Assembly: GCF_009177095.1 (NCBI RefSeq)
Contig: NZ_AP021861.1
Location: 3,702,501 to 3,766,500, forward strand
DNA from: Lacipirellula parvula
GTDB lineage: Bacteria > Planctomycetota > Planctomycetia > Pirellulales > Lacipirellulaceae
Length of the DNA: 64,000 nucleotides
Reading direction: 5' to 3'
Within the stretch, counting starts at the first letter, position 1; each line of letters begins with the position of its first letter. Under the pieces are notes generated by a model. It searched no databases and was not told the origin of the DNA. It worked only from the letters and a program-made list of their open reading frames with translations. The position numbers and the translations under genes are program-made. Positions 1 to 64,000 of this stretch are shown piece by piece.

Positions 1-72
1 GCCGCTGTTGACGGTGACTCCGCCATCGACGTCGAGATAGTCGCCTGTGTAAAGAACGCGAAATTCGTGCAT
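1..72 (-). CDS. N-terminus of an unidentified protein, possibly a 2-hydroxyacid dehydrogenase (partial)
   Basis: An ATG at 72-70 opens a reading frame that runs off the left edge after 24 codons, beginning MHEFRVLYTGDYL. The start lies only 8 bases beyond the stop codon of the enolase-family gene on the same strand, so the two are almost certainly cotranscribed. The opening beta-strand (RVLYTGDYLD) resembles the start of D-2-hydroxyacid dehydrogenases of the CtBP/phosphoglycerate dehydrogenase type, a family also present at 16045-17040, but 24 residues are too few to decide. Placement after a sugar-acid dehydratase suggests a sugar-acid enzyme. The call as a real gene rests on spacing and reading frame; the function is a guess. 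Confidence 0.5.
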   Translation of the reverse strand, partial: MHEFRVLYTGDYLDVDGGVTVNSG

Positions 73-80
73 ATCGCTGC

Positions 81-1352
81 TTACCACCGTTTGAGTGAGT
101 CTATGGTCGTCGCTTCCCAGACCGCATCCGGCCGCGACATGAAATCGTCGCGGAGCTGCGTCCCCAGGCCTGGCTTGCCGTCGAGGAACAAGTGGCCTTC
201 GACGACCTTGATTTTGTCAGTCACGACTTCGTTGTACCAACCGTCGATGTAGCCGCGCACGGTTTCCATCGTCATTGCGTTGGGAATGTGCAGCATGAGG
301 TGGGCCGCAGTCCAGAGCCCGACCGGGCCGATCGTGTCGTGCGACGTCACAGGCAGGAAGTAGGTATCGGCCAGGCTGCAGATCTTCCGCCCCTCGGTGA
401 ATCCGCCGCACCACGAGAAGTCGGGCATGATAATATCGGCGGCGTGCTTCTCGACCCACGGACGCATGTGGTAACGAGTGAAGACGCGCTCGCTCTGGCA
501 AATCGGGATGCTCGTTTCCGTCTTCAGCCGAACATAGGCGTCGACATTGTCAGGCGGCATGATCTCTTCCAGCCACATGATGTCGAGCGGTTCGAGCGCC
601 TTCGCAATCCGCGTCGCGGCTGGCAGATCCCAGCGGGCGTGGCCTTCGATGGCGATCTCCATCCGGTCGCCGACGGCGCGGCGGATGTCTTCGACGATCG
701 CACAGCCGCGACGGATTTCTTCGTTGGTAATCGAGTGACCTAACGTGCCGGCCGCCGTCTTGCCGCCCCACATCACGACCGGTTCTTTCGGCCGCGTCGG
801 GCCGGCTAGCGTGGGCCCGAACTGATCGAACGGCCAGATCTTCATCGCCCGCACGCCTTGCGCGAGGAGCGACTCGGCAACCTGACCCGCGCGGCCTTCC
901 ATGATGTCGTCGAGGTCGCGGTTAGTGCCCGTGCTGACGCAGGTGTTGTACACCTGAATTCGATCGCGATTCCTGCCGCCGAGGAGGTTGTAGATCGGCT
1001 GGCCAAGGTGCTGCCCAGCCAAGTCCCACAGGGCAAAGTCGATAGCTGAGAGAGCCCGCATTTCCGCGCCGGCGTAGCCGCAGAAGTTGGCGAGCGAGAA
1101 ACAGTTGTTCCAGTGATTCTCGATGTCGAGCGCGTCGCGACCCAATAGCAGCGGCGCGTAGATATCGTGAATGACGGCCGAAAGGGCGCGCGGCGTGTAA
1201 TAAGTCTCGCCGAGGCCGACAAGCCCGTCGTCGGTGTGAATACGAACCCAAAGGTTATTGGGCATCGCCTGCCGGGCGACCTTGTTCTCCGCTTGCCACG
1301 AGTCGGCCGACTGCGCATCGAAACGAAGCGTTTCGATTTTTACGATCTTCAT
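81..1352 (-). CDS. Mandelate racemase/muconate lactonizing enzyme (enolase) superfamily sugar-acid dehydratase
   Basis: The 423-residue protein has the N-terminal capping domain and the C-terminal barrel of the enolase superfamily. Expected active-site residues are visible: K171 in the AMKIWPFD strand, metal ligands E236 (IEGHARWD), E262 (WLEEIMPPDN) and E288 (QSERVF), and a D311/H338 pair (DFSWCGG and TSHDT) like the His-Asp dyad of the mandelate racemase subgroup. Such enzymes abstract the proton alpha to a carboxylate; most with this layout dehydrate aldonic acids (galactonate, fuconate, rhamnonate and similar) to 2-keto-3-deoxy acids. The exact substrate cannot be read from sequence. It is the penultimate visible gene of a minus-strand run starting at 5932, downstream of two LamG-like proteins. 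KDG kinase, KDPG aldolase and aldolase-type enzymes elsewhere in the window could consume its product. Confidence 0.88.
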   Translation of the reverse strand: MKIVKIETLRFDAQSADSWQAENKVARQAMPNNLWVRIHTDDGLVGLGETYYTPRALSAVIHDIYAPLLLGRDALDIENHWNNCFSLANFCGYAGAEMRALSAIDFALWDLAGQHLGQPIYNLLGGRNRDRIQVYNTCVSTGTNRDLDDIMEGRAGQVAESLLAQGVRAMKIWPFDQFGPTLAGPTRPKEPVVMWGGKTAAGTLGHSITNEEIRRGCAIVEDIRRAVGDRMEIAIEGHARWDLPAATRIAKALEPLDIMWLEEIMPPDNVDAYVRLKTETSIPICQSERVFTRYHMRPWVEKHAADIIMPDFSWCGGFTEGRKICSLADTYFLPVTSHDTIGPVGLWTAAHLMLHIPNAMTMETVRGYIDGWYNEVVTDKIKVVEGHLFLDGKPGLGTQLRDDFMSRPDAVWEATTIDSLKRW

Positions 1353-1456
1353 CAGTAACTGCTTCCTCGTGCTATCGCCAGATTGCCGCCTGTCGCCCCA
1401 ACGCTACTTGCGGGAACCGCTCTCCAAAGCTGGAAGTGTAAGCGTACTCTGGAGCG

Positions 1457-2083
1457 CTACTTAGAGTGCAACGCGATTGTCTTTCGATTGAAGAAGTCGT
1501 AGTCCGGCGCAACTTCGATTCCGAGTTCGGTCTGCTCGTTGTACTTCGCCGGAACCTTCTTGCTCGGGTGAGTAATCTTCACGCGATAGAGGCCGCAAAA
1601 CATGCCGAAGGGAATGTCTTTGCTCAACATCTCTTTAGGCACCGTCGGCCCGCATGCGCCGGAGGCGCCGACTTGAGAGACTCCCTTTGGCAAGACGTCG
1701 CCCATGAACGCTTCAGGCTCAAGCACGACCTCGGCGCCCTCAAGCGCGCGACCGTCCAGAGTGACGTCGAAATTAATCGGCACGACCTTCGGCCCTCGCG
1801 CTGACCAGGTCGCGATACGCGATTCAATCTCCGCCGCGTCAATCTTACCGTCGCCGTTAGCGTCGTATTTGCCGAACTCTGCAACAAGCGAAGGAACTGC
1901 GACGGCTTCTTCCTTTGAGATGCCGGCGTCTCCGTTTTTGTCGGCCGCCTGCATAGCGCCAGCGGCCGCGGCAGAAGCGTCGACGGTTGGGAAACTAATC
2001 TTCGCCGGCCCCGAATGGCATCCTACGCAGAGGGCGAATAAACCTAGCCATTTCCCGGAGCGGATCTTTTCGAGCACGGACAT
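1457..2083 (-). CDS. EF-hand lipoprotein
   Basis: I chose the ATG at 2083 because an AGGAAGA ribosome-binding sequence precedes it; a longer frame would need a TTG at 2104. The 208-residue product has a short N-terminal hydrophobic segment ending in FALCVGC, with C22 as the likely lipidated cysteine. Two EF-hand loops follow, DKNGDAGISKEE and DANGDGKIDAAE, a paired calcium-binding arrangement common in planctomycete secreted proteins. The C-terminal half (VPINFDVTLDGRALEGAEVVLEPE and onward) resembles the small beta-sandwich region found in many planctomycete lipoproteins of unknown function. It follows the DUF1559 gene by about 55 bases, and such pairs recur in planctomycetes. Its role is unknown; a surface or periplasmic location is inferred. 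Confidence 0.8.
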   Translation of the reverse strand: MSVLEKIRSGKWLGLFALCVGCHSGPAKISFPTVDASAAAAGAMQAADKNGDAGISKEEAVAVPSLVAEFGKYDANGDGKIDAAEIESRIATWSARGPKVVPINFDVTLDGRALEGAEVVLEPEAFMGDVLPKGVSQVGASGACGPTVPKEMLSKDIPFGMFCGLYRVKITHPSKKVPAKYNEQTELGIEVAPDYDFFNRKTIALHSK

Positions 2084-2138
2084 TCCAATCTTCCTGCGAA
2101 TCAATCTTCTGTGACCAAACTGCTAGATGCTCCGTCGA

Positions 2139-3230
2139 CTACGGGCAGGGGCGCGTGCCGACGCCTGTTCCGCTGGCCGCTCCGCTCGTCAGATCGCCGA
2201 GCGACACTACCTCGCCGTCGTCTCTGTTGCCTAGACGGCGGTGAGTTTCCGGCGAAATGTCGTAGCTGACGAATTGCACCGACCCGTCGCACATGGCGAA
2301 GATGGCGCCGCCGGCATGGGCGCTGCCAAATTTGTGATTATTGGCCACGCCTTGAGATTGATCTTGGATCGGCGTCAGGATTGTGTTCGAGGTAGGATCG
2401 TAGTGGGTCGTTCGCACCGTGTCGTCTTGCACGCCGGAGAACATCGACCAATCGTTTCCGGGATCTGTTTCGTTCTCGTAGCCCATCGGATCGACGAATT
2501 TTTCGCCAGCGGCGTAAGTATTCGAGGTGCCGTCGGGAACTTGAGCGATAGTCACTTCGCTGCGCGGGAAAACGATCCCCGTGATGCGTTCGGTATTCGG
2601 CCAGTTGGTGAACGTCCTCCCGGCGACGATATTGCCGGGAACTTGATCGTTATTCGCGACAAGACAACCGCATTCAGGATTTGACGACTTGCAATAATTT
2701 GTATCGCCAAAATTGCCAGCGTAATCAGATTTCGCCATTGGCATATTGGGCGTGTAATTGACGTTGGCGGGCCCGCAGCACGTGGCGGTCACTTGGGTTC
2801 TGCCGCGCGACGGGCACATGAATTCCGGCACGTTGGTTTGAACAACCTGCGTGTTCGTTACTTTTTTGGCGCTGTTCGAAGTCCCGTCTTTGACCGGCAT
2901 CCCTCTGCCGATGTCATGCAGCGTGCCAAGTTCCATGTAAGGCAGGACGCTGAACGCCCACCCGCCTGGCTGCTTGGCGCCGAAACCTTCGTCTGGGTCG
3001 CCCACGTAGTTGAATCCCCACCCCCCGGACGGGAAAAACTTCTGCGAATCATGGTGGTTCTGGAACGCCAAACCGATCTGCTTCAAGCGATTGGTGCACT
3101 GAGTCCGGCGAGCCGCTTCGCGGGCGGCTTGAACGGCCGGCAGGAGAAGCGCCACGAGCACGCCGATAATGGCAATGACGACCAATAACTCCACGAGGGT
3201 AAAACCCGCGCGCTTTCCTAGCTTCTTCAT
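2139..3230 (-). CDS. DUF1559 family pseudopilin-like secreted protein
   Basis: The 363-residue protein opens with a type II/type IV pseudopilin leader: KKLGKRAGFTLVELLVVIAIIGVLVALLLPAVQAAREAARR, in which cleavage before F and a hydrophobic helix are expected. The middle is a cysteine-rich globular domain (residues about 60-330), and the C-terminus carries the family signature H-x9-DG (AHAGGAIFAMCDGSVQF). This family is strongly expanded in planctomycetes; its biological role is not established, though the leader implies processing by a prepilin peptidase. It sits between LamG-like PEP-CTERM genes and an EF-hand lipoprotein on the same strand, consistent with a cell-surface set. Confidence 0.93.
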   Translation of the reverse strand: MKKLGKRAGFTLVELLVVIAIIGVLVALLLPAVQAAREAARRTQCTNRLKQIGLAFQNHHDSQKFFPSGGWGFNYVGDPDEGFGAKQPGGWAFSVLPYMELGTLHDIGRGMPVKDGTSNSAKKVTNTQVVQTNVPEFMCPSRGRTQVTATCCGPANVNYTPNMPMAKSDYAGNFGDTNYCKSSNPECGCLVANNDQVPGNIVAGRTFTNWPNTERITGIVFPRSEVTIAQVPDGTSNTYAAGEKFVDPMGYENETDPGNDWSMFSGVQDDTVRTTHYDPTSNTILTPIQDQSQGVANNHKFGSAHAGGAIFAMCDGSVQFVSYDISPETHRRLGNRDDGEVVSLGDLTSGAASGTGVGTRPCP

Positions 3231-3327
3231 CTCAATGCTCCGTAGAGTAAGCTCCGAACCGCCCGTTGAAGCCGACTAAAGTCCACCATTTTTTGACAAG
3301 GATTTCCACGAACTCTCCACACGGCGC

Positions 3328-3358
3328 GCGGCAGGTTGCCACTCCGGCAACCTGCCGC
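3328..3358. terminator. Perfect 13-bp hairpin after the LamG/dockerin gene
   Basis: GCGGCAGGTTGCC at 3328-3340 and its exact complement at 3346-3358 flank a 5-base loop (ACTCC). It lies just downstream of the stop of the 3370-4677 gene. No T-run follows, so it could be an intrinsic terminator of the GC-rich type or an mRNA-stabilising stem. Confidence 0.55.
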
Positions 3359-3369
3359 TGCCCCGTCGC

Positions 3370-4677
3370 TTACGCACGTCGCCGACGCTCCCAAGCCAGC
3401 ATCGAAACGGCGCTGACCAACAGCAGAGCCGAAGTCGGCTCTGGTACCGCAGATGCGGCGGCTACCCCGGCTCCGCCGCCCATGGCGCGTTGCCAGAACA
3501 GGAAGTCGGCCCCGTCGATGACGCCGTCGCCGGTGCCGTCGGCGTTCGGCGCCGCGGGCAGGGCTTGGCCGTACTGCGTCTTCCAAACGGCCAGGTCGTC
3601 GCCGTTGACGCTGCCGTCGCCGTTGTAGTCGCCAGGCACGCTCGCGCCAGGGGTGAAGTACTTCTGGCTGAGGTAGGCGCCGACGTCGGCATACTCTTGG
3701 GCCGTGAGCTTCTTCGAAAAGATGATCAGCTCCGCAATGTTACCGCCGAATGTTTCGCCTTCGCCGCAGCAAGCTTGCGAGTGACCGCCGATGCCGAACG
3801 GCTCGGGAGTCGACGCATTCCGCCCGTTGATGATGTTATTCGGCACGCCGTCCTGCCGCTGCGTTCCCATCTCCGTCAGCGTTTGATTGGGCGTCATCGA
3901 CTCAGCGTCGAAGAACTGCAGCGTGTCAACGTCCGAAGAGCCTGGATTGTCGGTGATGACCATCGAGGTCACGTGCCAGACTTGCTCGGTCGGCTTAGTA
4001 AGGCTTTGGTAGAGAACCGGACCGTCGTAGCTAACAAACGTGTTGTAGCCGTTGTTCGGCGAGTTATTGATGCCGAACATGTACACGGAACTCGACGTGC
4101 CGCGCTTGCCGTACACGACCTGCGTTCCCAGGATCGGGCCGCCTCCCGAATTGAGCGAGGTCGTGACGGCCGGCTTGTACACAAGAAAGGTCGTCAAGCT
4201 GCTGCCGTCGCCAATGTCCAGCGGATCGAACGCCGAGGGATTAGCCTGCGTTTTGAGGTTGTTTGTCTGGTAGAGACGATCAGTGGAGCCGCTGCCGTCG
4301 ACCGCAGGGTTGCCGTATTGGCTCGGCGGTCCATCGCGATCGAAGCGGACGGTCGGCGTCATCTTGCCGGCGATGTCCACGAGTTCGAAGTGCGGGTTCT
4401 CTTCGACGGGATCGCCAATGCCAGGACCGTTCGGGTTGGTCGTCGTGCGCGGCGCCATGATCGTGCCGTAGCTCGACTTGTCGGTCCAACTCGTGACCGG
4501 ATCGCCGGTCAAGTAGCCGGCGGTCGAGAGCGTGCTCGCATCCAGCCAGAGTCGCAACGCCGGATCCGTCGTGTTGAGCACGGCAGGCGGAGTCGGCTGA
4601 GCGAAGGCAGTCACCGTGAACAGCAGGGCCAACCCCTGGCCGAGTAGGATGCTGCTTAAATACCTGCGACGAGTCAT
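3370..4677 (-). CDS. LamG-like domain protein with dockerin-like repeats and PEP-CTERM anchor
   Basis: The 435-residue protein has a signal peptide (TRRRYLSSILLGQGLALLFTVTAFAQ), a large beta-sandwich starting at LRLWLDAST and ending near residue 345, then two dockerin/EF-hand-like repeats (GDYNGDGSVNGDDLAVWKTQYG and GTGDGVIDGADFLFWQRAMG), and a PEP-CTERM tail (VPEPTSALLLVSAVSML then WERRRRA). The sandwich contains FGIGGHSQACCGEGETFGGNIAEL, nearly the same block found in the proteins at 4925-5932 and 32788-34047, so the three are paralogues. LamG folds usually bind carbohydrate; PEP-CTERM tails direct sorting to the cell surface by an exosortase. Placement among glycosidase and sugar-acid genes suggests a surface polysaccharide-binding role, which is inference. 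Confidence 0.85.
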   Translation of the reverse strand: MTRRRYLSSILLGQGLALLFTVTAFAQPTPPAVLNTTDPALRLWLDASTLSTAGYLTGDPVTSWTDKSSYGTIMAPRTTTNPNGPGIGDPVEENPHFELVDIAGKMTPTVRFDRDGPPSQYGNPAVDGSGSTDRLYQTNNLKTQANPSAFDPLDIGDGSSLTTFLVYKPAVTTSLNSGGGPILGTQVVYGKRGTSSSVYMFGINNSPNNGYNTFVSYDGPVLYQSLTKPTEQVWHVTSMVITDNPGSSDVDTLQFFDAESMTPNQTLTEMGTQRQDGVPNNIINGRNASTPEPFGIGGHSQACCGEGETFGGNIAELIIFSKKLTAQEYADVGAYLSQKYFTPGASVPGDYNGDGSVNGDDLAVWKTQYGQALPAAPNADGTGDGVIDGADFLFWQRAMGGGAGVAAASAVPEPTSALLLVSAVSMLAWERRRRA

Positions 4678-4924
4678 GAGTTGTCTTCCTTCCTCTTAAG
4701 AATAGAGCGATTGAAAGCGCTTAGCCCGTTACGTTGGCGCCGCGGGAAGCCTCCCCAAGACTTCCCGTCGGCGGCGAACGGAATCGCGAGTTTCTGACTT
4801 ACTGCCCTGGTCCAGCCGCCCTCGCGACGGCGCCGAATCAATCAATCGAAGCGTCAAAAAGTTGCGTGAAAAGTTCTACCTTGCATCATCGTTAGAGAAG
4901 TTCCTCCGATCCACACTCCCGCGA

Positions 4925-5932
4925 CTATCTGCCTGCCGTGAAACGGCGCCGGATGAGCGCCACGCCGCCCATACCAGTTAACACCGCCAGTGCCGAAGCG
5001 GGTTCCGGCACCGCGAGATATTTGTCAGACAAATAAGCGTAAACCTGATCTTTCTCCGCCGGGGTCAACACGCGAGCGTAGATGATGATCTCCGCAATGT
5101 TGCCCGCGAACGTTTCGCCTTCGCCGCAGCAATTCTGCGCGTGGCCGCCAATCCCGAACGGTTCGAGCGAGCCGGCCGGTTCTTCGTTAATGCCATCGTT
5201 CCGATCAGCAATGACGCCGCCGTTCGTCGCCACCGGCAGGTTCGTCAGCGGGGCCGACGCATCTTCCGTGGAGTTCGAGCGGAACGTGACCGGATCAAAC
5301 GGAGCCTGCTCGGTCAGGGCGTATTCCAAGACGTTCCACTTGCCCGCCGGGATCGTCGCTTGAGTTTGGTAGCCCACGTACGCGTCGTAGCTAACATGGT
5401 TGAGGCGCCCCACCGGATTGATGCCGACCTCCATCAGCGATGCATCGTTCCCGCGCAGAGCCCACACAGCTTGAGCCCCTAAAGCGCCGCTTGTCGTGAT
5501 ATTCGGTTTGAACACTGTGAAGCTTGTCATCGACGTGCCGTCAACGATTGCCAACGGATCGCTGCCGGGCGTCAGGTTGCTGGTCTGAAATAGACGATCA
5601 GTGTTGCCCGACCGGTCGACGCCCGGGTCGCCCGACGGCAGCGCGCCGTTGCGTTCGAACTTCACCGTCGGGAAGGTCCGGCCGTTCACCGTGACTGTTT
5701 GCAAATGCGGGTGTTCCTCGACTGGGGTGACGCCATCCCACCGGACCGTGCGAGGAGCGAACGTCGTCCCGTAGCTCGATGAATCGACCCACTGCGTGAT
5801 CGGCGCATCCTCGGCAACTTGCAGCGAATCGGCCTTGAGCCAGAGTCGCAAATCACCGGCTGGAAGCTGAGCCTGTGCTTCGGCAGTGCCAAAAAGAGCC
5901 GCAATGGCGACTGCCGACAAAAATCTTTTCAT
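4925..5932 (-). CDS. LamG-like domain PEP-CTERM protein
   Basis: The 335-residue protein begins with a signal peptide (MKRFLSAVAIAALFGTAEAQAQ), followed directly by a LamG-like sandwich (GDLRLWLKADSLQVAED) containing the shared PFGIGGHAQNCCGEGETF block, and ends with a PEP-CTERM tail (VPEPASALAVLTGMGGVALIRRRF). Unlike its two paralogues it has no dockerin-like repeats. Its 5' region of about 420 bases holds two copies of the regulon operator (6162-6178 and 6184-6200), so it probably leads the minus-strand unit that continues through the DUF1559, EF-hand and dehydratase genes. Carbohydrate binding is inferred from fold and context; no catalytic motif was recognised. Confidence 0.85.
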   Translation of the reverse strand: MKRFLSAVAIAALFGTAEAQAQLPAGDLRLWLKADSLQVAEDAPITQWVDSSSYGTTFAPRTVRWDGVTPVEEHPHLQTVTVNGRTFPTVKFERNGALPSGDPGVDRSGNTDRLFQTSNLTPGSDPLAIVDGTSMTSFTVFKPNITTSGALGAQAVWALRGNDASLMEVGINPVGRLNHVSYDAYVGYQTQATIPAGKWNVLEYALTEQAPFDPVTFRSNSTEDASAPLTNLPVATNGGVIADRNDGINEEPAGSLEPFGIGGHAQNCCGEGETFAGNIAEIIIYARVLTPAEKDQVYAYLSDKYLAVPEPASALAVLTGMGGVALIRRRFTAGR

Positions 5933-6161
5933 GAGACAAACTCCAGAAGCGTGACAAGAGATGAAAAAGATTGCCTGGGTGACCTACTCTGATCCGGCTG
6001 GTCGACAGGTCGGCCAGCGGCCCGCCCGCACTCCACCCCGCTGCCCCCAGCAAGCGCACTGCTGCTTTGGGGAGAAGCGAAAAATCAGGCCGCTAACCCG
6101 ACCCGACGAACATGAAGACTGAAAAGGAACGAAGTTGAAAAGAGACGCAATCTGCAACCGC

Positions 6162-6178
6162 CCAATTATCTTACAAAT
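6162..6178 (-). promoter_or_regulatory. Regulon operator, site G1
   Basis: Read on the minus strand: ATTTGTAAGATAATTGG, fitting the consensus WWTTGTAWKAYAATTWN except at position 16. It stands about 230 bases upstream of the LamG-like gene starting at 5932, inside the 421-base gap 5933-6353, where no gene is seen. It nearly duplicates site D in front of the GntR gene (TTGTAAGATAATT identical). Confidence 0.7.
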
Positions 6179-6183
6179 CGCTG

Positions 6184-6200
6184 TTTTGTAATATAATTAC
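6184..6200 (+). promoter_or_regulatory. Regulon operator, site G2
   Basis: TTTTGTAATATAATTAC, a second copy of the dyad 22 bases from G1 and in opposite orientation (start to start about two helical turns). The core TTGTAATATAAT is identical to site H at 30319-30335. The pairing suggests cooperative binding of two dimers at this promoter. Confidence 0.65.
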
Positions 6201-6353
6201 TCAGTCGATTTAGGTCAATGCGCCGCTTGTGTTTATTTATTCAGAAATCACCCGCACACGACCGCCTGAAACACCCTTCCTCCACTGCGCAAATTCCTCA
6301 TGGAAGTGCCCGTTTGCGATTCGCTTTCGACAAGCCAACTCGGCTAGCAGACG

Positions 6354-7277
6354 CTAGGATTTGACGCGGTAATCGAGTTCCGCCAGCATCTTGCCGATGT
6401 CCTTCCGGTAGTTCTCCTGCAACGGCAAGATCGGCGGCTGCGGGTCGCCCACCGGCGGGCCAATCATGTTGAGCACCGCCTTCATCACGCTGAACCAATG
6501 GGCGCCTTCGCCCTTGGACAGATAGCTGCTGAACTGAATCCGCATCAGCGGACCAAGCTTCTTCCAGATCGCGCGCGCTGCCGGCAGATCGCCGTCGATC
6601 GCAATCGCCGTGTAGAGCTGCTGAGCCGCACGCGGCACCATGCTCGGGATGCCCGAAATCCAACCGTGCGCCCCGTGGCACAGACCTTCGAAGGCAACTG
6701 TGTCGAGGCCGGCGTAGACGAACAGGTCGCCGCCGGTCGCCTGCAACAGTTGGCAGATGCGATCGGGCTCTGGGTTCGACATCTTCACGCCGCCAATCGC
6801 CTTCTCTTCAAACAGCTTGACGATATGATCGGTCGTGAAGTCAACGCAGGTCAGCGGTACGTTGTGATACAGCACCACCGGAATGGAAACCGCTTCGGCG
6901 ATCCGCCGATAGTGCGTCATGGCCTGCGAAGGCGTTGGCGCCATGTAGTACGGCGGCACGATCAGCAGGGAGTCGGCGCCGGCGCGCTCGGCGTGCTTCG
7001 ACAGTTCGATCGTATGTTGAGTCGAGTAAGCATGCGTCCCGGCGACGACTGGCACGCGGCCATTGTTCGCCTCGAGCGCCGCCTCAAGGACGCGCTTGCG
7101 ATCTTCCACTTCCATCACGGGAAACTCGCCCGAACTCCCCAGCGGGGAGATCGCATTCGCCCCTTCGCTGATAATCCAGTCGACGTGGGCCGGCAGTAGC
7201 GCGAGATCGAGTTCGCCGCGAGAATTGAACGGTGTGATCGTCGACGCGCAGACGCCGCGAAACAGTGGCTTGGGCAT
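6354..7277 (-). CDS. Dihydrodipicolinate synthase/N-acetylneuraminate lyase family aldolase or dehydratase
   Basis: I take the ATG at 7277 (MPKPLFRGVCAST), giving 307 residues; upstream codons in frame look non-coding. It is a class I aldolase-fold (beta/alpha)8 protein: the phosphate/carboxylate-binding GSSGEFPVM loop, a YHNVP segment with the catalytic tyrosine, and Schiff-base lysine K165 in GGVKMSNPEPD. Family members include dihydrodipicolinate synthase, KDG aldolase, 5-keto-4-deoxyglucarate dehydratase and 2-keto-3-deoxypentonate dehydratase. With a sugar-acid dehydratase upstream and a 2,5-dioxovalerate-type dehydrogenase at 46209, a sugar-acid role is far more likely than lysine synthesis. 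Operator site A lies 129 bases upstream. The precise substrate is not decided. Confidence 0.88.
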   Translation of the reverse strand: MPKPLFRGVCASTITPFNSRGELDLALLPAHVDWIISEGANAISPLGSSGEFPVMEVEDRKRVLEAALEANNGRVPVVAGTHAYSTQHTIELSKHAERAGADSLLIVPPYYMAPTPSQAMTHYRRIAEAVSIPVVLYHNVPLTCVDFTTDHIVKLFEEKAIGGVKMSNPEPDRICQLLQATGGDLFVYAGLDTVAFEGLCHGAHGWISGIPSMVPRAAQQLYTAIAIDGDLPAARAIWKKLGPLMRIQFSSYLSKGEGAHWFSVMKAVLNMIGPPVGDPQPPILPLQENYRKDIGKMLAELDYRVKS

Positions 7278-7405
7278 ATTCACGCACTCATCGTATGAGG
7301 TGATTTTTGTGGCTCGGCGGCGAAAGGCGCCGCGTGCACATGGTTCGAAAAGCAACGAGAACGATTACGTCCGAGACGAGAGACAGGGGCTTGCGACCCC
7401 TTTCT

Positions 7406-7422
7406 ATTTGTATGACAATTAT
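7406..7422 (+). promoter_or_regulatory. Regulon operator, site A
   Basis: ATTTGTATGACAATTAT, with TTGT and ACAA half-sites around ATG, matching the FadR-subfamily pattern TNGTNNNACNA. It is centred between the divergent DapA-like gene (start 7277) and the PQQ-type propeller gene (start 7544), 121-129 bases from each. It differs from site B (44543-44559) at a single base over 18. Confidence 0.8.
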
Positions 7423-7543
7423 GAGTGTCCGGCAAGCGCTTCGCAAGACGATGCGTGCAAAAATCTTTTGCTTGCACGCATCGCTATGAGGAATCGTAGC
7501 GCCTGACGGCGGCTCATCTCTTTCTTCTCTGTAAGCATCAGCA

Positions 7544-8872
7544 ATGTTTCAATTCCTTCACTTCCGCGCGGAGCGCCTCCTCGCGATCGTCTTGTGCCTC
7601 GCGTCTGCTTCGAGCGCCGCCGAATGGCCCGAATTTCGCGGCCCGACCGGCCAGGGCGTGGCCGACCACGCCCAGCCGCCCGTCGAATGGGCGCCTGACA
7701 AAAACGTCACGTGGCGCACAGCAATTCCTGGCAGCGGTTGGTCGTCGCCAATCGTTGCGGGAGGCCGCATTTATGTAACGACTGCCGTTCAAGAGCAGGG
7801 GGGCGGCAGCGGGCCCGACGTCAATAACAACGAACCGGTCGGCAGCAACTCGACTGCCAGCGCGTTGAGCCTGCGACTGCTCGCGCTCGATGCGCAATCG
7901 GGGCAGATCGTGTGGGACCGCGAGATCTTCCACTACGACGCCGGCAGTTACCCGTCAGGGCATGCGAAGAACACCTTCGCGAGCCCCACCCCGCTCGCCG
8001 TGGGCGATCGCATCTACGCCCATTTCGGGCCGCTGGGAACGGCTGCCGTCGACCTTAACGGCGAGATCATTTGGCAGAACAAAACCATTTCGTACGACGC
8101 CCGCCACGGCGGGGCAGGCTCGCCAGTCGTCGTTGGCGATACGCTCGTCTTCAATTGCGATGGAGTGGAAAATCCCTTCATCGTCGGGCTCGACAAGACG
8201 ACGGGCAAGGAACTCTGGCGGACGCCGCGTCAACCGATGGAGCCCGAGCGTTTTGCCTTTTCGACGCCGCTAATGGTTCCTTCATCAAGCACCGCCAGCG
8301 GCGTCCAGCTTGTCAGCCCAGCGAGCCATATGATTGGCAGCTACGATCCAGCCGATGGCCGCGAATTGTGGCACGTCTTTTTTGATCGGCGTTGGTCGAC
8401 GGCGTCGCGTCCAGTTTACGCCGAGGGGATGGTACTCGCCTGCAACGGGGGCGAAGCGCCGCCGGAGCTGCTCGCCATCCGCCCAGACGGCGAGGGAAAC
8501 GTCTCGGAAACGCACGTCGTCTGGCGGCACGACAATTTCGCGCCGCTGACGTCGTCGGTCGTTGTCGCGGACGGCCACGTTTACATGGTTAGCGACGCAG
8601 GAATCGCGGCCTGCACCGATGCGACGACGGGCAAAGTCGTGTGGAAAAAACGGCTTGGCGGTAACTTTTCTGCGTCGCCGATTTATGCCGACGGACGCAT
8701 CTACTTTCCGAGCGACAACGGCACATGCTACGTGATCGCCGCCAAGCCACGGTATGAACTGCTGGCGAAGAATAGCCTCGAAGAGCCGACCTTGGCCTCG
8801 TTCGCCGTCACCGGCGACGCGCTCATCATTCGCACGAGTGACGCCGTCTACCGCATTGAGGAAACTCCTTAG
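7544..8872 (+). CDS. PQQ-like beta-propeller secreted protein
   Basis: The 442-residue protein begins with a signal peptide (RLLAIVLCLASASSAAEWPEFRGPTGQG) and is built of repeated propeller blades with typical PQQ-repeat phrases such as GSGWSSPIVAGGRIYVTT, LDAQSGQIVWDRE and DATTGKVVWKKRLGGNFSASPIYADGRIYF. The WPEFRGPTGQG start is usual for the large planctomycete family of PQQ-like or BamB-like propellers, of unknown function. No dehydrogenase active-site signature is evident, so enzymatic activity is doubtful. It is followed after 62 bases by the mutarotase-like gene and is probably controlled through site A. Confidence 0.85.
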   Translation: MFQFLHFRAERLLAIVLCLASASSAAEWPEFRGPTGQGVADHAQPPVEWAPDKNVTWRTAIPGSGWSSPIVAGGRIYVTTAVQEQGGGSGPDVNNNEPVGSNSTASALSLRLLALDAQSGQIVWDREIFHYDAGSYPSGHAKNTFASPTPLAVGDRIYAHFGPLGTAAVDLNGEIIWQNKTISYDARHGGAGSPVVVGDTLVFNCDGVENPFIVGLDKTTGKELWRTPRQPMEPERFAFSTPLMVPSSSTASGVQLVSPASHMIGSYDPADGRELWHVFFDRRWSTASRPVYAEGMVLACNGGEAPPELLAIRPDGEGNVSETHVVWRHDNFAPLTSSVVVADGHVYMVSDAGIAACTDATTGKVVWKKRLGGNFSASPIYADGRIYFPSDNGTCYVIAAKPRYELLAKNSLEEPTLASFAVTGDALIIRTSDAVYRIEETP

Positions 8873-8934
8873 TCCGTGTTAGCGTGCACCTGAATTTTGT
8901 TCTTTGACTTTCCCCGTCGTAAGGTTCGCCTGAT

Positions 8935-10044
8935 ATGCCCGAAACGGTTTCACGAGATCTTCGCACCTTGGCCGCTGCCCCTCCCAAGCAGCAGTTGATC
9001 GAATCGCTGGAACGCGCGAGCCGCCCTCCGCTCACGCTCACGGGGCCGTCCGGCGAGACGGTGCTCGTTCTGCCGCATGGGGGAAGAGTACTCGGACTTT
9101 ACTCCAGCGCCAGCTCAAAGAACTTCTTGTGGACGAGCGCCGCGATCTCCAGTCCTGAACTCGCGCGCGAACACTTTGGCTCCGATCGCTGGTGCAACAG
9201 TGGCGGCGACCGCACCTGGTTGGGCCCTGAAATCGATTTCTTCTACCCGCATTATCCCGACACAAGCCGGCAGTATTTTCAGCCGCGGCAGCTCGATCCG
9301 GGCCGTTGGGTCGCGTCGCGCACGCCGACGCGAATGATCGTGGAGAACTCGCTGGCGGTTCATTCGTTCCGACGCGGTTGGACGCAGTCGATTCGCATCC
9401 GCAAAACGGTCAGCATGATCTCCAACCCGCTCGCCGACTGCGAAGTTGGTTTGACGGGCGAACTGGAGTTCGCGGGATACCAACTGCATACGTCGCTCGA
9501 ATTGTTGGACCCGCTGGCCGACAACGTTGAAATCGGAATTTGGAATTTGCTGCAGCTTCCCGGCGGCGGCGAGATGGTCGTCCCGACTTACGGGCCGACG
9601 ACTCCGGTCGTCTACTTCGGCGACATCCCGCAGGGCGACGTGCGAACGGAACCCCGCTGCGTCCGCTACCGGATGTCGGCCCCCAACGAACAGAAGATCG
9701 GCGTCGACGCGATCGCCACCACCGGCCGCGCCGGTTACGTGCGCGAGGATGACGAAGATCGCTCAGTCGCGTCGCTCGTCGTGCGCAACTTCCATAACAA
9801 CCTGATCGGCCCATACGTCGATGTGCCGCTACACACCCCTGAGCGCGGCGGCCACGCCTTCCAGGCGTGCAATATCGACGCGGACTACCTCGGGCACTTC
9901 GCGGAGCTCGAATACCACGCCCCGGCGATCGGCGGCCCCACGGGGCAATCTCGCAGCGACGACGTGAGCCAAGTCTTCGCTTACCGCGGACCGCGGGAGA
10001 TCATTGCGCAAGCTGCGCAAACGCTACTTGGCGTGACGATCTAG
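8935..10044 (+). CDS. Aldose-1-epimerase-like (galactose mutarotase-fold) hypothetical protein
   Basis: The 369-residue cytosolic-looking protein lacks a signal peptide. Motifs GPSGETVLVLPHGGRVLGLYSS near the N-terminus and NSGGDRTWLGPEIDFFYPH around residue 90 look like the galactose-mutarotase superfamily and the DUF6786-type proteins found near sugar genes in planctomycetes and Bacteroidota. No confident catalytic pair was assigned. It follows the PQQ-like gene and ends the rightward unit; a palindromic repeat cluster comes next. A role in handling sugars or sugar acids fits the context but remains inference. Confidence 0.7.
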   Translation: MPETVSRDLRTLAAAPPKQQLIESLERASRPPLTLTGPSGETVLVLPHGGRVLGLYSSASSKNFLWTSAAISSPELAREHFGSDRWCNSGGDRTWLGPEIDFFYPHYPDTSRQYFQPRQLDPGRWVASRTPTRMIVENSLAVHSFRRGWTQSIRIRKTVSMISNPLADCEVGLTGELEFAGYQLHTSLELLDPLADNVEIGIWNLLQLPGGGEMVVPTYGPTTPVVYFGDIPQGDVRTEPRCVRYRMSAPNEQKIGVDAIATTGRAGYVREDDEDRSVASLVVRNFHNNLIGPYVDVPLHTPERGGHAFQACNIDADYLGHFAELEYHAPAIGGPTGQSRSDDVSQVFAYRGPREIIAQAAQTLLGVTI

Positions 10045-10072
10045 AACGCATCCTGCATTCGCCGGCCCGCCT

Positions 10073-10234
10073 CTAGCCCCGGGCTCCCAAGCTTATCAAT
10101 AGCGACCCGCGGGAGGCTCGGAAGAAATAAAACCTTGAGGTCCCCTCCCCTCGAGGGGGAGGGTTAGGGAGAGGTGACGGCAGCGGGTACCAGGGGGCTA
10201 CCCCCTCCCCAGCCCTCCCCTCAAGGGGGAGGGA
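10073..10234. repeat. Truncated family-1 arm followed by family-2 GC-rich palindrome
   Basis: At 10073-10087 stands a truncated arm (CTAGCCCCGGGCTCC) of the family-1 repeat seen complete at 48817-48908. After about 50 bases comes a family-2 element, 10141-10234, made of CCCTC/GAGGG tracts that form two nested hairpins (for example CCCCTCGAGGGG) around a variable centre. The same half-arm plus element order recurs at 38517-38647 and 57928-58149. It fills most of the gap between two convergent genes and may act in termination. Confidence 0.7.
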
Positions 10235-10315
10235 GCCAGAGCATTTAAGGAGGCGCAGCCAGCTCCCGAATAAGCATGAGCCCCCCAGCGCTACGGCGAA
10301 GAGGCGATGCCCGCT

Positions 10316-11809
10316 TTAGCCGAGCAGCCACGCCAGCGGATTCTCAATGACGTCGCACAGCGATGTAAGGAATGCCGCCGCCGGCGCCCCGTCGACCACG
10401 CGGTGATCGAACGTCAGGCTGAGGTTGACGACGTCGGCGACCACGAGTTGCCGCTGCTTCGCGACCGGCTGTTCGGAGATCCGGCCGATGCCGAGGATCG
10501 CCGTTTGCGGCGGATTGAGAATCGGCGTGAACGCCTCCACTCGATAGCCGCCGAGGCTGCTCACCGTGAAGGCCCCGCCGCGCATCTGGTCGGCGGCGAG
10601 CCGTTGCGTGCGAGCAAGTTCAATGAGATTGGCGAAGCTGGCGGATAGCTCTCGCAGCGACAACCGCGGAACGTCGCGGATCACCGGGGTCATCAGGCCA
10701 TTAGGCGTCGCCACCGCCACAGCGATGTTCACGCCCTCGGCTTTCACGAGTCGCTCGTTGACCCATTGATCCAACAGCGCCGGATGCTTTTCGAGCGCGG
10801 CCGCGCACAGCTTCACGAACAGTTCCGTGTAGCTCGGCGGATTGACTCCCCGCTCGACGCTCGTCCGTTTGCATTCGTCGCGGAAGCGAACGAGTTCGGA
10901 AGCATCGGCGCGAGCCGTCAACGTCACCGGCGCCGTCTCGTGCGAGGCGGCCATCATCCGCTGCGCGATCACACGGCGGATCTGAGTGATCGGCTCGCCG
11001 ATCGCAGCGCCGCCAGCCGACGCGGCCGAAACCTTCGCCGCTGGCTTGCTCGAAGCATTGGCGGCAATCGCGCGCACGTCTTGTTCCCGAATGCGGCCGT
11101 TGCGGCCAGAACCGACGGCGTCAGCAGGATCCACATTAAGTTCGCTAGCGACGCGCTTCGCTCGCGGCGTCACGGCGACATCGCCGCTAACCACTGCTCT
11201 CGCTACCGGCGTCGCCGCTGGCTGCGCCGACGGCTGAGCAGCCAATCGCATTAGTTCAGCAGCCGATAGCGGCGACGGATCGTCGCGATCGCACTTCTGC
11301 AGATCGATTCCCAACTCTCTCGCCAGCCGCCGCACAGAGGGGCTAGCAACCGGGGCGGTAGAGGCGCTCGTCTTCTCCGGAACAGCCGCCTGCGGAGGCT
11401 GGGCTGCCGGAGCCGCAGCGGCGTGCGAACCATTGCCGTTTGGAGCAGGGGCGCCGTTGGTTTTCTTCTCGGCGGCTTTCGCGCCATTGCCGTTCGTCGC
11501 AGCGGGAGCCGCCTGAGCCTGTTGAGCTGCCGGGGCCTTGGGCGCGGCCGCCTTCCCGCCGCGCGGCTCAAGGTGCGCCAGCACTTGGCCAACCTTGACG
11601 ATATCGCCGGATTGCGGACCGTCGGGGCCAATTCGCAGGACGCCGGCGTCGAATGACTCGACCACTTGCGTCGCCTTGTCGCCCTCCAACTCGTAGAGGC
11701 CGTCCCCCTCGCGCACCATCTCGCCTTCTTCCTTCAGCCAACGGCAGAAGGAGCCCTCTTCCATCGACCAGCCAAGGCGCGGAACGGTGACTTCAATCGA
11801 ACTAGCCAT
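10316..11809 (-). CDS. 2-oxoacid dehydrogenase E2 component (dihydrolipoamide acyltransferase)
   Basis: Starting at ATG 11809 (MASSIEVTVP) gives 497 residues. An N-terminal lipoyl domain carries lipoyl-lysine K45 in LEGDKATQ. A long Ala/Pro-rich linker leads to two peripheral-subunit-binding-like segments: the first (SPSVRRLARELGIDL) has lost the usual GTGPxGRI, the second (TPRAKRVASELNVDPADAVGSGRNGRIREQDV) is canonical. The C-terminal catalytic domain ends with FDHRVVDG, giving catalytic H469 and D473. It lies about 100 bases after the fused E1 gene and forms with it a pyruvate, acetoin or branched 2-oxoacid dehydrogenase complex. No E3 gene is visible, so E3 must be shared from elsewhere. 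In this operon it would convert the pyruvate made from sugar acids to acetyl-CoA. Confidence 0.92.
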   Translation of the reverse strand: MASSIEVTVPRLGWSMEEGSFCRWLKEEGEMVREGDGLYELEGDKATQVVESFDAGVLRIGPDGPQSGDIVKVGQVLAHLEPRGGKAAAPKAPAAQQAQAAPAATNGNGAKAAEKKTNGAPAPNGNGSHAAAAPAAQPPQAAVPEKTSASTAPVASPSVRRLARELGIDLQKCDRDDPSPLSAAELMRLAAQPSAQPAATPVARAVVSGDVAVTPRAKRVASELNVDPADAVGSGRNGRIREQDVRAIAANASSKPAAKVSAASAGGAAIGEPITQIRRVIAQRMMAASHETAPVTLTARADASELVRFRDECKRTSVERGVNPPSYTELFVKLCAAALEKHPALLDQWVNERLVKAEGVNIAVAVATPNGLMTPVIRDVPRLSLRELSASFANLIELARTQRLAADQMRGGAFTVSSLGGYRVEAFTPILNPPQTAILGIGRISEQPVAKQRQLVVADVVNLSLTFDHRVVDGAPAAAFLTSLCDVIENPLAWLLG

Positions 11810-11910
11810 CTTACGGTACGCTTTCACTCAGAGAAGAGACGCGACGCCGTGAGGCTTGCGCCCCTCGAACAATCATTACAACTCGGTAGACGGCGGATGT
11901 TTGCTCAGCT

Positions 11911-13923
11911 TCACTCCGCCATCAACTCTTCAATTGCTGCAACGATGTCGTCCACCTGCGGAATATTATTGTTCTCAAGCACCGGCGAGTACGGAGTCGG
12001 CGCTTGTTTGCCGTTCAGACGCTTGATCGGTGCGTCGAGGTCGTCGAAGCCGCGGCCGGACACCTGAGCGGCAATCTCGGCGCCAAGGCCGTACGGCCCA
12101 AACGACTCGTCAACGACAAGCAGCCGGCCAGTCTTCGCCACGGAAGCGAGAATCGAATCGATGTCGAGCGGTGCGACCGTGCGCGGATCGATCAGTTCAA
12201 CCGAAACTCCCTTCGCGGCCAACTGCTCCGCCGCCGCCGCAGCCTTGTGCACCATCTGAGCCAGCGAGACGACGGTTACGTCCGTCCCTTCGCGAACGAT
12301 CGCGGCTTGGCCGAACGGGATGCGATATTCTTGCTCGGGAACGGCGCACTTAATCGTCAACAACTCGCGATGTTCGAGGAACAGCACCGGGTCGTCGCCA
12401 GCCAACGCCTCCGCGAACAACCCCTTGGCGTCGTACGCATTCGACGGCACAACGACCTTCAGGCCGGGAAAGTGCCCGTAGGTTGTATAGTAGCTGCCGG
12501 AATGGTGCGTCGCGGCCGAGTGACCGGCGCCGATGCAGCCGCGCATAACGACCGGCATCTTGATGCGGCCGTTCGACATGTATTGCACTTTGGCAATCTG
12601 ATTGATGATCTCGCCGGCGGCATCGAGGATGAAATCCGCGAACATAAAGTCGATCACCGGGCGGCTACCCGACATCGCCGCGCCGCAAGCAAGGCCGATA
12701 AATCCGCGTTCGGAAATCGGCGTGTCGCAAATCCGCTCGCCGCCGAAGAGCTTATAGAGCCCGTCGGTCGTCTTAAAGCTGCCGCCGCGCTCGCCGACGC
12801 CTTCGCCCATGACGAACATGAGATCATGACGCTGCAACGCGAAACGAAGCGCATCGACCGTCGCCTCGACGAACGACTTTTCACTCGTCGCGTCGGCAGG
12901 GGAGGGGAGGGGCAGCAAAGACTCGCGCGGCTCCGCAAACACGTGCGTCGCGGAGTCCTCAGCCTCAGGATAGTCGGCCTCGATCGCATTGGCGTGCGCT
13001 TGCGCGACTTCGTCGGCGATCTCGTCCTCGATTTCATCGAGCCACGCGCCGGTCACGCCCTCTTCGTCGCCAAATGCCTCGAGAATCGCCTCGCGGCAAC
13101 GCGCGATCGGACATTTCGACTTCCAATCGTCGACCTCTTCGCGCGTCCGGTAGGTAAAGTCGGTCATCCCCTCGGAGTGAGCACGCGTGCGATACGTTTT
13201 GCATTCGATCAGCGTCGGGCCCTCGCCGCGGCGGGCGCGCGTGACCGCGATTTGCGCGGCGCTGTAAACCGCGAGCAAATCGTTGCCGTCGACCTCGATC
13301 GCCGGAATGCCATACGCAGCGCCGCGATTCGCGACATGCGGGTTGCCGGCCGAGTAGCTGAAGGGGACTTCCGTGGCGTACTGGTTGTTCTCGCAGACGA
13401 ACAACACCGGCAACTTGTAGATGCTGGCGAGATTGAGGCCTTCGTGAAACGCTCCGTTGTTGACGGCGCCGTCGCCGAAGAACGCGGCGGAGACCGAGCT
13501 CTCCTTGGTCAGCTTGAAGGTATACCCTGCGCCGGCCGCCTGCAGGATGCACGGAGCGACGATGCCGCTCGTCCCCATCATGCCGATCTCTGGCGAAAAC
13601 AAATGCATGCTCCCGCCACGGCCGCGCGAACAGCCGGTCACGCGGCCGTACAGTTCGGCAATGAGATCTTCCGCCGGCATCCCCTTGGCCATCGCATGGC
13701 CATGGCCGCGATGAGTGCTGAACACCATGTCGCGGGAACTAAAGTGCGCGAGCACGCCCACCGCGACCGCCTCTTGCCCCACATAGGTGTGGCAGGCGCC
13801 GTGAACGTCGCCGCGTTGATGCGATTTAGCCAACTGCAATTCGGTCTTGCGAATCAGCAGCATGCGTCGATAGAGGTCGATCCAAGTCGCTTTATCGACG
13901 TTCGGTGCGGTAACCGTTGCCAT
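11911..13923 (-). CDS. Fused 2-oxoacid dehydrogenase E1 (alpha plus beta subunits)
   Basis: The ATG at 13923 (MATVTAPNVDKATW) is preferred; the in-frame extension to 14022 is arginine-rich and non-conserved in look. The 670-residue protein is a natural fusion. Residues 1 to about 330 are E1-alpha, with the thiamine-diphosphate motif GDGAVNNGAFHEGLNLASIYKLPVLFVCENN and the HRGHGHAMAKG loop. From about residue 345 it is E1-beta, with FVMGEGVGERGGSF, FADFILDAAGEIINQ and the C-terminal transketolase-type domain (LAAKGVSVELIDPRTVAPLD). Such E1 proteins decarboxylate pyruvate, acetoin or branched 2-oxoacids and pass the acyl group to E2, encoded next. Position after FAH and Ldh2 genes suggests that pyruvate is the substrate here. 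Confidence 0.92.
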   Translation of the reverse strand: MATVTAPNVDKATWIDLYRRMLLIRKTELQLAKSHQRGDVHGACHTYVGQEAVAVGVLAHFSSRDMVFSTHRGHGHAMAKGMPAEDLIAELYGRVTGCSRGRGGSMHLFSPEIGMMGTSGIVAPCILQAAGAGYTFKLTKESSVSAAFFGDGAVNNGAFHEGLNLASIYKLPVLFVCENNQYATEVPFSYSAGNPHVANRGAAYGIPAIEVDGNDLLAVYSAAQIAVTRARRGEGPTLIECKTYRTRAHSEGMTDFTYRTREEVDDWKSKCPIARCREAILEAFGDEEGVTGAWLDEIEDEIADEVAQAHANAIEADYPEAEDSATHVFAEPRESLLPLPSPADATSEKSFVEATVDALRFALQRHDLMFVMGEGVGERGGSFKTTDGLYKLFGGERICDTPISERGFIGLACGAAMSGSRPVIDFMFADFILDAAGEIINQIAKVQYMSNGRIKMPVVMRGCIGAGHSAATHHSGSYYTTYGHFPGLKVVVPSNAYDAKGLFAEALAGDDPVLFLEHRELLTIKCAVPEQEYRIPFGQAAIVREGTDVTVVSLAQMVHKAAAAAEQLAAKGVSVELIDPRTVAPLDIDSILASVAKTGRLLVVDESFGPYGLGAEIAAQVSGRGFDDLDAPIKRLNGKQAPTPYSPVLENNNIPQVDDIVAAIEELMAE

Positions 13924-14035
13924 GGAGTCTTCTCGCAATCCATGACGCAAATGATGCGTCGTTGTTCCGTGTGTCCAGACTGTTCGCTCGCTGAGTCGTC
14001 GGCGTTGGCGAAGACTCAGCAAGTCTCAAACTCAA

Positions 14036-14845
14036 TCAGTTCAGCGGCTCATCGATGACGGGATTCGTCAGCTTGCCAATGCCGTCGATCTCAATCGTGA
14101 TCGAGTCGCCAGCCTTCAGGAAAATCGGCGGCTTGCGGGCGGCGCCGATGCCGTGCGGCGTTCCCGTCAGAATCACGGTGCCCGGCAACAGCGTGGTGCT
14201 GCCGCTCAGGAACTCAATCAAGCGGCGGACGTTGAAGATCATGTCCTCAGTGTTCCAGTCTTGCAGCGTTTCGCCGTTGAGCACGGTGCGAATGCCCAGA
14301 CTGTTCGGGTTCTTGATTTCGTCCGTCGTCACCAGGCACGGGCCGAGCGGTGCGAACGTGTCGAACGTCTTGCCGCGGCACCACTGGCTTCCGCCCCACT
14401 TGCCTTGCCAATCGCGTGCACTGACGTCGTTGGCGCAGGTGTAGCCAAGCACGAAATCAAGTGCGTTCTGCTGCGTGGCGTTCTTGCACTTCTTGCCGAT
14501 GACGACCGCGAGTTCGCACTCGTAGTCGACCTCGTCCGAACGGAGCTGACGGGGCAGCTCGATCGGATCGCCCGGATTCTGCACGGTCGCCGGCGACTTC
14601 ATGAAGACGACCGGAAATTCCGGCGGCTTCAGGCCGCCCTCTTCAGCGTGCCGAACGTAGTTCAACCCGATGCAGTAGACGACTGGCGGCTCGATCGGCG
14701 CGAGTAGCTTCTTAACCGTCGCGTCGCGACCAGTGTCGCGCAGGCCGGAAAGTAGCTCGCCTTCCAGCAACGTGACGCGATCGTTGTCGCCGAGGCGCCC
14801 ATACTGCACCGACCCGGCGGAATCTTGGAAACGGATGATTTTCAT
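14036..14845 (-). CDS. Fumarylacetoacetate hydrolase (FAH) family protein, candidate 2,4-diketo-3-deoxy sugar-acid hydrolase
   Basis: The 269-residue protein is a full-length FAH-family enzyme: the short N-terminal domain, YCIGLNYVRHAEEGG, the metal-binding SDEVDYECELAVVIGKK strand, DVSARDWQGKWGGSQWCRGKTFDTFAPLGP, and TLLPGTVILTGTPHGIG. These enzymes use a divalent metal to cleave a C-C bond in a beta-diketo acid. Close-looking members hydrolyse 2,4-diketo-3-deoxy-L-fuconate or -rhamnonate to pyruvate and lactate in non-phosphorylated deoxyhexose pathways. The adjacent Ldh2-type dehydrogenase and the SDR at 22506 supply the enzymes before and after such a step, which supports this reading; the substrate stays inferred. 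Confidence 0.88.
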   Translation of the reverse strand: MKIIRFQDSAGSVQYGRLGDNDRVTLLEGELLSGLRDTGRDATVKKLLAPIEPPVVYCIGLNYVRHAEEGGLKPPEFPVVFMKSPATVQNPGDPIELPRQLRSDEVDYECELAVVIGKKCKNATQQNALDFVLGYTCANDVSARDWQGKWGGSQWCRGKTFDTFAPLGPCLVTTDEIKNPNSLGIRTVLNGETLQDWNTEDMIFNVRRLIEFLSGSTTLLPGTVILTGTPHGIGAARKPPIFLKAGDSITIEIDGIGKLTNPVIDEPLN

Positions 14846-14914
14846 ATTTGATAAGCGCCGCCAACGAAGCGTTAACTGCTGGCCGACGTGAAAGAAATGT
14901 GAATGAAAAGCAGA

Positions 14915-15982
14915 CTAGAACACGAACGGTTGACCGCTCTCGGAAGCAGCTTCTTGCAGGCTATCGATCACGTCGGCCGGAAGCGCGATCCCCTTCGACT
15001 CGGCTTGGCGACGATTGCGCCATTCCATCTCGCCAGGCAACATTAGCGAAGCGACGCCCTCGGCGGTCGGCTCGGCATGAATCTCGCTAATTAACGCGGC
15101 AATTCGCTCGTAAAAGGTCGAAGGCGTCATGATGGCGCTGACGTCGATCGCAAGGAACGCGGCGCCATGGTTCGTCGGCGCCGACATATCGCCGAACAAC
15201 CAACTGCCGACTTGCTTGGTAACCGCGGCCCCCGACAACACGCCGGCGAGGATCTCGATCAGTAACCCAATCCCATAGCCCTTGTGGCCGCCCACCGGAG
15301 AGAGCGAAGCGCGATCGGGATAGAGAGTGCCATCTTGGGTCGGCTGACCGGCGTCGTCGACGAGCCAACCCGGGGGGATCGGCTCGCCGCGCTTGCAGCG
15401 TGCGAACACCTTTCCGCCGGCGACGGTGGCGATCGACATGTCGAGCAAGATCGGATCGCCTGCGGCCGTGGGACACGAGAACGCAATCGGATTGCTCCCC
15501 AGCACAGGCCCGCGCGAGCCGGGCGCCGCGACGCTGGGAACGTCGTTCGCCATCGCCAGGCCAATCATGCCGGCCTTCGCCGCCAGCCAAGCGTAGTAGC
15601 CCGCGGCGCCGAAGTGGCAGCTATTCGTGACCGTGACGAACCCCACGCCCGCTTGCCGCGCTTTGCGAATCGCCACCTCCGTCGCGAACGTGGAGGTGAC
15701 CTGCCCCAGGGTCGATTGCCCGTCGACGAGCGCCCAGGCGGCGCCTTCGTCGGCAATCTTCGGAGAGAGGTTATTGCGCAACCCGCCGCCGCGCAGCCGC
15801 CGCGCGTAGCCGCGGAGGAGTTTGGTCCCGTGCGTGTAGACGCCCCATGTGTCGGTCGTCACTAGCGCCTTCGCGGTTGTCCGGGCGTCGTCTTCGCCGA
15901 CGCCCAGACTCGTCAACACGCGAATGCAGAAATCCTCTAATTCGCCGATCGAAATAGTCTGATCGGCAACTGCGCTTGCCAT
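14915..15982 (-). CDS. Malate/L-lactate dehydrogenase family (Ldh2-type) oxidoreductase
   Basis: The 355-residue protein belongs to the NAD(P)-dependent Ldh2/YlbC/YbiC family, unrelated to classical Rossmann malate dehydrogenases. Typical phrases are TTDTWGVYTHGTKLL near residue 45, FVTVTNSCHFGAAGYYAWLAA around 120, and SLSPVGGHKGYGIGLLIEILAGVLSGA around 230. Members oxidise L-lactate, malate, ureidoglycolate, 2,3-diketogulonate or related hydroxyacids. Sitting directly upstream of the FAH-family gene, with 69 bases between, it could oxidise the lactate or other hydroxyacid released by that hydrolase. No membrane segment or signal is present, so it is cytosolic. Confidence 0.88.
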   Translation of the reverse strand: MASAVADQTISIGELEDFCIRVLTSLGVGEDDARTTAKALVTTDTWGVYTHGTKLLRGYARRLRGGGLRNNLSPKIADEGAAWALVDGQSTLGQVTSTFATEVAIRKARQAGVGFVTVTNSCHFGAAGYYAWLAAKAGMIGLAMANDVPSVAAPGSRGPVLGSNPIAFSCPTAAGDPILLDMSIATVAGGKVFARCKRGEPIPPGWLVDDAGQPTQDGTLYPDRASLSPVGGHKGYGIGLLIEILAGVLSGAAVTKQVGSWLFGDMSAPTNHGAAFLAIDVSAIMTPSTFYERIAALISEIHAEPTAEGVASLMLPGEMEWRNRRQAESKGIALPADVIDSLQEAASESGQPFVF

Positions 15983-16044
15983 AAGAATTCGACTTGCTTA
16001 TGCGGCGGCGCAGGAAATCGCCGCCTAGGGGAGAAAAGCGGAGG

Positions 16045-17040
16045 CTAGCTGACGGCCATCGCAGCGAATCGCGCCGGGCCGGTGACCCCGTTGACGATAT
16101 TCGGCAGCGGTTGGCCTTCGTTGCAGAGAGCCACGATCGCGGCGGCGTCGCTTCTCAGCTTCAACACGGCTTCGTCGCTCGCCGAGGCGATATGGCTGTG
16201 CAGAATAACGTTCTTCAGCGCCAGCGCCGGGTGATCAGGGGCCGGCGGCTCCGGATCAAAGACGTCGAGCGCTGCGAAACCAAGCTTGCCGCTCTTCAGG
16301 GCCTCGTACATTGCCGACGTATCGACGATGTTGCCGCGAGCCACATTCACGAGAATGGCGCCCGGCTTCATCGCGTCGAGCGTGTCGAAATTGATCAGAT
16401 GACGAGTGGCCGGAATCGCGGGGCAGTGCAGCGTCACCAGGTCGCTGTTCACCAGCAGGTTTTCCAGGCTCGTCAGTTCGCAGCCGGCCTCTTCGACGTC
16501 CGCAGCCTTTGCGGCCGGGTCGCTCACCAGCAAACGGCACTTGAAGTTCGACAGTCGTGAGGCGACTTCGCGACCAATCCGGCCGAAGCCGACGACGCCG
16601 ACGGTCATCGACTTGAGGCAACGCATGTCGGTGACGGGAACGGGGAGCCCCCATTTGCCGCCGCTAACAAAGTTGGCATTTTCGACGACACGCCGCGTGG
16701 CCGACAACACGAGGGCCAGCGTGTGGTCTGCAACCTCGTCGATGCAGTAGTCCGGCACGTTGCAAACCGGGATACCGCGCCGCTTGGCCGCCTCCAAGTC
16801 GACATTATCGACACCGATGCCGTATCGGACGATAACGCGGGCCTTCTCCATGCGGTCGATCGCTTCCGCGTCGAGCTTGGCGAATTGGGTAAGAACGAAG
16901 TCGGCCGTCGGCAATTTAGCGAGCAATTCAGCACGCTCGCCCGCCTTCACTCCCTCGACCGCGATGCCAAGTGGGGTTAGCCGGCGTTGCTCGACTTCCA
17001 AAGTCGGGAATGTATAATCCGTGACAATCAAGCGAGACAT
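16045..17040 (-). CDS. D-isomer-specific 2-hydroxyacid dehydrogenase (CtBP/PGDH-like)
   Basis: The 331-residue protein has the two-domain architecture of D-2-hydroxyacid dehydrogenases. The NAD-binding fingerprint VGVVGFGRIGREVASRL lies around residue 150, the catalytic Arg in LVNVARGNIVDTSAMYEAL, a conserved Glu in LDVFDPEPP, and a catalytic His in ILHSHIASASDEA. It is the first gene of the minus-strand run to the E1/E2 genes, with site D 64 bases upstream of its start. A role in reducing or oxidising a hydroxy/keto acid of the pathway is likely; serine biosynthesis is unlikely in this context. Confidence 0.88.
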   Translation of the reverse strand: MSRLIVTDYTFPTLEVEQRRLTPLGIAVEGVKAGERAELLAKLPTADFVLTQFAKLDAEAIDRMEKARVIVRYGIGVDNVDLEAAKRRGIPVCNVPDYCIDEVADHTLALVLSATRRVVENANFVSGGKWGLPVPVTDMRCLKSMTVGVVGFGRIGREVASRLSNFKCRLLVSDPAAKAADVEEAGCELTSLENLLVNSDLVTLHCPAIPATRHLINFDTLDAMKPGAILVNVARGNIVDTSAMYEALKSGKLGFAALDVFDPEPPAPDHPALALKNVILHSHIASASDEAVLKLRSDAAAIVALCNEGQPLPNIVNGVTGPARFAAMAVS

Positions 17041-17103
17041 AAGGTAACCGCTGCGTCAGTATATAAGGTATTGTAGAAGAGAGATGGCACCCCCGCGGAC
17101 GCC

Positions 17104-17120
17104 AATTGTAAGATAATTAT
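17104..17120 (+). promoter_or_regulatory. Regulon operator, site D (between GntR gene and catabolic operon)
   Basis: AATTGTAAGATAATTAT lies in the divergent gap, 64 bases upstream of the hydroxyacid dehydrogenase start and about 110 upstream of the GntR start. The location implies that the regulator controls both its own gene and the adjacent operon, as FadR-type repressors commonly do. Confidence 0.75.
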
Positions 17121-17228
17121 AATCGCGTCGCCGCGTTCGTACATAGCTTCTGCAAACAATTTCTACATCTCTTGGCCGCGATGCTTGCGGCGCTGATGCC
17201 AGGTTCATTCGAGGCGAGGAAGACGCGC

Positions 17229-17954
17229 GTGGCCAAACTGAGCAAAAGTGAAATCGTCGCCGCGAAGCTACGCAACTACATCATCAATAAGGGCTTGAAG
17301 CCTGGCGATCGCCTGCCCACCGAAGGCGAACTGGCGGAACAATTTGCCGTCAGCCGCGTCAGCGTCCGCGAAGCGACCAAAGCCCTCGGCTTCTTGGGCA
17401 TCGTCGACGCCGCCCCCCGCCGCGGACTCTCCGTCGGCAAGGTGAGCATGAAGCGCCTCAGCCGCTATCTCAGCTTTCACTTCGCCTTGGCGGACTACCC
17501 GCTCGAAGAACTTATCGACACCCGCATCGTCGTCGAGACCGGCGGCCTCCGGCAGGTGGCCGAACGCATGGCCAAGGATCCATCGATTTACGAAGAACTC
17601 AATGCGATCAACGAGAAACTCCGCCGCGCCACCAAGAAAACCGAGTGGCTGCAGGGCGAGGTGCAATTCCACTGCTTGCTCGTCGCCTCCAGCGGCGTGC
17701 GGGCGCTAGCCGCCTTCAACGACCTGGTCCAAGTCTTCTTCCAGAAGTTCCGGGCCGACTTCTCGAAGTCCCGCTGGAAGAACGGCATCCGCGGCCATCA
17801 GGAAATCATCGACACGCTCCGCGAAGGCGATTACCAAACGGCCAGCTCGATGCTGTCCGCCCACATCAACGTCCATCGCGACCGCGATCGAATTCTCAAG
17901 GCCAAAGCCAAGGAAGAGGACGACGTCGCGAATAGCGGCGCCGCCGATCGCTAG
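17229..17954 (+). CDS. GntR-family transcriptional regulator, FadR subfamily (FCD domain)
   Basis: A GTG at 17229 is the best start because GAGGA at 17216-17220 precedes it by 8 bases; the resulting 241-residue protein begins (M)AKLSKSEIVAAKLRNYI. Residues 5-70 form the GntR winged helix, with LPTEGELAEQFAVSRVSVREATKAL as helix-turn-helix and a basic wing (APRRGLSVG). The all-helical C-terminal FCD domain shows the usual metal-ligand pattern D in LIDTRIVVE and H in VQFHCLL, GHQEI and SAHINVH. FCD regulators commonly sense organic or sugar acids and bind TNGTNNNACNA, exactly the core of the nine dyads in this window. It is the only DNA-binding regulator seen in 1-47 kb. That it binds these sites is inference, but strongly supported by position. 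Confidence 0.93.
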   Translation: MAKLSKSEIVAAKLRNYIINKGLKPGDRLPTEGELAEQFAVSRVSVREATKALGFLGIVDAAPRRGLSVGKVSMKRLSRYLSFHFALADYPLEELIDTRIVVETGGLRQVAERMAKDPSIYEELNAINEKLRRATKKTEWLQGEVQFHCLLVASSGVRALAAFNDLVQVFFQKFRADFSKSRWKNGIRGHQEIIDTLREGDYQTASSMLSAHINVHRDRDRILKAKAKEEDDVANSGAADR

Positions 17955-18013
17955 TCGCCCGTCGTCCCGGCGATCGCCCAATCCACTCCGTAGTCAAAAT
18001 TCACTCCGCAACC

Positions 18014-18047
18014 AACTGCCTCGCCGGCCGAAGCCGGCGAGGCAGTT
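18014..18047. terminator. Perfect 15-bp stem with CGAA tetraloop
   Basis: AACTGCCTCGCCGGC (18014-18028) pairs without mismatch with 18033-18047 around loop CGAA. It lies between the convergent GntR and MFS genes and probably terminates both transcripts, although the T-run is short on both strands. Confidence 0.7.
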
Positions 18048-18091
18048 TGCGTTGCGTCGTCAAGCCGCCGCCGCCCCTTGCTGGGCTACTC

Positions 18092-19792
18092 TTAGTGCCC
18101 AGCCGGCGGGTGTTCCCAAGAACTGCCAATTTCTTCGAGCGATCGTCCCTTGGTTTCAGGCATGATCCACAAGCCGAACATGAACGACAGGATGCAAATC
18201 ACGCTAAACAGGTAAAACGCCGCGGACACGGAGCCGACCTGCACCGTCGTCTTCGCGGTCCCCGCTTCGCTCTTCAAATTGGCAGTGCCGTCGAGCAACA
18301 AGCGGCCGCTCTCGACTTCCGAGACGACGAAAGTCCCGTCATTTTGCGGCGAGGTGGCGCCGAAAATCGTGATCTGATCTTTGGCCTGGAAGCCGGCGTC
18401 GATGAAGCGACCTTCGGAATCGACAATCGCGTCGGGAGTTCCGTCGACGAACGACAGCTGCGTTCCCTCAACCTTCGCCTTCCGCGCGGTGAGAAACTCC
18501 CGCTGCGAGAACCCGGTGATCATGGGGAACAACGTGGCCCCGGCGAAAATGAAGACCCAGAGCACCGTCGTCGTCAGGGCGACGGCTTTCGCGCGGAGGC
18601 GCGTCGGAAACAATTCCGACATCATCAACCACGGAATGCCGCCGAGCGCCAGGCCGTGCGGAATCGTCACTAGGCCGAGGATGATGAGGACCGGCCAACC
18701 CGTCACGTCCATGTAGAACATGTACCCAGTGGCGGCGGTGATCACCGCCATCATCAACGACGCGATCATCCAGAGGGGCCGGCGGCCGACGCGATCCATG
18801 AGCATGATCGAGGCGACCGTCATGATGGCCATGGCGCCGTAAACAGCGACGAAGTTGCCAATCGCACTCTCGCGATCGAAACCTGCCAGTTGGAGCAGCC
18901 GCGGAATATACCCGCCGATGACGCTCCACCCCGTCCAGTTGTTGAAGAAGGTGAGCAGAATGCCGATCAACACGGCAGTGCGAATGCCCGGCTTGAGGAG
19001 CTCGCTCCACGAACCGACTTCCTCGTTGATCGAGGCGCGAATCTGCTCGATTTCCCGCTTCGCGAATTCAGGGCCGTCGATCGAAGCCAGGGCTCGTTCC
19101 GCTTCTTCGAAGCGGCCTCTGCCGGCCAGCCAGCGCGGGCTGTAAGGGAGGCCTGCCAAGAAGCCGACGTAGAATACGACGAACACCATCTCCGAGAAGA
19201 ACATCCACCGCCACGGCTGGTGCCAAACATTCTCGGCCACCGCCGCTTCGGTGACGCCGTAGTTCACTCGCAAAAAGTAGACGATGCCGAACGCCACGAG
19301 CGGGGCTACGGCGTGCCCGATGACAATCGCAAGTTGATACATCAACCCCATGGCGCCGCGGCGGGCCGGCGGGGCGATTTCCGCGATGTACATCGGCGAG
19401 GCGACGGAGCAGAGCCCGACGCCGATGCCGCCCACAAAGCGGAAGAAATTAAAGTACGCCATCGTCGATGCGTCTGACCCGTCGCCAAACGCATCTGGCA
19501 CGGCAGTAAACACGGCCCCGAGCGCCAGCAGCACGCAAGCCACGAACATCGTGCGCTTACGGCTGATCGCGTCGCACAGCCACGCCCCTAAGCCCGGGCC
19601 GAGGATGCACCCCAGCACAGCGCTGGCGGTCGCGAAACCGAATTGCGCGTCGGTCAGATGGAACTGATCGCGTAGATAAACATTCGCGGCGCCGATCATG
19701 CCGAGGTCGGTGCCGAACAAAAAGCCGCCGATCGACGCCACGAATGCGAGTCGATAGGGGGAGATGAGACGAGGGGGAGCGTCGTTTGCCAT
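18092..19792 (-). CDS. MFS sugar porter (xylose/glucose permease type) with a periplasmic insert
   Basis: The ATG at 19792 (MANDAPPRLISPYRLAFVAS) gives 566 residues. Sugar-porter marks are present: GGFLFGTDLGMIGAA in helix 1, DAISRKRTMFVAC, RFVGGIGVGLCSVASPMYIAEIAPPARRGAMG, DRVGRRPLW after helix 8 and the final PETKGRSLEEI. An unusual stretch of roughly 85 residues (about 432-520) separates the last two helices. It reads as a small beta domain (DAGFQAKDQITIFGATSPQNDGTFVVSEVESGRLLLDG) and should face the periplasm. It is the last gene of the SDR-propeller-porter run under site F. Substrate may be a hexose, deoxyhexose or pentose. Confidence 0.9.
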   Translation of the reverse strand: MANDAPPRLISPYRLAFVASIGGFLFGTDLGMIGAANVYLRDQFHLTDAQFGFATASAVLGCILGPGLGAWLCDAISRKRTMFVACVLLALGAVFTAVPDAFGDGSDASTMAYFNFFRFVGGIGVGLCSVASPMYIAEIAPPARRGAMGLMYQLAIVIGHAVAPLVAFGIVYFLRVNYGVTEAAVAENVWHQPWRWMFFSEMVFVVFYVGFLAGLPYSPRWLAGRGRFEEAERALASIDGPEFAKREIEQIRASINEEVGSWSELLKPGIRTAVLIGILLTFFNNWTGWSVIGGYIPRLLQLAGFDRESAIGNFVAVYGAMAIMTVASIMLMDRVGRRPLWMIASLMMAVITAATGYMFYMDVTGWPVLIILGLVTIPHGLALGGIPWLMMSELFPTRLRAKAVALTTTVLWVFIFAGATLFPMITGFSQREFLTARKAKVEGTQLSFVDGTPDAIVDSEGRFIDAGFQAKDQITIFGATSPQNDGTFVVSEVESGRLLLDGTANLKSEAGTAKTTVQVGSVSAAFYLFSVICILSFMFGLWIMPETKGRSLEEIGSSWEHPPAGH

Positions 19793-19846
19793 TGTCAGTG
19801 GGTCCGTTACTGCGTCGTCCGACGCGAATCCTAAGGAAAGAATCAA

Positions 19847-22399
19847 CTAGGGCAGTGTTGCCGCGGGTCGTTCGCCGCTTCCGGCTTCAGCGTCCGCGCG
19901 CAAGTACGAAAAAAGATCAGCCAGATCATCTGGCGAGAGCGTATCGATCAGATTGGCGGGCATCGCGGAGGTCGTCGAAACAGATTCCGATTCGATGGCG
20001 CCCCGTTCCAACTTCACCGCGCTCGCCGGGTCGCGCATGTCGGTCGTCACCGAAATCGTGGTTGCCGTCATGTTCGTCGGCCGGCCGGTGATCGTCCGAC
20101 CGTCGACGACGAACGTCGTCTGGCGATAGAGATCGGGAATTTCGTCGTCGGGTTGGGTGATCGCGCGAGCCAAATCGCGCACCGAGTAACGCCGTCCGAC
20201 GTTGGTCAAATCGGGCCCGACCGACGCCCCCTCGCCACGCATCGCGTGACAATCGGCGCAACCGATCGCTACGAATAGTTGCCGGCCGCGAACACTCGCG
20301 GCCTCAGCATCCTGCCCAGCTTTGTCTGAGGCTTCGATAGCGGCGACGACTTCATCGGTCGTCCAACGCTTCGTGAATTTCCGCTCTTGCCGCTCGCTCG
20401 CCGCCTCTTCAGCAACTTTCGGCGGAGCCAATCGCTCGGCAAAAACCTTGCGATCTTCGCTGCCAAACCCGCCGACAAATCGGCTCCTGGCGGCCACCAA
20501 GTAGGGGTAGAACGCACGCTTCCCGAAGGAATTCGCGGCGGCGTCGAACCAATCGAGCAGCTTGGCCCGTCCCTCCGGAGTCCAACCAGCGCTCGCCGCA
20601 CTGAGCTGCACGGCGGCCTGGATAGCCTGCACGGAATTCGGCTCGTCCGCCAACTTCTGCAGCAACGGTTCGATGACCGCGGGCGATTCGAGGCGAACGA
20701 GCAGCTTGGCTAATTCGCCGTTCACCTGTGGCCGCGGCGACGGAAACCATCCCGCAACCGCAGTCGCAATACGTGCCCGCTGGGCGTCGTCGAGGTTGGT
20801 GAACCGCGTCACGCCGAGCGAAATGGTTCGCAGCACTTCCAGTTGTTCTTCGGTGGAAAGCGTGGAGAACGGCAGTTCCAGCAGGGAATCGGCCCACTTG
20901 GCGGGATACGCCGGCTGGCTGCGGCGGGCGAGCGCGGTGAGCGCCGCGCATCGCGCGAGCACGTTCGGCTCGGCGTAAGCGCGAGTTTGCCAGTCGGTTG
21001 CTTTGGTGCGTTCCAAGGCCGTCATCGCCGCGTAGCGAACGAACCGGTCGGGGCTCGCGAGCGCGGGCCAAATCGATTCAATGGCGGTCTCGGCAAGATC
21101 GCCGTGCAGTTCTTCCAGTTTTTGCCGCTGCGATCGCTGCTCTGTTGCCGTGGCAGAATCAACGGCCGTTGTGGCGCGTTCTTCACTTGTCGGCTGTTGT
21201 TTTTCGGCGCCGTCGCCATCCCACACCAGCCGATAAAGCCCCGACTGAATCTGCCGCCCGCCGACGGTGAAATAGAGCGATCCATCCTGCGGCCGCACGA
21301 CAAGATCGGTGACGCCGCCGACGTCCCACGCAATCGGTGCGCATTCGCCGCGGTAGCTTGAACCGTTCGGCTCCAGCGGAGCGACGTAAATGGCGCCGCG
21401 GCTCCAATCGGCGATGAAGATCGCATCGCGATACGGCTCGGGGAAATTGGTCCCCGTTCCCGCAACAATGCCGGCCGGCGAGCCCGGCGGCATCACGGCC
21501 ACGGGCGGCAGCGTATCTTGATAGTAAGTCGGCCAAATGCCGTCGCCGCCGCGCCAGCCGTAGTCGGCCCCGCTCGTCACATGCAGCAGCGAAGGGGGGC
21601 GATACCACGGCGTGCCGATGTCGACGTCGAGGTCGGAGTCGCTGGTGAACAGCTCGCCATCGGCGTTGAAGGCCAGATCATAAATGTTGCGATAGCCGAC
21701 GCTGACTAGCTCACAATTCTCGCCGTCAAGATCGCATTTCACAATCCAACCGCCTGGCGCCGGGATGCCGTTCGCTTGCGCCGCCGGGTCGTCCAGGCGC
21801 GGTAGCAGCTGATCTTCGCCCCAACCCGCGGGGACGCGCGACCCCTTAAATCGCGGCGAGCGGGTGTAGTTGCCCGCTGAAAGATAGAGCGATTTGCCGT
21901 CTGGCGACGCCGCCACGGCATGCGGCCCGTGCTCGCCGGCCCCCTCGATGCGAAGCAACAGCCTCGCATCGTCATACTGGTCGTCGCCGTTGCTATCGCT
22001 AACGCGATACAACCCGCTCGGCAGCGCCGCCGCCTGTGAGTTCACCATCACGTACAAGTCATCGCCAACGACGGCCAACCCCTGGGCCGCTCCAGCGCCA
22101 ACGCGGATCGGTTCTACCGAGGTTTGCTCAGGTTTGCCGCCGAGCGGAGAGGGAGTAATTCGGTAAAGCAGCCCGTACTGGTCGCTCGCGATGAGCCGGC
22201 CTTTCGAATCGACCGCCAGGCTAACCCACGATCCTTCCTTCGCCAGGGAAGGGGAGTAGACCAGTTCCACGCGAAACCCGGGGCTCGCCTGCGGTCCCTC
22301 AGCCTGCCCGCTCTTCGCCGTGGGCGTCGCCCTCAGCGCGAACAACACCCCGGCGCCGACGGCAGCGAGCAGAGTCGCAATTAACACTCGTGCGAGCAT
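19847..22399 (-). CDS. Secreted beta-propeller protein with C-terminal cytochrome c domain
   Basis: The 850-residue protein has an N-terminal membrane/signal segment (LARVLIATLLAAVGAGVLFALRA) and a six-bladed propeller resembling PQQ/sorbosone-dehydrogenase-like domains (ASDQYGLLYRITPS, GYRNIYDLAFNADGELFTSDSDLDVDIG, FIADWSRGAIYVAPLE) to about residue 385. A helical HEAT-like region follows (residues 420-640). The C-terminal c-type haem site lies near residue 713 (IGCADCHAMRGEGASVGPDL), with a distal Met candidate in SAMPANLIDTLSPDDLADLF. Such proteins are typical of planctomycetes and Verrucomicrobiota and are thought to oxidise sugars in the periplasm. It sits between SDR and porter genes, so a periplasmic sugar-oxidising role fits, though the substrate is unknown. 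Confidence 0.87.
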   Translation of the reverse strand: MLARVLIATLLAAVGAGVLFALRATPTAKSGQAEGPQASPGFRVELVYSPSLAKEGSWVSLAVDSKGRLIASDQYGLLYRITPSPLGGKPEQTSVEPIRVGAGAAQGLAVVGDDLYVMVNSQAAALPSGLYRVSDSNGDDQYDDARLLLRIEGAGEHGPHAVAASPDGKSLYLSAGNYTRSPRFKGSRVPAGWGEDQLLPRLDDPAAQANGIPAPGGWIVKCDLDGENCELVSVGYRNIYDLAFNADGELFTSDSDLDVDIGTPWYRPPSLLHVTSGADYGWRGGDGIWPTYYQDTLPPVAVMPPGSPAGIVAGTGTNFPEPYRDAIFIADWSRGAIYVAPLEPNGSSYRGECAPIAWDVGGVTDLVVRPQDGSLYFTVGGRQIQSGLYRLVWDGDGAEKQQPTSEERATTAVDSATATEQRSQRQKLEELHGDLAETAIESIWPALASPDRFVRYAAMTALERTKATDWQTRAYAEPNVLARCAALTALARRSQPAYPAKWADSLLELPFSTLSTEEQLEVLRTISLGVTRFTNLDDAQRARIATAVAGWFPSPRPQVNGELAKLLVRLESPAVIEPLLQKLADEPNSVQAIQAAVQLSAASAGWTPEGRAKLLDWFDAAANSFGKRAFYPYLVAARSRFVGGFGSEDRKVFAERLAPPKVAEEAASERQERKFTKRWTTDEVVAAIEASDKAGQDAEAASVRGRQLFVAIGCADCHAMRGEGASVGPDLTNVGRRYSVRDLARAITQPDDEIPDLYRQTTFVVDGRTITGRPTNMTATTISVTTDMRDPASAVKLERGAIESESVSTTSAMPANLIDTLSPDDLADLFSYLRADAEAGSGERPAATLP

Positions 22400-22505
22400 C
22401 GCTGGTCGGGCATGAAGTGAGAAGGGGAAGACGATTGGTCACGAGAATCGTGTCAAAAATATTAAAAATGCGTCATGCTGCAGATCGTGTGGCTCGCGGA
22501 AACTC

Positions 22506-23336
22506 TTAAATATATTCCTTGCCGAATTGCACACCCGCGGCTCGCACCGGGGCTCGGAATTGCTCGCCAAACGGCATCCAAGAAGTCGTTCCGCCATCGA
22601 CGACCAACGTTTGTCCGACGATAAATCTCGCGTCGTCAGACGCCAAGAATGCGGCCACGGCGGCGATATCGTCCGGGGTTCCGACGAAGCCTGCCGGGAT
22701 GCCGCGCCCCACGGCCACCAAGTCGGCCTTGCCGCACGCCCGTTCGTGGCTTGGCACAGGAACGCAGCCCGGCGCGATGGCGTTGACGCGGACGCCCAGC
22801 GGAGCCAATTCGATCGACATCCCCCGCGTCATCGCAACGATCGCCCCCTTGGTGCCGGCGTAAATCGAGTGTTCCTGGAAGCCCTCAAACGCGTGGATCG
22901 ACGACAGGTTGATCACTGCGCCATGGTTCTGTTTCAACGAGTCGAGCAACGACTGCGTGAGAAAATAGCCGCCGCGGACGTTCACGTCGTACATCCGGTC
23001 CCACTGCTCGGGAGTCGCCTCGGCAACGGGCGAATTGAAGGTGATGCCCGCGTTGTTGATCAGCACGTCGACTCCCCCGAGGTAGCCGAGCGCCCAGTTA
23101 GCGCACTCGCGAATCTGGCTGATTTCCCCCAGGTCCGCCTTGGCGAAATCGGCTTCGCCCCCGAGATCGCGGATCGCGGCCACGGTCTGCCGAGCGCCTT
23201 CGTCCGACGCATCGTAGTAGTGGACGGCGACCTTGGCGCCTTCGCGCGCACAACGAATCGCGATCCCTTGCCCGATGCCGGTGCCGGCGCCGGTGACGAG
23301 GATTCGCTTGCCCGCGAGTCTGTTCGAACTGCTCAT
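22506..23336 (-). CDS. Short-chain dehydrogenase/reductase, candidate sugar or 2-keto-3-deoxy sugar-acid dehydrogenase
   Basis: The 276-residue classical SDR shows the cofactor motif TGAGTGIG at residues 15-22, NNAG at 94-97, catalytic S146, Y159 and K163 (YAGTK), and a C-terminal DGGTTSW segment. It leads a minus-strand unit with the propeller-cytochrome and the MFS porter, and site F lies about 210 bases upstream. Sugar 1-dehydrogenases and 2-keto-3-deoxy-L-fuconate dehydrogenases both belong to this class. With an FAH-family hydrolase in the same putative regulon the second option is attractive, because it would produce the diketo acid that FAH enzymes cleave. Sequence alone cannot separate the two. 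Confidence 0.88.
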   Translation of the reverse strand: MSSSNRLAGKRILVTGAGTGIGQGIAIRCAREGAKVAVHYYDASDEGARQTVAAIRDLGGEADFAKADLGEISQIRECANWALGYLGGVDVLINNAGITFNSPVAEATPEQWDRMYDVNVRGGYFLTQSLLDSLKQNHGAVINLSSIHAFEGFQEHSIYAGTKGAIVAMTRGMSIELAPLGVRVNAIAPGCVPVPSHERACGKADLVAVGRGIPAGFVGTPDDIAAVAAFLASDDARFIVGQTLVVDGGTTSWMPFGEQFRAPVRAAGVQFGKEYI

Positions 23337-23544
23337 GCCAAACGTGTTCCTGGCACGCCTTGAGCGTGCAATTCAATCGATCGATCAACAAGCCAAGCGG
23401 CGTGAGGGCTTCGGCGCCCGCGTTCGCCTATCGCTTGCTAGTACGGCAATCCTGCCAACGAATGAGTCACAGTGAAGAGTCGAATTCGATGCGGCGGAAC
23501 CGATTGCCAAGCGGAAAATTACCCGGCACTGTTCCACCCGCGAT

Positions 23545-23561
23545 CTAATCATCATATAATT
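23545..23561 (-). promoter_or_regulatory. Regulon operator, site F
   Basis: Read on the minus strand: AATTATATGATGATTAG, the weakest copy; it departs from WWTTGTAWKAYAATTWN at positions 5 and 12. It lies in the 442-base gap 23337-23778 between the divergent SDR and Nramp-like genes, where no gene is recognised. Confidence 0.5.
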
Positions 23562-23778
23562 GCGCGCAGGCTAGCCCTTGGCAAGAGCCTAGATTTTCCG
23601 ACGCCATTTTTGTCTCATCGCTAGTTGCAGACGCATTTTTGCGGCGCGTCTCGGCAGCGCTACGACCTTACTGAGCGACGCCCATCGCTCGCCTTTTCGC
23701 GTTCCCTAGTCTCCATTCACTAACGGCAGATCGACGGCCCCGTCTCATCGGTTCCGCGATCTTCAGGCTAATCCCTTC

Positions 23779-25512
23779 GTGAGCGCAGTTCCAACTATCT
23801 CCGGCGTCGCAGGCGAGTCGTGCGCCCGAATTGCGGCCGAAGATGCGAATTGGCAGCCGCCGGAAACCTGCCTGCCGTCGTGGGGCGTCGCCGACTTGCC
23901 CGAGCCGACGCGGCTCGCTTGGTCCCAGTGGCGCAGCCTCATCGGCCCCGGCATCGTCATGATGGGCGTGCAGATCGGCGGCGGCGAATGGCTGTTCGGC
24001 CCCGAGATCACCGCCCGCTACGGCGGCGCGCTGATGTGGCTCGCCACGATCGCGATCGTGCTGCAGGTCTTCTACAACCTCGAAGTCGGCCGGTATGCAC
24101 TCTACTGCGGCGAACCTATCTTCACCGGATTCCTGCGCACGAAGCCAGGCCCGCGGTTTTGGATCGCCTTCTTCCTGCTGCTGAGCATGGGGGCGATGGT
24201 GCCGGGCCTCGCGTTCCACGCCGCGTCGGTACTCACGGCGCTGTGGCTGAATGCTTCGCCGACCGAGGCCCACCGCGCGCATGTGGTGGGCGTCGCCTTC
24301 GCCTGCACCGCGTTGGCGTTCGTCCCGGTGCTGTTCGGCAAGAAGATCTACAACACGCTCCAAGCGATCATGACGCTCAAGGTCGTCTGCGTGCTTTCGT
24401 TCTGCGGGATCGTGAGCCTGCTGTTCGTCGACTGGCAGGCATGGATTGCCATTTTTTCGGGGTTTTTGCGGTTCGGCACAATCCCGTCGACGGACGCCGC
24501 CACGGGCGAATCGACGGTCAACGTCGCTCAGTATCTGGCGTCGAACGGCCGTTTCCCCGCCATTGGGCTTGGCGAAATGGCCGCCATCGGGGCGTTCATT
24601 GGCTACGCCGGCGGCGGCGGGCTGGGGAATTCGCTGTACGGAAACTTCGTCCGCGACAAAGGCTGGGGAAATGGCGCCAACGTCGGCGCCATCCCGAGCG
24701 CGTTTGGCGGGAAGAACATTTCCCTGGGGCACTTCGGCAAAGTCTTTACCGTTACTGCCGAAAACCTTCGCCGCTGGCGCGGGTGGTGGAAAGTGATCCT
24801 CGTCGACCAGGCGGCGATCTGGGCGCCTGGTTGTTTCGTCGGCATGGCGCTCCCCGCGCTGCTCTCGCTGCAGTTTGCCTCGCCGCATCCCGCGGCGGAA
24901 GCGGCCGCTAAACCGGTGCCTGCCGCCACCGCCGTTGACCAGGCAGAGCCCGCGGCCGCCAACAACGTCGCAACGCCGGCTGCCGTTCCCAATCCCGCTC
25001 AAAACTTTCAATGGGCCGCGGCAATGACGACGGCCGAAGGCATGCGCCGCGACGTCCGGTTGAGTGCTGGAGCCGGCCAATTCCTCTGGACGGCGACGTT
25101 GATCGCGGGACTGCTCGTGCTGCTGCCCAGCCAGATGTCCGTGGTCGATGAGGTTTGCCGGCGCTGGACCGACGTTATCTGGTCGGCCAGCCCCCGCGTC
25201 CGTGAACAAATGCACGGCGGCGAGGTCAAACGCATCTACTACACCCTCGCCGCCTGCTATTTCGTCTGGTGCCTGGGAACGCTTTATCTGTTCGGCGCCT
25301 ACGGCACGCCCCGCCTGATGACTTTGGTCATCGGCAACCTCGGCAATCTGGCGCTGGCCGTCACGTCGTTCCACATGCTGTGGATCAACACGCGGTGGTT
25401 GCCTCCAGCGATACGCCCCGGCATGGTCGCCCGAGTCGGGCTGTTCTGCTGCGGATGTTTTTACTTGGCAGTCGCGGCACTCGTTTTTTACCAGACAGTG
25501 TTGGCGAAGTGA
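23779..25512 (+). CDS. Nramp-like multi-spanning membrane transporter lacking metal-site motifs
   Basis: A GTG at 23779 opens a 577-residue polytopic protein with about 11-12 hydrophobic segments. The first core helix, LIGPGIVMMGVQIGGGEWLFGPEI, aligns with Nramp helix 1 (GPG then DPGN), but the metal-binding Asp and Asn of DPGN are replaced by GGGE. In the sixth-helix region GEMAAIGAFIGYAGGGGLGNSLYGNF has no Met-Pro-His motif. A Pro/Ala-rich hydrophilic loop (about residues 375-415) is unusual. It precedes KDG kinase by 40 bases and a GH36-like gene in the same unit. I infer transport of something other than transition metals, perhaps an organic substrate of this pathway. Confidence 0.75.
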   Translation: MSAVPTISGVAGESCARIAAEDANWQPPETCLPSWGVADLPEPTRLAWSQWRSLIGPGIVMMGVQIGGGEWLFGPEITARYGGALMWLATIAIVLQVFYNLEVGRYALYCGEPIFTGFLRTKPGPRFWIAFFLLLSMGAMVPGLAFHAASVLTALWLNASPTEAHRAHVVGVAFACTALAFVPVLFGKKIYNTLQAIMTLKVVCVLSFCGIVSLLFVDWQAWIAIFSGFLRFGTIPSTDAATGESTVNVAQYLASNGRFPAIGLGEMAAIGAFIGYAGGGGLGNSLYGNFVRDKGWGNGANVGAIPSAFGGKNISLGHFGKVFTVTAENLRRWRGWWKVILVDQAAIWAPGCFVGMALPALLSLQFASPHPAAEAAAKPVPAATAVDQAEPAAANNVATPAAVPNPAQNFQWAAAMTTAEGMRRDVRLSAGAGQFLWTATLIAGLLVLLPSQMSVVDEVCRRWTDVIWSASPRVREQMHGGEVKRIYYTLAACYFVWCLGTLYLFGAYGTPRLMTLVIGNLGNLALAVTSFHMLWINTRWLPPAIRPGMVARVGLFCCGCFYLAVAALVFYQTVLAK

Positions 25513-25552
25513 CTCGAATCAATTGTTACCCAGGGCTAGGTAAGCCCGCACC

Positions 25553-26599
25553 ATGTTCGGAATCGATATGAGCGAAACGTCGCGCAAAGTCGCCCTGTTC
25601 GGCGAGTTGCTGATGCGGCTGGAAACAGAGCGGCAACTGCGATTCGTGCAGGCGAATTCCTTCGAAGTCGGCTACACCGGCGGCGAAGCGAACGCCGGCG
25701 TCGTCCTGTCGCGGTTCGGGGTCGAAGCCCACCTCGTGAGCGCCGTGCCCGACAACGAGCTTGGCCTCGCCTGCACGAACCACATGCGCCGCTACGGGCT
25801 CGACGTGAGTGGCGTCCAAAAGCGCGGCTCTCGGCTCGGGCTATTTTTCTTGGAAACTGGCGCAGGCCATCGGTCCACGCAGGTGGTTTACGACCGCGCG
25901 GGCAGTTCGTTTGCGACGCTCAAGCCGGGGGATATCCCCTGGCGCGAGGTGCTCGCCGGCAAAGACTGGTTTCACTTCACCGGCACCGCTCCCGCACTTT
26001 CCGCGAACTTGGCGGCGCTAACGCTCGAAGGCTGCCGCGTCGCCAATGAGTTAGGCATTACCGTCAGCTGCGACATCAACTACCGCAGCGCGCTGTGGTC
26101 GATCGAAAAAGCTCGCGAAGTGATGAGCCAGATCGTCAAGCACGTCGACGTGCTGGTGGCCAACGAAGAACACGCCCGCCTCATTCTGGGCGCCCCCGAA
26201 GCGGCTACCGAATTCACCGACGTCTTCGACGCTCGGCGATACGATCCGATCGTGCGTTACCTCCGCTCCGAGTACCAACTCAAGGCGACGGCCCTGACCA
26301 TTCGCGCGGGCGACACCGCCGACGAAACGACAATTGCCGCCGTCCTCGACGACGGACAACAGGCCGTCGGTTCCAGAAAGTACACGATCCGCCCGCTCGA
26401 CCGCATTGGCGGCGGCGACGCGTTCACCGGCGCTCTCATTTACGGCCTGCTGCGGTCGCGCCCGGCGCAAGAAGTCGTCGACCTGGCCGTCGCCGCCAGC
26501 AACCTGAAGCACACCGTACGCGGCGATTTTGGCCACTTTTCGTTGTCCGAAGCCGAATCGCTAGCCCGCAGCGGCCCAGACGGTCGCGTCCGCCGCTAA
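25553..26599 (+). CDS. kdgK: PfkB-family 2-keto-3-deoxygluconate kinase
   Basis: The 348-residue ribokinase-fold protein shows FGELLMRL at the N-terminus, the substrate-side motif GGEANAGVVLSRFG, SCDINYRSALW, and the catalytic/anion-hole signature RIGGGDAFTGALIYGLL near residue 285. A second ATG at 25568 (MSETSRK) is an equally possible start. KDG kinases phosphorylate 2-keto-3-deoxygluconate (or the galactonate epimer) to KDPG. A KDPG aldolase is encoded at 34978, and both genes appear to share the operator system, so the pair gives a complete lower branch to pyruvate and glyceraldehyde 3-phosphate. Fructokinase or another PfkB specificity is possible but fits less well. Confidence 0.85.
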   Translation: MFGIDMSETSRKVALFGELLMRLETERQLRFVQANSFEVGYTGGEANAGVVLSRFGVEAHLVSAVPDNELGLACTNHMRRYGLDVSGVQKRGSRLGLFFLETGAGHRSTQVVYDRAGSSFATLKPGDIPWREVLAGKDWFHFTGTAPALSANLAALTLEGCRVANELGITVSCDINYRSALWSIEKAREVMSQIVKHVDVLVANEEHARLILGAPEAATEFTDVFDARRYDPIVRYLRSEYQLKATALTIRAGDTADETTIAAVLDDGQQAVGSRKYTIRPLDRIGGGDAFTGALIYGLLRSRPAQEVVDLAVAASNLKHTVRGDFGHFSLSEAESLARSGPDGRVRR

Positions 26600-26656
26600 G
26601 CAAACGCCGCCGCCTCTTCCAGAGTCTTCCACTTGTCAGTCCCAAGAGAAGAAGCC

Positions 26657-28717
26657 ATGAAACTACCAATATTGTTAGCCTGCTTGCTGCAGCTTTGCCT
26701 CGCTGCCGGCGCGATCGGCGACGACGCCCCATTCGTTCGCGAAGGCGAGCGAGGAACGGCCCGCGCCTGGTTTGAAGAACGGTTCGGCGCCGACGTTTCG
26801 AAGCTGCCGTTCAGCTTCACTGTCGGCGGCGAAAAGTCGACCGATGTGCTGCAACGCGCGAAGGTCGACTCGCAAACCGAACAAGTCGGCGATACCCAAA
26901 CGAAGCGCACCATCACCTGGACCGACGAGAAGACGCATCTGGAAACGAAGGTCGTCGCCGTTCAGTACGCCGACTTCCCGAATGTGGAGTGGACGGTTCA
27001 TTTCAAGAACACCGGCGAGGGCGACTCGCCCATCATTGCCGACGTCGAAGCGGTCGACGTTAACCAAGCCGTCCCAGCCGAGGCGTCGACAATCCTGCAC
27101 CACCTGAAAGGTTCGCGGGCGGCACCGAACGATTTTGAGCCCTACGAAATGGGCCTGACGATGCGAACGGCCGCCACCTTCCGCTCAGCTGGCGGCCGCG
27201 GCACGAACGGCAGCTGGCCCTTCTTCAACGTCAACTGGGGCGACCAAGGCCTTATTGTTGTCCTCGGGTGGCCGGGGCAGTGGAACCTCTCCCTCGAACG
27301 CGACGGGGCAGGGGGACTGGCCATTCGCGGCGGGCAAGAGAGCACCCACTTCAAACTCCATCCCGGCGAAACGGCCCGCACGCCGCTCGCGGTGTTGCAG
27401 TGGTACGAAGGCGACTGGGTCCGCGGGCAAAACGTTTGGCGCCGCTGGATGGTCGCTCACAACGTTCCGCAGGTCGACGGCAAGCCGCCGAAGCCGCAGC
27501 TTGTCGCCTGCAGCTCGCATCAATTTGGCGAAATGATCAACGCCAATGAAGAGAATCAGAAGCAGTTCATCGACCGCTACTTGGAAGAAAAATTCCCGCT
27601 CGCCTACTGGTGGATGGACGCCGGCTGGTACGAAAACGACGGCGTGTGGACCACCACCGGCACCTGGGAAGTCGACAAGAAACGATTCCCGAACGGCCTC
27701 CGCGCCGTCACCGACCACGCTCACGAAAAGGGCGTGAAGGCGATCGTCTGGTTCGAACCCGAGCGCGTCGCTCCCAACTCGTGGCTCTACAAAGAGCGCC
27801 CGCAGTGGCTCCTGGCTCCGCCGAAGAACCCGGGCGATCAACTTTACGATGAAAATTGGCGCCTCCTCAACCTCGGCAACGACGAGGCCCGCGAGTGGCT
27901 CATCAACCACGTCAACGGGCTAATCAAGTCGGAAGGCATCGACCTCTACCGCCAAGACTTCAACATGGATCCGGTCCTCTACTGGCAAAACGGCGAACCG
28001 GAAGATCGCCAAGGCATGGCAGAGAACCATTATGTTTCAGGCTACCTAGCGTATTGGGACGCGATTTTGGCCGCCAATCCTGGCATTCGGATCGACACCT
28101 GTGCGAGCGGCGGCCGGCGGCTTGACCTTGAAACACTTCGCCGCAGCGTCCCGCTGGTGCGCAGCGACTGCTTGTTCGAGCCGACTTCGCAGCAGGCCCA
28201 CACCTACGGCCTGTCGCTCTGGCTGCCGTACCATGGCACCGGCACGCTCGTTGGCAAGAGCGCCATCGGGCAAAATACCACCGAAGGAGTCAACGACTAC
28301 GACTTCCGCAGCCACATGGCTTCCAGCGTCACGGCGTGCTGGGACATGCGCGACAAGTCGCTGAACTACGACGAGCTGCGAAAGCTCACCAGCGAGCTCG
28401 CCACGGTCGCGCCGTTCTACCAAGCCGACTACTACCCCGTCACGCCCCACACCCTCGCGACGTCGGCTTGGATTGCTTGGCAATTCAACCGCCCCGAAAC
28501 GGGCGAAGCCGTCGTGCAGGCCTTCCGTCGGCAAGATAGCGTGGAGCCTGAACAACAGCTCAAGCTGCAAGGTTTGGATCCGAACGCCGGGTACCGCATT
28601 CAGGCCCTCGGAACCGACCAAACGTGGACGGCAAAAGGCAGCGACCTGATGGAGCACGGTCTGCAGGCGAAACTGCCGGAGAAGCGAAGCGCCGCGGTGT
28701 ACCTGCTGACGAAGTAA
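26657..28717 (+). CDS. GH36-like alpha-galactosidase family glycoside hydrolase (copy 1)
   Basis: The ATG at 26657 follows an AGAGAAGAAG ribosome-binding stretch and gives 686 residues with a signal peptide (MKLPILLACLLQLCLAAGAIGDD). The N-terminal beta-sandwich (to about residue 290) is followed by the barrel with WWMDAGWYENDGVW, IVWFEPERV and LGNDEAREWL. The likely nucleophile is D434 in LYRQDFN and the acid/base D504 in LVRSDCLFEP, separated by RIDTCASGGRRLDLET, the order expected in GH36. A C-terminal small beta domain closes the protein. It is secreted and should release alpha-linked galactose or a similar sugar. It shares an operon with the Nramp-like carrier and KDG kinase and is the most divergent of the three paralogues. 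Confidence 0.88.
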   Translation: MKLPILLACLLQLCLAAGAIGDDAPFVREGERGTARAWFEERFGADVSKLPFSFTVGGEKSTDVLQRAKVDSQTEQVGDTQTKRTITWTDEKTHLETKVVAVQYADFPNVEWTVHFKNTGEGDSPIIADVEAVDVNQAVPAEASTILHHLKGSRAAPNDFEPYEMGLTMRTAATFRSAGGRGTNGSWPFFNVNWGDQGLIVVLGWPGQWNLSLERDGAGGLAIRGGQESTHFKLHPGETARTPLAVLQWYEGDWVRGQNVWRRWMVAHNVPQVDGKPPKPQLVACSSHQFGEMINANEENQKQFIDRYLEEKFPLAYWWMDAGWYENDGVWTTTGTWEVDKKRFPNGLRAVTDHAHEKGVKAIVWFEPERVAPNSWLYKERPQWLLAPPKNPGDQLYDENWRLLNLGNDEAREWLINHVNGLIKSEGIDLYRQDFNMDPVLYWQNGEPEDRQGMAENHYVSGYLAYWDAILAANPGIRIDTCASGGRRLDLETLRRSVPLVRSDCLFEPTSQQAHTYGLSLWLPYHGTGTLVGKSAIGQNTTEGVNDYDFRSHMASSVTACWDMRDKSLNYDELRKLTSELATVAPFYQADYYPVTPHTLATSAWIAWQFNRPETGEAVVQAFRRQDSVEPEQQLKLQGLDPNAGYRIQALGTDQTWTAKGSDLMEHGLQAKLPEKRSAAVYLLTK

Positions 28718-28767
28718 GCGTCGGCGGCCGTCACCCAGAACTAGCGGCGAGCGGGGAAGAACTGATT

Positions 28768-28809
28768 GTCGCCAGTCGCCGATCATCAAAGATGCCGGCG
28801 ACTGGCGAC
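28768..28809. terminator. Perfect 13-bp hairpin between convergent GH36 and P450 genes
   Basis: GTCGCCAGTCGCC (28768-28780) pairs exactly with 28797-28809 around a 16-base loop and is followed on the plus strand by TTTCTAATATT. It stands between two convergent genes, suiting a bidirectional terminator. Confidence 0.65.
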
Positions 28810-28860
28810 TTTCTAATATTCCTACCTCTGCCTGAGTGGAAGCGTCGGCCTCGACAGCTT

Positions 28861-30096
28861 TTAGAATTCGACGCGTAGCGAATGCAGCACGCGCGAGTTC
28901 CGCTTCGTGACGTCCCAATCGGCCTCGGAGTCGACTAGGCGAATCTCCGGCATGCGACGAAGGAGCGTTTCAAACACGATCGCCCCTTCCGCCCGCGACA
29001 GCGGGGCCCCGATGCAAAAGTGCACGCCGTAGCCAAACGCGATGTGCCGATTCTTCGTCCGGCGGATATCGAACACGTCGGGATCGGTGAAGTGCTCCGC
29101 ATCGCGATTCGCCGAATTCAGCATCTGGAATAGCATCTGGCCGCCCGACAGCTCCTGGCCGCCAAGCACGGTGTCGTGCTTGATGACGCGCGGTTGGCGG
29201 GCCACGGGGCTTTCGTAACGCAGAATTTCTTCAATCGCCGCCGGCAACAACGCGCGATCTTGCTGGATCATCTGCCACTGGCTCCGATCGTGGAGCAGCA
29301 AATAGAGGCCGTTGCCAATGAGCGAAGTCGTCGTTTCGTGGCCTGCCACCAGCAGCGTGATGCAGGTGTTGATCAGTTCGTCTTGGGTAAGCCGCTCGCC
29401 CTCCGATTCTACGGCGACGAGTTGGCTGACGAGATCCTGCCCCGGCTCAACGCGGCGCCGGGCGATTAGCCGCGTCAGGTATTCCCGGGCTTCCACGAGC
29501 GCTTCCTGGGCTTGAGTCAGCACCTCAAACGCCGGCTTGTTGACTCCCTGGAAAGCGAGCAGCAGGTTGGACCACTTCTGGAAGTAATGCCGATCGCTCT
29601 GCGGCGCTCCCATAATTTCCGCGAGCACCGTCACCGGCACGGCGAACGCGAGTTGCTGGATCGCCTCCATCCCCCCTTCGCCGGCGACCTTGTCCAGCAA
29701 ATCATCGACGATCTGCTGGATTCGCGGCCGCATCAGATCGATCATCCGCGGCGTAAAGGCCTTCTGGATGAGCGAGCGGAGCCGGGTATGGTCGGGCGGA
29801 TCGGAATGAAGCAGCCCCTTCGTGCGGTAGTGATTTTGAAACCCGGTGAGTTTCGCCTTCGCTTCAGGCGGCAGGTAATCGACCGCCCGCCCCAATCGGC
29901 CTTCGTTCGAGTAGGTGCCCGTTTCCTTCATGGTGACGACGATGTCGTCGTACTTGGTGATTACCCACCCGCCGATCGCGTCGTTGTAGTGGACCGGGGC
30001 ATTCTCGCGGAGCCACTTGAGTTCCGGGTACGGGTCGCGCAAAAACTCGGCGCTAACCAGGGCTTCAGGGCATAGGGTTGCACTATCGCGGTGCAT
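28861..30096 (-). CDS. Cytochrome P450, candidate sugar O-demethylase
   Basis: The 411-residue soluble bacterial P450 has all key parts: I-helix oxygen-activation motif LLVAGHETTTS, K-helix ExxR in EEILRYES, and haem-binding loop FGYGVHFCIGAPLSR with axial C361. Soluble P450s of this type need a ferredoxin and reductase; neither is encoded in the window. It is alone on its strand, but its promoter region faces a GH36-like gene and contains operator sites C and H, so it is probably coregulated with sugar catabolism. Bacterial P450s of the CYP236A type demethylate 6-O-methyl-galactose from algal porphyran; a similar job here is an attractive inference. Natural-product or terpene oxidation remains possible, although no biosynthetic genes are nearby. 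Confidence 0.92.
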   Translation of the reverse strand: MHRDSATLCPEALVSAEFLRDPYPELKWLRENAPVHYNDAIGGWVITKYDDIVVTMKETGTYSNEGRLGRAVDYLPPEAKAKLTGFQNHYRTKGLLHSDPPDHTRLRSLIQKAFTPRMIDLMRPRIQQIVDDLLDKVAGEGGMEAIQQLAFAVPVTVLAEIMGAPQSDRHYFQKWSNLLLAFQGVNKPAFEVLTQAQEALVEAREYLTRLIARRRVEPGQDLVSQLVAVESEGERLTQDELINTCITLLVAGHETTTSLIGNGLYLLLHDRSQWQMIQQDRALLPAAIEEILRYESPVARQPRVIKHDTVLGGQELSGGQMLFQMLNSANRDAEHFTDPDVFDIRRTKNRHIAFGYGVHFCIGAPLSRAEGAIVFETLLRRMPEIRLVDSEADWDVTKRNSRVLHSLRVEF

Positions 30097-30192
30097 GCGA
30101 GGACTCCTGAGAATATTGGCAATCGGCCAGATGCAGAATAGATGGCGTGAGACAGCCCAGAAAATTCGTGCTGGGCGCTTGGCAGCGACGCC

Positions 30193-30211
30193 TTAATTGT
30201 CATACAATTAA
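30193..30211. promoter_or_regulatory. Regulon operator, site C (perfect palindrome)
   Basis: TTAATTGTCATACAATTAA: two exact 8-base arms around CAT (ATG on the other strand, as in sites A and B). This is the most symmetrical copy. It lies 97 bases upstream of the P450 start and about 180 upstream of the GH36-like gene at 30386. Confidence 0.82.
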
Positions 30212-30318
30212 CACGGCCGTCAAGTCGGATTTGCAGTCGACGGCTGTCGAGAATTTAACGGACCGCGTCCGATTCGAGGTCCGCTCATCGCGCCAATTGT
30301 TGGCGAAGTCTCGCGATC

Positions 30319-30335
30319 GATATTATATTACAAAT
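30319..30335 (-). promoter_or_regulatory. Regulon operator, site H
   Basis: Read on the minus strand: ATTTGTAATATAATATC. It lies about 50 bases upstream of the GH36-like start at 30386 and 126 bases from the centre of site C, so this divergent region carries two copies, as does the G1/G2 region. Confidence 0.65.
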
Positions 30336-30385
30336 CTAGAGTCATCGGACTCTGCTTTTCCGGAACATTGACGATCGGTCTCCTC

Positions 30386-32722
30386 ATGCCCACTGCGACA
30401 CCGCTGGCCGAACGGCCCTGCGCGAACAACGCGCGACCGAGACGCACGCTCCTTTCCCACGCTTGGCGCCTCGCGACGGCGTGGTTGCTGATCGTCGCCG
30501 TCGGTCACGCGCCTCAAGCGTGCGCCGAAGTGGCGCCGACTCCCGTCGAGTTGGAAATGACGTCCGTGTGGGTGCGCGAGAACCTGCTGTCCGCCACGCG
30601 CTTGCCTCCCTTCTCGTTCAAGTATGGCGTCGCAAACTCCTCGACGTTCCTCCGCACGTGGGCCCGCACCGTCCAGTCAACCCCCGGCGTGCTCTCGACC
30701 CAACACGTCGTCACTTGGACCGACCCCGCACAGCTGTTGCGTATTCGCTGCGAAATCGTTGAATACCACGACCACCCCGCCGTCGAGTGGACCGTCTATT
30801 TCAAAAACATCGGCGCCGCCGATACGGCCATCTGCCAGGACATCCTCGGCTTCGATTTCCAGCTGGCACGAACCAATCGGTTCGAGTACATGCTGCACGG
30901 CATCTACGGCGACTTCATGACGGCGGATAGCTATCGTCCCTACACCCTCACGATGGATCCGGGGTTCACGAAGACGTTCGCGCCGTACGCCTTCTCCGGC
31001 AAGTCCTCAGATGGGCCGGACGGGTGGCCGTATTTCAATCTCCAATTACCCGGCGGCGGCATGATGATGGCCATCGGCTGGCCGGGGCAGTGGGCCTGTT
31101 CCTTCACGCGCAACGGAACCAACGGACTCAGCATCAAGGCCGGGCAACAATTGACCCGCATGTATCTCAAGCCGGGCGAAGAGGTTCGCACTCCGCTCAC
31201 CGCGCTGCTCTTTTGGCGAGGCGAAGACGTCGTCCGCTCTCAAAACCTCTGGCGCCATTGGTACGTCGATCACGTCCTGCCGCATTTCGACGGCCAGCCT
31301 CAGCAAGCGGTCCGGCAGATCCAAGTCAGCGGCTACCAAGCCAATAACCTCTACGCCTTCCTGGTGAAAGGAATCGTCCCCGATATCTGCTGGCGAGACG
31401 CCGGTTGGTATCCGGTAAGCCAAGGGCCCTACACGGGCGATCTCCAGTGGCTCAACACGGGAACGTGGGAGATTAACAGGACGCTCTATCCGCGGGGCTT
31501 TCGCGCGTTCTCCGACTACGCGCGCTCCAGCGGTTCGTCGTTCTTGCTCTGGTTCGAGCCGGAGCGCGTCGGATCGCCCAACTCCTTCCTCGGTCAACGC
31601 CCCCAGTGGCTGCTGCCCGCCACGTCGACGACGGTCGGCGATATTCTCAACCTCGGCAACCCCGAGGCGCTCGACTGGTTGATCAATCACATCGACGACA
31701 TGATCAACACCGAAGGGCTCGACTGGTACCGCGAAGACATGAACGGCAACGGCCCGTTGCCGGCGTGGCGCAATGCAGATTCTTCGACTCGCCAGGGCAT
31801 CACCGAGAATTTCTACGTCCAGGGCCATTTGGCGTTCTGGGACGAATTGAAAGCCCGGCATCCCGCGCTGCGCATCGATTCGTGCGCCTCGGGCGGGCGG
31901 CGAAATGATCTGGAAACAATGCGGCGCGCCGTCCCATTGGTGCGCAGCGACTTCCAGTTTCCTGACATGGCGGGGGTCGTCGAAGGCAACCAATGCCACA
32001 TCTACGGCCTCTCGCGCTGGCTCCCCTTCCACGGCACCGGCTCTTACCTGTACGACCCGTACTCGTTTCGGAGCTTTTACGGAGCCTGTTTCGGAATGGG
32101 CGGTTTGACCGAAGAAAACACTGCCGCCCAACAGCAGGCCTACGCCGAGATCAAGCAGATCGGCAATTACATGCTCTTCGGCGACTACTACCCGCTGACG
32201 CCTTATTCGTTGGACAACAACGTCTGGATGGCTTGGCAGTTCAACACGCCGTCATCGAACCAAGGCTGCGTGCAAGTCTTCCGGCGTCAGAACGCTACGA
32301 GTTCGTCGATCACCCTGCAGTTGAACGATCTGGATCCCAATCAGCTCTACCAGGTCAAGAATTTCGACTCGCCGACGCTGCTTTCCAAAACCGGAGCGGA
32401 ATTGATGAACCCTGGATTGACCGTAACGCTGCCCGCGAAGGGCTCGGCGGTCTTCCAGTATCAACCGCAAGCTGCAGCAGCGATCGTGGCCGAGGACGAG
32501 GACGAACCTACCCCGCCGGCGGCGCTCGAGCGTACCGCACCGAGCAAGCGTTTCCGCGGACCGATTCTTCGCACCTCGCCCAACCCGGCCGGCGGCATCG
32601 CCCAGCGACCGCCGACGTCGACCAAGAAGCGCACCCTGCCGGTTCGTCCCGAGGTGGAAGAGCGACTCAAAGGTTCCAAAACGCTCAAACGCGCCACGGC
32701 GACCCACGCCCAAGACGGCTAG
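30386..32722 (+). CDS. GH36-like alpha-galactosidase family glycoside hydrolase (copy 2) with C-terminal extension
   Basis: The ATG at 30386 gives 778 residues; an N-terminal basic stretch precedes a signal helix (LATAWLLIVAVGHAPQACAEVAP). The barrel shows CWRDAGWYPVSQGPYTGD, LLWFEPERVG, nucleophile candidate D451 in WYREDMNGNG, IDSCASGGRRNDLETMRR and acid/base candidate D522 in VRSDFQFPD. It is close to copy 3 (36429) in these blocks. Beyond residue about 695 an Ala/Pro/basic tail of some 80 residues (DEDEPTPPAALERTAPSKR and onward) has no counterpart in the other copies and looks disordered, perhaps a wall or polymer attachment. It heads a unit with two PEP-CTERM genes. Confidence 0.88.
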   Translation: MPTATPLAERPCANNARPRRTLLSHAWRLATAWLLIVAVGHAPQACAEVAPTPVELEMTSVWVRENLLSATRLPPFSFKYGVANSSTFLRTWARTVQSTPGVLSTQHVVTWTDPAQLLRIRCEIVEYHDHPAVEWTVYFKNIGAADTAICQDILGFDFQLARTNRFEYMLHGIYGDFMTADSYRPYTLTMDPGFTKTFAPYAFSGKSSDGPDGWPYFNLQLPGGGMMMAIGWPGQWACSFTRNGTNGLSIKAGQQLTRMYLKPGEEVRTPLTALLFWRGEDVVRSQNLWRHWYVDHVLPHFDGQPQQAVRQIQVSGYQANNLYAFLVKGIVPDICWRDAGWYPVSQGPYTGDLQWLNTGTWEINRTLYPRGFRAFSDYARSSGSSFLLWFEPERVGSPNSFLGQRPQWLLPATSTTVGDILNLGNPEALDWLINHIDDMINTEGLDWYREDMNGNGPLPAWRNADSSTRQGITENFYVQGHLAFWDELKARHPALRIDSCASGGRRNDLETMRRAVPLVRSDFQFPDMAGVVEGNQCHIYGLSRWLPFHGTGSYLYDPYSFRSFYGACFGMGGLTEENTAAQQQAYAEIKQIGNYMLFGDYYPLTPYSLDNNVWMAWQFNTPSSNQGCVQVFRRQNATSSSITLQLNDLDPNQLYQVKNFDSPTLLSKTGAELMNPGLTVTLPAKGSAVFQYQPQAAAAIVAEDEDEPTPPAALERTAPSKRFRGPILRTSPNPAGGIAQRPPTSTKKRTLPVRPEVEERLKGSKTLKRATATHAQDG

Positions 32723-32787
32723 AACGAGCAAACTTGCCCTGGCGACTGCAGCCAAAATGATTCAATAGCGACATTGATTGGCGGAAC

Positions 32788-34047
32788 ATGATGAAGCACC
32801 TCGCGTCCTTGGCGTTTGCGTTGGCAATGAGCGGCACGCTGGCTCATGCGCAACTCCCTACTGGCGACCTGCGGCTCTGGCTGAAGGCCGATTCGCTCAA
32901 TCTGGCCGAGGACGGAAAAGTCACGCAATGGGTCGATTCGTCTCCGTACGGCACAGTCTTCGCGCCGCGCACGACCGCCGAACCGAACGGTCCTTACGCC
33001 GGCGGCCCCATCGAAGAGTACCCGCATCTGCAGACGGTGACCGTTAACGGAAAATCGTTCCCGACGGTCAAGTTTGAGCGTAGCGGCACTGCGGTCGGCA
33101 ACCCTGCCGTCGATCGTTCCGGCAGCGCCGACCGGCTCTTTCAGGTGACCAACCGCACCCCGGGATCCGATCCGCTGGCGATCGGCGACGGCACGAGCGT
33201 CACCTCGTTCACCGTGATGAAGCCCAACGTCACCACCGCCGGCACGTTGGGAGTGCAGGCCGTCTGGGCGAAGCGCGGAAACGACGCCTCATTGCTTGAA
33301 CTCGGGATCAGTACCAACGGCCGCTACAACTACGTCACGTACGATTCAGTTACCGAATACCGGGCGACCAATGCCGCGACGGCAAACAAGTGGCAGATCG
33401 TGGGCCAGAACATCGTCGAAGCGGGCGCCAACGATCCGGTGAAGTTTTTCGTCAACGACACCGAGAACCCCACTTCTCCGTTCGCGCTCAATCCTGTCTC
33501 GTCGAACGGCGGCGTCATCTCCGACCGCAACGACGGCATCAACAACGATCCGGTGGGAGTCGTCGAGCCGTTCGGCATCGGCGGGCACGGCCAAGACTGC
33601 TGCGGCGAAGGCGAGACATTCTCCGGCAATATCGCTGAAATCATCATCTACGGACGCACGCTGTCCGTTGCCGAGACGACCCAGGTTTACTCGTACCTCA
33701 CCGCAAAATACCTCGGCGGCGTGACGCCCCTGGCCGGCGATTACAATGGAGACGGCATCGTCGACGCCGGCGACTACGTCGTGTGGCGCGACAATCTCGG
33801 GCAGTTCATGGGGCTAACCAACGAAAACCCATTAGCCGCCACTGAGGGCTTCGTCGACGAAGAAGACTACGACTATTGGGTCGCCAACTACGGCATGACC
33901 GCTGCGGGGCTGGCGAACAGCCTCAGCGTTCCCGAACCGGCCACGAGCGGACTCGCCGCATTGATGGGCGTTGCCGCGGTTGCCGGACGCCGTGCTCGCG
34001 TGCGGAGGCATCGCGAATCAACAAATCATCGGGCCAAGAGCGTCTGA
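32788..34047 (+). CDS. LamG-like PEP-CTERM protein with dockerin-like repeat
   Basis: The 419-residue protein starts with a signal peptide (MMKHLASLAFALAMSGTLAHAQ), then GDLRLWLKADSLNLAEDGKVTQWVDSS, closely matching the protein at 4925-5932, including the FGIGGHGQDCCGEGETFSGNIAEIIIYGRTLS block. A dockerin/EF-hand-like stretch (GDYNGDGIVDAGDYVVWRDNLGQ, EDYDYWVANYG) and a PEP-CTERM tail (VPEPATSGLAALMGVAAVAGRRARVRR) follow. It lies 65 bases after a GH36-like gene, so it is probably coexpressed with it. A role in binding the same polysaccharide at the surface is inferred. Confidence 0.87.
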   Translation: MMKHLASLAFALAMSGTLAHAQLPTGDLRLWLKADSLNLAEDGKVTQWVDSSPYGTVFAPRTTAEPNGPYAGGPIEEYPHLQTVTVNGKSFPTVKFERSGTAVGNPAVDRSGSADRLFQVTNRTPGSDPLAIGDGTSVTSFTVMKPNVTTAGTLGVQAVWAKRGNDASLLELGISTNGRYNYVTYDSVTEYRATNAATANKWQIVGQNIVEAGANDPVKFFVNDTENPTSPFALNPVSSNGGVISDRNDGINNDPVGVVEPFGIGGHGQDCCGEGETFSGNIAEIIIYGRTLSVAETTQVYSYLTAKYLGGVTPLAGDYNGDGIVDAGDYVVWRDNLGQFMGLTNENPLAATEGFVDEEDYDYWVANYGMTAAGLANSLSVPEPATSGLAALMGVAAVAGRRARVRRHRESTNHRAKSV

Positions 34048-34111
34048 CTGACGCTGAAGTCACCGATCTCGCGAAGCCACCGAACAGCACCTGACCAGAA
34101 TCGACGTGAGC

Positions 34112-34870
34112 ATGCGACTACTTTTGACGATCACCCTCGGCTTCGCACTCGTCGCCGCTTCGGCGGCCGACGCAGCCCAGTTCTCGCTCCGGTACATCGG
34201 GCTGAGCAGTCCCGGGCAACATGCCTGGCAGGTGCTGCTGCAACCCGACCAAGCAAGCGCAGCGGCCGTTGAAATTGGGATGCAGTTCACCGGCGGATCG
34301 ATCCTCAGCCTGCAACCGAACCTCGACGTCTTCGACGACGCCAATCCCGGGCAGAATCCGTTCACTGGCACGGTGACCATTGGCGCCTCCGTGCAAAACA
34401 GCGGCGCCGCGGCGTTTGCCGCGCTCGGCGGCGTCATTCCCGCGGTGCAGCAGACGCTCGTGATGACCGTCATGACGAACGGCCCGGGAACGCTCAGTTT
34501 GGGCGGCCAGAATCACAACGGCTTCTTCACCGGCGCCCGCGTCTGGCAGGGGGCGACTCCCGTCAACGGCCTCACGGCTTCCCTGCAAGTCACGGGAACC
34601 GAGGCCGACTTCAATCAGAACGGCGTCGTCGATGGCGCCGACTTCCTCATCTGGCAACGCGGCTCCGGCCTCGCGAGCGGCGCCACCCGCGCCCTCGGCG
34701 ACGCTAATGCCGACGGCGCCGTGAACCAGTTCGATCTCAACATCTGGCGCGGCCAATACGGGGCCACGACGAGCCCGCCCGTCGCTGCCGTTCCCGAACC
34801 GGCAACGCTCGGCGGCGCACTGCTGGCGGCAGCGTCGTTCCTGCCGCTAGCCAGAAAACGTCGTCGCTAA
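34112..34870 (+). CDS. PEP-CTERM protein with dockerin-like repeats
   Basis: I take the ATG at 34112 (MRLLLTITLGFALVAASAADAAQ, signal peptide); a GTG two codons earlier is possible. The 252-residue product has a beta-rich domain (QFSLRYIGLSSPGQHAWQVLLQ), two dockerin-like calcium loops (DFNQNGVVDGADFLIWQRG and GDANADGAVNQFDLNIWRGQYG) and a PEP-CTERM tail (VPEPATLGGALLAAASFLPLARKRRR). It is not a LamG paralogue. It ends the rightward unit begun by the GH36-like gene and is followed by a large nested hairpin. Surface display is expected; the function is unknown. Confidence 0.82.
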   Translation: MRLLLTITLGFALVAASAADAAQFSLRYIGLSSPGQHAWQVLLQPDQASAAAVEIGMQFTGGSILSLQPNLDVFDDANPGQNPFTGTVTIGASVQNSGAAAFAALGGVIPAVQQTLVMTVMTNGPGTLSLGGQNHNGFFTGARVWQGATPVNGLTASLQVTGTEADFNQNGVVDGADFLIWQRGSGLASGATRALGDANADGAVNQFDLNIWRGQYGATTSPPVAAVPEPATLGGALLAAASFLPLARKRRR

Positions 34871-34875
34871 AGAAA

Positions 34876-34958
34876 TGAAAGCCACCGGCTCCGCCGGTGG
34901 ACGAAGTGCTAGTTCGCTATGCTCTTGCTTCGTCCACCGGCGAAGCCGGTGGCTTTCA
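34876..34958. repeat. 31-base nested inverted repeat, probable bidirectional terminator
   Basis: Arms at 34876-34906 and 34928-34958 are complementary with one mismatch (TCC versus TTC loop position). Each arm is itself a hairpin, CCACCGGC-TCC-GCCGGTGG and CCACCGGC-GAA-GCCGGTGG. It separates convergent genes (PEP-CTERM and KDPG aldolase). The structure matches the nested palindrome style of the other repeats in this window but with a different sequence. Confidence 0.75.
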
Positions 34959-34977
34959 AACTCACTGCAGGTCAGCG

Positions 34978-35652
34978 TTACTTCCGCCGTACGCTAGCCA
35001 CGTGCGTCATGAACTGCTTCGTCCGCTCGGAAATCGCGTCGAAATTCCCTTCACGCATGAGCTTCTTGTCGACGAGCAAACTGCCGACCGCCACGGCGAA
35101 CGCGCCAGCGCTGAAGAAATCCCCCACCGTTTCAAACGAAACGCTGCCTGACGGCAACAGCGGCACGTTCGGCAGCGGCCCGGCCAAATCACGCAGGTAG
35201 GTGGCCCCGCCAATCGAAGCGGGAAACACCTTCACGATGTCGGCGCCGGCTTTCACCGCAGTGCGAATTTCGGTCGGCGTGTAGGCGCCCGGGATGGCGG
35301 CAATGCCTTGCTTGCGGCAAACATTGATCACGTCGATTTCAATCGAGGGCGAGATCAAGAACTCCGCCCCGGCGGTAATCGCCGCTTCCGCTTCGTCGCT
35401 TTCGAGGACCGTTCCCGCCCCCAGCAAAATCTCCTCGCGGCTGTATCGGCCGGCCAATTCTTGGATGAGTTCAATCGCTCCCGGGGTCGTTAGCGTAATC
35501 TCGATGGTACGCAAACCGCCGGCGATGAGCGCGCTGACGGTATCGAGAACGGTTTCGGCCTCATTGGCGCGCACGACGGCGACGACGCCCTCCTGATGCA
35601 ATTCGTCGATAACTTGCTGCTTCGGCCGGTGGGCGAGTGATTGGCGTTTCAT
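34978..35652 (-). CDS. eda: 2-dehydro-3-deoxyphosphogluconate (KDPG) aldolase
   Basis: The ATG at 35652 (MKRQSLAHRPKQQ) gives 224 residues, the usual Eda length. Class I aldolase features are present: VVAVVRANEAE at the N-terminus, the GGLRTIEITLTTP strand with catalytic Glu, GAGTVLESDEA, and Schiff-base K141 in ADIVKVFPAS followed by the phosphate-binding PLLPSGSVS. It cleaves KDPG (or KDPGal) to pyruvate and glyceraldehyde 3-phosphate. Together with KDG kinase at 25553 it completes the phosphorylated lower branch. Site E lies 75-91 bases upstream. A close relative acting on 6-phospho-galactonate cannot be excluded. Confidence 0.92.
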   Translation of the reverse strand: MKRQSLAHRPKQQVIDELHQEGVVAVVRANEAETVLDTVSALIAGGLRTIEITLTTPGAIELIQELAGRYSREEILLGAGTVLESDEAEAAITAGAEFLISPSIEIDVINVCRKQGIAAIPGAYTPTEIRTAVKAGADIVKVFPASIGGATYLRDLAGPLPNVPLLPSGSVSFETVGDFFSAGAFAVAVGSLLVDKKLMREGNFDAISERTKQFMTHVASVRRK

Positions 35653-35726
35653 TGAACCTGATGAGCGGGCGAAAGTGGTTTGTGACGAGGAGTGATCAAT
35701 CTTCCGACAAGCATTATCAACCGCCG

Positions 35727-35743
35727 CCAATTATAATACAATA
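35727..35743 (-). promoter_or_regulatory. Regulon operator, site E
   Basis: Read on the minus strand: TATTGTATTATAATTGG. It lies between divergent KDPG aldolase (start 35652) and the P-loop kinase (start 35798), 75 and 55 bases away respectively. Confidence 0.65.
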
Positions 35744-35797
35744 TGACGATCGACGTGACGCTGAGTTCCTGCCCCCCCCAGCGACTTTTCACCGCGG

Positions 35798-36376
35798 ATG
35801 CCACACTCCCTCATACTCGTCGCCGGATACGCTGGCAGCGGCAAGACCCGCGTCGGCAACGATATTGCGCGGCAGTTGCCCGCCTGCTACCTCGATAAAG
35901 ATACCCTCGGCACGCCCTTCGTGGAGCGCCTATTGGTGGCGCTGCAGCAGCCGCCCGGCGACCGCGACAGCCCGATTTACCGCGCCGAAATTCGGCCGCT
36001 CGAATACGAAGCGCTCGTCGCAACCGGACTCGAAGCGGCTGCCCTCGGCTCCGACGTCGTGCTGTCGGCGCCATTTCTCGTTCAACTCGTCGACCCGCAG
36101 TGGGTGGGCGACCTGCAGCGGCAAGCCCGCGACGCAAAAATCAAACTGCAAGTCGTGTGGGTCGCCAGCGACCATGCCACGCTGCGGCGCCGCATGTCGC
36201 AGCGCGGGTCGGTTCGCGACCACGCCAAACTCGCCGACTGGGAAGCCTACGCCGCCAACGTCGACGTGTCGCTGGACCAGCAGTTTGCAGTTGAGAGCTG
36301 GCGGTTCGACAACTCCGAGCAGGCTGACTACTCCGCGGAACTAACGCGGCTGCTCGCGCACTTGCGCAGCCGTTAA
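35798..36376 (+). CDS. P-loop kinase-like AAA family ATPase
   Basis: The 192-residue protein starts LILVAGYAGSGKTRVGNDIARQL, a Walker A loop (GYAGSGKT), and has LRRRMSQRGSVRDH as a likely lid with arginines typical of small-molecule kinases of the AAA_33/zeta-like group. It has no signal or membrane segment. It is the first gene after site E and precedes a GH36-like gene by 52 bases, so phosphorylation of a released sugar is possible. Gluconate kinase and shikimate-kinase-like proteins share this fold; I cannot assign the substrate. Confidence 0.8.
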   Translation: MPHSLILVAGYAGSGKTRVGNDIARQLPACYLDKDTLGTPFVERLLVALQQPPGDRDSPIYRAEIRPLEYEALVATGLEAAALGSDVVLSAPFLVQLVDPQWVGDLQRQARDAKIKLQVVWVASDHATLRRRMSQRGSVRDHAKLADWEAYAANVDVSLDQQFAVESWRFDNSEQADYSAELTRLLAHLRSR

Positions 36377-36428
36377 ACAATTTTTCTTTTCACCGATCAC
36401 TCGTCACTGTTCTTGTTTGGGAGAAACA

Positions 36429-38513
36429 ATGAGTTACTCGCGAAGTGAACTTTTACAGGCGCTTTGTCGCCGAGCGTTACTGCTGCTCGCCGGCGCGCTG
36501 CTCGCGTGCCAAGCAGCGACCGCTCTAGCCGTCGCACCGACGGCGGAAGAACTCGCCGCCGAATCGTCCTGGGTGAAGGAACAACTCCTGCAAACGACGA
36601 AGGCCCCGCCGTTCTCGTTCAAGTACGGCTCCGACAAGCCCGCGGCGTTCTACAAGTCTTGGGACCGCCAAGCCAGCGAAAAGAAGCTCGACGACAATCG
36701 CACGGAGCACGTCATTACTTGGACGCACAAGGCAAGTGAACTTCAAGTCCGCTGCGTCGCCGTAACCTACAGCGATTTCCCCGTCGTCGAATGGACGGTC
36801 TACTTCAAGAACCTCGGCAAGAAGGCGACGCCGCTGTTGCAGGGCATTCAGGGCCTCGACCTGACGCTGAAGGAATCCAGCAAGTACGTCCTGCACGGCA
36901 TCAAGGGCGACTTCTGCACGGCCGATAGCTTCGAACCATTCCGTCTGGAACTCACCGAAGACTTCTCCAAGAAGTTCGCGCCGTACCCTTACTCCGGCAA
37001 ATCGTCGGATGGGCCCGATGGCTGGCCGTATCACAACCTGCAAACCGAAGATGGCGGGATGATCATCGCCGTCGGCTGGCCCGGCCAGTGGGAAAGCAGC
37101 TTCACGCGGCTGGGTAAAAAAGGGCTGCGAGTCACCGCCGGCCAACAGCTGACGCACCTCGTCTTGGAACCAGGCGAAGAGATTCGCACGCCCCTCATCG
37201 CGCTTTTGTTCTACCAGGGCGACGACGTCGTCCGCGCCCAGAACTTGTGGCGCCGTTGGTACTTGGCCCACGTCATCCCGCAGGTCGATGGCAAGCCGCA
37301 GGGACCGCTCAAGCAGATTCAGGTCGGCGGCAACGATTCGAGCTATGCCCAAAGCTTCCTCGATGCGGGCGTGCAGATCGATCTCTGCTGGCGCGACGCC
37401 GGCGGCGCGAACACCTGGTACCCCAGCGATAAGGGCCCCTACGCCCCCAAGGAAGGCGAGCCGAACAACCAATGGCTCAACACCGGCACGTGGGACATTG
37501 ATCGCACCAAGTATCCCGATGGCTTCAAGCCGTTTAGCGACTGGTGCCACGAGCACGGCATCCAGTTCCTGCTCTGGTTCGAACCGGAGCGCGTCGGCTC
37601 GCGCGAAACCTTCCTCGGGCAACATCCCGAATGGCTGTTGCCGGCCACCGACATGACCGTCGGCGACATCTTCAACCTCGGCAACCCCGAAGCCTTGGCT
37701 TGGCTCATCGATCACATCGATGGGATGATCAAGTCCGAAGGGCTCGATTGGTACCGTGAAGACATGAACGGCAACGGCCCGCTCACCGCATGGCGCGCCG
37801 CCGACGCTGAGAACCGGCAGGGGATCACCGAGAACTTCTACGTTCAAGGTCACCTGAAGTTCTGGGACGAGATCGTGCGTCGCAACCCCGGGCTCTCGAT
37901 CGATTCCTGCGCCTCGGGCGGCCGCCGCAACGACCTGGAAACGATGCGTCGTTCGGTCCCACTTCTCCGCAGCGACTTCCAGTTCCCTGGCTCGCAGCAA
38001 AACGTGTTCGACGGCAACCAATGCCAAACCTACGGCCTGTCGAGCTGGTTGCCGTTCCAAGGGACCGGCTGCTACCTGTACGAGCCGTACGAACTGCGCA
38101 GCTTCTACCTGCCGCTGTTCGGCATGGGCGGGCTCGCCCCGGAAAACCACGAAGCGCAAGTGACGGCGTACAAGGAATGCGAGCAAGTCGCCCCGTCGAT
38201 GCTGCTCGGCGACTACTACCCGCTAACGCCGTACAGCCTCGCCCCCGACGTCTGGATCGGCTGGCAGTTCAATCGTCCGGAAGTCGGACAAGGGGCCGTC
38301 CAGGTCTTCCGCCGCCAAGATGCAAAAGAGTCGTCCGTTCGCCTCAAGCTGCAGGGCCTCGACCCCGCGGCCGAATATGAGGTGACCGATCTCGACAAAG
38401 GAACGAGCGTTCACTCCGGCAAGTCGCTCATGGACGAAGGCCTGCAAGTGGAACTCGAACCGCGCAGTGCGGCGATCTTCCTCTACAAGCCGAAGGCAGA
38501 GCATGGGGGTTAG
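36429..38513 (+). CDS. GH36-like alpha-galactosidase family glycoside hydrolase (copy 3)
   Basis: ATG 36429 follows a GGGAGA ribosome-binding site and gives 694 residues with a signal segment (LCRRALLLLAGALLACQAATALA). Barrel motifs are CWRDAGGANTWYPSDKGPY, LLWFEPERVGSRETFLGQ, D445 in WYREDMNGNG (nucleophile candidate), IDSCASGGRRNDLETMRR and D516 in LRSDFQFPGS (acid/base candidate). It resembles copy 2 throughout its length but lacks the disordered C-terminal tail. It follows the P-loop kinase gene and is probably driven from site E. Three secreted paralogues in 12 kb suggest different linkages or chain positions of one polymer. Confidence 0.88.
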   Translation: MSYSRSELLQALCRRALLLLAGALLACQAATALAVAPTAEELAAESSWVKEQLLQTTKAPPFSFKYGSDKPAAFYKSWDRQASEKKLDDNRTEHVITWTHKASELQVRCVAVTYSDFPVVEWTVYFKNLGKKATPLLQGIQGLDLTLKESSKYVLHGIKGDFCTADSFEPFRLELTEDFSKKFAPYPYSGKSSDGPDGWPYHNLQTEDGGMIIAVGWPGQWESSFTRLGKKGLRVTAGQQLTHLVLEPGEEIRTPLIALLFYQGDDVVRAQNLWRRWYLAHVIPQVDGKPQGPLKQIQVGGNDSSYAQSFLDAGVQIDLCWRDAGGANTWYPSDKGPYAPKEGEPNNQWLNTGTWDIDRTKYPDGFKPFSDWCHEHGIQFLLWFEPERVGSRETFLGQHPEWLLPATDMTVGDIFNLGNPEALAWLIDHIDGMIKSEGLDWYREDMNGNGPLTAWRAADAENRQGITENFYVQGHLKFWDEIVRRNPGLSIDSCASGGRRNDLETMRRSVPLLRSDFQFPGSQQNVFDGNQCQTYGLSSWLPFQGTGCYLYEPYELRSFYLPLFGMGGLAPENHEAQVTAYKECEQVAPSMLLGDYYPLTPYSLAPDVWIGWQFNRPEVGQGAVQVFRRQDAKESSVRLKLQGLDPAAEYEVTDLDKGTSVHSGKSLMDEGLQVELEPRSAAIFLYKPKAEHGG

Positions 38514-38516
38514 TCG

Positions 38517-38647
38517 CTAGCCCCGGGCTCCGCGTTGATATGAATGTTGTGGCTCCCTCCCCCTTGAGGGGAGGGTTGGGGAGGGGGTGGAACGTTGGTA
38601 CACGCTTCGCTCACCCCTCCCTAGCCCTCCCCATCAAGGGGAGGGGA
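38517..38647. repeat. Truncated family-1 arm plus family-2 GC-rich palindrome (second copy)
   Basis: CTAGCCCCGGGCTCCGC at 38517-38533 is a half arm of family 1; the family-2 element follows at 38554-38647, with CCCCCTTGAGGGG and a matching far arm around a variable centre. It lies between convergent genes (GH36-like copy 3 and DUF1552). Confidence 0.7.
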
Positions 38648-38685
38648 CCACATGATTTCGCGTTCTACGAGTCTCCACGCCGCGA

Positions 38686-39987
38686 TCAGACTTCGTCTAG
38701 CGGCGTGGAGGCGTCTCCAAACTTCTCCGGACGCCCGCCCATCTTGTCCATCATCGACAAGTACAGGCGGCACATCTGCCGTTGCTCGGCGCCCCGGTAG
38801 TCAAGCACGCGGCCCGTGTTGATCTTGCCGCCGCCCCGGCCCACGAGAATGACGGGAAGCTCGTCGTTGTTGTGGTTGCCCGTCATCATGCTCGAACAGA
38901 ACATGAGCATCGAGTTGTCGAGCGCCGTCCGTTCGCCTTCCTGAATGCCGTCGAGCTTGCCCGCGATGTAGGCGACCTGCTCCAGGAAGAACTGATTCAC
39001 CTTGAGCCAATCGGGCGTGTCGGTGTGCGACAGCAAATGGTGGATCATGTAGTCGACGCTCAAGTGCGGGAACCGCAGCGACGAGTGATCGTTGTTTAGC
39101 TTGAGCGTACAAACCCGCGTCGTGTCGGTCTGGAAGCCGAGCACCATGATGTCGCACATCAACCGCACGTGATCGGCGAGGTTCTGCGGAATTCCCTCCG
39201 CCGGCCGCGGGATGTTGGGCGTCTGCAACGTGGGACGCCAGCCCTGCAGTTCGCCCTGTTTGCCGGCCCGCTCGATCCGCATTTCGACGTCGCGCACCGA
39301 GTCAAAATACTCGTCGAGCTTCTGCCGGTCGCTGGAGCTAACGACCCGTCGCACGTCGTGCGCATCTTCCATCACCGCGTCGAGAACGCTGACGTCGCCG
39401 CGGTTAACCTCGTCCTTGAATAGCCGGTCGAACGCAAGCGAAGGATACAGTTCCAACGGCGTCGGCGTGGTCGGCGACGACCACGAAATGTGCGAGCTGT
39501 AGAGCATCGAGTAGTTCTGATGCACCGAGGGATTCGGCGGCTCGCAGCCGAGCACCAAGCTTGAAACCTTCGTCGACCGCCCATAGGTTTGGGCGAGGTA
39601 TTGATCGACGCTAATTCCCGACCGCACCTCGCCGCCCGAAGCGAGCGGCGCCCCCGACAGCAGGTTGCCGGTCTGCGAGCTGTGGATGTTGCCCTTGCGA
39701 GCTTCTTCGTTGTACAGCCCCTGGATGAACAGCAGCTTCTCGCGATGAGCGTGCAGCGGCGCGAGCACGCCGCCGAGCTCCATCTCCGCGCCGGCCCCCT
39801 TGGCCCACCACTCCTTCGAGTGAAAGCCGTTGCCGGAGAACATCACGCCCAGCCGCACGGGAGGCTCGGCCGCCGCGGCGCCAGCGCTTTCCTGCGCCCA
39901 CGCAGAGACCGATTCCAGCCACGGCAACGCCATGCTCACGCCGATGCCGCGCAACATCGTGCGGCGAGAAATTGGTCGACTACGCAT
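38686..39987 (-). CDS. DUF1552 domain protein with twin-arginine signal
   Basis: The 433-residue protein starts with a Tat-type leader (RPISRRTMLRGIGVSMALPWLESVSA). The rest is a typical DUF1552 protein: RLGVMFSGNGFHSKEWWAKG, SSLVLGCEPPNPSVHQNYSMLYSSHISWSSPTTPTPLELYPSLAFDRLF, and DNSMLMFCSSMMTGNHNNDELPVILVGRGGG near the C-terminus. DUF1552 proteins occur almost always beside DUF1592/DUF1585 cytochrome-like proteins in planctomycetes, as here (gene at 40042-44241), and are exported. Their function is not known; the family has similarity to sulfatase-like DUF1501 proteins. A redox partnership is inferred only. Confidence 0.93.
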   Translation of the reverse strand: MRSRPISRRTMLRGIGVSMALPWLESVSAWAQESAGAAAAEPPVRLGVMFSGNGFHSKEWWAKGAGAEMELGGVLAPLHAHREKLLFIQGLYNEEARKGNIHSSQTGNLLSGAPLASGGEVRSGISVDQYLAQTYGRSTKVSSLVLGCEPPNPSVHQNYSMLYSSHISWSSPTTPTPLELYPSLAFDRLFKDEVNRGDVSVLDAVMEDAHDVRRVVSSSDRQKLDEYFDSVRDVEMRIERAGKQGELQGWRPTLQTPNIPRPAEGIPQNLADHVRLMCDIMVLGFQTDTTRVCTLKLNNDHSSLRFPHLSVDYMIHHLLSHTDTPDWLKVNQFFLEQVAYIAGKLDGIQEGERTALDNSMLMFCSSMMTGNHNNDELPVILVGRGGGKINTGRVLDYRGAEQRQMCRLYLSMMDKMGGRPEKFGDASTPLDEV

Positions 39988-40041
39988 TGTCCGCCTCCGT
40001 TTTTTATTGGAGTTTCAATGTGTTGTTAGAACGTCGTGGGC

Positions 40042-43000
40042 TCAAAAAGTCGTCGGCGCCGTCACGTTCGCGCCGCTTCTGATCTCGCGAAATTGCTTAC
40101 TGTCGACGATCAGTTCGATCGCCACGCCGACTTTGAAATCGTTCGCCTTCAATTCTTCCGTCATCCGCGTCAGCAGCGGATCGTCCGACAGCTGAACCTC
40201 GCGCCCGAGAGCGTAGCCGAGCAACTTGCGGCAGAAATGCCGCACGAACTCGTCGCGCCGATTAGTGCTCAAATAGGCCCGCAAGCTGTCGGCTCCGTTC
40301 ACCGGCGTCCCGTCGGGCAGCGTCGCCGCGGCGTCGATCGGATGCCCGGCGGCATCCGCGTCGCGACGCCGACCGATCGCATCGTACTGCTCGAGCGCAA
40401 ACCCAAACGGATCGATCCGGGCGTGGCAATTCATGCAGGCCGGATCGCGGGCGTGCCGCTCCGTGAGCTGCCGTTCAGTCATCCCTTCAGGGATCTCATC
40501 GTCGAGCGGCGGGACGTCCTTGGGGGGCGGCGGCAAGGCCTCGTCCAGCACGACGCTCGTCAGCCAGTTGCCCCGCAGCACCGGGCTCGTTCGCGATGCG
40601 CCCGATTGCTTGGCAAGCACAGCGCCCAGCCCCAGCACGCCGCCGCGGCCATAGGCCCGCACGCCGTCGACGCGCCGCCAAGCCTCGCCTTCGACGCCCG
40701 GAATGCCGTAATGCGCCGCCAGTTCGGCGTTGAGGAACGTATGATCGCTGTCGAGCAATTCCACCATCGACCGATTGTTCTGGAATAGGTCGGTGAAGAG
40801 CTGAATCGCTTCCTCATACATCGGCTCCCGCACCTCAGCAAAGGTCGGGAAGAGCCGCTCGTTTTTCTCGTCCAACTTGTCGAACCCGTGAATGTTCAGC
40901 CACTGGCAGCCGAACTCCGTCGCCAGCTGCCTTACACGGGCGTCCGCGAGCATGCGTCGCGTTTGCCCCAGCAGTTCCTCGCGCTGGCTCAAGCTGTTCG
41001 TGCGAGCCGCCTCGTGCAATTGGGCGTCGGGCGGGCCTGACCACAGGAAGTAGCTTAGCCGGTTGGCCAACTGCGCGTCGCTGATCGTCCCTGATAGACC
41101 CTCCGCCGGCGCCGCTTCGACGCGGTAGAGGAAATTCGGCGAGATCAATACTCGCGCGATCAGCAGCCGCAGCGCCTCTTCGTGAGCCAGCTCCTCGGCC
41201 CGCAGATCGGCATACAGCGTCCGCAATTGCGCGACCTCGGCCTCGCTCAACGGCCGCCGGTACGCCGACGCCGCCCAGTCGACGATAGCGTCGAGTTGCA
41301 ACGGCTCGCCTCCCCGTTGCTGCGCATGAAAGTCCTCGATCCGCTGATTCAACGTCCCGCGCATCGACTCAATATGCTTCACGCGCTCCGGTTCCACTTG
41401 GGTGGCGTACTCCAGCATTTGCTCGAAGGCGATCATTGTTTCTTCTGGTTCGTGGCTGACAAACGCCAGTTCCACCCACAAGCGATTCAGCTCTTCCTTC
41501 TCCGCGTCGTTCAGCATCAGCCGCACGAGCGGCGAGTCCTCCCGGTAGTGCAGGACCATCGAGATCACTTCGTCGACGGGGACGACTTGCAAATAACAAA
41601 GCGCCACCGGGAATAGCTCGCGGAACTCCCCGCACATCGCCTCCAGCTCTTGCCGCGATTGGCTCTCGGGAAGCGTGACGAACGGAATCTCCGGAAACGC
41701 CGCGGTGTCCGGCGGGCGCGTCGTCGTCGCCTGGAACTGCACCGTTGAGTTCGCACTCGCCTCGGCCAACTCCGCATCGACGGCAAACTCCGAACCCGCG
41801 GCCACCGTCTTCGGCAGCTGAATCTCGATGATTTGCCCCGTCTTGCCGCCGAGGCTTTCCTGCCCGATCTGGCCGCCTTCGGGCGTCTTCCCGAACAACG
41901 ACACATCAACGCCGAGCGCCGCATCGTAGGCCGCGGCTTGCCCGCCCGGCGTCGCGGCGGCCTGCGACAGCAGCCCCGTCAGCAACGACTCTTCCTCGTT
42001 GTTCAGCACGGCCCGCAGCCGCTCGTTGGGGCTATCGCCAGCCGCTGGCGCCGAAGCTGAGAGCAGTTGCTGCAGTTCCGCCGCCAGCTGCTTTCGCTCC
42101 GCCGCATCGGCGGAAAGTTCCCAGCGGGCTAGCGCCGAATCGGCGGGAATCGGCGACAACGATCGATCGGCGGTCGACTCAAACGCAAATTGCCACACGT
42201 TCGCGTTACCGTAGAGATCCGCCCGCGGGTTCTCCTTCAGCACGTCGGCCTGAATCTCGTCGGTGAGATTCCAACGCTGCTCGCCGCTTTCGATGGTGAA
42301 ATGGACCTCGGTCGAATCGCACGTGAACTCTCCGTCGCGCGGTCCCACGGCCAGCACGATCGCGTCCCCCTTCCGCAGCCGCAAACCAGCTGGGTAGCTC
42401 AAATCGGCAAGCTGGTCTCCGTTGGAAATCCCGGAACTGAGAATCTGCTTCGTCTTGCCGCGGCGAAGCTCCAGCGTCCAGTCGATGCCGTTGCCGCAGC
42501 CGGGGTGGGTGTCTTGCACCGACGCCGAAACCTTCGCCTCGCCGTCGACTGGGCTTCGCCAAACGACAAGCACGCGCTTCGTCGGCGCGGGATGCACGAC
42601 GACGCTGTGCGGCGGATAGGTCGCCGGCGTGTGGGCCGTTTCATCAGACGAGTTCGCCAACACCGAAACGCCGTCGGGGGTCACCCAGCCTTTGACGAAG
42701 CCATACGTGCTGATCATCTCAATCCGCGTCGGAATCACTTCGCCCAAGTAAGGCGTTGCACCGGGTGTTTCGCCCAGGAACTGCCGCCAAGCAACGAGCG
42801 ACACCGGCGAGATGCCATGCTTGCCGGCAACCTCCGCGACCGCGGCCGCATCCTCCGTCCCACCAAGCTCATCGACCGCCTCGAGGCACGCCCCCGTTTG
42901 CGAGAAGATCGACTCCCGCTCGCGGCGATACAACTCGTCCATCCGCCACGCATCCCGCAGCAAAATCTCCGGCCGGCCGGCGCGCACGAGCCGCGGCCGC

Positions 43001-44241
43001 CGCCACACGACCGATGCCGGCTTGCCGTCGGCGCTCGTCGCCGCCAGGTAAATTTTGCGGTCCTCGGCAGTCGCTTCGGCGCCGAGCGGCGTCCGCAGTT
43101 CATGCCGGCCAATAATCGGCGTCACCGGCTCTTGCCACATCGTCGGGGCGTTCGTTTGACCGATGCGGCCAATCGGATTGAACTTCCACAGCGCTCGCTG
43201 CCAGGCCCGCACCCGGTCGGCCACCCGCTGCGCGTCGCCCGCGGCCGCCGCGTTCCAGTGCTGCCGCACGTCGGTGAGGATGACGTTCTGCTCGTCCGCC
43301 GGTGCGTTCAGTTCCGTCCACAAGGCTTGCAAATACTTCGCGTTAAGCTGGTTAGCCGCCGCCACTTCCTCCAGCGTCTTCGCTCCCGATCGCAACGCGT
43401 CGCGTTCGGCCAGCGTTGCGGCAAAGTACCGCTCCAACGGCAAGATCCCCGCCCGCGTCTTATGGACCGCCTGCGGGCTGAAGGTGACGCCGCTCAAGTC
43501 TTCGTCGGCAAAGCGCTGATAAAATTCGCGAATCTTGCGAATGTACTCGTCGGTGTGGTCGAGGCTCGATTCGCCCGGTGAGAATCGCATCCCGGTCGGC
43601 GTGAAGACCGCGTGATTGGCAATCCCTTTGGCGGCATCGTAATACTTGCTCGCCAGCGCCGGCGACATGCCGAGCGCGTTGCCGACGTTCATAAAACCCT
43701 CGCCGGCGGCCCCGTCCGGCGGAAACTCTCGCACCGGATCGAGCGACGCGACTCCCGTAATCGCCCGCACCGTGTTCGCGTATTCAACATTGTTGAGCCG
43801 CCGCACGACGACTGGGCCCGGGTCGCCCGCATTGCTTTCGGCGCTCTTGGCGAGGAACCGCTCGATCGTTTGAATCAACGCCTTCCGCTCTTCGACCGTC
43901 GGCTGCTCGGCCTCGGGCGGCGGCATCAGCCCGCTCCGCAGGGCCTCCAACGGCTTCACCCACGCCGTCGGTTCGCCCACGATCCCCGCAGGCGTCGCCA
44001 GCGTCGTGAAATCGATGCCCGCTTCCGCCCCCTCGCCGACGTGGCAGTCGTAGCAGTAGGTTTCGAGCACATGCTGAATCCCCTCGCCGGCAACCGCCTC
44101 CGCCGGCGCGGTCTGCGGAGCCGTTTCCTCGGCGCACGCCACCCGCTCGCCGCGCATTCCCGCAAACGCCGCGAGGCACAGCGCAACTACCAGCCAGGGT
44201 TGGCGACTCAATAAAATGATTCTCGGAGCGGATCGTGTCAC
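40042..44241 (-). CDS. Large exported DUF1587/1592/1588/1585 protein with cytochrome-like CxxCH
   Basis: A GTG at 44241 opens 1,399 residues, long for this family. A signal segment (WLVVALCLAAFAGMRG) is followed by a PSCyt1-type haem motif C63-x2-C66-H67 (YCYDCHVGEGAEAG), then a DUF1587 segment (RLNNVEYANTVRAITGV). After a long central region of several hundred residues, including a beta-rich part (GNGIDWTLELRRGKTKQ), come DUF1595 (AYRRPLSEAEVAQLRTLYADL), DUF1592 (LSYFLWSGPPDAQLHEAA), DUF1588 (GASRTSPVLRGNWLTSVVLDEALPPPP, MNCHARIDPFGFALEQYD) and DUF1585 (HFCRKLLGYALGREV). A second CxxC-H-like pattern, CMNCHA, is visible near residue 1265. It is paired with DUF1552 and presumably acts in the periplasm. 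Function unknown. Confidence 0.92.
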   Translation of the reverse strand: MTRSAPRIILLSRQPWLVVALCLAAFAGMRGERVACAEETAPQTAPAEAVAGEGIQHVLETYCYDCHVGEGAEAGIDFTTLATPAGIVGEPTAWVKPLEALRSGLMPPPEAEQPTVEERKALIQTIERFLAKSAESNAGDPGPVVVRRLNNVEYANTVRAITGVASLDPVREFPPDGAAGEGFMNVGNALGMSPALASKYYDAAKGIANHAVFTPTGMRFSPGESSLDHTDEYIRKIREFYQRFADEDLSGVTFSPQAVHKTRAGILPLERYFAATLAERDALRSGAKTLEEVAAANQLNAKYLQALWTELNAPADEQNVILTDVRQHWNAAAAGDAQRVADRVRAWQRALWKFNPIGRIGQTNAPTMWQEPVTPIIGRHELRTPLGAEATAEDRKIYLAATSADGKPASVVWRRPRLVRAGRPEILLRDAWRMDELYRRERESIFSQTGACLEAVDELGGTEDAAAVAEVAGKHGISPVSLVAWRQFLGETPGATPYLGEVIPTRIEMISTYGFVKGWVTPDGVSVLANSSDETAHTPATYPPHSVVVHPAPTKRVLVVWRSPVDGEAKVSASVQDTHPGCGNGIDWTLELRRGKTKQILSSGISNGDQLADLSYPAGLRLRKGDAIVLAVGPRDGEFTCDSTEVHFTIESGEQRWNLTDEIQADVLKENPRADLYGNANVWQFAFESTADRSLSPIPADSALARWELSADAAERKQLAAELQQLLSASAPAAGDSPNERLRAVLNNEEESLLTGLLSQAAATPGGQAAAYDAALGVDVSLFGKTPEGGQIGQESLGGKTGQIIEIQLPKTVAAGSEFAVDAELAEASANSTVQFQATTTRPPDTAAFPEIPFVTLPESQSRQELEAMCGEFRELFPVALCYLQVVPVDEVISMVLHYREDSPLVRLMLNDAEKEELNRLWVELAFVSHEPEETMIAFEQMLEYATQVEPERVKHIESMRGTLNQRIEDFHAQQRGGEPLQLDAIVDWAASAYRRPLSEAEVAQLRTLYADLRAEELAHEEALRLLIARVLISPNFLYRVEAAPAEGLSGTISDAQLANRLSYFLWSGPPDAQLHEAARTNSLSQREELLGQTRRMLADARVRQLATEFGCQWLNIHGFDKLDEKNERLFPTFAEVREPMYEEAIQLFTDLFQNNRSMVELLDSDHTFLNAELAAHYGIPGVEGEAWRRVDGVRAYGRGGVLGLGAVLAKQSGASRTSPVLRGNWLTSVVLDEALPPPPKDVPPLDDEIPEGMTERQLTERHARDPACMNCHARIDPFGFALEQYDAIGRRRDADAAGHPIDAAATLPDGTPVNGADSLRAYLSTNRRDEFVRHFCRKLLGYALGREVQLSDDPLLTRMTEELKANDFKVGVAIELIVDSKQFREIRSGANVTAPTTF

Positions 44242-44542
44242 TGAAGGTCTCCGTAAGCGCTGCGTCGAACCTGTTCCGCGGTGAGGCCGTTCTCGAATCT
44301 GCTCAATGCCGTGTTGAAAAGCCCCGCAGGCGACCCGCGGGCGATGGCATCGGCTTCTTTATACTGCAGTACTCCGCGGGGGGGACAGCGCGCGGGAACG
44401 ACGCAAGGCTGCGGTCGTTGTCTCCCGTTGCTGAAATCGACGCTGCTCGGTGAGTTCGAGCCGTACTAGCCGTACTGAAAGGAGGGGTGGGAAAAGCAGG
44501 AATGATCGAGGCGAGTAAAAACAGGCTATCCGCGCCCGTACA

Positions 44543-44559
44543 TTTGTATGATAATTATG
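44543..44559 (+). promoter_or_regulatory. Regulon operator, site B
   Basis: ATTTGTATGATAATTAT, one mismatch to site A over the shared 18 bases. It lies 110 bases upstream of the PqaA-like start (44670) and 302 upstream of the divergent DUF1592 gene. The 428-base gap 44242-44669 holds no other feature I recognise. Its position argues that the reading frame upstream of 44670 is not coding. Confidence 0.75.
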
Positions 44560-44669
44560 CATCGCCGGCCCGACCTTTTCAAGCCGCCCTTATCGCAGAC
44601 GTGACTCGCCGCTCATCCATGGCAGCTTACGCAGCTTTCCACCGCATTCACGACTTCCTGGAATCTTCT

Positions 44670-46127
44670 ATGCCATCGAAGTACTTGCTGGCGATCGCGC
44701 TCGGCCTCCTCTGCTTCGCTCCCCGCGCCGGCGCCGGCGCCGACGACGCCGTCGCGTCCAGCAAACCTTCGCCGCTACTCGACTACGTCAAAGCGGCCGA
44801 CCCAGCGTTCAAGTGGGAGGTCGCCAAGCAAGTCGACAGCGGCGCGACCCAAACCACCGTCATCAAGCTCACGTCGCAAACCTGGCGCACCCCTGCGGAA
44901 GTCAACCGCACGGTGTGGGAGCACTATCTCGTCGTCGTGAAGCCCGCCAAAACCACGAGCGACAAAGCGCTGTTGATCGTCGCGGGCGGCGGCAACGATC
45001 GGCCGGTTCCCGAGGATGCGAACCCGCTGATGAAGACGATCGCCCAATCGACCGGCAGCGTCGTCGCCGAACTTCGCATGGTCCCCAATCAGCCGCTCAT
45101 CTTCCACGGCGACGGCGTCCCCCGCATCGAAGACAACCTCATTGGCTACGGCTGGGCGCAGTTTCTCGAAACGGGAGACGCCACGTGGCTGCCGCGGCTG
45201 CCGATGGTGAAAAGCGTCGCCGCCGCGATGGATTGCCTCCAGCAATGGTCCGCCGAGCATGGCGACAAGCTGGAAAAGTTCGTCGTCGCCGGCGCCTCGA
45301 AGCGGGGTTGGACCACCTGGATGATTGCCGCCGTCGATCCCCGCGTCGAAGCGATCGTGCCGATCGTGATCGACGTGCTCAACCTGCGGAAGTCGATGCA
45401 GCATCACGCCGCCGCCTACGGATTCTGGGCGACTGCCGTCGGCAACTACTTCAAACACAACATTTTCCAGCGTTCGGCCCACCCGCGGATGACGCAGCTA
45501 TATGAAATCGAAGACCCGTACAACTACATCGATCGCGTCACCATTCCGAAATACATCGTCAATGCCAGCGGCGATCAATTCTTCTGTCCCGACTCGTCGC
45601 AGTTCTACTACGACGACCTCCGTGGCGAGAAACTGCTCCGTTACGTGCCGAACTCCGATCACTCGGTCGACGCCAGCCTCGACGCCGTCACGAGCATGAT
45701 GGCGTACTACCAGATGATTGTCGCCAACCGTCCGCGTCCCACCATGAACTGGACGTTTGAGGACGACGGTTCCATCCGCGTCGTGAGCGACCAACCGCCA
45801 CGCGCCGCCCGTTTGTGGCAAGCAACTAATCCCGCTGCCCGCGACTTCCGCGTCGTGAGCATTGGCAAGGCATATACGAGCACCGAGCTCACCCCCGAGG
45901 CCGATGGCTCGTACGTCGCTCGACTAGAAGCGCCGGAAAAGGGTTGGTCGGCCTCGTTCGTGGAGTTCGAGTTCGATTCAGGCGGCAGTTTTCCGCTCAA
46001 AGCCTCGACCGCAGTTAGGATCTTGTCAGATCGCTTGCCGTTCGAGGGCATCGACATGGCCACGGTTCCATACGAGCCAGACCTGTTGAAACAACAGGCG
46101 GAAGACGCCGCCGCGTCTTCCAAGTAA
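44670..46127 (+). CDS. PhoPQ-activated pathogenicity-related (PqaA-like) alpha/beta hydrolase
   Basis: I start at ATG 44670 (MPSKYLLAIALGLLCFAPRAGAGAD, a clear signal peptide), giving 485 residues; the in-frame extension contains operator site B. The fold is the PqaA/PhoPQ-regulated group of secreted alpha/beta hydrolases: LLIVAGGGNDRP, the nucleophile-elbow VVAGASKRGWTTWM (Ser in GASKRG), a conserved Asp in NASGDQFFCPDSS and His in PNSDHSVDAS. In gut and marine bacteria such proteins often neighbour polysaccharide loci and may be esterases. Here it begins a two-gene unit with the aldehyde dehydrogenase, 81 bases apart, under site B, so removal of an ester group from the polymer is a plausible role. 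Confidence 0.85.
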   Translation: MPSKYLLAIALGLLCFAPRAGAGADDAVASSKPSPLLDYVKAADPAFKWEVAKQVDSGATQTTVIKLTSQTWRTPAEVNRTVWEHYLVVVKPAKTTSDKALLIVAGGGNDRPVPEDANPLMKTIAQSTGSVVAELRMVPNQPLIFHGDGVPRIEDNLIGYGWAQFLETGDATWLPRLPMVKSVAAAMDCLQQWSAEHGDKLEKFVVAGASKRGWTTWMIAAVDPRVEAIVPIVIDVLNLRKSMQHHAAAYGFWATAVGNYFKHNIFQRSAHPRMTQLYEIEDPYNYIDRVTIPKYIVNASGDQFFCPDSSQFYYDDLRGEKLLRYVPNSDHSVDASLDAVTSMMAYYQMIVANRPRPTMNWTFEDDGSIRVVSDQPPRAARLWQATNPAARDFRVVSIGKAYTSTELTPEADGSYVARLEAPEKGWSASFVEFEFDSGGSFPLKASTAVRILSDRLPFEGIDMATVPYEPDLLKQQAEDAAASSK

Positions 46128-46208
46128 CGCCGCGTTGCCTTCACGGGCGCGGCGCCTAGCATTTCGCAATCAAGTTAGTTTGATCAATCGAGATAGGGCA
46201 GGGCGGCA

Positions 46209-47723
46209 ATGATTCGCGACATTCTCGTAGACGGCAGTTGGCGCCCTTCGTCGGGTACTGAAACGTTTCAAGCGGTCAACCCGCTCACCGGCGACACGCT
46301 GCCGGCGCAGTTCCCCATCAGCACGTGGGACGATTGCGATCGCGCGCTCACCGCCGCCGCTGCCGCCTTCGAGGTGCTGAGGGAAACGCCAGGCGATCGC
46401 ATCGCCGCTTTCTTCGATCGCTATGCCGAGTCGCTGCAAGAGCATGCCGACGAACTCGTCGCGCAAGCCCACCTGGAATCGGGCCTCCCGACAACGCCGC
46501 GGTTGCGCGACGTCGAATTGCCGCGAACCATCAACCAGCTGCGTCTCGCTGCCGAAGCGGTGCGCGACGGCGGCTGGCGGCTCCCCACGATCGACGCCGC
46601 CGCCAACATTCGCTCGTACCTGGCGCCAATCGGGCCGGTGTGCGTCTTCGGCCCCAGCAACTTTCCGTTTGCGTTCGGCGCCGTCGCGGGGGGCGATTTC
46701 GCCGCCGCCATCGCCGCGGGCAACCCCGTGATCGCGAAGGCCCACCCCCTCCACCCCGAAACAGCCCGCATGCTCGCGGTCCTCGCCGTCGAAGCGCTCC
46801 GCGACGCCGGCCTACCGAGCGCCACGGTTCAGTTGCTCTATCACCTGAAGCCAGAAGATGGCGAGCGCCTCGTTTCCGACCACCGCATCGCCGCCTCGGC
46901 CTTCACCGGCAGCAAGCCATCGGGGCTGCGACTCAAGCGCGCCGCCGACGACGCCGGCAAGCTCATCTTCTTGGAACTCTCCAGCACAAACCCCGTCGTG
47001 ATCCTCCCCGGCGTCCTCGCGGAGCGCGGCCCGCAACTCGCCACCGAGTTTTGCGACAGCGCCCTCATGGGCGGCGGCCAATTCTGCACCAATCCCGGCA
47101 TCGTCCTGCTGCTCGCGAGCGAACCGACCGAAGCCTTCATCCGCGACGTGTCGCAGCAATACCAGGCTCGCCCCGCCGGCCGACTGATGTCCGCGGGCGT
47201 CGTCGCCGCACTCAACGCCAGCGTCGCCACGCTTCGCACCGCGGGGGCCGCGCTCATCGCCGAGGGCTCCGCCGCCGATACCGCCGCGTTCACGCACGCC
47301 AACACGTTGCTGCGCGTCTCCGCCAGCGACTGGCTCGGACAACCGCAAACCTTCCAAACCGAAGCCTTCGGCAACGCCTCGCTCTTCGTCGTCGCCGCGT
47401 CGGTCGCCGAAGCGAGCGAAGTCCTGCGGGCACTCGAGGGCAACCTCACCGGCTGCATCTACTCGGCAAAAGACGGCTCCGAGGACGCCGACTACGACGC
47501 CCTCGCGCACGTCCTACGTCCCCGCGTCGGGCGGCTCCTCAACGACAAAATGCCGACCGGCGTCGCCGTCTCGCCCGCCATGAACCACGGCGGACCCTAC
47601 CCAGCCACCGGCAATCCCCACTTCACGGCGGTCGGCATCCCGGCCTCCATCCGACGGTTTACCGCGCTCCACTGCTTCGACAACGTCCGACAGCACCGCC
47701 TGCCGGCGTGCCTCCGGGACTAA
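46209..47723 (+). CDS. Aldehyde dehydrogenase, 2,5-dioxovalerate (alpha-ketoglutarate semialdehyde) type
   Basis: The 504-residue protein is a complete ALDH, with a GPSNFPFAFG nucleotide strand, FTGSKPSG, catalytic Glu in FLELSSTNPVVI and nucleophile C293 in GGGQFCTNPG. The C-terminal LNDKMPTGVAVSPAMNHGGPYPATG is characteristic of the NADP-linked KGSA dehydrogenase group. These oxidise alpha-ketoglutarate semialdehyde to 2-oxoglutarate, the final step of non-phosphorylated pentose, glucarate and galactarate pathways. The DHDPS-family enzyme at 6354 could be the dehydratase that makes the semialdehyde. It follows the PqaA-like gene and ends the sugar region. Confidence 0.88.
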   Translation: MIRDILVDGSWRPSSGTETFQAVNPLTGDTLPAQFPISTWDDCDRALTAAAAAFEVLRETPGDRIAAFFDRYAESLQEHADELVAQAHLESGLPTTPRLRDVELPRTINQLRLAAEAVRDGGWRLPTIDAAANIRSYLAPIGPVCVFGPSNFPFAFGAVAGGDFAAAIAAGNPVIAKAHPLHPETARMLAVLAVEALRDAGLPSATVQLLYHLKPEDGERLVSDHRIAASAFTGSKPSGLRLKRAADDAGKLIFLELSSTNPVVILPGVLAERGPQLATEFCDSALMGGGQFCTNPGIVLLLASEPTEAFIRDVSQQYQARPAGRLMSAGVVAALNASVATLRTAGAALIAEGSAADTAAFTHANTLLRVSASDWLGQPQTFQTEAFGNASLFVVAASVAEASEVLRALEGNLTGCIYSAKDGSEDADYDALAHVLRPRVGRLLNDKMPTGVAVSPAMNHGGPYPATGNPHFTAVGIPASIRRFTALHCFDNVRQHRLPACLRD

Positions 47724-47884
47724 ATCCGCGGCGTAAGCGGCGACGTTCGCGGCACGGATGTCGATGAAATAGCCGCCGCAGTCGCAATAGTGGCCGCTGA
47801 TCGCGTTGGAGCCTTTCGCCCGCGCGCGGTAAAATCGGGATTCGCATTCCCCTCCGCCGCGGCGTACGACGAATCCAGCTCCGC

Positions 47885-48814
47885 ATGCCCCTGCGCCAGC
47901 ACGACAGACCGAGCCTTCGCAGCGAGTCTCGCACTCGCCAGCGCGCGTTCACACTGGTCGAGCTCCTAGTCGTCATCGCCATCATTGGCGTTCTTGTCGC
48001 GCTCTTGCTGCCAGCCGTGCAAGCCGCCCGCGAAGCCAGCCGCCGTAGCCAGTGCGCCAACAACCTGCGGCAAGTCGGCCTCGCCGTCCAGTCGCACCTC
48101 GCCGCGCGGGGCTACTTCCCCCACAGCTGGCCCAATGGCGACAACGAAATCACCTGGGGCCGCAGCCTGCTTCCCTACCTGGAGCAAGGCTCGCTCGAAA
48201 AATCGTGGAACCCCGCCATCGGCATGCTCGAGGGCTCGAACCAACAAGTGATCGCCAACCCGATCTCGATCTTGAAGTGCCCCTCGGCGCCCAGCCAACC
48301 GACCTACGAAGGAACCGACAAAGGCGTCACGCGCACCTTCGGCACAAGCGACTACAAGGGGGTCGAGGGCGTCCTTGCCGACGATCCGGTTTTCGCCAGT
48401 TGGCAACGCAAAGATTGGCTCCCCGGCGTCATCGGCCGCGCGCCGGTCGAATTACGCCTAGTTACCGACGGCACGTCCCACACGGCCACCGTCGTCGAAT
48501 CGACGGGCGATCGAATCCTCTACGGCCCGCAGTTCACGCAGACGGCGGAAATTTGGTGGCACACCGACGGCGCATGGGCAGGCCGCGCGCTCGCCGGACT
48601 CGCGCCGACGAAATACGGCCCGGTGTTTGGCGTCGACCTCTGCTCGATCAACTGCTCGAACCAGTACGATGCGCCGCCTTATAGCTTCCACCCGGGCGGC
48701 GCCCAGGTGATGATTGCCGACGGCAGCATCCGCTTCCTGCAGCAGGACATGGACGTCTTCACCCTCGGCTGCCTCTTCGCGTACGACGACGAAGCAGTCA
48801 CGAGCACGCCGTAA
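47885..48814 (+). CDS. DUF1559 family pseudopilin-like secreted protein (second copy)
   Basis: The 309-residue protein has a pseudopilin leader preceded by a basic stretch (SRTRQRAFTLVELLVVIAIIGVLVALLLPAVQAAREASRR) and ends with the H-x9-DG signature in FHPGGAQVMIADGSIRF. The N-terminal 20 residues before the leader are longer than usual, and the methionine at 47885 is the only clear start. It is shorter than the copy at 2139-3230 and not close to it beyond the leader. It stands alone, followed by a family-1 palindrome. No operator was seen upstream, so it is probably outside the sugar regulon. Confidence 0.9.
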   Translation: MPLRQHDRPSLRSESRTRQRAFTLVELLVVIAIIGVLVALLLPAVQAAREASRRSQCANNLRQVGLAVQSHLAARGYFPHSWPNGDNEITWGRSLLPYLEQGSLEKSWNPAIGMLEGSNQQVIANPISILKCPSAPSQPTYEGTDKGVTRTFGTSDYKGVEGVLADDPVFASWQRKDWLPGVIGRAPVELRLVTDGTSHTATVVESTGDRILYGPQFTQTAEIWWHTDGAWAGRALAGLAPTKYGPVFGVDLCSINCSNQYDAPPYSFHPGGAQVMIADGSIRFLQQDMDVFTLGCLFAYDDEAVTSTP

Positions 48815-48816
48815 CC

Positions 48817-48908
48817 CTAGCCCCGGGCTCCGCCCGGGGGTCGCTCACCATGCCGAACCGGTTTGCCCAACGGGTTGGAAACTCACCCCCGGGCGGAGCC
48901 CGGGGCTA
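48817..48908. repeat. Family-1 nested palindrome, complete
   Basis: Arms CTAGCCCCGGGCTCC... at 48817-48841 and its complement at 48885-48908; each arm folds as CCCCGGGC-TCC-GCCCGGGG. The 43-base centre also contains a short AACCGG/CCGGTT-like stem. The element fills the space between convergent genes, which fits termination. Confidence 0.8.
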
Positions 48909-48916
48909 AGAACAAA

Positions 48917-49549
48917 TCAATCCGCCGCACGAGCCTGCGGCTGCGGCACCACCGGTTCGCGATACGACGGCGGCGTGGTGCGCGGCATGAGCGCCGGTTC
49001 AGGATGCGGGGTCTGCGGGTAACGAATCGGCGCTCCAGGTTCGACGCGCTCGGCAGATTCCTGTGACGTGATCGGCGCCGCTACTGGTCCGTAAGAAGTG
49101 AGCGGATACCCAACCGCGATCGGCGGTTGTCCATTCGCCGAGTGGAATACCTGCCCCGAAGCCGTGTCGACGATGTAGCAGCCGTGCCCGCCGATCGCTC
49201 CGTAGGCCGTCGCCTGGTACCGCCCCGCGCTGCCAGCCCCCTGGCACTGCGGGCAACCCGGCGGTACGAGCCGCTCCTCCCGCACAATTTGTTTCCGCCC
49301 GTCGGCGTCGGCGACAATCCGCTCCTCGATGAAGCGCGTCCGGATCGCGCCGATCGGCGCCGTCGGCTCTTCCGCTAGCAGCGACTTATCCGATTTCGGC
49401 AGCGACGCCTCCGGTATGAGCGGGTCGTGCGGCAGCGGCGGAACGACCTCCTTCACTTCCTCATCGGCGAAGGCGCGAAGCGTCCAATCAATCCCAGACG
49501 CAGTCCAACCGACGGCAACGCCGACGAGAAGCAAACAGAACGTTCGCAT
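48917..49549 (-). CDS. Secreted hypothetical protein, proline-rich
   Basis: An ATG at 49549 preceded by GGGAGA gives 210 residues starting with a signal peptide (MRTFCLLLVGVAVGWTASG). The middle has a CPQCQG cysteine pair (GCPQCQGAGSAGRYQ) and a C-rich turn at GGHGCYIVDTASGQVF; the C-terminal third is Pro/Ser rich and looks disordered. I recognise no family. The cysteine pair resembles zinc-ribbon knuckles found in small planctomycete envelope proteins, but only one CxxC is present. No operon partner is apparent. Confidence 0.7.
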   Translation of the reverse strand: MRTFCLLLVGVAVGWTASGIDWTLRAFADEEVKEVVPPLPHDPLIPEASLPKSDKSLLAEEPTAPIGAIRTRFIEERIVADADGRKQIVREERLVPPGCPQCQGAGSAGRYQATAYGAIGGHGCYIVDTASGQVFHSANGQPPIAVGYPLTSYGPVAAPITSQESAERVEPGAPIRYPQTPHPEPALMPRTTPPSYREPVVPQPQARAAD

Positions 49550-49674
49550 CGAAAGTCTCCCAATAGCCAAGATCTGCGATCAATGACGAGACGGCGACTG
49601 GGAGTATACTCGCGCGAGGCGCGGAGACGCAGCAGAAAAATGTTGAGAACGAAGCCCGAGTTTCGGTGCTATCG

Positions 49675-50046
49675 TTACAACGCGGCGTTCGCAAACCGCC
49701 GCCCCAATTCCGTCGCTCGAAATCGCAGCACGTCGATCCGCGCCGCATTCCCCGCCGACGGCGGTTCGATTTCGACCAGGTCGAGCGTTTGCAACTCGCT
49801 CGCCGATGCACTCACCGCCGTCATGTCGTCGGGCCGATCGTCGCTGTCGACGATATCGGTGATCGGCACCCACGTATCGTCCGGCTCCGACCCCGGCGCG
49901 ATCTCCTTGAGCGTCACGAGCGCGTGCCGACTGAGACTCTCAACCGCCCGCTGCAGCACGCTCAACTCTTGCGCACTGAACTCCCGCTTCGCACGCTCCA
50001 ACGCAGCAGCAATCGCCGCGCGATCCTTATAAGTCGTCGCACTCAT
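49675..50046 (-). CDS. Hypothetical protein
   Basis: ATG 50046 follows a GGAGG ribosome-binding site at a good distance and gives 123 residues (MSATTYKDRAAIAAALERAKREFSAQEL). The N-terminal half is helical and charged, the rest has acidic stretches (DIVDSDDRPDDMTAVSASASEL) then a strand-rich end (DLVEIEPPSAGNAARIDVLRFRATELGRRF). The C-terminal part looks like the end of a winged helix, but I do not recognise the family. There is no signal or membrane segment. Confidence 0.65.
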   Translation of the reverse strand: MSATTYKDRAAIAAALERAKREFSAQELSVLQRAVESLSRHALVTLKEIAPGSEPDDTWVPITDIVDSDDRPDDMTAVSASASELQTLDLVEIEPPSAGNAARIDVLRFRATELGRRFANAAL

Positions 50047-50132
50047 CTCGCATCGCCCTCCTGAACCCTGAACCCCGACTGCTGAACCCATCGCCCAACA
50101 GTCTCGCTCATCAGAGGCTCAACGAGCAAGAT

Positions 50133-50564
50133 TCACGCCAATTTCCGCACGGCGAGGGCCGCGACCGACGCCGTTCCCTCGTCCAGCGGCGGCGCCTCGT
50201 AGATCCGCGGCGCCTCCGCCGCCGGCCCCTCGCCGGCCCATTCGCGGATCCCTTGCAGCGTCGGCGGAATGCTGCGACCGGTGAGGCCGACGTACTCCGC
50301 CTTCACCAAAATCGTCGAATCGTCGGCGATAACGCGCAACCTGATCCGGTACTGGTGCAGCGGCAGCTGCCGACCGAACTGCCTTACGGACTGCAGCTCG
50401 GCAGGGTGGTAGATATCGAAACTCGCCCCCTCGCGCCCGTGACGCGTAACGCGAAACACGTAGCGGGGCAGATCGAGCCAAACATTGGAGGACGGCCGCT
50501 CGTCGGCGGCCGCCATCACCGAGCCGTCGAGCGGCCCGCCGGTGAAAGCGATGCGCAGAGCCAT
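50133..50564 (-). CDS. Hypothetical protein with N-terminal GGPLDG motif
   Basis: The ATG at 50564 (MALRIAFTGGPLDGSVMAAAD) gives 143 residues; the upstream in-frame part is Pro/Ser-rich and unlikely to be coding. The start GGPLDG followed by a predicted strand-rich domain ending near FDIYHPAELQ is seen in many short bacterial and phage-associated proteins of unknown function. The C-terminal half contains basic and Pro-rich stretches (IREWAGEGPAAEAPRIYEAPPL). It has no signal peptide. No function can be offered. Confidence 0.6.
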   Translation of the reverse strand: MALRIAFTGGPLDGSVMAAADERPSSNVWLDLPRYVFRVTRHGREGASFDIYHPAELQSVRQFGRQLPLHQYRIRLRVIADDSTILVKAEYVGLTGRSIPPTLQGIREWAGEGPAAEAPRIYEAPPLDEGTASVAALAVRKLA

Positions 50565-51283
50565 GATACTATCGGTGGGAGTATAGGGGTGAGGAGCAGG
50601 CAGGGGAGGGGAGCAGGAACAGGCAAGCCACGCACTACTCAATCATACGACTTACGAGTGCGTGAGAATTTATTTCGGGCGGCTGAGCGGTAAGTTTCTC
50701 GCCAAGCCGCAAAGACGCAAAGGATCGCCAAGAAAGACAAAAGACTGAACAGTGGGAATCAATTGAACCAAGAAATCAATTAATGAATTTTTCGTAACTC
50801 ACGCACTCCCCCTTTCATCTATTCTTTGCGTTTTCTTTGCGCCTTCGCGCCTTTGCGAGAGACGTCAAACACAAGTAATCAATTGAGTTAGCAGCCAGTG
50901 GAACCAGTCTAGTCGTTTCAATCGTTCCCTATGCAGAAATCGCCGTCGCGTCACTCCGACGACTTACTGTCGTCCAGCTGATCGCCAACTGCGCTCCGCT
51001 GCATCGAACACAACCAAACCGATGTGCCATCGAGCGCCAGACGATCAGGTGACGAAACCGCTTGATTCCAAACCTTCTCAGCAATTCTCTCAAATGGGGC
51101 GGCGTCCACAGCGGCCGACGAGCACCAGCAAACAGACGAGAACGTAAGTTGGCTGCGACTTCCGTGCCAAAGCCGGCGTCGTGCGATGAGGCGATTAAGC
51201 CACATCGTCGCGGCGCGAGTTGTCACGCTCAAACCGTGTAAAAGCGATCGCCGCCAGCGGCGCGCCGCGATCCCAGTGTGTCG
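50565..51283. other. 719-base gap with degenerate CGCAAAG inverted repeat
   Basis: No gene is convincing here. Around 50695-50736 and 50822-50862 stand imperfect inverted arms built from CGCAAAG-type units (CCGCAAAGACGCAAAGG on one side, CTTTGCGCCTTCGCGCC on the other), spaced by an AT-richer stretch. A 93-codon minus frame at 50951-51232 has cysteine- and serine-rich unusual composition and no ribosome-binding site, so I do not call it a gene. Confidence 0.45.
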
Positions 51284-51730
51284 TTAGCCCTCTGCTTGGC
51301 TTCGCAACTCGGCACGCACTTCCATCAGAATCCGGCCAAGCCAATTCTGCCCGCCGCCGTGTTGGCCACACCCCCAAAAATAGTCCGACGGCGCCGCCTC
51401 GATCAGTTCCGCATCGCCGGTTCCCAGCAAGAGCGCCGCGAGAGCCGGGTGCGTCGCAAACTTCTTCCGCACTGCTGTCCGCATCACCTCGACCTTCGCC
51501 GCTTCCCAATCGTCGCGCAGCGGAATCCTGCGCGAATGGCCCAGCTGCTTCGCCAGCTTCGGATTCGCCGCGCGCCGAATCGCTTCCGCATGGCCGGCGT
51601 CGCGAAACTTCATCGCCTGGAAATAATGCTCGACCGTCGGATACCAACGCCCGTCGAGCTCGACCCCGTACGGAGCAAAGTTGGAAAACTCGCCGAACGG
51701 CTCCGCCACCGAGTAGAACGCAATCGCCAT
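51284..51730 (-). CDS. NADAR family protein (YbiA-like N-glycosidase)
   Basis: The ATG at 51730 gives 148 residues beginning MAIAFYSVAEPFGEFSNFAPYGVEL. The family marks are FGEFSNF at the N-terminus, the WYPTVEHYFQAMKFRD block, and the C-terminal DYFWGCGQHGGGQNWLGRILMEVR. NADAR enzymes hydrolyse N-glycosidic bonds of riboflavin intermediates or ADP-ribose-type adducts. A longer start (GTG 51778) is possible. It is adjacent to a GNAT gene on the same strand but 138 bases away, so coexpression is uncertain. Confidence 0.9.
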   Translation of the reverse strand: MAIAFYSVAEPFGEFSNFAPYGVELDGRWYPTVEHYFQAMKFRDAGHAEAIRRAANPKLAKQLGHSRRIPLRDDWEAAKVEVMRTAVRKKFATHPALAALLLGTGDAELIEAAPSDYFWGCGQHGGGQNWLGRILMEVRAELRSQAEG

Positions 51731-51868
51731 GTTGCTCGCACCACTGCCGTCGTCGTTATCAGCCGTCGCGGCTGTCACGTCAACGACACAATTGGCGGAT
51801 GCTCGGTTCGGCGCTGAGCTGGAGACCAGAACTTGCCTAGCACGTCAGTTCGCGAGTGTGGGCGTCGC

Positions 51869-52354
51869 TCATTTCTTAAGCGTCCACAGCCACACCGGGC
51901 CATCCTCCGGGTCGACCACCTCGCCCGCGAGCGCAAACCTGTTCTTCTCCAACACCCGGCACGAAGCGTTCCGCTCCGGCAGCGTGTGCGCGATCACATT
52001 CCAGCCAGCGCCAAGTCGCTTGAGCTCGGCGGCCATCGCCGTCGCGTAGCCGCGTCCTTCGTAGGCCGGGAATGTGTAGTACGCGATCTCGACCAGCCGA
52101 TCCGCCGTCGGCCCCGCCTTGAAGCCGCACGTGCCGATCAGCTGCGCGACGGCGTCGTCGACGGCAAGATAGCACCCCCACGGCGCCGGCCGCGGTTTTG
52201 CTTTGAGAAACTCGCCGGTCTGGGCGACGACCTCCAAAATCTCCGCCGCCATCGAGCCAAGCGCAGCGTGCGCGTATGCTTCGAGCGCCACCTGCGATTC
52301 GCGCGACGCTTCAAGAAGTTGATCAGTAATTTCGACCAGACGTATTGACGGCAT
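51869..52354 (-). CDS. GNAT family N-acetyltransferase
   Basis: The 161-residue protein has the GNAT core: a mid-protein strand LVEIAYYTFPAYEGRGYATAMAAELKRL with the acetyl-CoA loop motif (EGRGYAT, of the Q/RxxGxG/A type) and a C-terminal HTLPERNASCRVLEKNRF segment typical of RimJ-like members. It has no signal and is probably cytosolic. Substrate unknown; members of this subgroup acetylate protein N-termini or small molecules. It is divergent in context from the efflux operon. Confidence 0.87.
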   Translation of the reverse strand: MPSIRLVEITDQLLEASRESQVALEAYAHAALGSMAAEILEVVAQTGEFLKAKPRPAPWGCYLAVDDAVAQLIGTCGFKAGPTADRLVEIAYYTFPAYEGRGYATAMAAELKRLGAGWNVIAHTLPERNASCRVLEKNRFALAGEVVDPEDGPVWLWTLKK

Positions 52355-52538
52355 GATTTATTATATGGGTGACAAGATTCGTAGGATGGGTGCTCGCACT
52401 CATCTCGCACGCCACCAATCTGACGCCGCTCAGCCGTTCGATCAAGCATCGAAGCGATGGCTTCGCTCTTCAAAACCAACGGAGGCGTGCAATCTCCTCT
52501 CCACGTCCAAGGTGCGTGCAAGCCCCCACCCTACGCGA

Positions 52539-53612
52539 TCATCGCCCCACGGCCGCCGTCTCGACGCGACCTTTCGACTTATCCAAGAACACGTCGATCT
52601 GCTGCCCCACGTACACCTCGCGCGGCGCCGACTCGACGGCGTAAATCACCTGCAGCACCCGCGTGTCGATCCGCTCGTTGCCGAAACCCGTCAGCGAACG
52701 CTTCGGCTCGGTAAACGGTTCGATCCTCACGAACGATAGCTTGAGCGGGTGATCGGCGTCGCCGCGGACGAAGCCTTCGCCTGGCATCCCCGGTTCGAGT
52801 CGCGGCAGATCTTGCTCGTCGATGTCGACCCGCACGTGCAGCTTCGACACGTCGCCCAGCACCACCAGCGGCTTGCCCGGCGGCGTGCCGACGTACTCGC
52901 CCGGCCGCACGTCGACCTTCAGCACCCGACCGGCAATTGGCGACCGCACCGCCAGCCGATCGATCTCGACGCGGGCTTGCGCGACTTGCGCTTCCATCCG
53001 CTCGACCTGCGCCCGCGCCACGGCGACGTCGGCCTTCCACGCCCCCGCCTTGAGCCGGGCATCCTCGGCGAGCGATTGCGTCAGCTCGGCCTGCGCCGCC
53101 TGATAAGCCTGCTCGCGCTCGACGAGCTCCTGCTCCGCCATCGCGTTCTTCGCCACGAGCGTTCGCGTGCGGTGGAGTTGATCGCGCCGCAACTCAACAT
53201 CAGCCTGAAACTTCTTCACCCGCGCCTCGCTCGGCGGCACATCCTCTTGCCGCGGCATTTGCTGCCAACGGCCAAGCGTCGCCTCCGCCTCGGCCAGCAA
53301 GCTCTTCTGCACGGCCAGCTCGGCTTGAAGTTGCCGATCGTCGAGCCGGAACAACACATCGCCCGCCGTGACCTCGGCGCCCTCGAGCACCTTCACCTCG
53401 ACGACCGTACCGGGGGTAATCGCCGCGACCTCAATGTTTTCCGAACGAGGCTCAATCAGCCCCACGCCCGCGACGACCTCAGTAAACGGCGCCCGCGACG
53501 GCTCGACCACCGGTTCGGTCTGCGGCGTCGCCTGCGACGAACTCGCCACATGCCACGCCATGTACGAAAACGCCGCGACGGCCACCAGCGGCAATCCAAA
53601 ACTGCGAACCAT
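52539..53612 (-). CDS. HlyD-family periplasmic adaptor (membrane fusion protein)
   Basis: The 357-residue protein has an N-terminal membrane anchor (RSFGLPLVAVAAFSYMAWHV), a lipoyl-like hairpin domain split around a long coiled coil (about residues 105-215, KSLLAEAEATLGRWQQ through RAQVERMEAQVAQARVEIDRL), and a beta-barrel domain starting IAGRVLKVDVRPGEYVGTPPGKPLVVL. This is the MacA/DevB-type adaptor of tripartite ABC exporters. It is the last gene of the TetR-permease-ATPase-adaptor set and is separated from the ATPase gene by a family-4 repeat. No outer-membrane TolC-like gene is in the window. Confidence 0.9.
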   Translation of the reverse strand: MVRSFGLPLVAVAAFSYMAWHVASSSQATPQTEPVVEPSRAPFTEVVAGVGLIEPRSENIEVAAITPGTVVEVKVLEGAEVTAGDVLFRLDDRQLQAELAVQKSLLAEAEATLGRWQQMPRQEDVPPSEARVKKFQADVELRRDQLHRTRTLVAKNAMAEQELVEREQAYQAAQAELTQSLAEDARLKAGAWKADVAVARAQVERMEAQVAQARVEIDRLAVRSPIAGRVLKVDVRPGEYVGTPPGKPLVVLGDVSKLHVRVDIDEQDLPRLEPGMPGEGFVRGDADHPLKLSFVRIEPFTEPKRSLTGFGNERIDTRVLQVIYAVESAPREVYVGQQIDVFLDKSKGRVETAAVGR

Positions 53613-53662
53613 GACGCACGACCTTTTACTGTTTCGAACTTAGATCAATGCAATAACTCTTG

Positions 53663-53740
53663 GGGTGCCACTGGCATCTTGCCAGTGCTGAAGTGGAAAC
53701 TCGCTCCGCACTTCTCACTGGCAAGATGCCAGTGGCGCCC
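53663..53740. repeat. Family-4 nested palindrome, copy 1
   Basis: A 78-base inverted repeat: GGGTGCCACTGGCATCTTGC... at 53663-53687 and its near-exact complement at 53716-53740, around a variable 28-base centre. It sits in the gap between the adaptor and ATPase genes of the efflux operon. The second copy (54538-54615) has the same length. Confidence 0.8.
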
Positions 53741-53782
53741 ATTGAACACCCTCTGACAATTGAAACATTCGACTTCACATTG

Positions 53783-54505
<723 letters not shown>

Positions 54506-54537
54506 ACCTGTTTCGTTCTTAGAAAGCTCTCTTAAAT

Positions 54538-54615
54538 GGGTGCCACTGGCATCTTGCCAGTGCGGAAGTGGGTACTCGCTCGCCACTTCTCACTGGCAAG
54601 ATGCCAGTGGCACCC
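54538..54615. repeat. Family-4 nested palindrome, copy 2
   Basis: Same 78-base structure as 53663-53740 (arms with TGCCACTGGCATCTTGCCAG), lying between ATPase and permease genes of the efflux operon. It abuts the family-5 element at 54616. Confidence 0.8.
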
Positions 54616-54706
54616 TGTGGGAGGCGTCTCCGACGCCGATTTCGCTCACCACTCCCAACCAGTTCGCCTCCTCAGCGCGGCATCGGGATCGGAGATCTCT
54701 CCCACA
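54616..54706. repeat. Family-5 nested palindrome, copy 1
   Basis: TGTGGGAGGCGTCTCCGACG... at its left end and ATCGGGATCGGAGATCTCTC at its right, ending CCCACA. Inner stems are GGCGTC-TCC-GACGCC on the left and GGGATC-GGA-GATCTC (with one G-T pair) on the right. It directly follows family-4 copy 2 between operon genes. Confidence 0.75.
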
Positions 54707-54728
54707 TTCTTCGCTGCGAACGCCGCAC

Positions 54729-55871
54729 TTACCCTCTAAACACCACCGCCGGTTCCAACACCAACACCTTCCGCAAACTCATCACGCTCGCCAGCAACAC
54801 GATCAGCACCACCACCGCCGCCGTGCCGAGCGCGATCTCCGGCAGCAAATACAACCCGCGCAAATTCGGATTCAAATCGGCCGTGAACTCGAAAAACGCC
54901 GCCGTCATCCCAATACCGAGGCAGTAGCCGATGATGCCAACGATCGTCGCCTGCAGCAGCACCATCGCGATCAGCCGCCCGTTGCGCAGCCCCATCGCTT
55001 TCAGCGCGCCGAACTGCTTCAGGTTCTCCAGCGTGAACAAGTAAAACGTCTGCCCCGCGATCGCGGCGCCGACGAGGAACCCGAGCATGATCGTGATCCC
55101 AAAGTTCACCGGAATGCCGGTGTTCCGCAGGTAGTAGCCGACGACCATCCACAGGAAGTCGTGGTTGTCGAGCGCTCGCAGCGAGGTTTGCTCGTCGATC
55201 GCGTCGAGCACCGCCGCCTGATCCGCCCCCGGCGTCACGCGGCCGACGACGAAAGAAAGCTGCCGCCGCTGCGGCGGCACATAGTTCATCGCGAGCGAGT
55301 AGCGCGTGAAGATGACCGGGAACGTGAAGAACGGCGACGACACGTCGCAAATGCCGACGACGACCGCGCGACGATCGTTCATCTCGATCTCGCGCCCCAG
55401 CACCTTCGGCTCGCCCGGCCAAAGTAAGCCGTAGCCGATGTCGTCGATAATCACCGAATCGGGCCGCCGCAAATCGGCAAGGTTCCCTTGCAACATCTTC
55501 ACCGGCGCGCCGACCAGCGATTGATCATCGACGCCAATGAGAATCGATTGCCAAAAGTGCCCCGTGTCGGTGCGCGCTCGCGTCTGTCCCTTGTACAGCG
55601 GCACGGCCCACTCGACGCCCGACACGCCGCGTACGCGGTAGAGATCGCTTTCCGACAACGGCTTGATGTCGTCGGCATTTTGCGTGTACGGGTCCATCAC
55701 CCAAAAGTCGGGCTCGCGGACGTCGATCACTTGGCTCGCCGTCCGCTTAATGATGCCGACGAAGATCGACGTCTGCTGCGAAATGAGCAACACGCCAAAC
55801 GCCACGCCGAAGACGGTGCCAAAATACTTGGCCCGATCTCCCGTCAACATTTTCCACGCGACCCAATTCAT
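54729..55871 (-). CDS. ABC transporter permease (DevC/MacB-type FtsX domain)
   Basis: The 380-residue protein begins NWVAWKMLTGDRAKYFGTVFGVAFGVLLISQQTSIFVG, a first membrane helix, followed by a long periplasmic domain (residues about 45-255) and three C-terminal helices (GITIMLGFLVGAAIAGQTFYLFTLENLKQFGALKAMG, LLQATIVGIIGYCLGIGM, ALGTAAVVVLIVLLASVMSL). The ALKAMGLRNG segment is the FtsX-type coupling helix. It closely matches DevC-like permeases that work with DevA ATPase and DevB adaptor. It starts 9 bases after the TetR gene, so both share a transcript. Confidence 0.9.
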   Translation of the reverse strand: MNWVAWKMLTGDRAKYFGTVFGVAFGVLLISQQTSIFVGIIKRTASQVIDVREPDFWVMDPYTQNADDIKPLSESDLYRVRGVSGVEWAVPLYKGQTRARTDTGHFWQSILIGVDDQSLVGAPVKMLQGNLADLRRPDSVIIDDIGYGLLWPGEPKVLGREIEMNDRRAVVVGICDVSSPFFTFPVIFTRYSLAMNYVPPQRRQLSFVVGRVTPGADQAAVLDAIDEQTSLRALDNHDFLWMVVGYYLRNTGIPVNFGITIMLGFLVGAAIAGQTFYLFTLENLKQFGALKAMGLRNGRLIAMVLLQATIVGIIGYCLGIGMTAAFFEFTADLNPNLRGLYLLPEIALGTAAVVVLIVLLASVMSLRKVLVLEPAVVFRG

Positions 55872-55880
55872 GGCACGCTC

Positions 55881-56561
55881 TCAGTTGACTTGCTCGCCGC
55901 GCGGGGCGTCCGCCAGCAATGGTTCTCCGTACCCCAGCGCCGCCAAACAAAACCGCGTGATGTGCCCGGTCAGCACGTCGACGTTGAGCGACTGAAAACC
56001 TTCCTCGCCCATCAAGACGCGAATTACCGGCTGCTGTAGTTGGTAGAACAGCACCTGCCCCACAATGCTGAACCCAATCATCCAAGTCTGCTGATCCCAC
56101 TCGCGGCCAGGGAACAACTCCGCCATGATCACGCCGAGCGTCTTGGCGGACGGCCGGATGTACGCTTCGACAAACTCGCGGCACGATTCGCTCGGCCGCG
56201 ATAGTTCCCGCAGCATCAACTCCTGATGCCACTCCGGCCGCTGCGAGTTCAGCTTTTCCTCGAGCATGCGGCGGATGAACGCTCGCAGTTTGTCGGTGGC
56301 CGTGTAAGATTCGGGCCAACTCACGTCGTCGAGATCCTCGACGCGGCACGTCTGGGCGTGTTCCAAACAGGCCCGGTAGAGGCCCCGCTTGTCGCCGAAG
56401 TGATAGTTGACCGCCGCGACGTTGGCCCCCGCGTTTTGGCAGATTTCGCGGATGCCGACAGCGTCGTAACCCCTTTCAGCGAAAGAGGCTCCGGCGGTTT
56501 CGATCAGCTTGGTTTTGATGTCGTCCGGCACTGGCGAATACCCAAAAACTGGCAAGAACAA
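55881..56561 (-). CDS. TetR/AcrR family regulator of the efflux operon
   Basis: The 226-residue protein carries a TetR helix-turn-helix near residues 15-60 (LIETAGASFAERGYDAVGIREICQNAGANVAAVNYHFGDKRGLYRACLEH). The rest (LRAFIRRMLEEKLNSQRPEW, VLFYQLQQPVIRVLMGEEGF) resembles the CerR-type C-terminal domain seen in regulators of DevABC-like exporters. The exact start is uncertain: 56561 is a TTG, and a GTG at 56531 is possible. As first gene of the operon it probably represses the permease, ATPase and adaptor genes and responds to a toxic ligand. Confidence 0.85.
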   Translation of the reverse strand: MFLPVFGYSPVPDDIKTKLIETAGASFAERGYDAVGIREICQNAGANVAAVNYHFGDKRGLYRACLEHAQTCRVEDLDDVSWPESYTATDKLRAFIRRMLEEKLNSQRPEWHQELMLRELSRPSESCREFVEAYIRPSAKTLGVIMAELFPGREWDQQTWMIGFSIVGQVLFYQLQQPVIRVLMGEEGFQSLNVDVLTGHITRFCLAALGYGEPLLADAPRGEQVN

Positions 56562-56680
56562 CTGTTTTAAACGACCGCTTGAATGGCATCTTATGGGGAT
56601 GTCGGCAGGAAATCAAGCGCTTGTTTAATTTTGTTACTCCATTGATTGAACTCGGTAAGTGAGAAATTGTCCGTAGAGAT

Positions 56681-56771
56681 TGTGGGAGGGGTCTCCGACC
56701 CCGAGACCGCTCTCCAGGCCCATGACCTCTCGGTGTGGAAGCCGGACTCGGCGTCGGAGACGCCTCCCACA
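56681..56771. repeat. Family-5 nested palindrome, copy 2
   Basis: Ends TGTGGGAGGGG and CGCCTCCCACA. Its left inner stem is GGGGTC-TCC-GACCCC and its right is GGCGTC-GGA-GACGCC, so each inner hairpin is intact though the two no longer match each other. It lies upstream of the efflux operon in the gap 56562-56835. Confidence 0.75.
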
Positions 56772-56835
56772 GATTTAGACAGCGGCAAATCTCCGCGAGC
56801 GTTTCCATCAAGCGCGGAACTCCCAGGCAGTATCC

Positions 56836-57915
56836 ATGAGCCGAGCCATCCTCTTCCACGGCCCGCAACGCCCCTTCGAACTCGCCGCCGTCGAACCGCC
56901 GCCGCTCGGCCCCGGCGAACTCCTCGTCCGCATCCTCGCCTGCACCATCTGCCGCAGCGATCTCCACACCCACGCCGGCCGCCGCCACGGCCATACTCCA
57001 GCGATCCTCGGTCATGAAATCGTCGGCCGCATCGAAGCCTTTGGCCCCGACGCCGCTCCCGTCGACCTCGCAGGAACGCCCGCTAGCGTCGGCGACCGCA
57101 TCACCTGGTCGATCGTCGTCGGCTGCGGCGCGTGCTACTTTTGCGAGCGCGACCTGCCGCAGAAGTGCGTCGAACTCTACAAGTACGGCCACGAAGCGGT
57201 GACCGAAAAGCGGCCGCTTGGCGGCGGATTAGCGGACCACATCATCCTCGTTCGCAACACCGCGTGGCTGCGACTCCCAGAGAAGCTGCCGACGCCGATC
57301 GCGGCCCTCGCCAACTGCGCCGGGGCCACGGCCGCCTCGGCACTTCGCGCCGCCGGCCCAATCGCCGGCCAGCGTGTGCTGGTCCTCGGCGCCGGCGTGC
57401 TGGGGGCATTCGCCTGCGCGATGGCGAGCGCCGCGGGCGCCAGCTACATCGCCGCCGTCGACCCGCAAGCCGCTTGCCGCGAACGGGCCGTCGCGTTCGG
57501 CGCGAACGCGACGTTCGACGCCGCCCGCAGCGACCTGGTCGAGGCCCTCCGCGCCGCCGCGGGCGGCATCGGCTTCGACGTCGTGCTCGAACTCGCCGGC
57601 GTCACCCCCTCGGTCGCCACCGCTCTCGCCGCCGTCCGCACCGGCGGCACGGCGATCCTCGTCGGCTCGGTCGCTCATTGCGATTCGCTGCCGATCGATC
57701 CCGAGCAAATCGTCCGCCGGATGATCACGCTCCGCGGCGTCCACAACTACCACCCCCGCGATCTGCAAGCGGCGGTGGCCTTCCTCGCTGGCCCCGCCGC
57801 CGCGTTCCCCTTCGCCTCGCTGCTAGTCGCCGATTACAACCTCAGCGACGCCGACGCCGCGTTCGAGCAAGCCCACGCTTACCCCGGCGCCCGGATCTGC
57901 GTCCACTGCGAGTAG
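56836..57915 (+). CDS. Zinc-dependent alcohol dehydrogenase, putative phosphonate-catabolism-associated type
   Basis: The 359-residue MDR protein has structural-zinc and catalytic-zinc residues in the expected places: ACTICRSDLHTHAGR (catalytic Cys), LGHEIVGRIEAFG, and GCGACYFCERDLPQKC (four-Cys lobe). The Rossmann fingerprint is VLVLGAGVLGAFACAMA. The CTICRSDLHTHAGRR phrase and length match the group named putative phosphonate catabolism-associated alcohol dehydrogenase (TIGR03366), but no phosphonate gene is near. Orphan placement next to repeats suggests an independent role. Substrate unknown. Confidence 0.85.
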   Translation: MSRAILFHGPQRPFELAAVEPPPLGPGELLVRILACTICRSDLHTHAGRRHGHTPAILGHEIVGRIEAFGPDAAPVDLAGTPASVGDRITWSIVVGCGACYFCERDLPQKCVELYKYGHEAVTEKRPLGGGLADHIILVRNTAWLRLPEKLPTPIAALANCAGATAASALRAAGPIAGQRVLVLGAGVLGAFACAMASAAGASYIAAVDPQAACRERAVAFGANATFDAARSDLVEALRAAAGGIGFDVVLELAGVTPSVATALAAVRTGGTAILVGSVAHCDSLPIDPEQIVRRMITLRGVHNYHPRDLQAAVAFLAGPAAAFPFASLLVADYNLSDADAAFEQAHAYPGARICVHCE

Positions 57916-57927
57916 GACGCGGCTCCC

Positions 57928-58149
57928 CTAGCCCCGGGCTCCGCCCGGGGGTCGCTCACCACGCAGATGCAGCTCCGACCTATCGAGACATCTGGCCCCC
58001 TCCCCCTTGAGGGAGTAACGAGCACGATCGCCAGCGGCGATCGAGCGCAGGCGGTAGTTAGTGCGTAGCACTGGGCTGGGGAGGGGGTGGAACCCTGGTA
58101 CCCACTGCCGTCCCCCCTCCCTAACCCTTCCCCTCAAGGGGAGGGGGTC
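57928..58149. repeat. Family-1 arm plus family-2 palindrome with internal insertion (third copy)
   Basis: A complete single family-1 arm (CTAGCCCCGGGCTCCGCCCG... at 57928-57952) is followed at 57995-58149 by a family-2 element. Compared with the other two copies, an extra stretch of roughly 58 bases lies at about 58015-58072 and itself contains a GATCGCC-AGC-GGCGATC palindrome. The rest of the 477-base gap 57916-58392 shows nothing else. Confidence 0.75.
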
Positions 58150-58392
58150 TCATGGTTCCATTTCTCTTGAGACCCCCTAAACCACCTCCGGTCGTAACGA
58201 TTACTCCGCTCCCGCAGGCCACATAAGCGACGACCAAGTCGCATATTTAACATGAGACTCGCCTCCGCCCGTGGAGCCCCGAAACCACCGCGTTTCCCAC
58301 GCGAAATCGCCCACTTCCCCCGGCATATCGACCTATCTTTGCTTAACGGCTTCCCGATGCACAGAGCCGCACGACCGCGAGCTTGGACTCAG

Positions 58393-58557
58393 ATGCGCAC
58401 CTTCGATTCGATCGGCGAATGGATCAAACTCAGTCTGCACGATGGCTGGCGTTGGATTCTTGCGCTGAATACGCAGGAGTGGTTTCTGCTACTGGGGATC
58501 ACCGCCGCCGCAGGCTTTTGCTGCATGCGCGGCTTCGGATCTCGCAACAGCTATTAA
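58393..58557 (+). CDS. Small membrane protein (hypothetical)
   Basis: ATG 58393 gives 54 residues (MRTFDSIGEWIKLSLHDGWRW) with one clear membrane helix (LNTQEWFLLLGITAAAGFCCMRGFG). A longer in-frame start at 58252 adds an Arg/Pro-rich part that looks non-coding. It ends 57 bases before the GGDEF-like gene and could be cotranscribed with it. Nothing else supports it, so this is a modest call. Confidence 0.45.
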   Translation: MRTFDSIGEWIKLSLHDGWRWILALNTQEWFLLLGITAAAGFCCMRGFGSRNSY

Positions 58558-58614
58558 CGCCCAAACGCGACCCGACAATTCGTTCGCGGCGCGTTCCGGC
58601 AAACGGCGGATGCT

Positions 58615-59589
58615 ATGACGCTCGCTCAACTCTTCTCCGACCACAACATCTACTTCGATGCGACGGCCCTCGCCCTGGTGGCGCTGTTGGGCTACGCGTT
58701 TGGTCGCCGCACGCGCCAGGCGCAGTCGACGCCGACCGAGGTGACGCTGCTCATCGAACTCGCCCGCGCGCAGTGCGTCGCCAAAGACCTCGAACACCTC
58801 GCGCAGCGTCTCCGCACCGAAACCAACGGCCAACTCGCCGCGATTGCGGGCTTCCAGGGCCAGGTCGAGGCGATGCAAAAGGGCGCCACCGCGGCAGAAT
58901 GGCGGCACCTCCGCCTTCAAGCCGACGCACTCATGGGCCCCACGATGGCGCTCGCCAGTTCGCTGTCGGTCGCCTGCGATGAAATCCGCGATCACCAGAG
59001 CCGGCTGATGACGTTTGCCGAGGCCCGCGTCGATCGCGAAACGGGCGTCCTCAATCGCCGCGCCCTGGTCGAACACCTGCAAGCCCGCCTCTCGACGCCG
59101 AGCGAAGGCAAAAAGAAAGTCTCGCTCGTCCTCTGCAGCATCGACGTCGATCCTTACGCCGCCGTACTAGACGGCGACGAGCAGTTGATCAGCGCCGCCC
59201 GGCTCATCGAACAATACGCCCGCGGCAACGATCTCGTCGCCCGCTACGGGCCGCAAGAGTTCGCCGTGCTGCTCCCGCGGACGACGCTCGAAGGGGGCCT
59301 GATCGTCGGCGAGCGAATCCTCAAGGTGGTCGACGCCTCGCTCGAACGCCGCAGCTGGGCCGGCGTCGTCGAAGCCGAGATCGAAGAATCGTCCGAAGAG
59401 TTGCTCGCTCGCGCCGACGCCGCCCTCCGCGCGGCGGCTCGCGCCGAAGTGTCGACGCTCTTCCTGCACGACGGGTCCGCCGCGCGACGGCACCCGTTCG
59501 AGTTGCCGATGCATCGGCCGCACGTGGCCGACGCGGCTCCAGGCGACGCCCTTCCCGAAGGCGAGTCGCTGTTCGACGTCGCGAACTAG
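58615..59589 (+). CDS. Degenerate GGDEF domain protein with N-terminal membrane anchor
   Basis: The 324-residue protein starts with one membrane helix (LALVALLGYAFGRR), then a helical linker (residues about 35-140) and a GGDEF-like domain: DRETGVLNRRALVEHLQARL, LVLCSIDVDPYA, and the active-site loop RYGPQEFAVLLPRT, where residues 212-216 are GPQEF instead of GGDEF. The second G and the first acidic residue are lost, so cyclase activity is unlikely; it may bind nucleotide or act as a scaffold. The C-terminal tail from residue about 285 is Pro/Ala-rich. No RxxD inhibitory-site motif was seen before the loop. Confidence 0.85.
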   Translation: MTLAQLFSDHNIYFDATALALVALLGYAFGRRTRQAQSTPTEVTLLIELARAQCVAKDLEHLAQRLRTETNGQLAAIAGFQGQVEAMQKGATAAEWRHLRLQADALMGPTMALASSLSVACDEIRDHQSRLMTFAEARVDRETGVLNRRALVEHLQARLSTPSEGKKKVSLVLCSIDVDPYAAVLDGDEQLISAARLIEQYARGNDLVARYGPQEFAVLLPRTTLEGGLIVGERILKVVDASLERRSWAGVVEAEIEESSEELLARADAALRAAARAEVSTLFLHDGSAARRHPFELPMHRPHVADAAPGDALPEGESLFDVAN

Positions 59590-59796
59590 CGCACGCCGCG
59601 GTTTGCTTGACGCTCGTTTTCGCCCGCGAAATGCCCGCAACGCGGCCCGCAAGTTGACTCGTCGCGTCTCCGTGTTCTAAATTGTCAGTGAGAGGCCGTA
59701 GTGGGTGCGTTCGCATCCCCCATACGCCGACGCCGGCACGATTCCCATCGCCACGCGATGTTCGCACCGCGTCGCTAGTCTTGAAAGGAGCTTGCC

Positions 59797-60120
59797 ATGC
59801 CGCTATTCGAAGTCGAGACGGACAGCCACATCATCATCACCTGGGCGTCCGACAGCGACGAAGCGTCCGCCGTCGTTTCCAACGCTTACCCGCACGACAC
59901 CGTCCTGCGGTTGACGAAGCGTCCCCGCGACACCTGGGTGATCTCCAAGAGCGCCTTGGGCCTCAGCGGCAAGAACGATCCCTGCAACACGGCCCGCGAC
60001 TGCCTGTCGAAGTCGGGCGGCGACAAGGTCCACGCGATCCGCCTCTACATGCACGAGACTGGCTCCGACCTAGAGCAATCGCAGAAGGCGATCGAATCGA
60101 ACATGGTGATGGGCTGGTAA
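59797..60120 (+). CDS. Small conserved-looking hypothetical protein
   Basis: ATG 59797 has a strong AAAGGAG ribosome-binding site 7 bases upstream and gives 107 residues. The sequence (MPLFEVETDSHIIITWASDSDEA, LGLSGKNDPCNTARDCLSKSGGDKVHAIRLYMHETGSDLEQ) contains no signal or membrane segment; a cysteine pair C-x5-C sits mid-protein. The strong translation signal and a good downstream terminator suggest high expression. I do not recognise the family. Confidence 0.75.
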   Translation: MPLFEVETDSHIIITWASDSDEASAVVSNAYPHDTVLRLTKRPRDTWVISKSALGLSGKNDPCNTARDCLSKSGGDKVHAIRLYMHETGSDLEQSQKAIESNMVMGW

Positions 60121-60162
60121 GCGGCCCGCATCACAAGCACGTTCGAACAGCGATAAAACAAC

Positions 60163-60202
60163 AAAACTCGCGAGCCAGCGTCAAAGCCAGTCCGCGAGTT
60201 TT
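60163..60202 (+). terminator. Rho-independent terminator
   Basis: AAAACTCGCG (60163-60172) pairs with CGCGAGTTTT (60193-60202), followed by TTTTGTTTTG-like T-rich sequence. It ends the 59797-60120 transcript and is the most classical intrinsic terminator in the window. Confidence 0.85.
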
Positions 60203-60225
60203 TTGTTTTGACTGCTTGAACATCC

Positions 60226-60318
60226 CTAGCCCCGGGCTCCGCCCGGGGGTCGGCGTCGTTCTCGTAAGACAACGCCAATCGGTATGGTTAGCCACCCCCG
60301 GGCGGAGCCCGGGGCTAG
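60226..60318. repeat. Family-1 nested palindrome, complete (second full copy)
   Basis: Arms at 60226-60250 and 60294-60318 are exact complements (CTAGCCCCGGGCTCCGCCCG and so on), with a different 43-base centre from the copy at 48817-48908. The centre lengths are identical although the sequences are not. Confidence 0.8.
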
Positions 60319-60369
60319 AAGCGCAACATCGGCGCGCCATTCAACAACTTCGAATCGATGCTCGCACGC

Positions 60370-61167
60370 CTACCAATAACGATTTGAACCCGCAGGCGCC
60401 GCGCTCGCCGGAGCGGTCGTCGCCGCTGCATCGCCAGTCGCGGCAGGCGTCGTTGCCGCCGGCGTGCTCGTCGGCGACGTCGGCAAGCTCGCCACGTTCA
60501 TCCCCGAGTAGCTGCTCGTCCCGCCTGGACGATACGATCCAGTGGCCGTCGAAGCGACCGAGGCGGTCGACGCCGGCGTCACTGGGGCAGGAGAGTAGGG
60601 CGCCGGCGTGCTCGCAGCCGGCATCACGGGAGCCAGGTTCGCTCCGCCCGACGGCGGCGCGCCGTAGGGCGTAGCGTTCGCAAGTTCCGTGGTCGGCGAA
60701 TAGCTCGCCGCAGCCGACGCGACCGTCGATGCAGCCGCACCGGCGTCGGCAACGGCTTGGCCATAACGGTCGGGCATGGTCGAGACGGTGCTCGCCACCG
60801 GCGTCTTCGGCGCTGGCGTCGAGGATGGATTGTACGGCCCGGTGGCGCCAGTCGCGCCCGTCATCGACGGGACGACGTTCGCAGCGACCGCCGAAGGCGT
60901 GAACGTCGGAGCATCGGTGCTCGGATAACCGCCGCTCGCGGCAGCGGTCGAGCCGCCGGCCGGCTTACCCGTCCCAGCGGCAAGTTGCGTGGAGCTGGCT
61001 CCCGCTTTCTTCGCCGCGTCGGAAGGCAGTTCAGGCGCCGCGTGGGCGAGAGCCGTGTCGCTCGTCTTGGCCGTTTTGGCCCAAGGCATCTTCGGGGCAG
61101 ATTTGCAGCCGATCGACCCCGACGCCGTCAAAGCCAACAGGCTCAGCGTGAGAGCGGTCTTCTTCAT
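60370..61167 (-). CDS. Low-complexity Ala/Ser/Thr/Pro-rich lipoprotein
   Basis: The ATG at 61167 (MKKTALTLSLLALTASGSIGCKSAPKMPW) gives 265 residues with a clear lipobox ending in C21. The rest is almost wholly Ala, Thr, Ser, Pro and Gly with repeats of the SPTS, TPA and YxPxxT kind, ending GSNRYW. It should be anchored in a membrane and extend into the periplasm or surface, perhaps as a spacer. An ATG three codons upstream (61176) is equally usable. Function unknown. Confidence 0.7.
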   Translation of the reverse strand: MKKTALTLSLLALTASGSIGCKSAPKMPWAKTAKTSDTALAHAAPELPSDAAKKAGASSTQLAAGTGKPAGGSTAAASGGYPSTDAPTFTPSAVAANVVPSMTGATGATGPYNPSSTPAPKTPVASTVSTMPDRYGQAVADAGAAASTVASAAASYSPTTELANATPYGAPPSGGANLAPVMPAASTPAPYSPAPVTPASTASVASTATGSYRPGGTSSYSGMNVASLPTSPTSTPAATTPAATGDAAATTAPASAAPAGSNRYW

Positions 61168-61510
61168 GGCTTCCATGCCTCGTTGGTCGGGCTTCGGCCG
61201 TTCATCCTTGAACGACTGGCCCTGCTTGATTCGTGGGTATCGCCGTCGCGGGGTGACGGCGTCGGCGCGATACATCCTCGCGCAACGATCTCCTACTCGG
61301 ACCTTCGGCACGAGCGGGTCGCCGCGATGAGGAAAAAACTAACGCTTGCAACGATTCTCTGGCGCCAGCATCTTTCGCTGAGCGCGGGGCGATTATAGGA
61401 GCCGCCCATCGAGCGTCAACGGCAGTTGCATGCGTTCGTGAGCGCGTCGAAGTGCGAGCGGTGACAGCAATAACCGCGGCCGGTTTTGGATGAATCCCAC
61501 CGCAAGTCAT
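61168..61510. other. 343-base gap, nothing recognised
   Basis: Upstream of the low-complexity lipoprotein lies GC-rich sequence with short frames of arginine-rich composition; no promoter motif, repeat or gene stands out. The next 200 bases are a family-3 repeat. Confidence 0.4.
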
Positions 61511-61710
61511 TAGCCCCGATAGGGGCGGCATGTTGTAGCCGGGGGCGCAAGCCCCCGGACAGCTCCGAGATTGTTGACAGAGCCCCGGAGGGGCGACGCC
61601 ATTCGTGCCGTTTGGAATTCTATCGCCCCTCCGGGGCTTCGAATCATCATCGTGCACGGCGACCGGGGGTTTGCGCTCCCGGCTACATCATTTCGCCCCT
61701 TCGGGGCTAT
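61511..61710. repeat. Family-3 nested palindrome, copy 1
   Basis: A 200-base element of successive small palindromes: GCCCC-GATA-GGGGC, CCGGGGGC-GCAA-GCCCCCGG, and further GCCCC-TCC-GGGGC units, with the outer ends TAGCCCCGA and GGGGCTA complementary. It recurs at 62708-62905, on the other side of the superoxide dismutase gene. Confidence 0.8.
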
Positions 61711-61866
61711 CACTCAACCATCTCTTCAACGTGCACAACATCAAACGCCGCGCACCAACCAAGCGCACAAAAATGCGTCCCCCAGACAACCGCCTGAGGG
61801 ACGCATTTACGATTTCAACAGCGCCAGACCGCCCGCACGCAACCGTGCGAACGCCGGCCCTCGCGA

Positions 61867-62478
61867 TTAACCCTTCGCCTTCGCGTACCGCTCGCCCACC
61901 GCTTTCCAGTCGATGACGTTGAAGATCGCCGCCAGGTAATCGGGACGCTTGTTCTGGTACTTCAAGTAGTAGGCGTGTTCCCAAACGTCGATCCCCAGGA
62001 TCGGCGTGCGGCCTTCCATATAGGGGTTGTCTTGGTTCGGGGTGCTCTCAACGAGCAGCTTGCCGCTCTTATCGACGCTCAACCACGACCAGCCGCTGCC
62101 GAACCGCGTGATCGCGGCGTTCGTGAGGGCTTCCTTCGTCTTCGCGAAGCCGCCAAGCTCGGCGTTGATCGCGTCGGCCAGGGCGCCGGTCGGCTCGCCG
62201 CCGCCGTTCGGGCTGAGGATCAACCAAAACAGCGAGTGGTTGGCGTGACCGCCGCCGTTATTCCGCACGGCGCCGCGAATCTTCTCGGGAATCGAGTTGA
62301 TGTTGCGGCAGAGGTCTTCGATCGATTGCTCCGGCACGTCCGAACCGGCGAGCGCTTCGTTCAGCTTGGTGACGTACGTCGCGTGATGGCGATCATGGTG
62401 GATCTCCATCGTCAGCGCGTCGATGTGCGGCTCGAGAGCGTTCTTCGGGTAGGGCAACTCGGGAAGCGTGTAAGCCAT
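61867..62478 (-). CDS. sodA: Manganese-type superoxide dismutase
   Basis: The ATG at 62478 has a GGGAG ribosome-binding site and gives 203 residues. Metal ligands are H27, H81 ([11 protein letters not shown]), D164 and H168 ([18 protein letters not shown]). Q149 in PNQDNP, where iron enzymes have AGT, points to the manganese or cambialistic type. It has no signal peptide, so is cytosolic, removing superoxide. The gene is flanked by two copies of the family-3 repeat. Confidence 0.95.
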
Positions 62479-62707
62479 GACTGTTCTCCCTCGTGTATCG
62501 TGACTGCGTCGAAAGCGACGCCCGTTCCGTGCGATCAATCGCCGAAAACAAGCCCCAGTTCATCCGGGGACGGCGAAACGCTCAAGATACCGGAGCGGCT
62601 AATGGCTGACAATTGCCGGCCATTAGCCGAGCGACAACTGAGTCAGCAATTAATGTTCTGTTAGGCAGAAGGCCTAGCGACTTGGCCGAATGCTACTCGC
62701 GCTAACG

Positions 62708-62905
62708 TAGCCCCGACAGGGGCGACATGTTGTAGCCGGGGGCGTAAGCCCCCGGACAGCGATGCCGTTACGAGCAGAGCCCCGGCGGGGCGACACCATT
62801 CGTGCTGCTTGGAAATCTGTCGCCCATCCGGGGCTTCAAATGACATTGTGCGCGGCAACCGGGGGCTCACGCCCCCGGCTACATCATTCCGCCCTTCGGG
62901 GCTAT
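62708..62905. repeat. Family-3 nested palindrome, copy 2
   Basis: 198 bases, same order of small palindromes as 61511-61710; differences from copy 1 are mostly in unpaired centres, and paired changes keep stems intact (GCCCC-GACA-GGGGC versus GCCCC-GATA-GGGGC). Confidence 0.8.
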
Positions 62906-62990
62906 ATCATTGCTCAACGTCCGCTAAGCTCCACACCGCTCCACCGGATCCTGAAGGCCTTCGGCCAATGAATGCTCGGCCGCAACCTGC

Positions 62991-63326
62991 TCAGTTCGCC
63001 ACGCGATCCACGCGGCGCCGACCCGCTTGGTCGAGCAACAGCCGAATCTCGCGCTGCTGCTCGTGCAACAACTCCAGCTGCGCCGAAAGCGACTCCAGCA
63101 ACAAATCGTCCTGCGACTGCGACTCCGTCGCCGTGTGCGAACTGTCGCGGCGGCTTCCGCGCTCCTTGAGCATCGGCATCGACTCGTCGGCAAACGCCGC
63201 GTCGACGGCATGCGGCTGCAGGTCGATGTTCGCGTCGCTGCGCACCGGGCTCGCCATCGGACCGCGCGCCCGGCGCGAACCGACGATGCCTGTTCCCTCA
63301 GCGGTTTCTCGAATTTCTGCACGCAT
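62991..63326 (-). CDS. Hypothetical protein with coiled-coil tail
   Basis: ATG 63326 (MRAEIRETAEGTGIVGSRR) gives 111 residues. The N-terminal half is polar and probably unstructured; residues about 75-105 (DLLLESLSAQLELLHEQQREIRLLLDQAG) form a short amphipathic coiled coil. It lies 71 bases after the GGDEF gene on the same strand and may be cotranscribed. It is a small regulatory or structural partner at most; I recognise no family. Confidence 0.6.
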   Translation of the reverse strand: MRAEIRETAEGTGIVGSRRARGPMASPVRSDANIDLQPHAVDAAFADESMPMLKERGSRRDSSHTATESQSQDDLLLESLSAQLELLHEQQREIRLLLDQAGRRRVDRVAN

Positions 63327-63396
63327 CTCGCATCTCCCCACGAATTGCCGGCGATGTCCGCCGGACTTATTTGCACGATGACCTCGCCGCGGCCGC

Positions 63397-64000
63397 TTAG
63401 CGCGCCCCGGCCGGCAGCGGACGCGCGTCGGCGTCGACTTCCTTGGCCATCAAGTAAGATTTCAAACTTTGCAGCGCCATCCGCGCCCGTTCCATCTGAT
63501 CGTCCCGGCGACGGTTCCGCCGCTTCTTCGGACGAATCGAAACGTTGATCACGGTCTGAGCGTAGCTCCCCGCTGCGAGGCCGAAGCTGTTGGTCTTCTC
63601 GAGCCGCTCTTCGCTGAACTCCAGCTCCAGGCGATACGCGCTAGGCCGATCGGCCTTCCGCCGATTCTGCCCGACGCGGTCGCTCGAGATTTCAATTTCC
63701 ACGCGGTTATCGCGAATCGAAATAATCTTCGCTTGCTGATCGGTGACAAAGCCGCGCAGCTTCTCGATCGCAATGTCGATTGGCACTTCGGTCGTCAGCT
63801 TCGTTTCAATGAGCGGCGTCGAGCGGAAGAACCCGAAGTCCCACCACTTCTTTTTCGGCGCCTGAAGTTGTTCTTTTTTGCTGCCGAGTTGGACCACTTG
63901 GTTGCGTCCCTGTTCCTTCGCCATCAGCAGCGCGGAGTCCGAACGCCGCAGCAGCGTCTCGGGCGTGTCGCCCGACTGCAGCTGCGCGACGCCGAAGCTG
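63397..64000 (-). CDS. C-terminal end of a GGDEF domain protein (partial)
   Basis: The frame runs off the right edge. On the minus strand the first visible part reads SFGVAQLQSGDTPETLLRRSDSALLMAKEQGRNQVV, the standard ending of a GGDEF domain (the usual form is SIGVA, then PExLL, then AK-GRN). An additional domain of about 160 residues follows (KKKWWDFGFFRSTPLIETKLTTEVPIDIAIEKLRGFVTDQQAKI to the stop), basic near its end (RPKKRRNRRRDDQ), which I do not recognise. Since the active-site loop is off the window, catalytic competence is unknown. The methionine inside AKEQGRN is not the start. Confidence 0.85.
   Translation of the reverse strand, partial: SFGVAQLQSGDTPETLLRRSDSALLMAKEQGRNQVVQLGSKKEQLQAPKKKWWDFGFFRSTPLIETKLTTEVPIDIAIEKLRGFVTDQQAKIISIRDNRVEIEISSDRVGQNRRKADRPSAYRLELEFSEERLEKTNSFGLAAGSYAQTVINVSIRPKKRRNRRRDDQMERARMALQSLKSYLMAKEVDADARPLPAGAR

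Follow-up and report, generated by a model that had tools for sequence, protein, structure and literature searches.

The 64,000-nucleotide stretch of the Lacipirellula parvula genome analysed here (the window) carries a short palindrome between several of its genes, raising the question of which protein reads it and what the genes served have in common. An earlier note had placed nine copies, and a scan of the window with WWTTGTAWKAYAATTW found all nine in those places, five without mismatch (6184, 7406, 17104, 30194 and 44542), three with one mismatch (6163, 30320 and 35728) and one with two (23546), the last copy moving from 44543 to a register of 44542. With up to two mismatches allowed, the scan returned 14 strand-hits, none of them in 47-64 kb (as the earlier note had held), against a mean of 0.05 and a maximum of 2 in 100 dinucleotide shuffles, a control density far below that observed; chance as the origin of the operator family is excluded. 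No position of the window before 5020 reaches a matrix score of 12. An extra palindrome absent from the first list (5020-5034, score 18.4) was rejected as an operator and is taken as a chance occurrence, since it lies within a coding region and, in the two nearest relatives (G001 and G002), the corresponding gene contains no score of at least 15.

The sites occupy seven intergenic regions, six of them between divergent genes, and this description agrees with open reading frames and domains; coordinates below are those of the 15-bp palindrome. The seventh region, between two minus-strand genes, holds two operators with a 20-bp offset between their starts, a pair kept in G001 and G002 (6164-6178, minus strand, score 22.2; 6184-6198, plus strand, score 21.2). 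Downstream of this pair lies a gene for a PEP-CTERM-type exported protein (4925-5932, minus; weak NCBIfam PEP-CTERM matches); the PEP-CTERM gene at locus L034 is without obvious pathway role. The operator at 7406-7420 (plus), conserved in G001, separates a gene for a DHDPS-family enzyme (6354-7355, minus) from a unit encoding a PQQ-repeat protein and a DUF6786 protein (7544-10044, plus). The predicted autoregulatory operator (17104-17118, plus) stands between the regulator gene gntR and an opposed unit for D-2-hydroxyacid dehydrogenase, Ldh_2, FAA hydrolase and fused PDH-type E1 and E2 by Pfam (10316-17040, minus), whose gene order is kept in G001, G002 and G016. The weak operator AATTATATGATGATT (23547-23561, minus, score 17.4), present as the same 15-mer in G001 and G002 and in a stronger form in G016, lies between two units named by domain search, one for an SDR, a cytochrome-c/HEAT protein and an MFS sugar transporter (18092-23336, minus) and one for an Nramp-like transporter, a PfkB KDG-kinase-like protein and GH36-like enzyme a (23779-28717, plus). 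Two operators share the interval between a cytochrome P450 gene (28861-30096, minus, domain search) and the gene for GH36-like enzyme b (longest ORF 30368-32722, plus): a near-perfect palindrome to which no strand is assigned (30195-30209) and a minus-strand site (30321-30335) with a counterpart upstream of GH36 in G002, but not in register in the alignment. The operator at 35729-35743 (minus), conserved in G002 and with a counterpart in G005, separates a KDPG/KHG aldolase gene (longest ORF 34978-35730, minus; PF01081 7e-46, TIGR01182 above cut-off) from genes for a P-loop (gluconokinase-like) kinase and GH36-like enzyme c (35798-38513, plus); the true aldolase start is probably inside the ORF, as the Pfam match begins at residue 42. 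The last operator (44542-44556, plus) lies between genes for DUF1552 (HXXSHH) and PSD2-5/PSCyt3 proteins (38686-44241, minus), homologs of which (DUF1552/PSD2-5) are found inside gntR flanks at many other loci, and a unit for a PhoPQ-related protein (longest ORF) and an aldehyde dehydrogenase (44487-47723, plus). The PhoPQ-related protein probably starts later, because the longest ORF would take in the operator, and G002 has a site of score 18.3 upstream of its aldehyde dehydrogenase gene. There is no operator just upstream of the gene for an MR_MLE-superfamily enzyme (81-1352, minus), the first of a leftward ABC-transporter unit.

A scan of the 6.92-Mb genome, with matrix scores for 150 of 250 first-look candidates, enlarged this set to 17 strong operators with the consensus AATTGTAWKAYAATT, or about eighteen copies with the weak 23.5-kb site. 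They fall in 13 places, nine in one cluster and four remote, so that the 40-kb regulon of the earlier note becomes a 54-kb cluster, beginning 9 kb left of the window, with the remote places added. Outside the window, four operators lie in two places just to its left and five in the four remote places. Distances of 106 bp (3693110/3693216) and 126 bp (30195/30321) separate some sites.

The proposed reader is the GntR/FadR-type (FCD) regulator encoded at 17229-17954 (plus), whose start is taken as the GTG at 17229, since G001 and G002 have GTG starts aligned with it. It combines an N-terminal GntR winged helix (PF00392, 2.9e-16, 59.3 bits against a cut-off of 27) with a C-terminal FCD domain (PF07729, 1e-15, 58.7 bits against 24.3), which is the architecture of the FadR/FCD group of the GntR superfamily. 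A putative metal-binding triad of FCD histidines (H148/H190/H212) is invariant in an alignment of 8 orthologs, with an aligned spacing of 42/22, and the spacing is 40/22 in TM0439 and 44/22 in Ps5454 (PMC7674646). AATTGTAWKAYAATT has the form TKGT-N3-ACMA, the FadR consensus being TKGT/ACMA with a 3-nt gap (PMC4494728, section 10), so the fit to the FadR subfamily proposed earlier stands. An Arg after the conserved Glu of the HTH, as in PdhR, is reported to select for G/C and against A/T at the second TKGT position (PMC4494728, section 10); the aligned residue here is Gly, and TTGT therefore fits this protein. Among 23 listed NCBIfam families none is above cut-off, the best being the NanR-type NF003011 at 83 bits against 260, and identity with NanR, LldR, PdhR or another named NCBIfam regulator is rejected on that score. 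Four FCD-GntR genes were found in the genome, and the operator occurs only at the one at 17229; the other three have no operator match within 18 kb. Assignment of the operators to this protein as predicted binder, which the earlier note had suggested, is well supported, and it is likely that the nine sites are its operators and that it also controls its own gene.

Most relatives whose regulator is at least about 45% identical retain the operator in front of gntR: it is found in G001 (88%), G002 (87%) and G016 (64%), where the alignment with 17104 is in register, and in G013 (45%); G036 has a weak operator (score 13.6). In the window, G001 and G002 a TATAAT overlaps this operator, at its 3' edge in the window. 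Comparison of homologous regions placed six promoter regions in register, with 83-96% identity in the sites and 28-43% in the flanks, and the operators appear in these alignments as conserved islands. A wider set comprised 53 loci (L106-L155, L157, L158 and L161), 12 of PRRG type, 40 of GVG type and one unclassified (L111, best site AATCATCTGATAATA at -91, score 12.0); L106 is the G016 locus, L120 and L146 belong to G047, L140 to G042, and L108/L110 are near-copies, while L156, L159, L160, L162 and the remaining loci up to L185 stand outside the count. With a matrix trained on the L. parvula genome only, an own-type site was found in 10 of the 12 PRRGL/PKRGL-wing orthologs, eight scoring at least 18 (L124 only at -393) and two weak (13.8-14.1); in L135 and L146 no site could be recognised in the upstream 1 kb. 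Also counting against the assignment, G013 has six GH36 matches but one operator at up to one mismatch, and none is seen on the two GH36-bearing contigs of G001, nor on one such contig each in G016 and G005; G040 and G054 have 5 and 4 matches of a tighter search pattern without a close ortholog.

In the sister clade the gntR promoter carries a different operator, a GATTGTCWGATAATC-like site (at least 12 of 15 letters, within 400 bp) in 40 of 40 GVGL/PGRGL-wing orthologs and within 300 bp in 39. A GVG matrix trained on 20 of these loci, via seed strings drawn from them, gave scores of at least 15 at 19 of the 20 untrained loci (control, 20 shuffles per locus). All 40 loci have a single operator orientation with a TTGAC-like -35 just upstream. 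On the regulator tree the operator type changes once, and as one event this is not replicated covariation; the tree, with 20 of 52 inner branches drawn open, omits L127, L133, L147, L156, L157, L158 and L162 and treats the weak L116 and L046 sites as own-type, and the count of changes omits L118, L124, L135 and L146. The L. parvula genome has no sister-type operator at up to one mismatch, and 8 strand-hits at two mismatches against 2 in the control. At up to one mismatch this operator is found at the gntR promoter in G042, G047 and G053, with one further place in G042; single matches elsewhere mean little, as G040, which lacks a close ortholog, has four such places. The sequences show directly that the palindromes exist, that they are conserved and that the operator changes along the family tree of the regulator. 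Their history is more tentative, and we would give somewhat less than even weight to the following reading: in the sister clade the regulator would seem to be a local autorepressor that has roughly one operator, set in the divergent promoter of its own gene, and the L. parvula lineage may have turned it into a multi-promoter regulator by spread of the operator to units with every GH36 gene and the oxidative pathway, while in the sister clade operator and wing would have changed together, one operator half merging with the -10 box.

Three other explanations of the sites were weighed. That they are AT-rich -10 sequence mimicking a repeated operator is suggested by 10 of the 17 strong sites, in which T at the palindrome's C position creates TATAAT- or GATAAT-like strings, but the other seven lack that T, the whole-genome pattern matches 25+25 times against 2+3 for its reversal (50 against 5), and a tighter pattern matches 21 times in the L. 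parvula genome against none for its reversal; this tighter pattern is also absent from 42 of 59 genomes searched and has at most two matches in 51 of 58 others, making promoter mimicry highly improbable. A more serious proposal is that the operators are genuine and read by another regulator, with gntR merely one target. In G005, of the same genus, operators lie next to GH36, DHDPS, KDPG aldolase and TauD genes and no regulator was found in the assembly (82% complete), two orthologs lack a site, and a different protein, E. coli YieP, has nearly the same motif (PMC7642389). Against this, numerous planctomycete genomes retain the operator at the gntR promoter, its form follows the gntR clade, no operator lies within 18 kb of the three remaining FCD-GntR genes, and the Gly at the PdhR Arg position fits TTGT (PMC4494728), so that we regard a different reader as improbable.

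It is also unlikely, if a little less so, that the protein is an activator or dual regulator that uses these sites to switch on part of its units. Some operators, placed between divergent genes, might act on either side, site pairs 106 and 126 bp apart exist, and YieP is reported both to activate and to repress (PMC7642389); however, the single orientation behind a TTGAC-like -35 in the sister clade, the TATAAT overlapping the gntR operator in three genomes and the autorepressor DgoR (PMC12288454) speak for repression. The preferred reading, repression by the protein encoded at 17229, makes this by analogy an ordinary FadR-type autoregulated regulon that putatively works like DgoR, the FadR-type repressor of D-galactonate catabolism in E. 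coli (PMC7674646, PMC12288454). Both systems would join an FCD-type GntR protein to sugar-acid genes and a metal-containing effector pocket, and DgoR is an autorepressor, as the present protein would be, whose promoter is covered by a pair of inverted repeats lying close together (PMC7674646, PMC12288454). In contrast, DgoR serves one operon and not 13 places, and its metal ligands are D146/H150/H195 where the common three-His set is found here. Orthology with DgoR is not supported: 7c7e is matched only remotely (E 5.5e-7), in sixth place among the PDB chains, after other GntR proteins. A dimer would sit on AATTGTA-W-KAYAATT, either covering the -35 and -10 elements or lying between them, and block RNA polymerase, and operators about 20 bp apart (two helical turns) would place two dimers on one side of the helix. 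Release of the protein may come from a sugar acid or hydroxy acid bound at the FCD metal site, switching on GH36-type glycosidases and sugar transporters and inducing an oxidative pathway (SDR sugar dehydrogenase, SMP-30 lactonase, MR_MLE aldonate dehydratase, PfkB KDG/KDGal kinase and KDPG aldolase), together with the hydroxyacid dehydrogenase/FAA hydrolase/PDH branch.

The sugar-acid theme noted earlier is borne out by the genes served, with GH36, SDR, KDPG aldolase and DHDPS-type units headed by operators. All six GH36-type genes found in the genome are in inferred operator-headed transcription units (one via the weak site), and all six encode the Asp motifs RQD or RED, plus RSD; in the alignment, the alpha-galactosidase 2xn0 has KWD and ASD where GH36-like enzyme a has RQD and RSD. 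We take the Asp residues of these motifs to be the nucleophile and acid/base of GH36 (clan GH-D), and as the Lys-Trp before the nucleophile is replaced, the substrate may differ from a plain alpha-galactoside. By Pfam, the sugar dehydrogenase, lactonase, aldonate dehydratase, KDGal kinase and KDPGal aldolase families are all present in operator-headed units. Most enzyme names are family-level: in an NCBIfam scan of aldolase, SDR, dehydratase and kinase, TIGR01182 and one SDR (NF005559) are above cut-off, and dehydratase and kinase below. The pathway probably begins with cleavage by GH36 enzymes and continues through oxidative catabolism of a De Ley-Doudoroff-like kind, with a galactose-type sugar as the likeliest substrate. 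The P450 was also considered as a 6-O-methyl-galactose demethylase, and the P450s listed number hundreds.

YieP is a GntR/FadR-type protein. Its ChIP-exo motif atTTGTaTGAcaAAT, with 33 sites in E. coli, emerged from a literature text search for TTGTATGACAA and, comparing motifs alone, nearly equals the operator ATTTGTATGACAATT at 7406 (PMC7642389); both systems have many scattered sites, and because of this near-identity the operator sequence is not claimed as new. YieP differs in that its connections are with tolerance of 3-hydroxypropionate and with the putative transporter yohJK (PMC7642389), and neither with GH36 enzymes nor with a sugar-acid pathway. The FadR regulons of Suvorova et al. 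2015 share TKGT-N3-ACMA, divergons with the regulator gene and double sites, but their regulator taxonomy table has no Planctomycetota, nor does "planctomyc" occur in the main text (PMC4494728). The carrageenan regulon of Zobellia is likewise dispersed and joins glycosidases to sugar dehydrogenase, cycloisomerase, KDGal kinase and KDPGal aldolase, whereas its regulator is AraC-type, its enzymes are GH127/GH129-like and "gh36" is absent from the main text; carrageenan-related loci are reported in Planctomycetes, with GNTR-like regulators in some species of the comparison figure (PMC5698469). The literature searched yielded no description of this regulator group and no paper on a FadR-type regulon of Planctomycetota; the single paper that came up repeatedly deals with ectoine and a regulator of MocR type (PMC5924519).

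One operator in two clade-specific forms can be traced through many planctomycete genomes, which makes target genes predictable. It ties GH36-type enzymes, together with the Nramp-like transporter, the DUF1552/PSD proteins and DUF6786, to one pathway, and it provides an example, open to experiment, of the way in which a repressor of local scope may have come to regulate many sugar-degrading genes.

All nine operators that the earlier note had placed in the window are present. At ≤2 mismatches the pattern gave 14 strand-hits there, whereas shuffled sequence averaged 0.05 and never exceeded 2. Across the genome (one contig of 6,922,258 bases, with the window at 3702501-3766500) the pattern matched 25 times forward and 25 in reverse; its reversed control matched only 2 and 3 times, and the 25 genome matches with 0 or 1 mismatch are confined to 12 places. 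A sequence-only model built from the 17 strong sites and scanned to E 10 (150 of 250 first-look candidates scored) returned 21 matches, each a strong site or its complement, and did not recover the weak 23.5-kb site at that cut-off. The set is therefore taken as 17 strong operators spread over 12 places and a weak one in a thirteenth, making 13 places for this palindromic 15-mer. Nine operators lie inside the window, four just to its left (genome 3693110, 3693216, 3693236 and 3698349) and five in four remote places (1637707/1637722, 2769149, 3168489 and 4502475). The extent of 40 kb initially proposed was too short, since the cluster spans 3693.1 to 3747.1 kb (54 kb), with the four remote places besides. 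Operators are seen repeatedly as pairs with starts 19-21 bp, or two helical turns, apart (window 6164/6184; extracted loci L031 10216/10236, L186 17816/17835, L189 19002/19022 and L192 5506/5527); in another pair the spacing is 15 bp (L032 6708/6723).

Within the window, the operators serve gntR itself (the FCD-type regulator gene at 17229..17954, +), a PEP-CTERM-type gene, a DHDPS-type gene, a PQQ-repeat/DUF6786 pair, a hydroxyacid-dehydrogenase/Ldh_2/FAA-hydrolase/PDH-type unit, an SDR/cytochrome/MFS unit, an Nramp-like/KDG-kinase/GH36 unit, a P450 gene and a GH36 gene, a KDPG aldolase gene and a kinase/GH36 unit, and a PSD/DUF1552 unit and a PhoPQ-related/aldehyde dehydrogenase unit, with transcription units assigned from strand and short gaps. 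To the left are a GH36 gene, a GlpX-adenylate-kinase fusion and a TauD/SDR/SMP-30 unit, and the remote places hold a GH36 | RmlD-like pair, Ldh_2/GH36, a galactonate-dehydratase-like enzyme and a PEP-CTERM protein. All six PF02065 genes found in the genome search lie in units starting at an operator, counting GH36a (in the Nramp-like unit, 23779..28717) by way of the weak site. The six genes keep both Asp motifs, which we take to be catalytic (GH36a was aligned with 2xn0 for these), and have Arg-Gln or Arg-Glu in place of the Lys-Trp preceding the nucleophile. In the GlpX-type fusion (L031:10313-12079, genome 3693313-3695079), which stands behind three operators, the fructose-bisphosphatase is joined to an adenylate-kinase-like domain. 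An Nramp-family-like transporter (window 23779-25512, NF037982, E 1.9e-42) is encoded within this sugar-acid regulon; it has homologs in the gntR flanks of 12/56 loci and may carry a cargo other than a metal. The two PEP-CTERM-type exported proteins (L034:5963-6502 and window 4925-5932) have no evident pathway role, and DUF1559 pseudopilin-like genes (PF07596 with N_methyl) flank the window's sites at 2139-3230 and 47885-48814.

Jointly, the operator-headed units hold enzyme families of the De Ley-Doudoroff type. The route would run through an SDR sugar dehydrogenase, an SMP-30 lactonase, an MR_MLE dehydratase, a PfkB kinase and KDPG aldolase, and a hydroxyacid dehydrogenase, FAA hydrolase and PDH-type complex may form a second branch. 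In a scan of four of these five route families, KDPG aldolase and one SDR passed a curated NCBIfam cut-off and the dehydratase and kinase did not reach theirs. Curated cut-offs were likewise exceeded by the Nramp-like protein, the MFS transporter and the E1 beta part. The best guess for the substrate is a galactose-like sugar.

Of the four FCD-type GntR genes that the genome search turned up, only the one at 17229 has the operator, in keeping with the proposal that its product is the reader. Among 59 genomes searched, matches to gntR (41-88% identity) occur in G001, G002, G016, G013, G036, G042, G047 (two copies) and G053. The own-type operator lies upstream in the first four and, in weak form, in G036 (ATTGGTATGACAATA, score 13.6); a sister type is found in G042, G053 and one G047 copy, and the second G047 copy has neither type. 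A named-genome scan gave 80 loci. The 53 orthologs scored (40-66% identity) are of two types, which differ in the wing of their DNA-binding domain. Own-type operators scoring ≥18 lie within 300 bp of 7/12 (A/S)P(R/K)RGL orthologs; an eighth, L124, has one scoring 20.1 at -393, L116 has a weak site (13.8) and so does L118 (14.1 vs a shuffle maximum of 11.0), and L135 and L146 are without an operator within 1 kb. Among GVGL/PGRGL orthologs, 39/40 have a GATTGTCWGATAATC-like site no more than 300 bp away, and in the remaining one, L149, a perfect copy lies at -354. Operator type changes once on the regulator tree, so the difference reflects one switch and not repeated covariation. Upstream of the orthologs (L106-L161) the sister operator, used by a sister clade of the regulator within Planctomycetota, has one orientation in 40/40 loci, with T in 40/40 at a position facing G in 88% and a TTGAC-like -35 element about 13 bases upstream, so that one half-site may double as part of the -10 box. 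The same T occurs in 10/17 strong own-genome sites, along the gene served in 8/10 (not 6184 and 2769149).

With a tighter pattern (≤1 mismatch), 21 matches were found in the own genome, 5 each in G001, G002 and G016, 1 in G013 and none in G036; 42/59 genomes gave no match, and the reversed control gave 5 across all 59. G003, of the same genus (94% complete, 2 contigs), lacks both the regulator and the operators. Its congener G005 has 7 matches beside regulon genes, operators adjoining GH36, DHDPS, KDPG aldolase and TauD genes at L192 and L193; the regulator was not found despite these in this 82% complete assembly of 830 contigs, probably because of an assembly gap. G005 is a misfit, as are G040, G054 and G026, with respectively 5, 4 and 3 matches and no close ortholog. 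The sister operator (≤1 mismatch) marks the gntR promoter in G042, G047 and G053, with one other place in G042, and occurs in four places in G040. GH36 lies in the gntR flanks of 4/12 PRRG-type vs 0/44 other loci, in flanks of ≤10 kb with many contigs shorter. Not every GH36 gene of the relatives adjoins an operator: both GH36-bearing contigs of G001 are without one, as is one such contig in each of G016 and G005, and the 6 GH36 matches of G013 compare with a single operator. PSD homologs occur in the gntR flanks of 22/56 loci and DUF1552 in 18/56; in the own genome both are 20-26 kb from gntR, under a separate operator (44542).

In promoter-by-promoter comparison of seven regions, the sites are observed as islands of identity in six: site 43/45 vs flank 249/723 at SDR/Nramp, 41/45 vs 231/538 at gntR, 13/15 vs 51/160 at 7406, 25/30 vs 182/485 at 6164, 41/45 vs 185/655 at TauD and 14/15 vs 67/167 at KDPG aldolase. 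The seventh, the P450/GH36 region compared at 30321 (13/15 vs 44/229), was not counted because the alignment left this site and its counterpart in G002 out of register. The site at 23547, described earlier as the weakest, recurs unchanged in G001 and G002 and in a stronger form in G016, and is therefore probably functional.

The FadR-type assignment agrees with the TKGT-N3-ACMA palindromes reported for FadR-type proteins in PMC4494728. There, Arg at HTH position 28 (one past Glu-34 of FadR in Table 1) favours a G/C pair and avoids A/T at the second operator base; in alignment the PdhR Arg faces Gly in the 17229 regulator, a residue compatible with TTGT. The orthologs all keep H148, H190 and H212, whose spacing is nearly that given in PMC7674646 for the metal-binding His triads of TM0439 and Ps5454. 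The nearest working model is DgoR, which, according to PMC7674646 and PMC12288454, represses itself through two close inverted repeats over its promoter and is released by D-galactonate through a metal. By analogy, the regulator would repress its own gene and be released via a metal by a sugar acid or hydroxy acid; we infer binding, repression, effector and pathway, with sites, conservation and gene content observed directly.

Literature searches confined to open-licence papers returned no report of a planctomycete FadR-type sugar regulon. The claim of novelty is limited because the E. coli YieP motif atTTGTaTGAcaAAT is, at the level of the motifs, nearly identical to the own operator (PMC7642389), and GNTR-like regulators are mentioned in a carrageenan-locus comparison including Planctomycetes (PMC5698469). 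The kind of system is known; what appears to be new is this group of planctomycete regulators, together with the two forms of its operator and its regulon.
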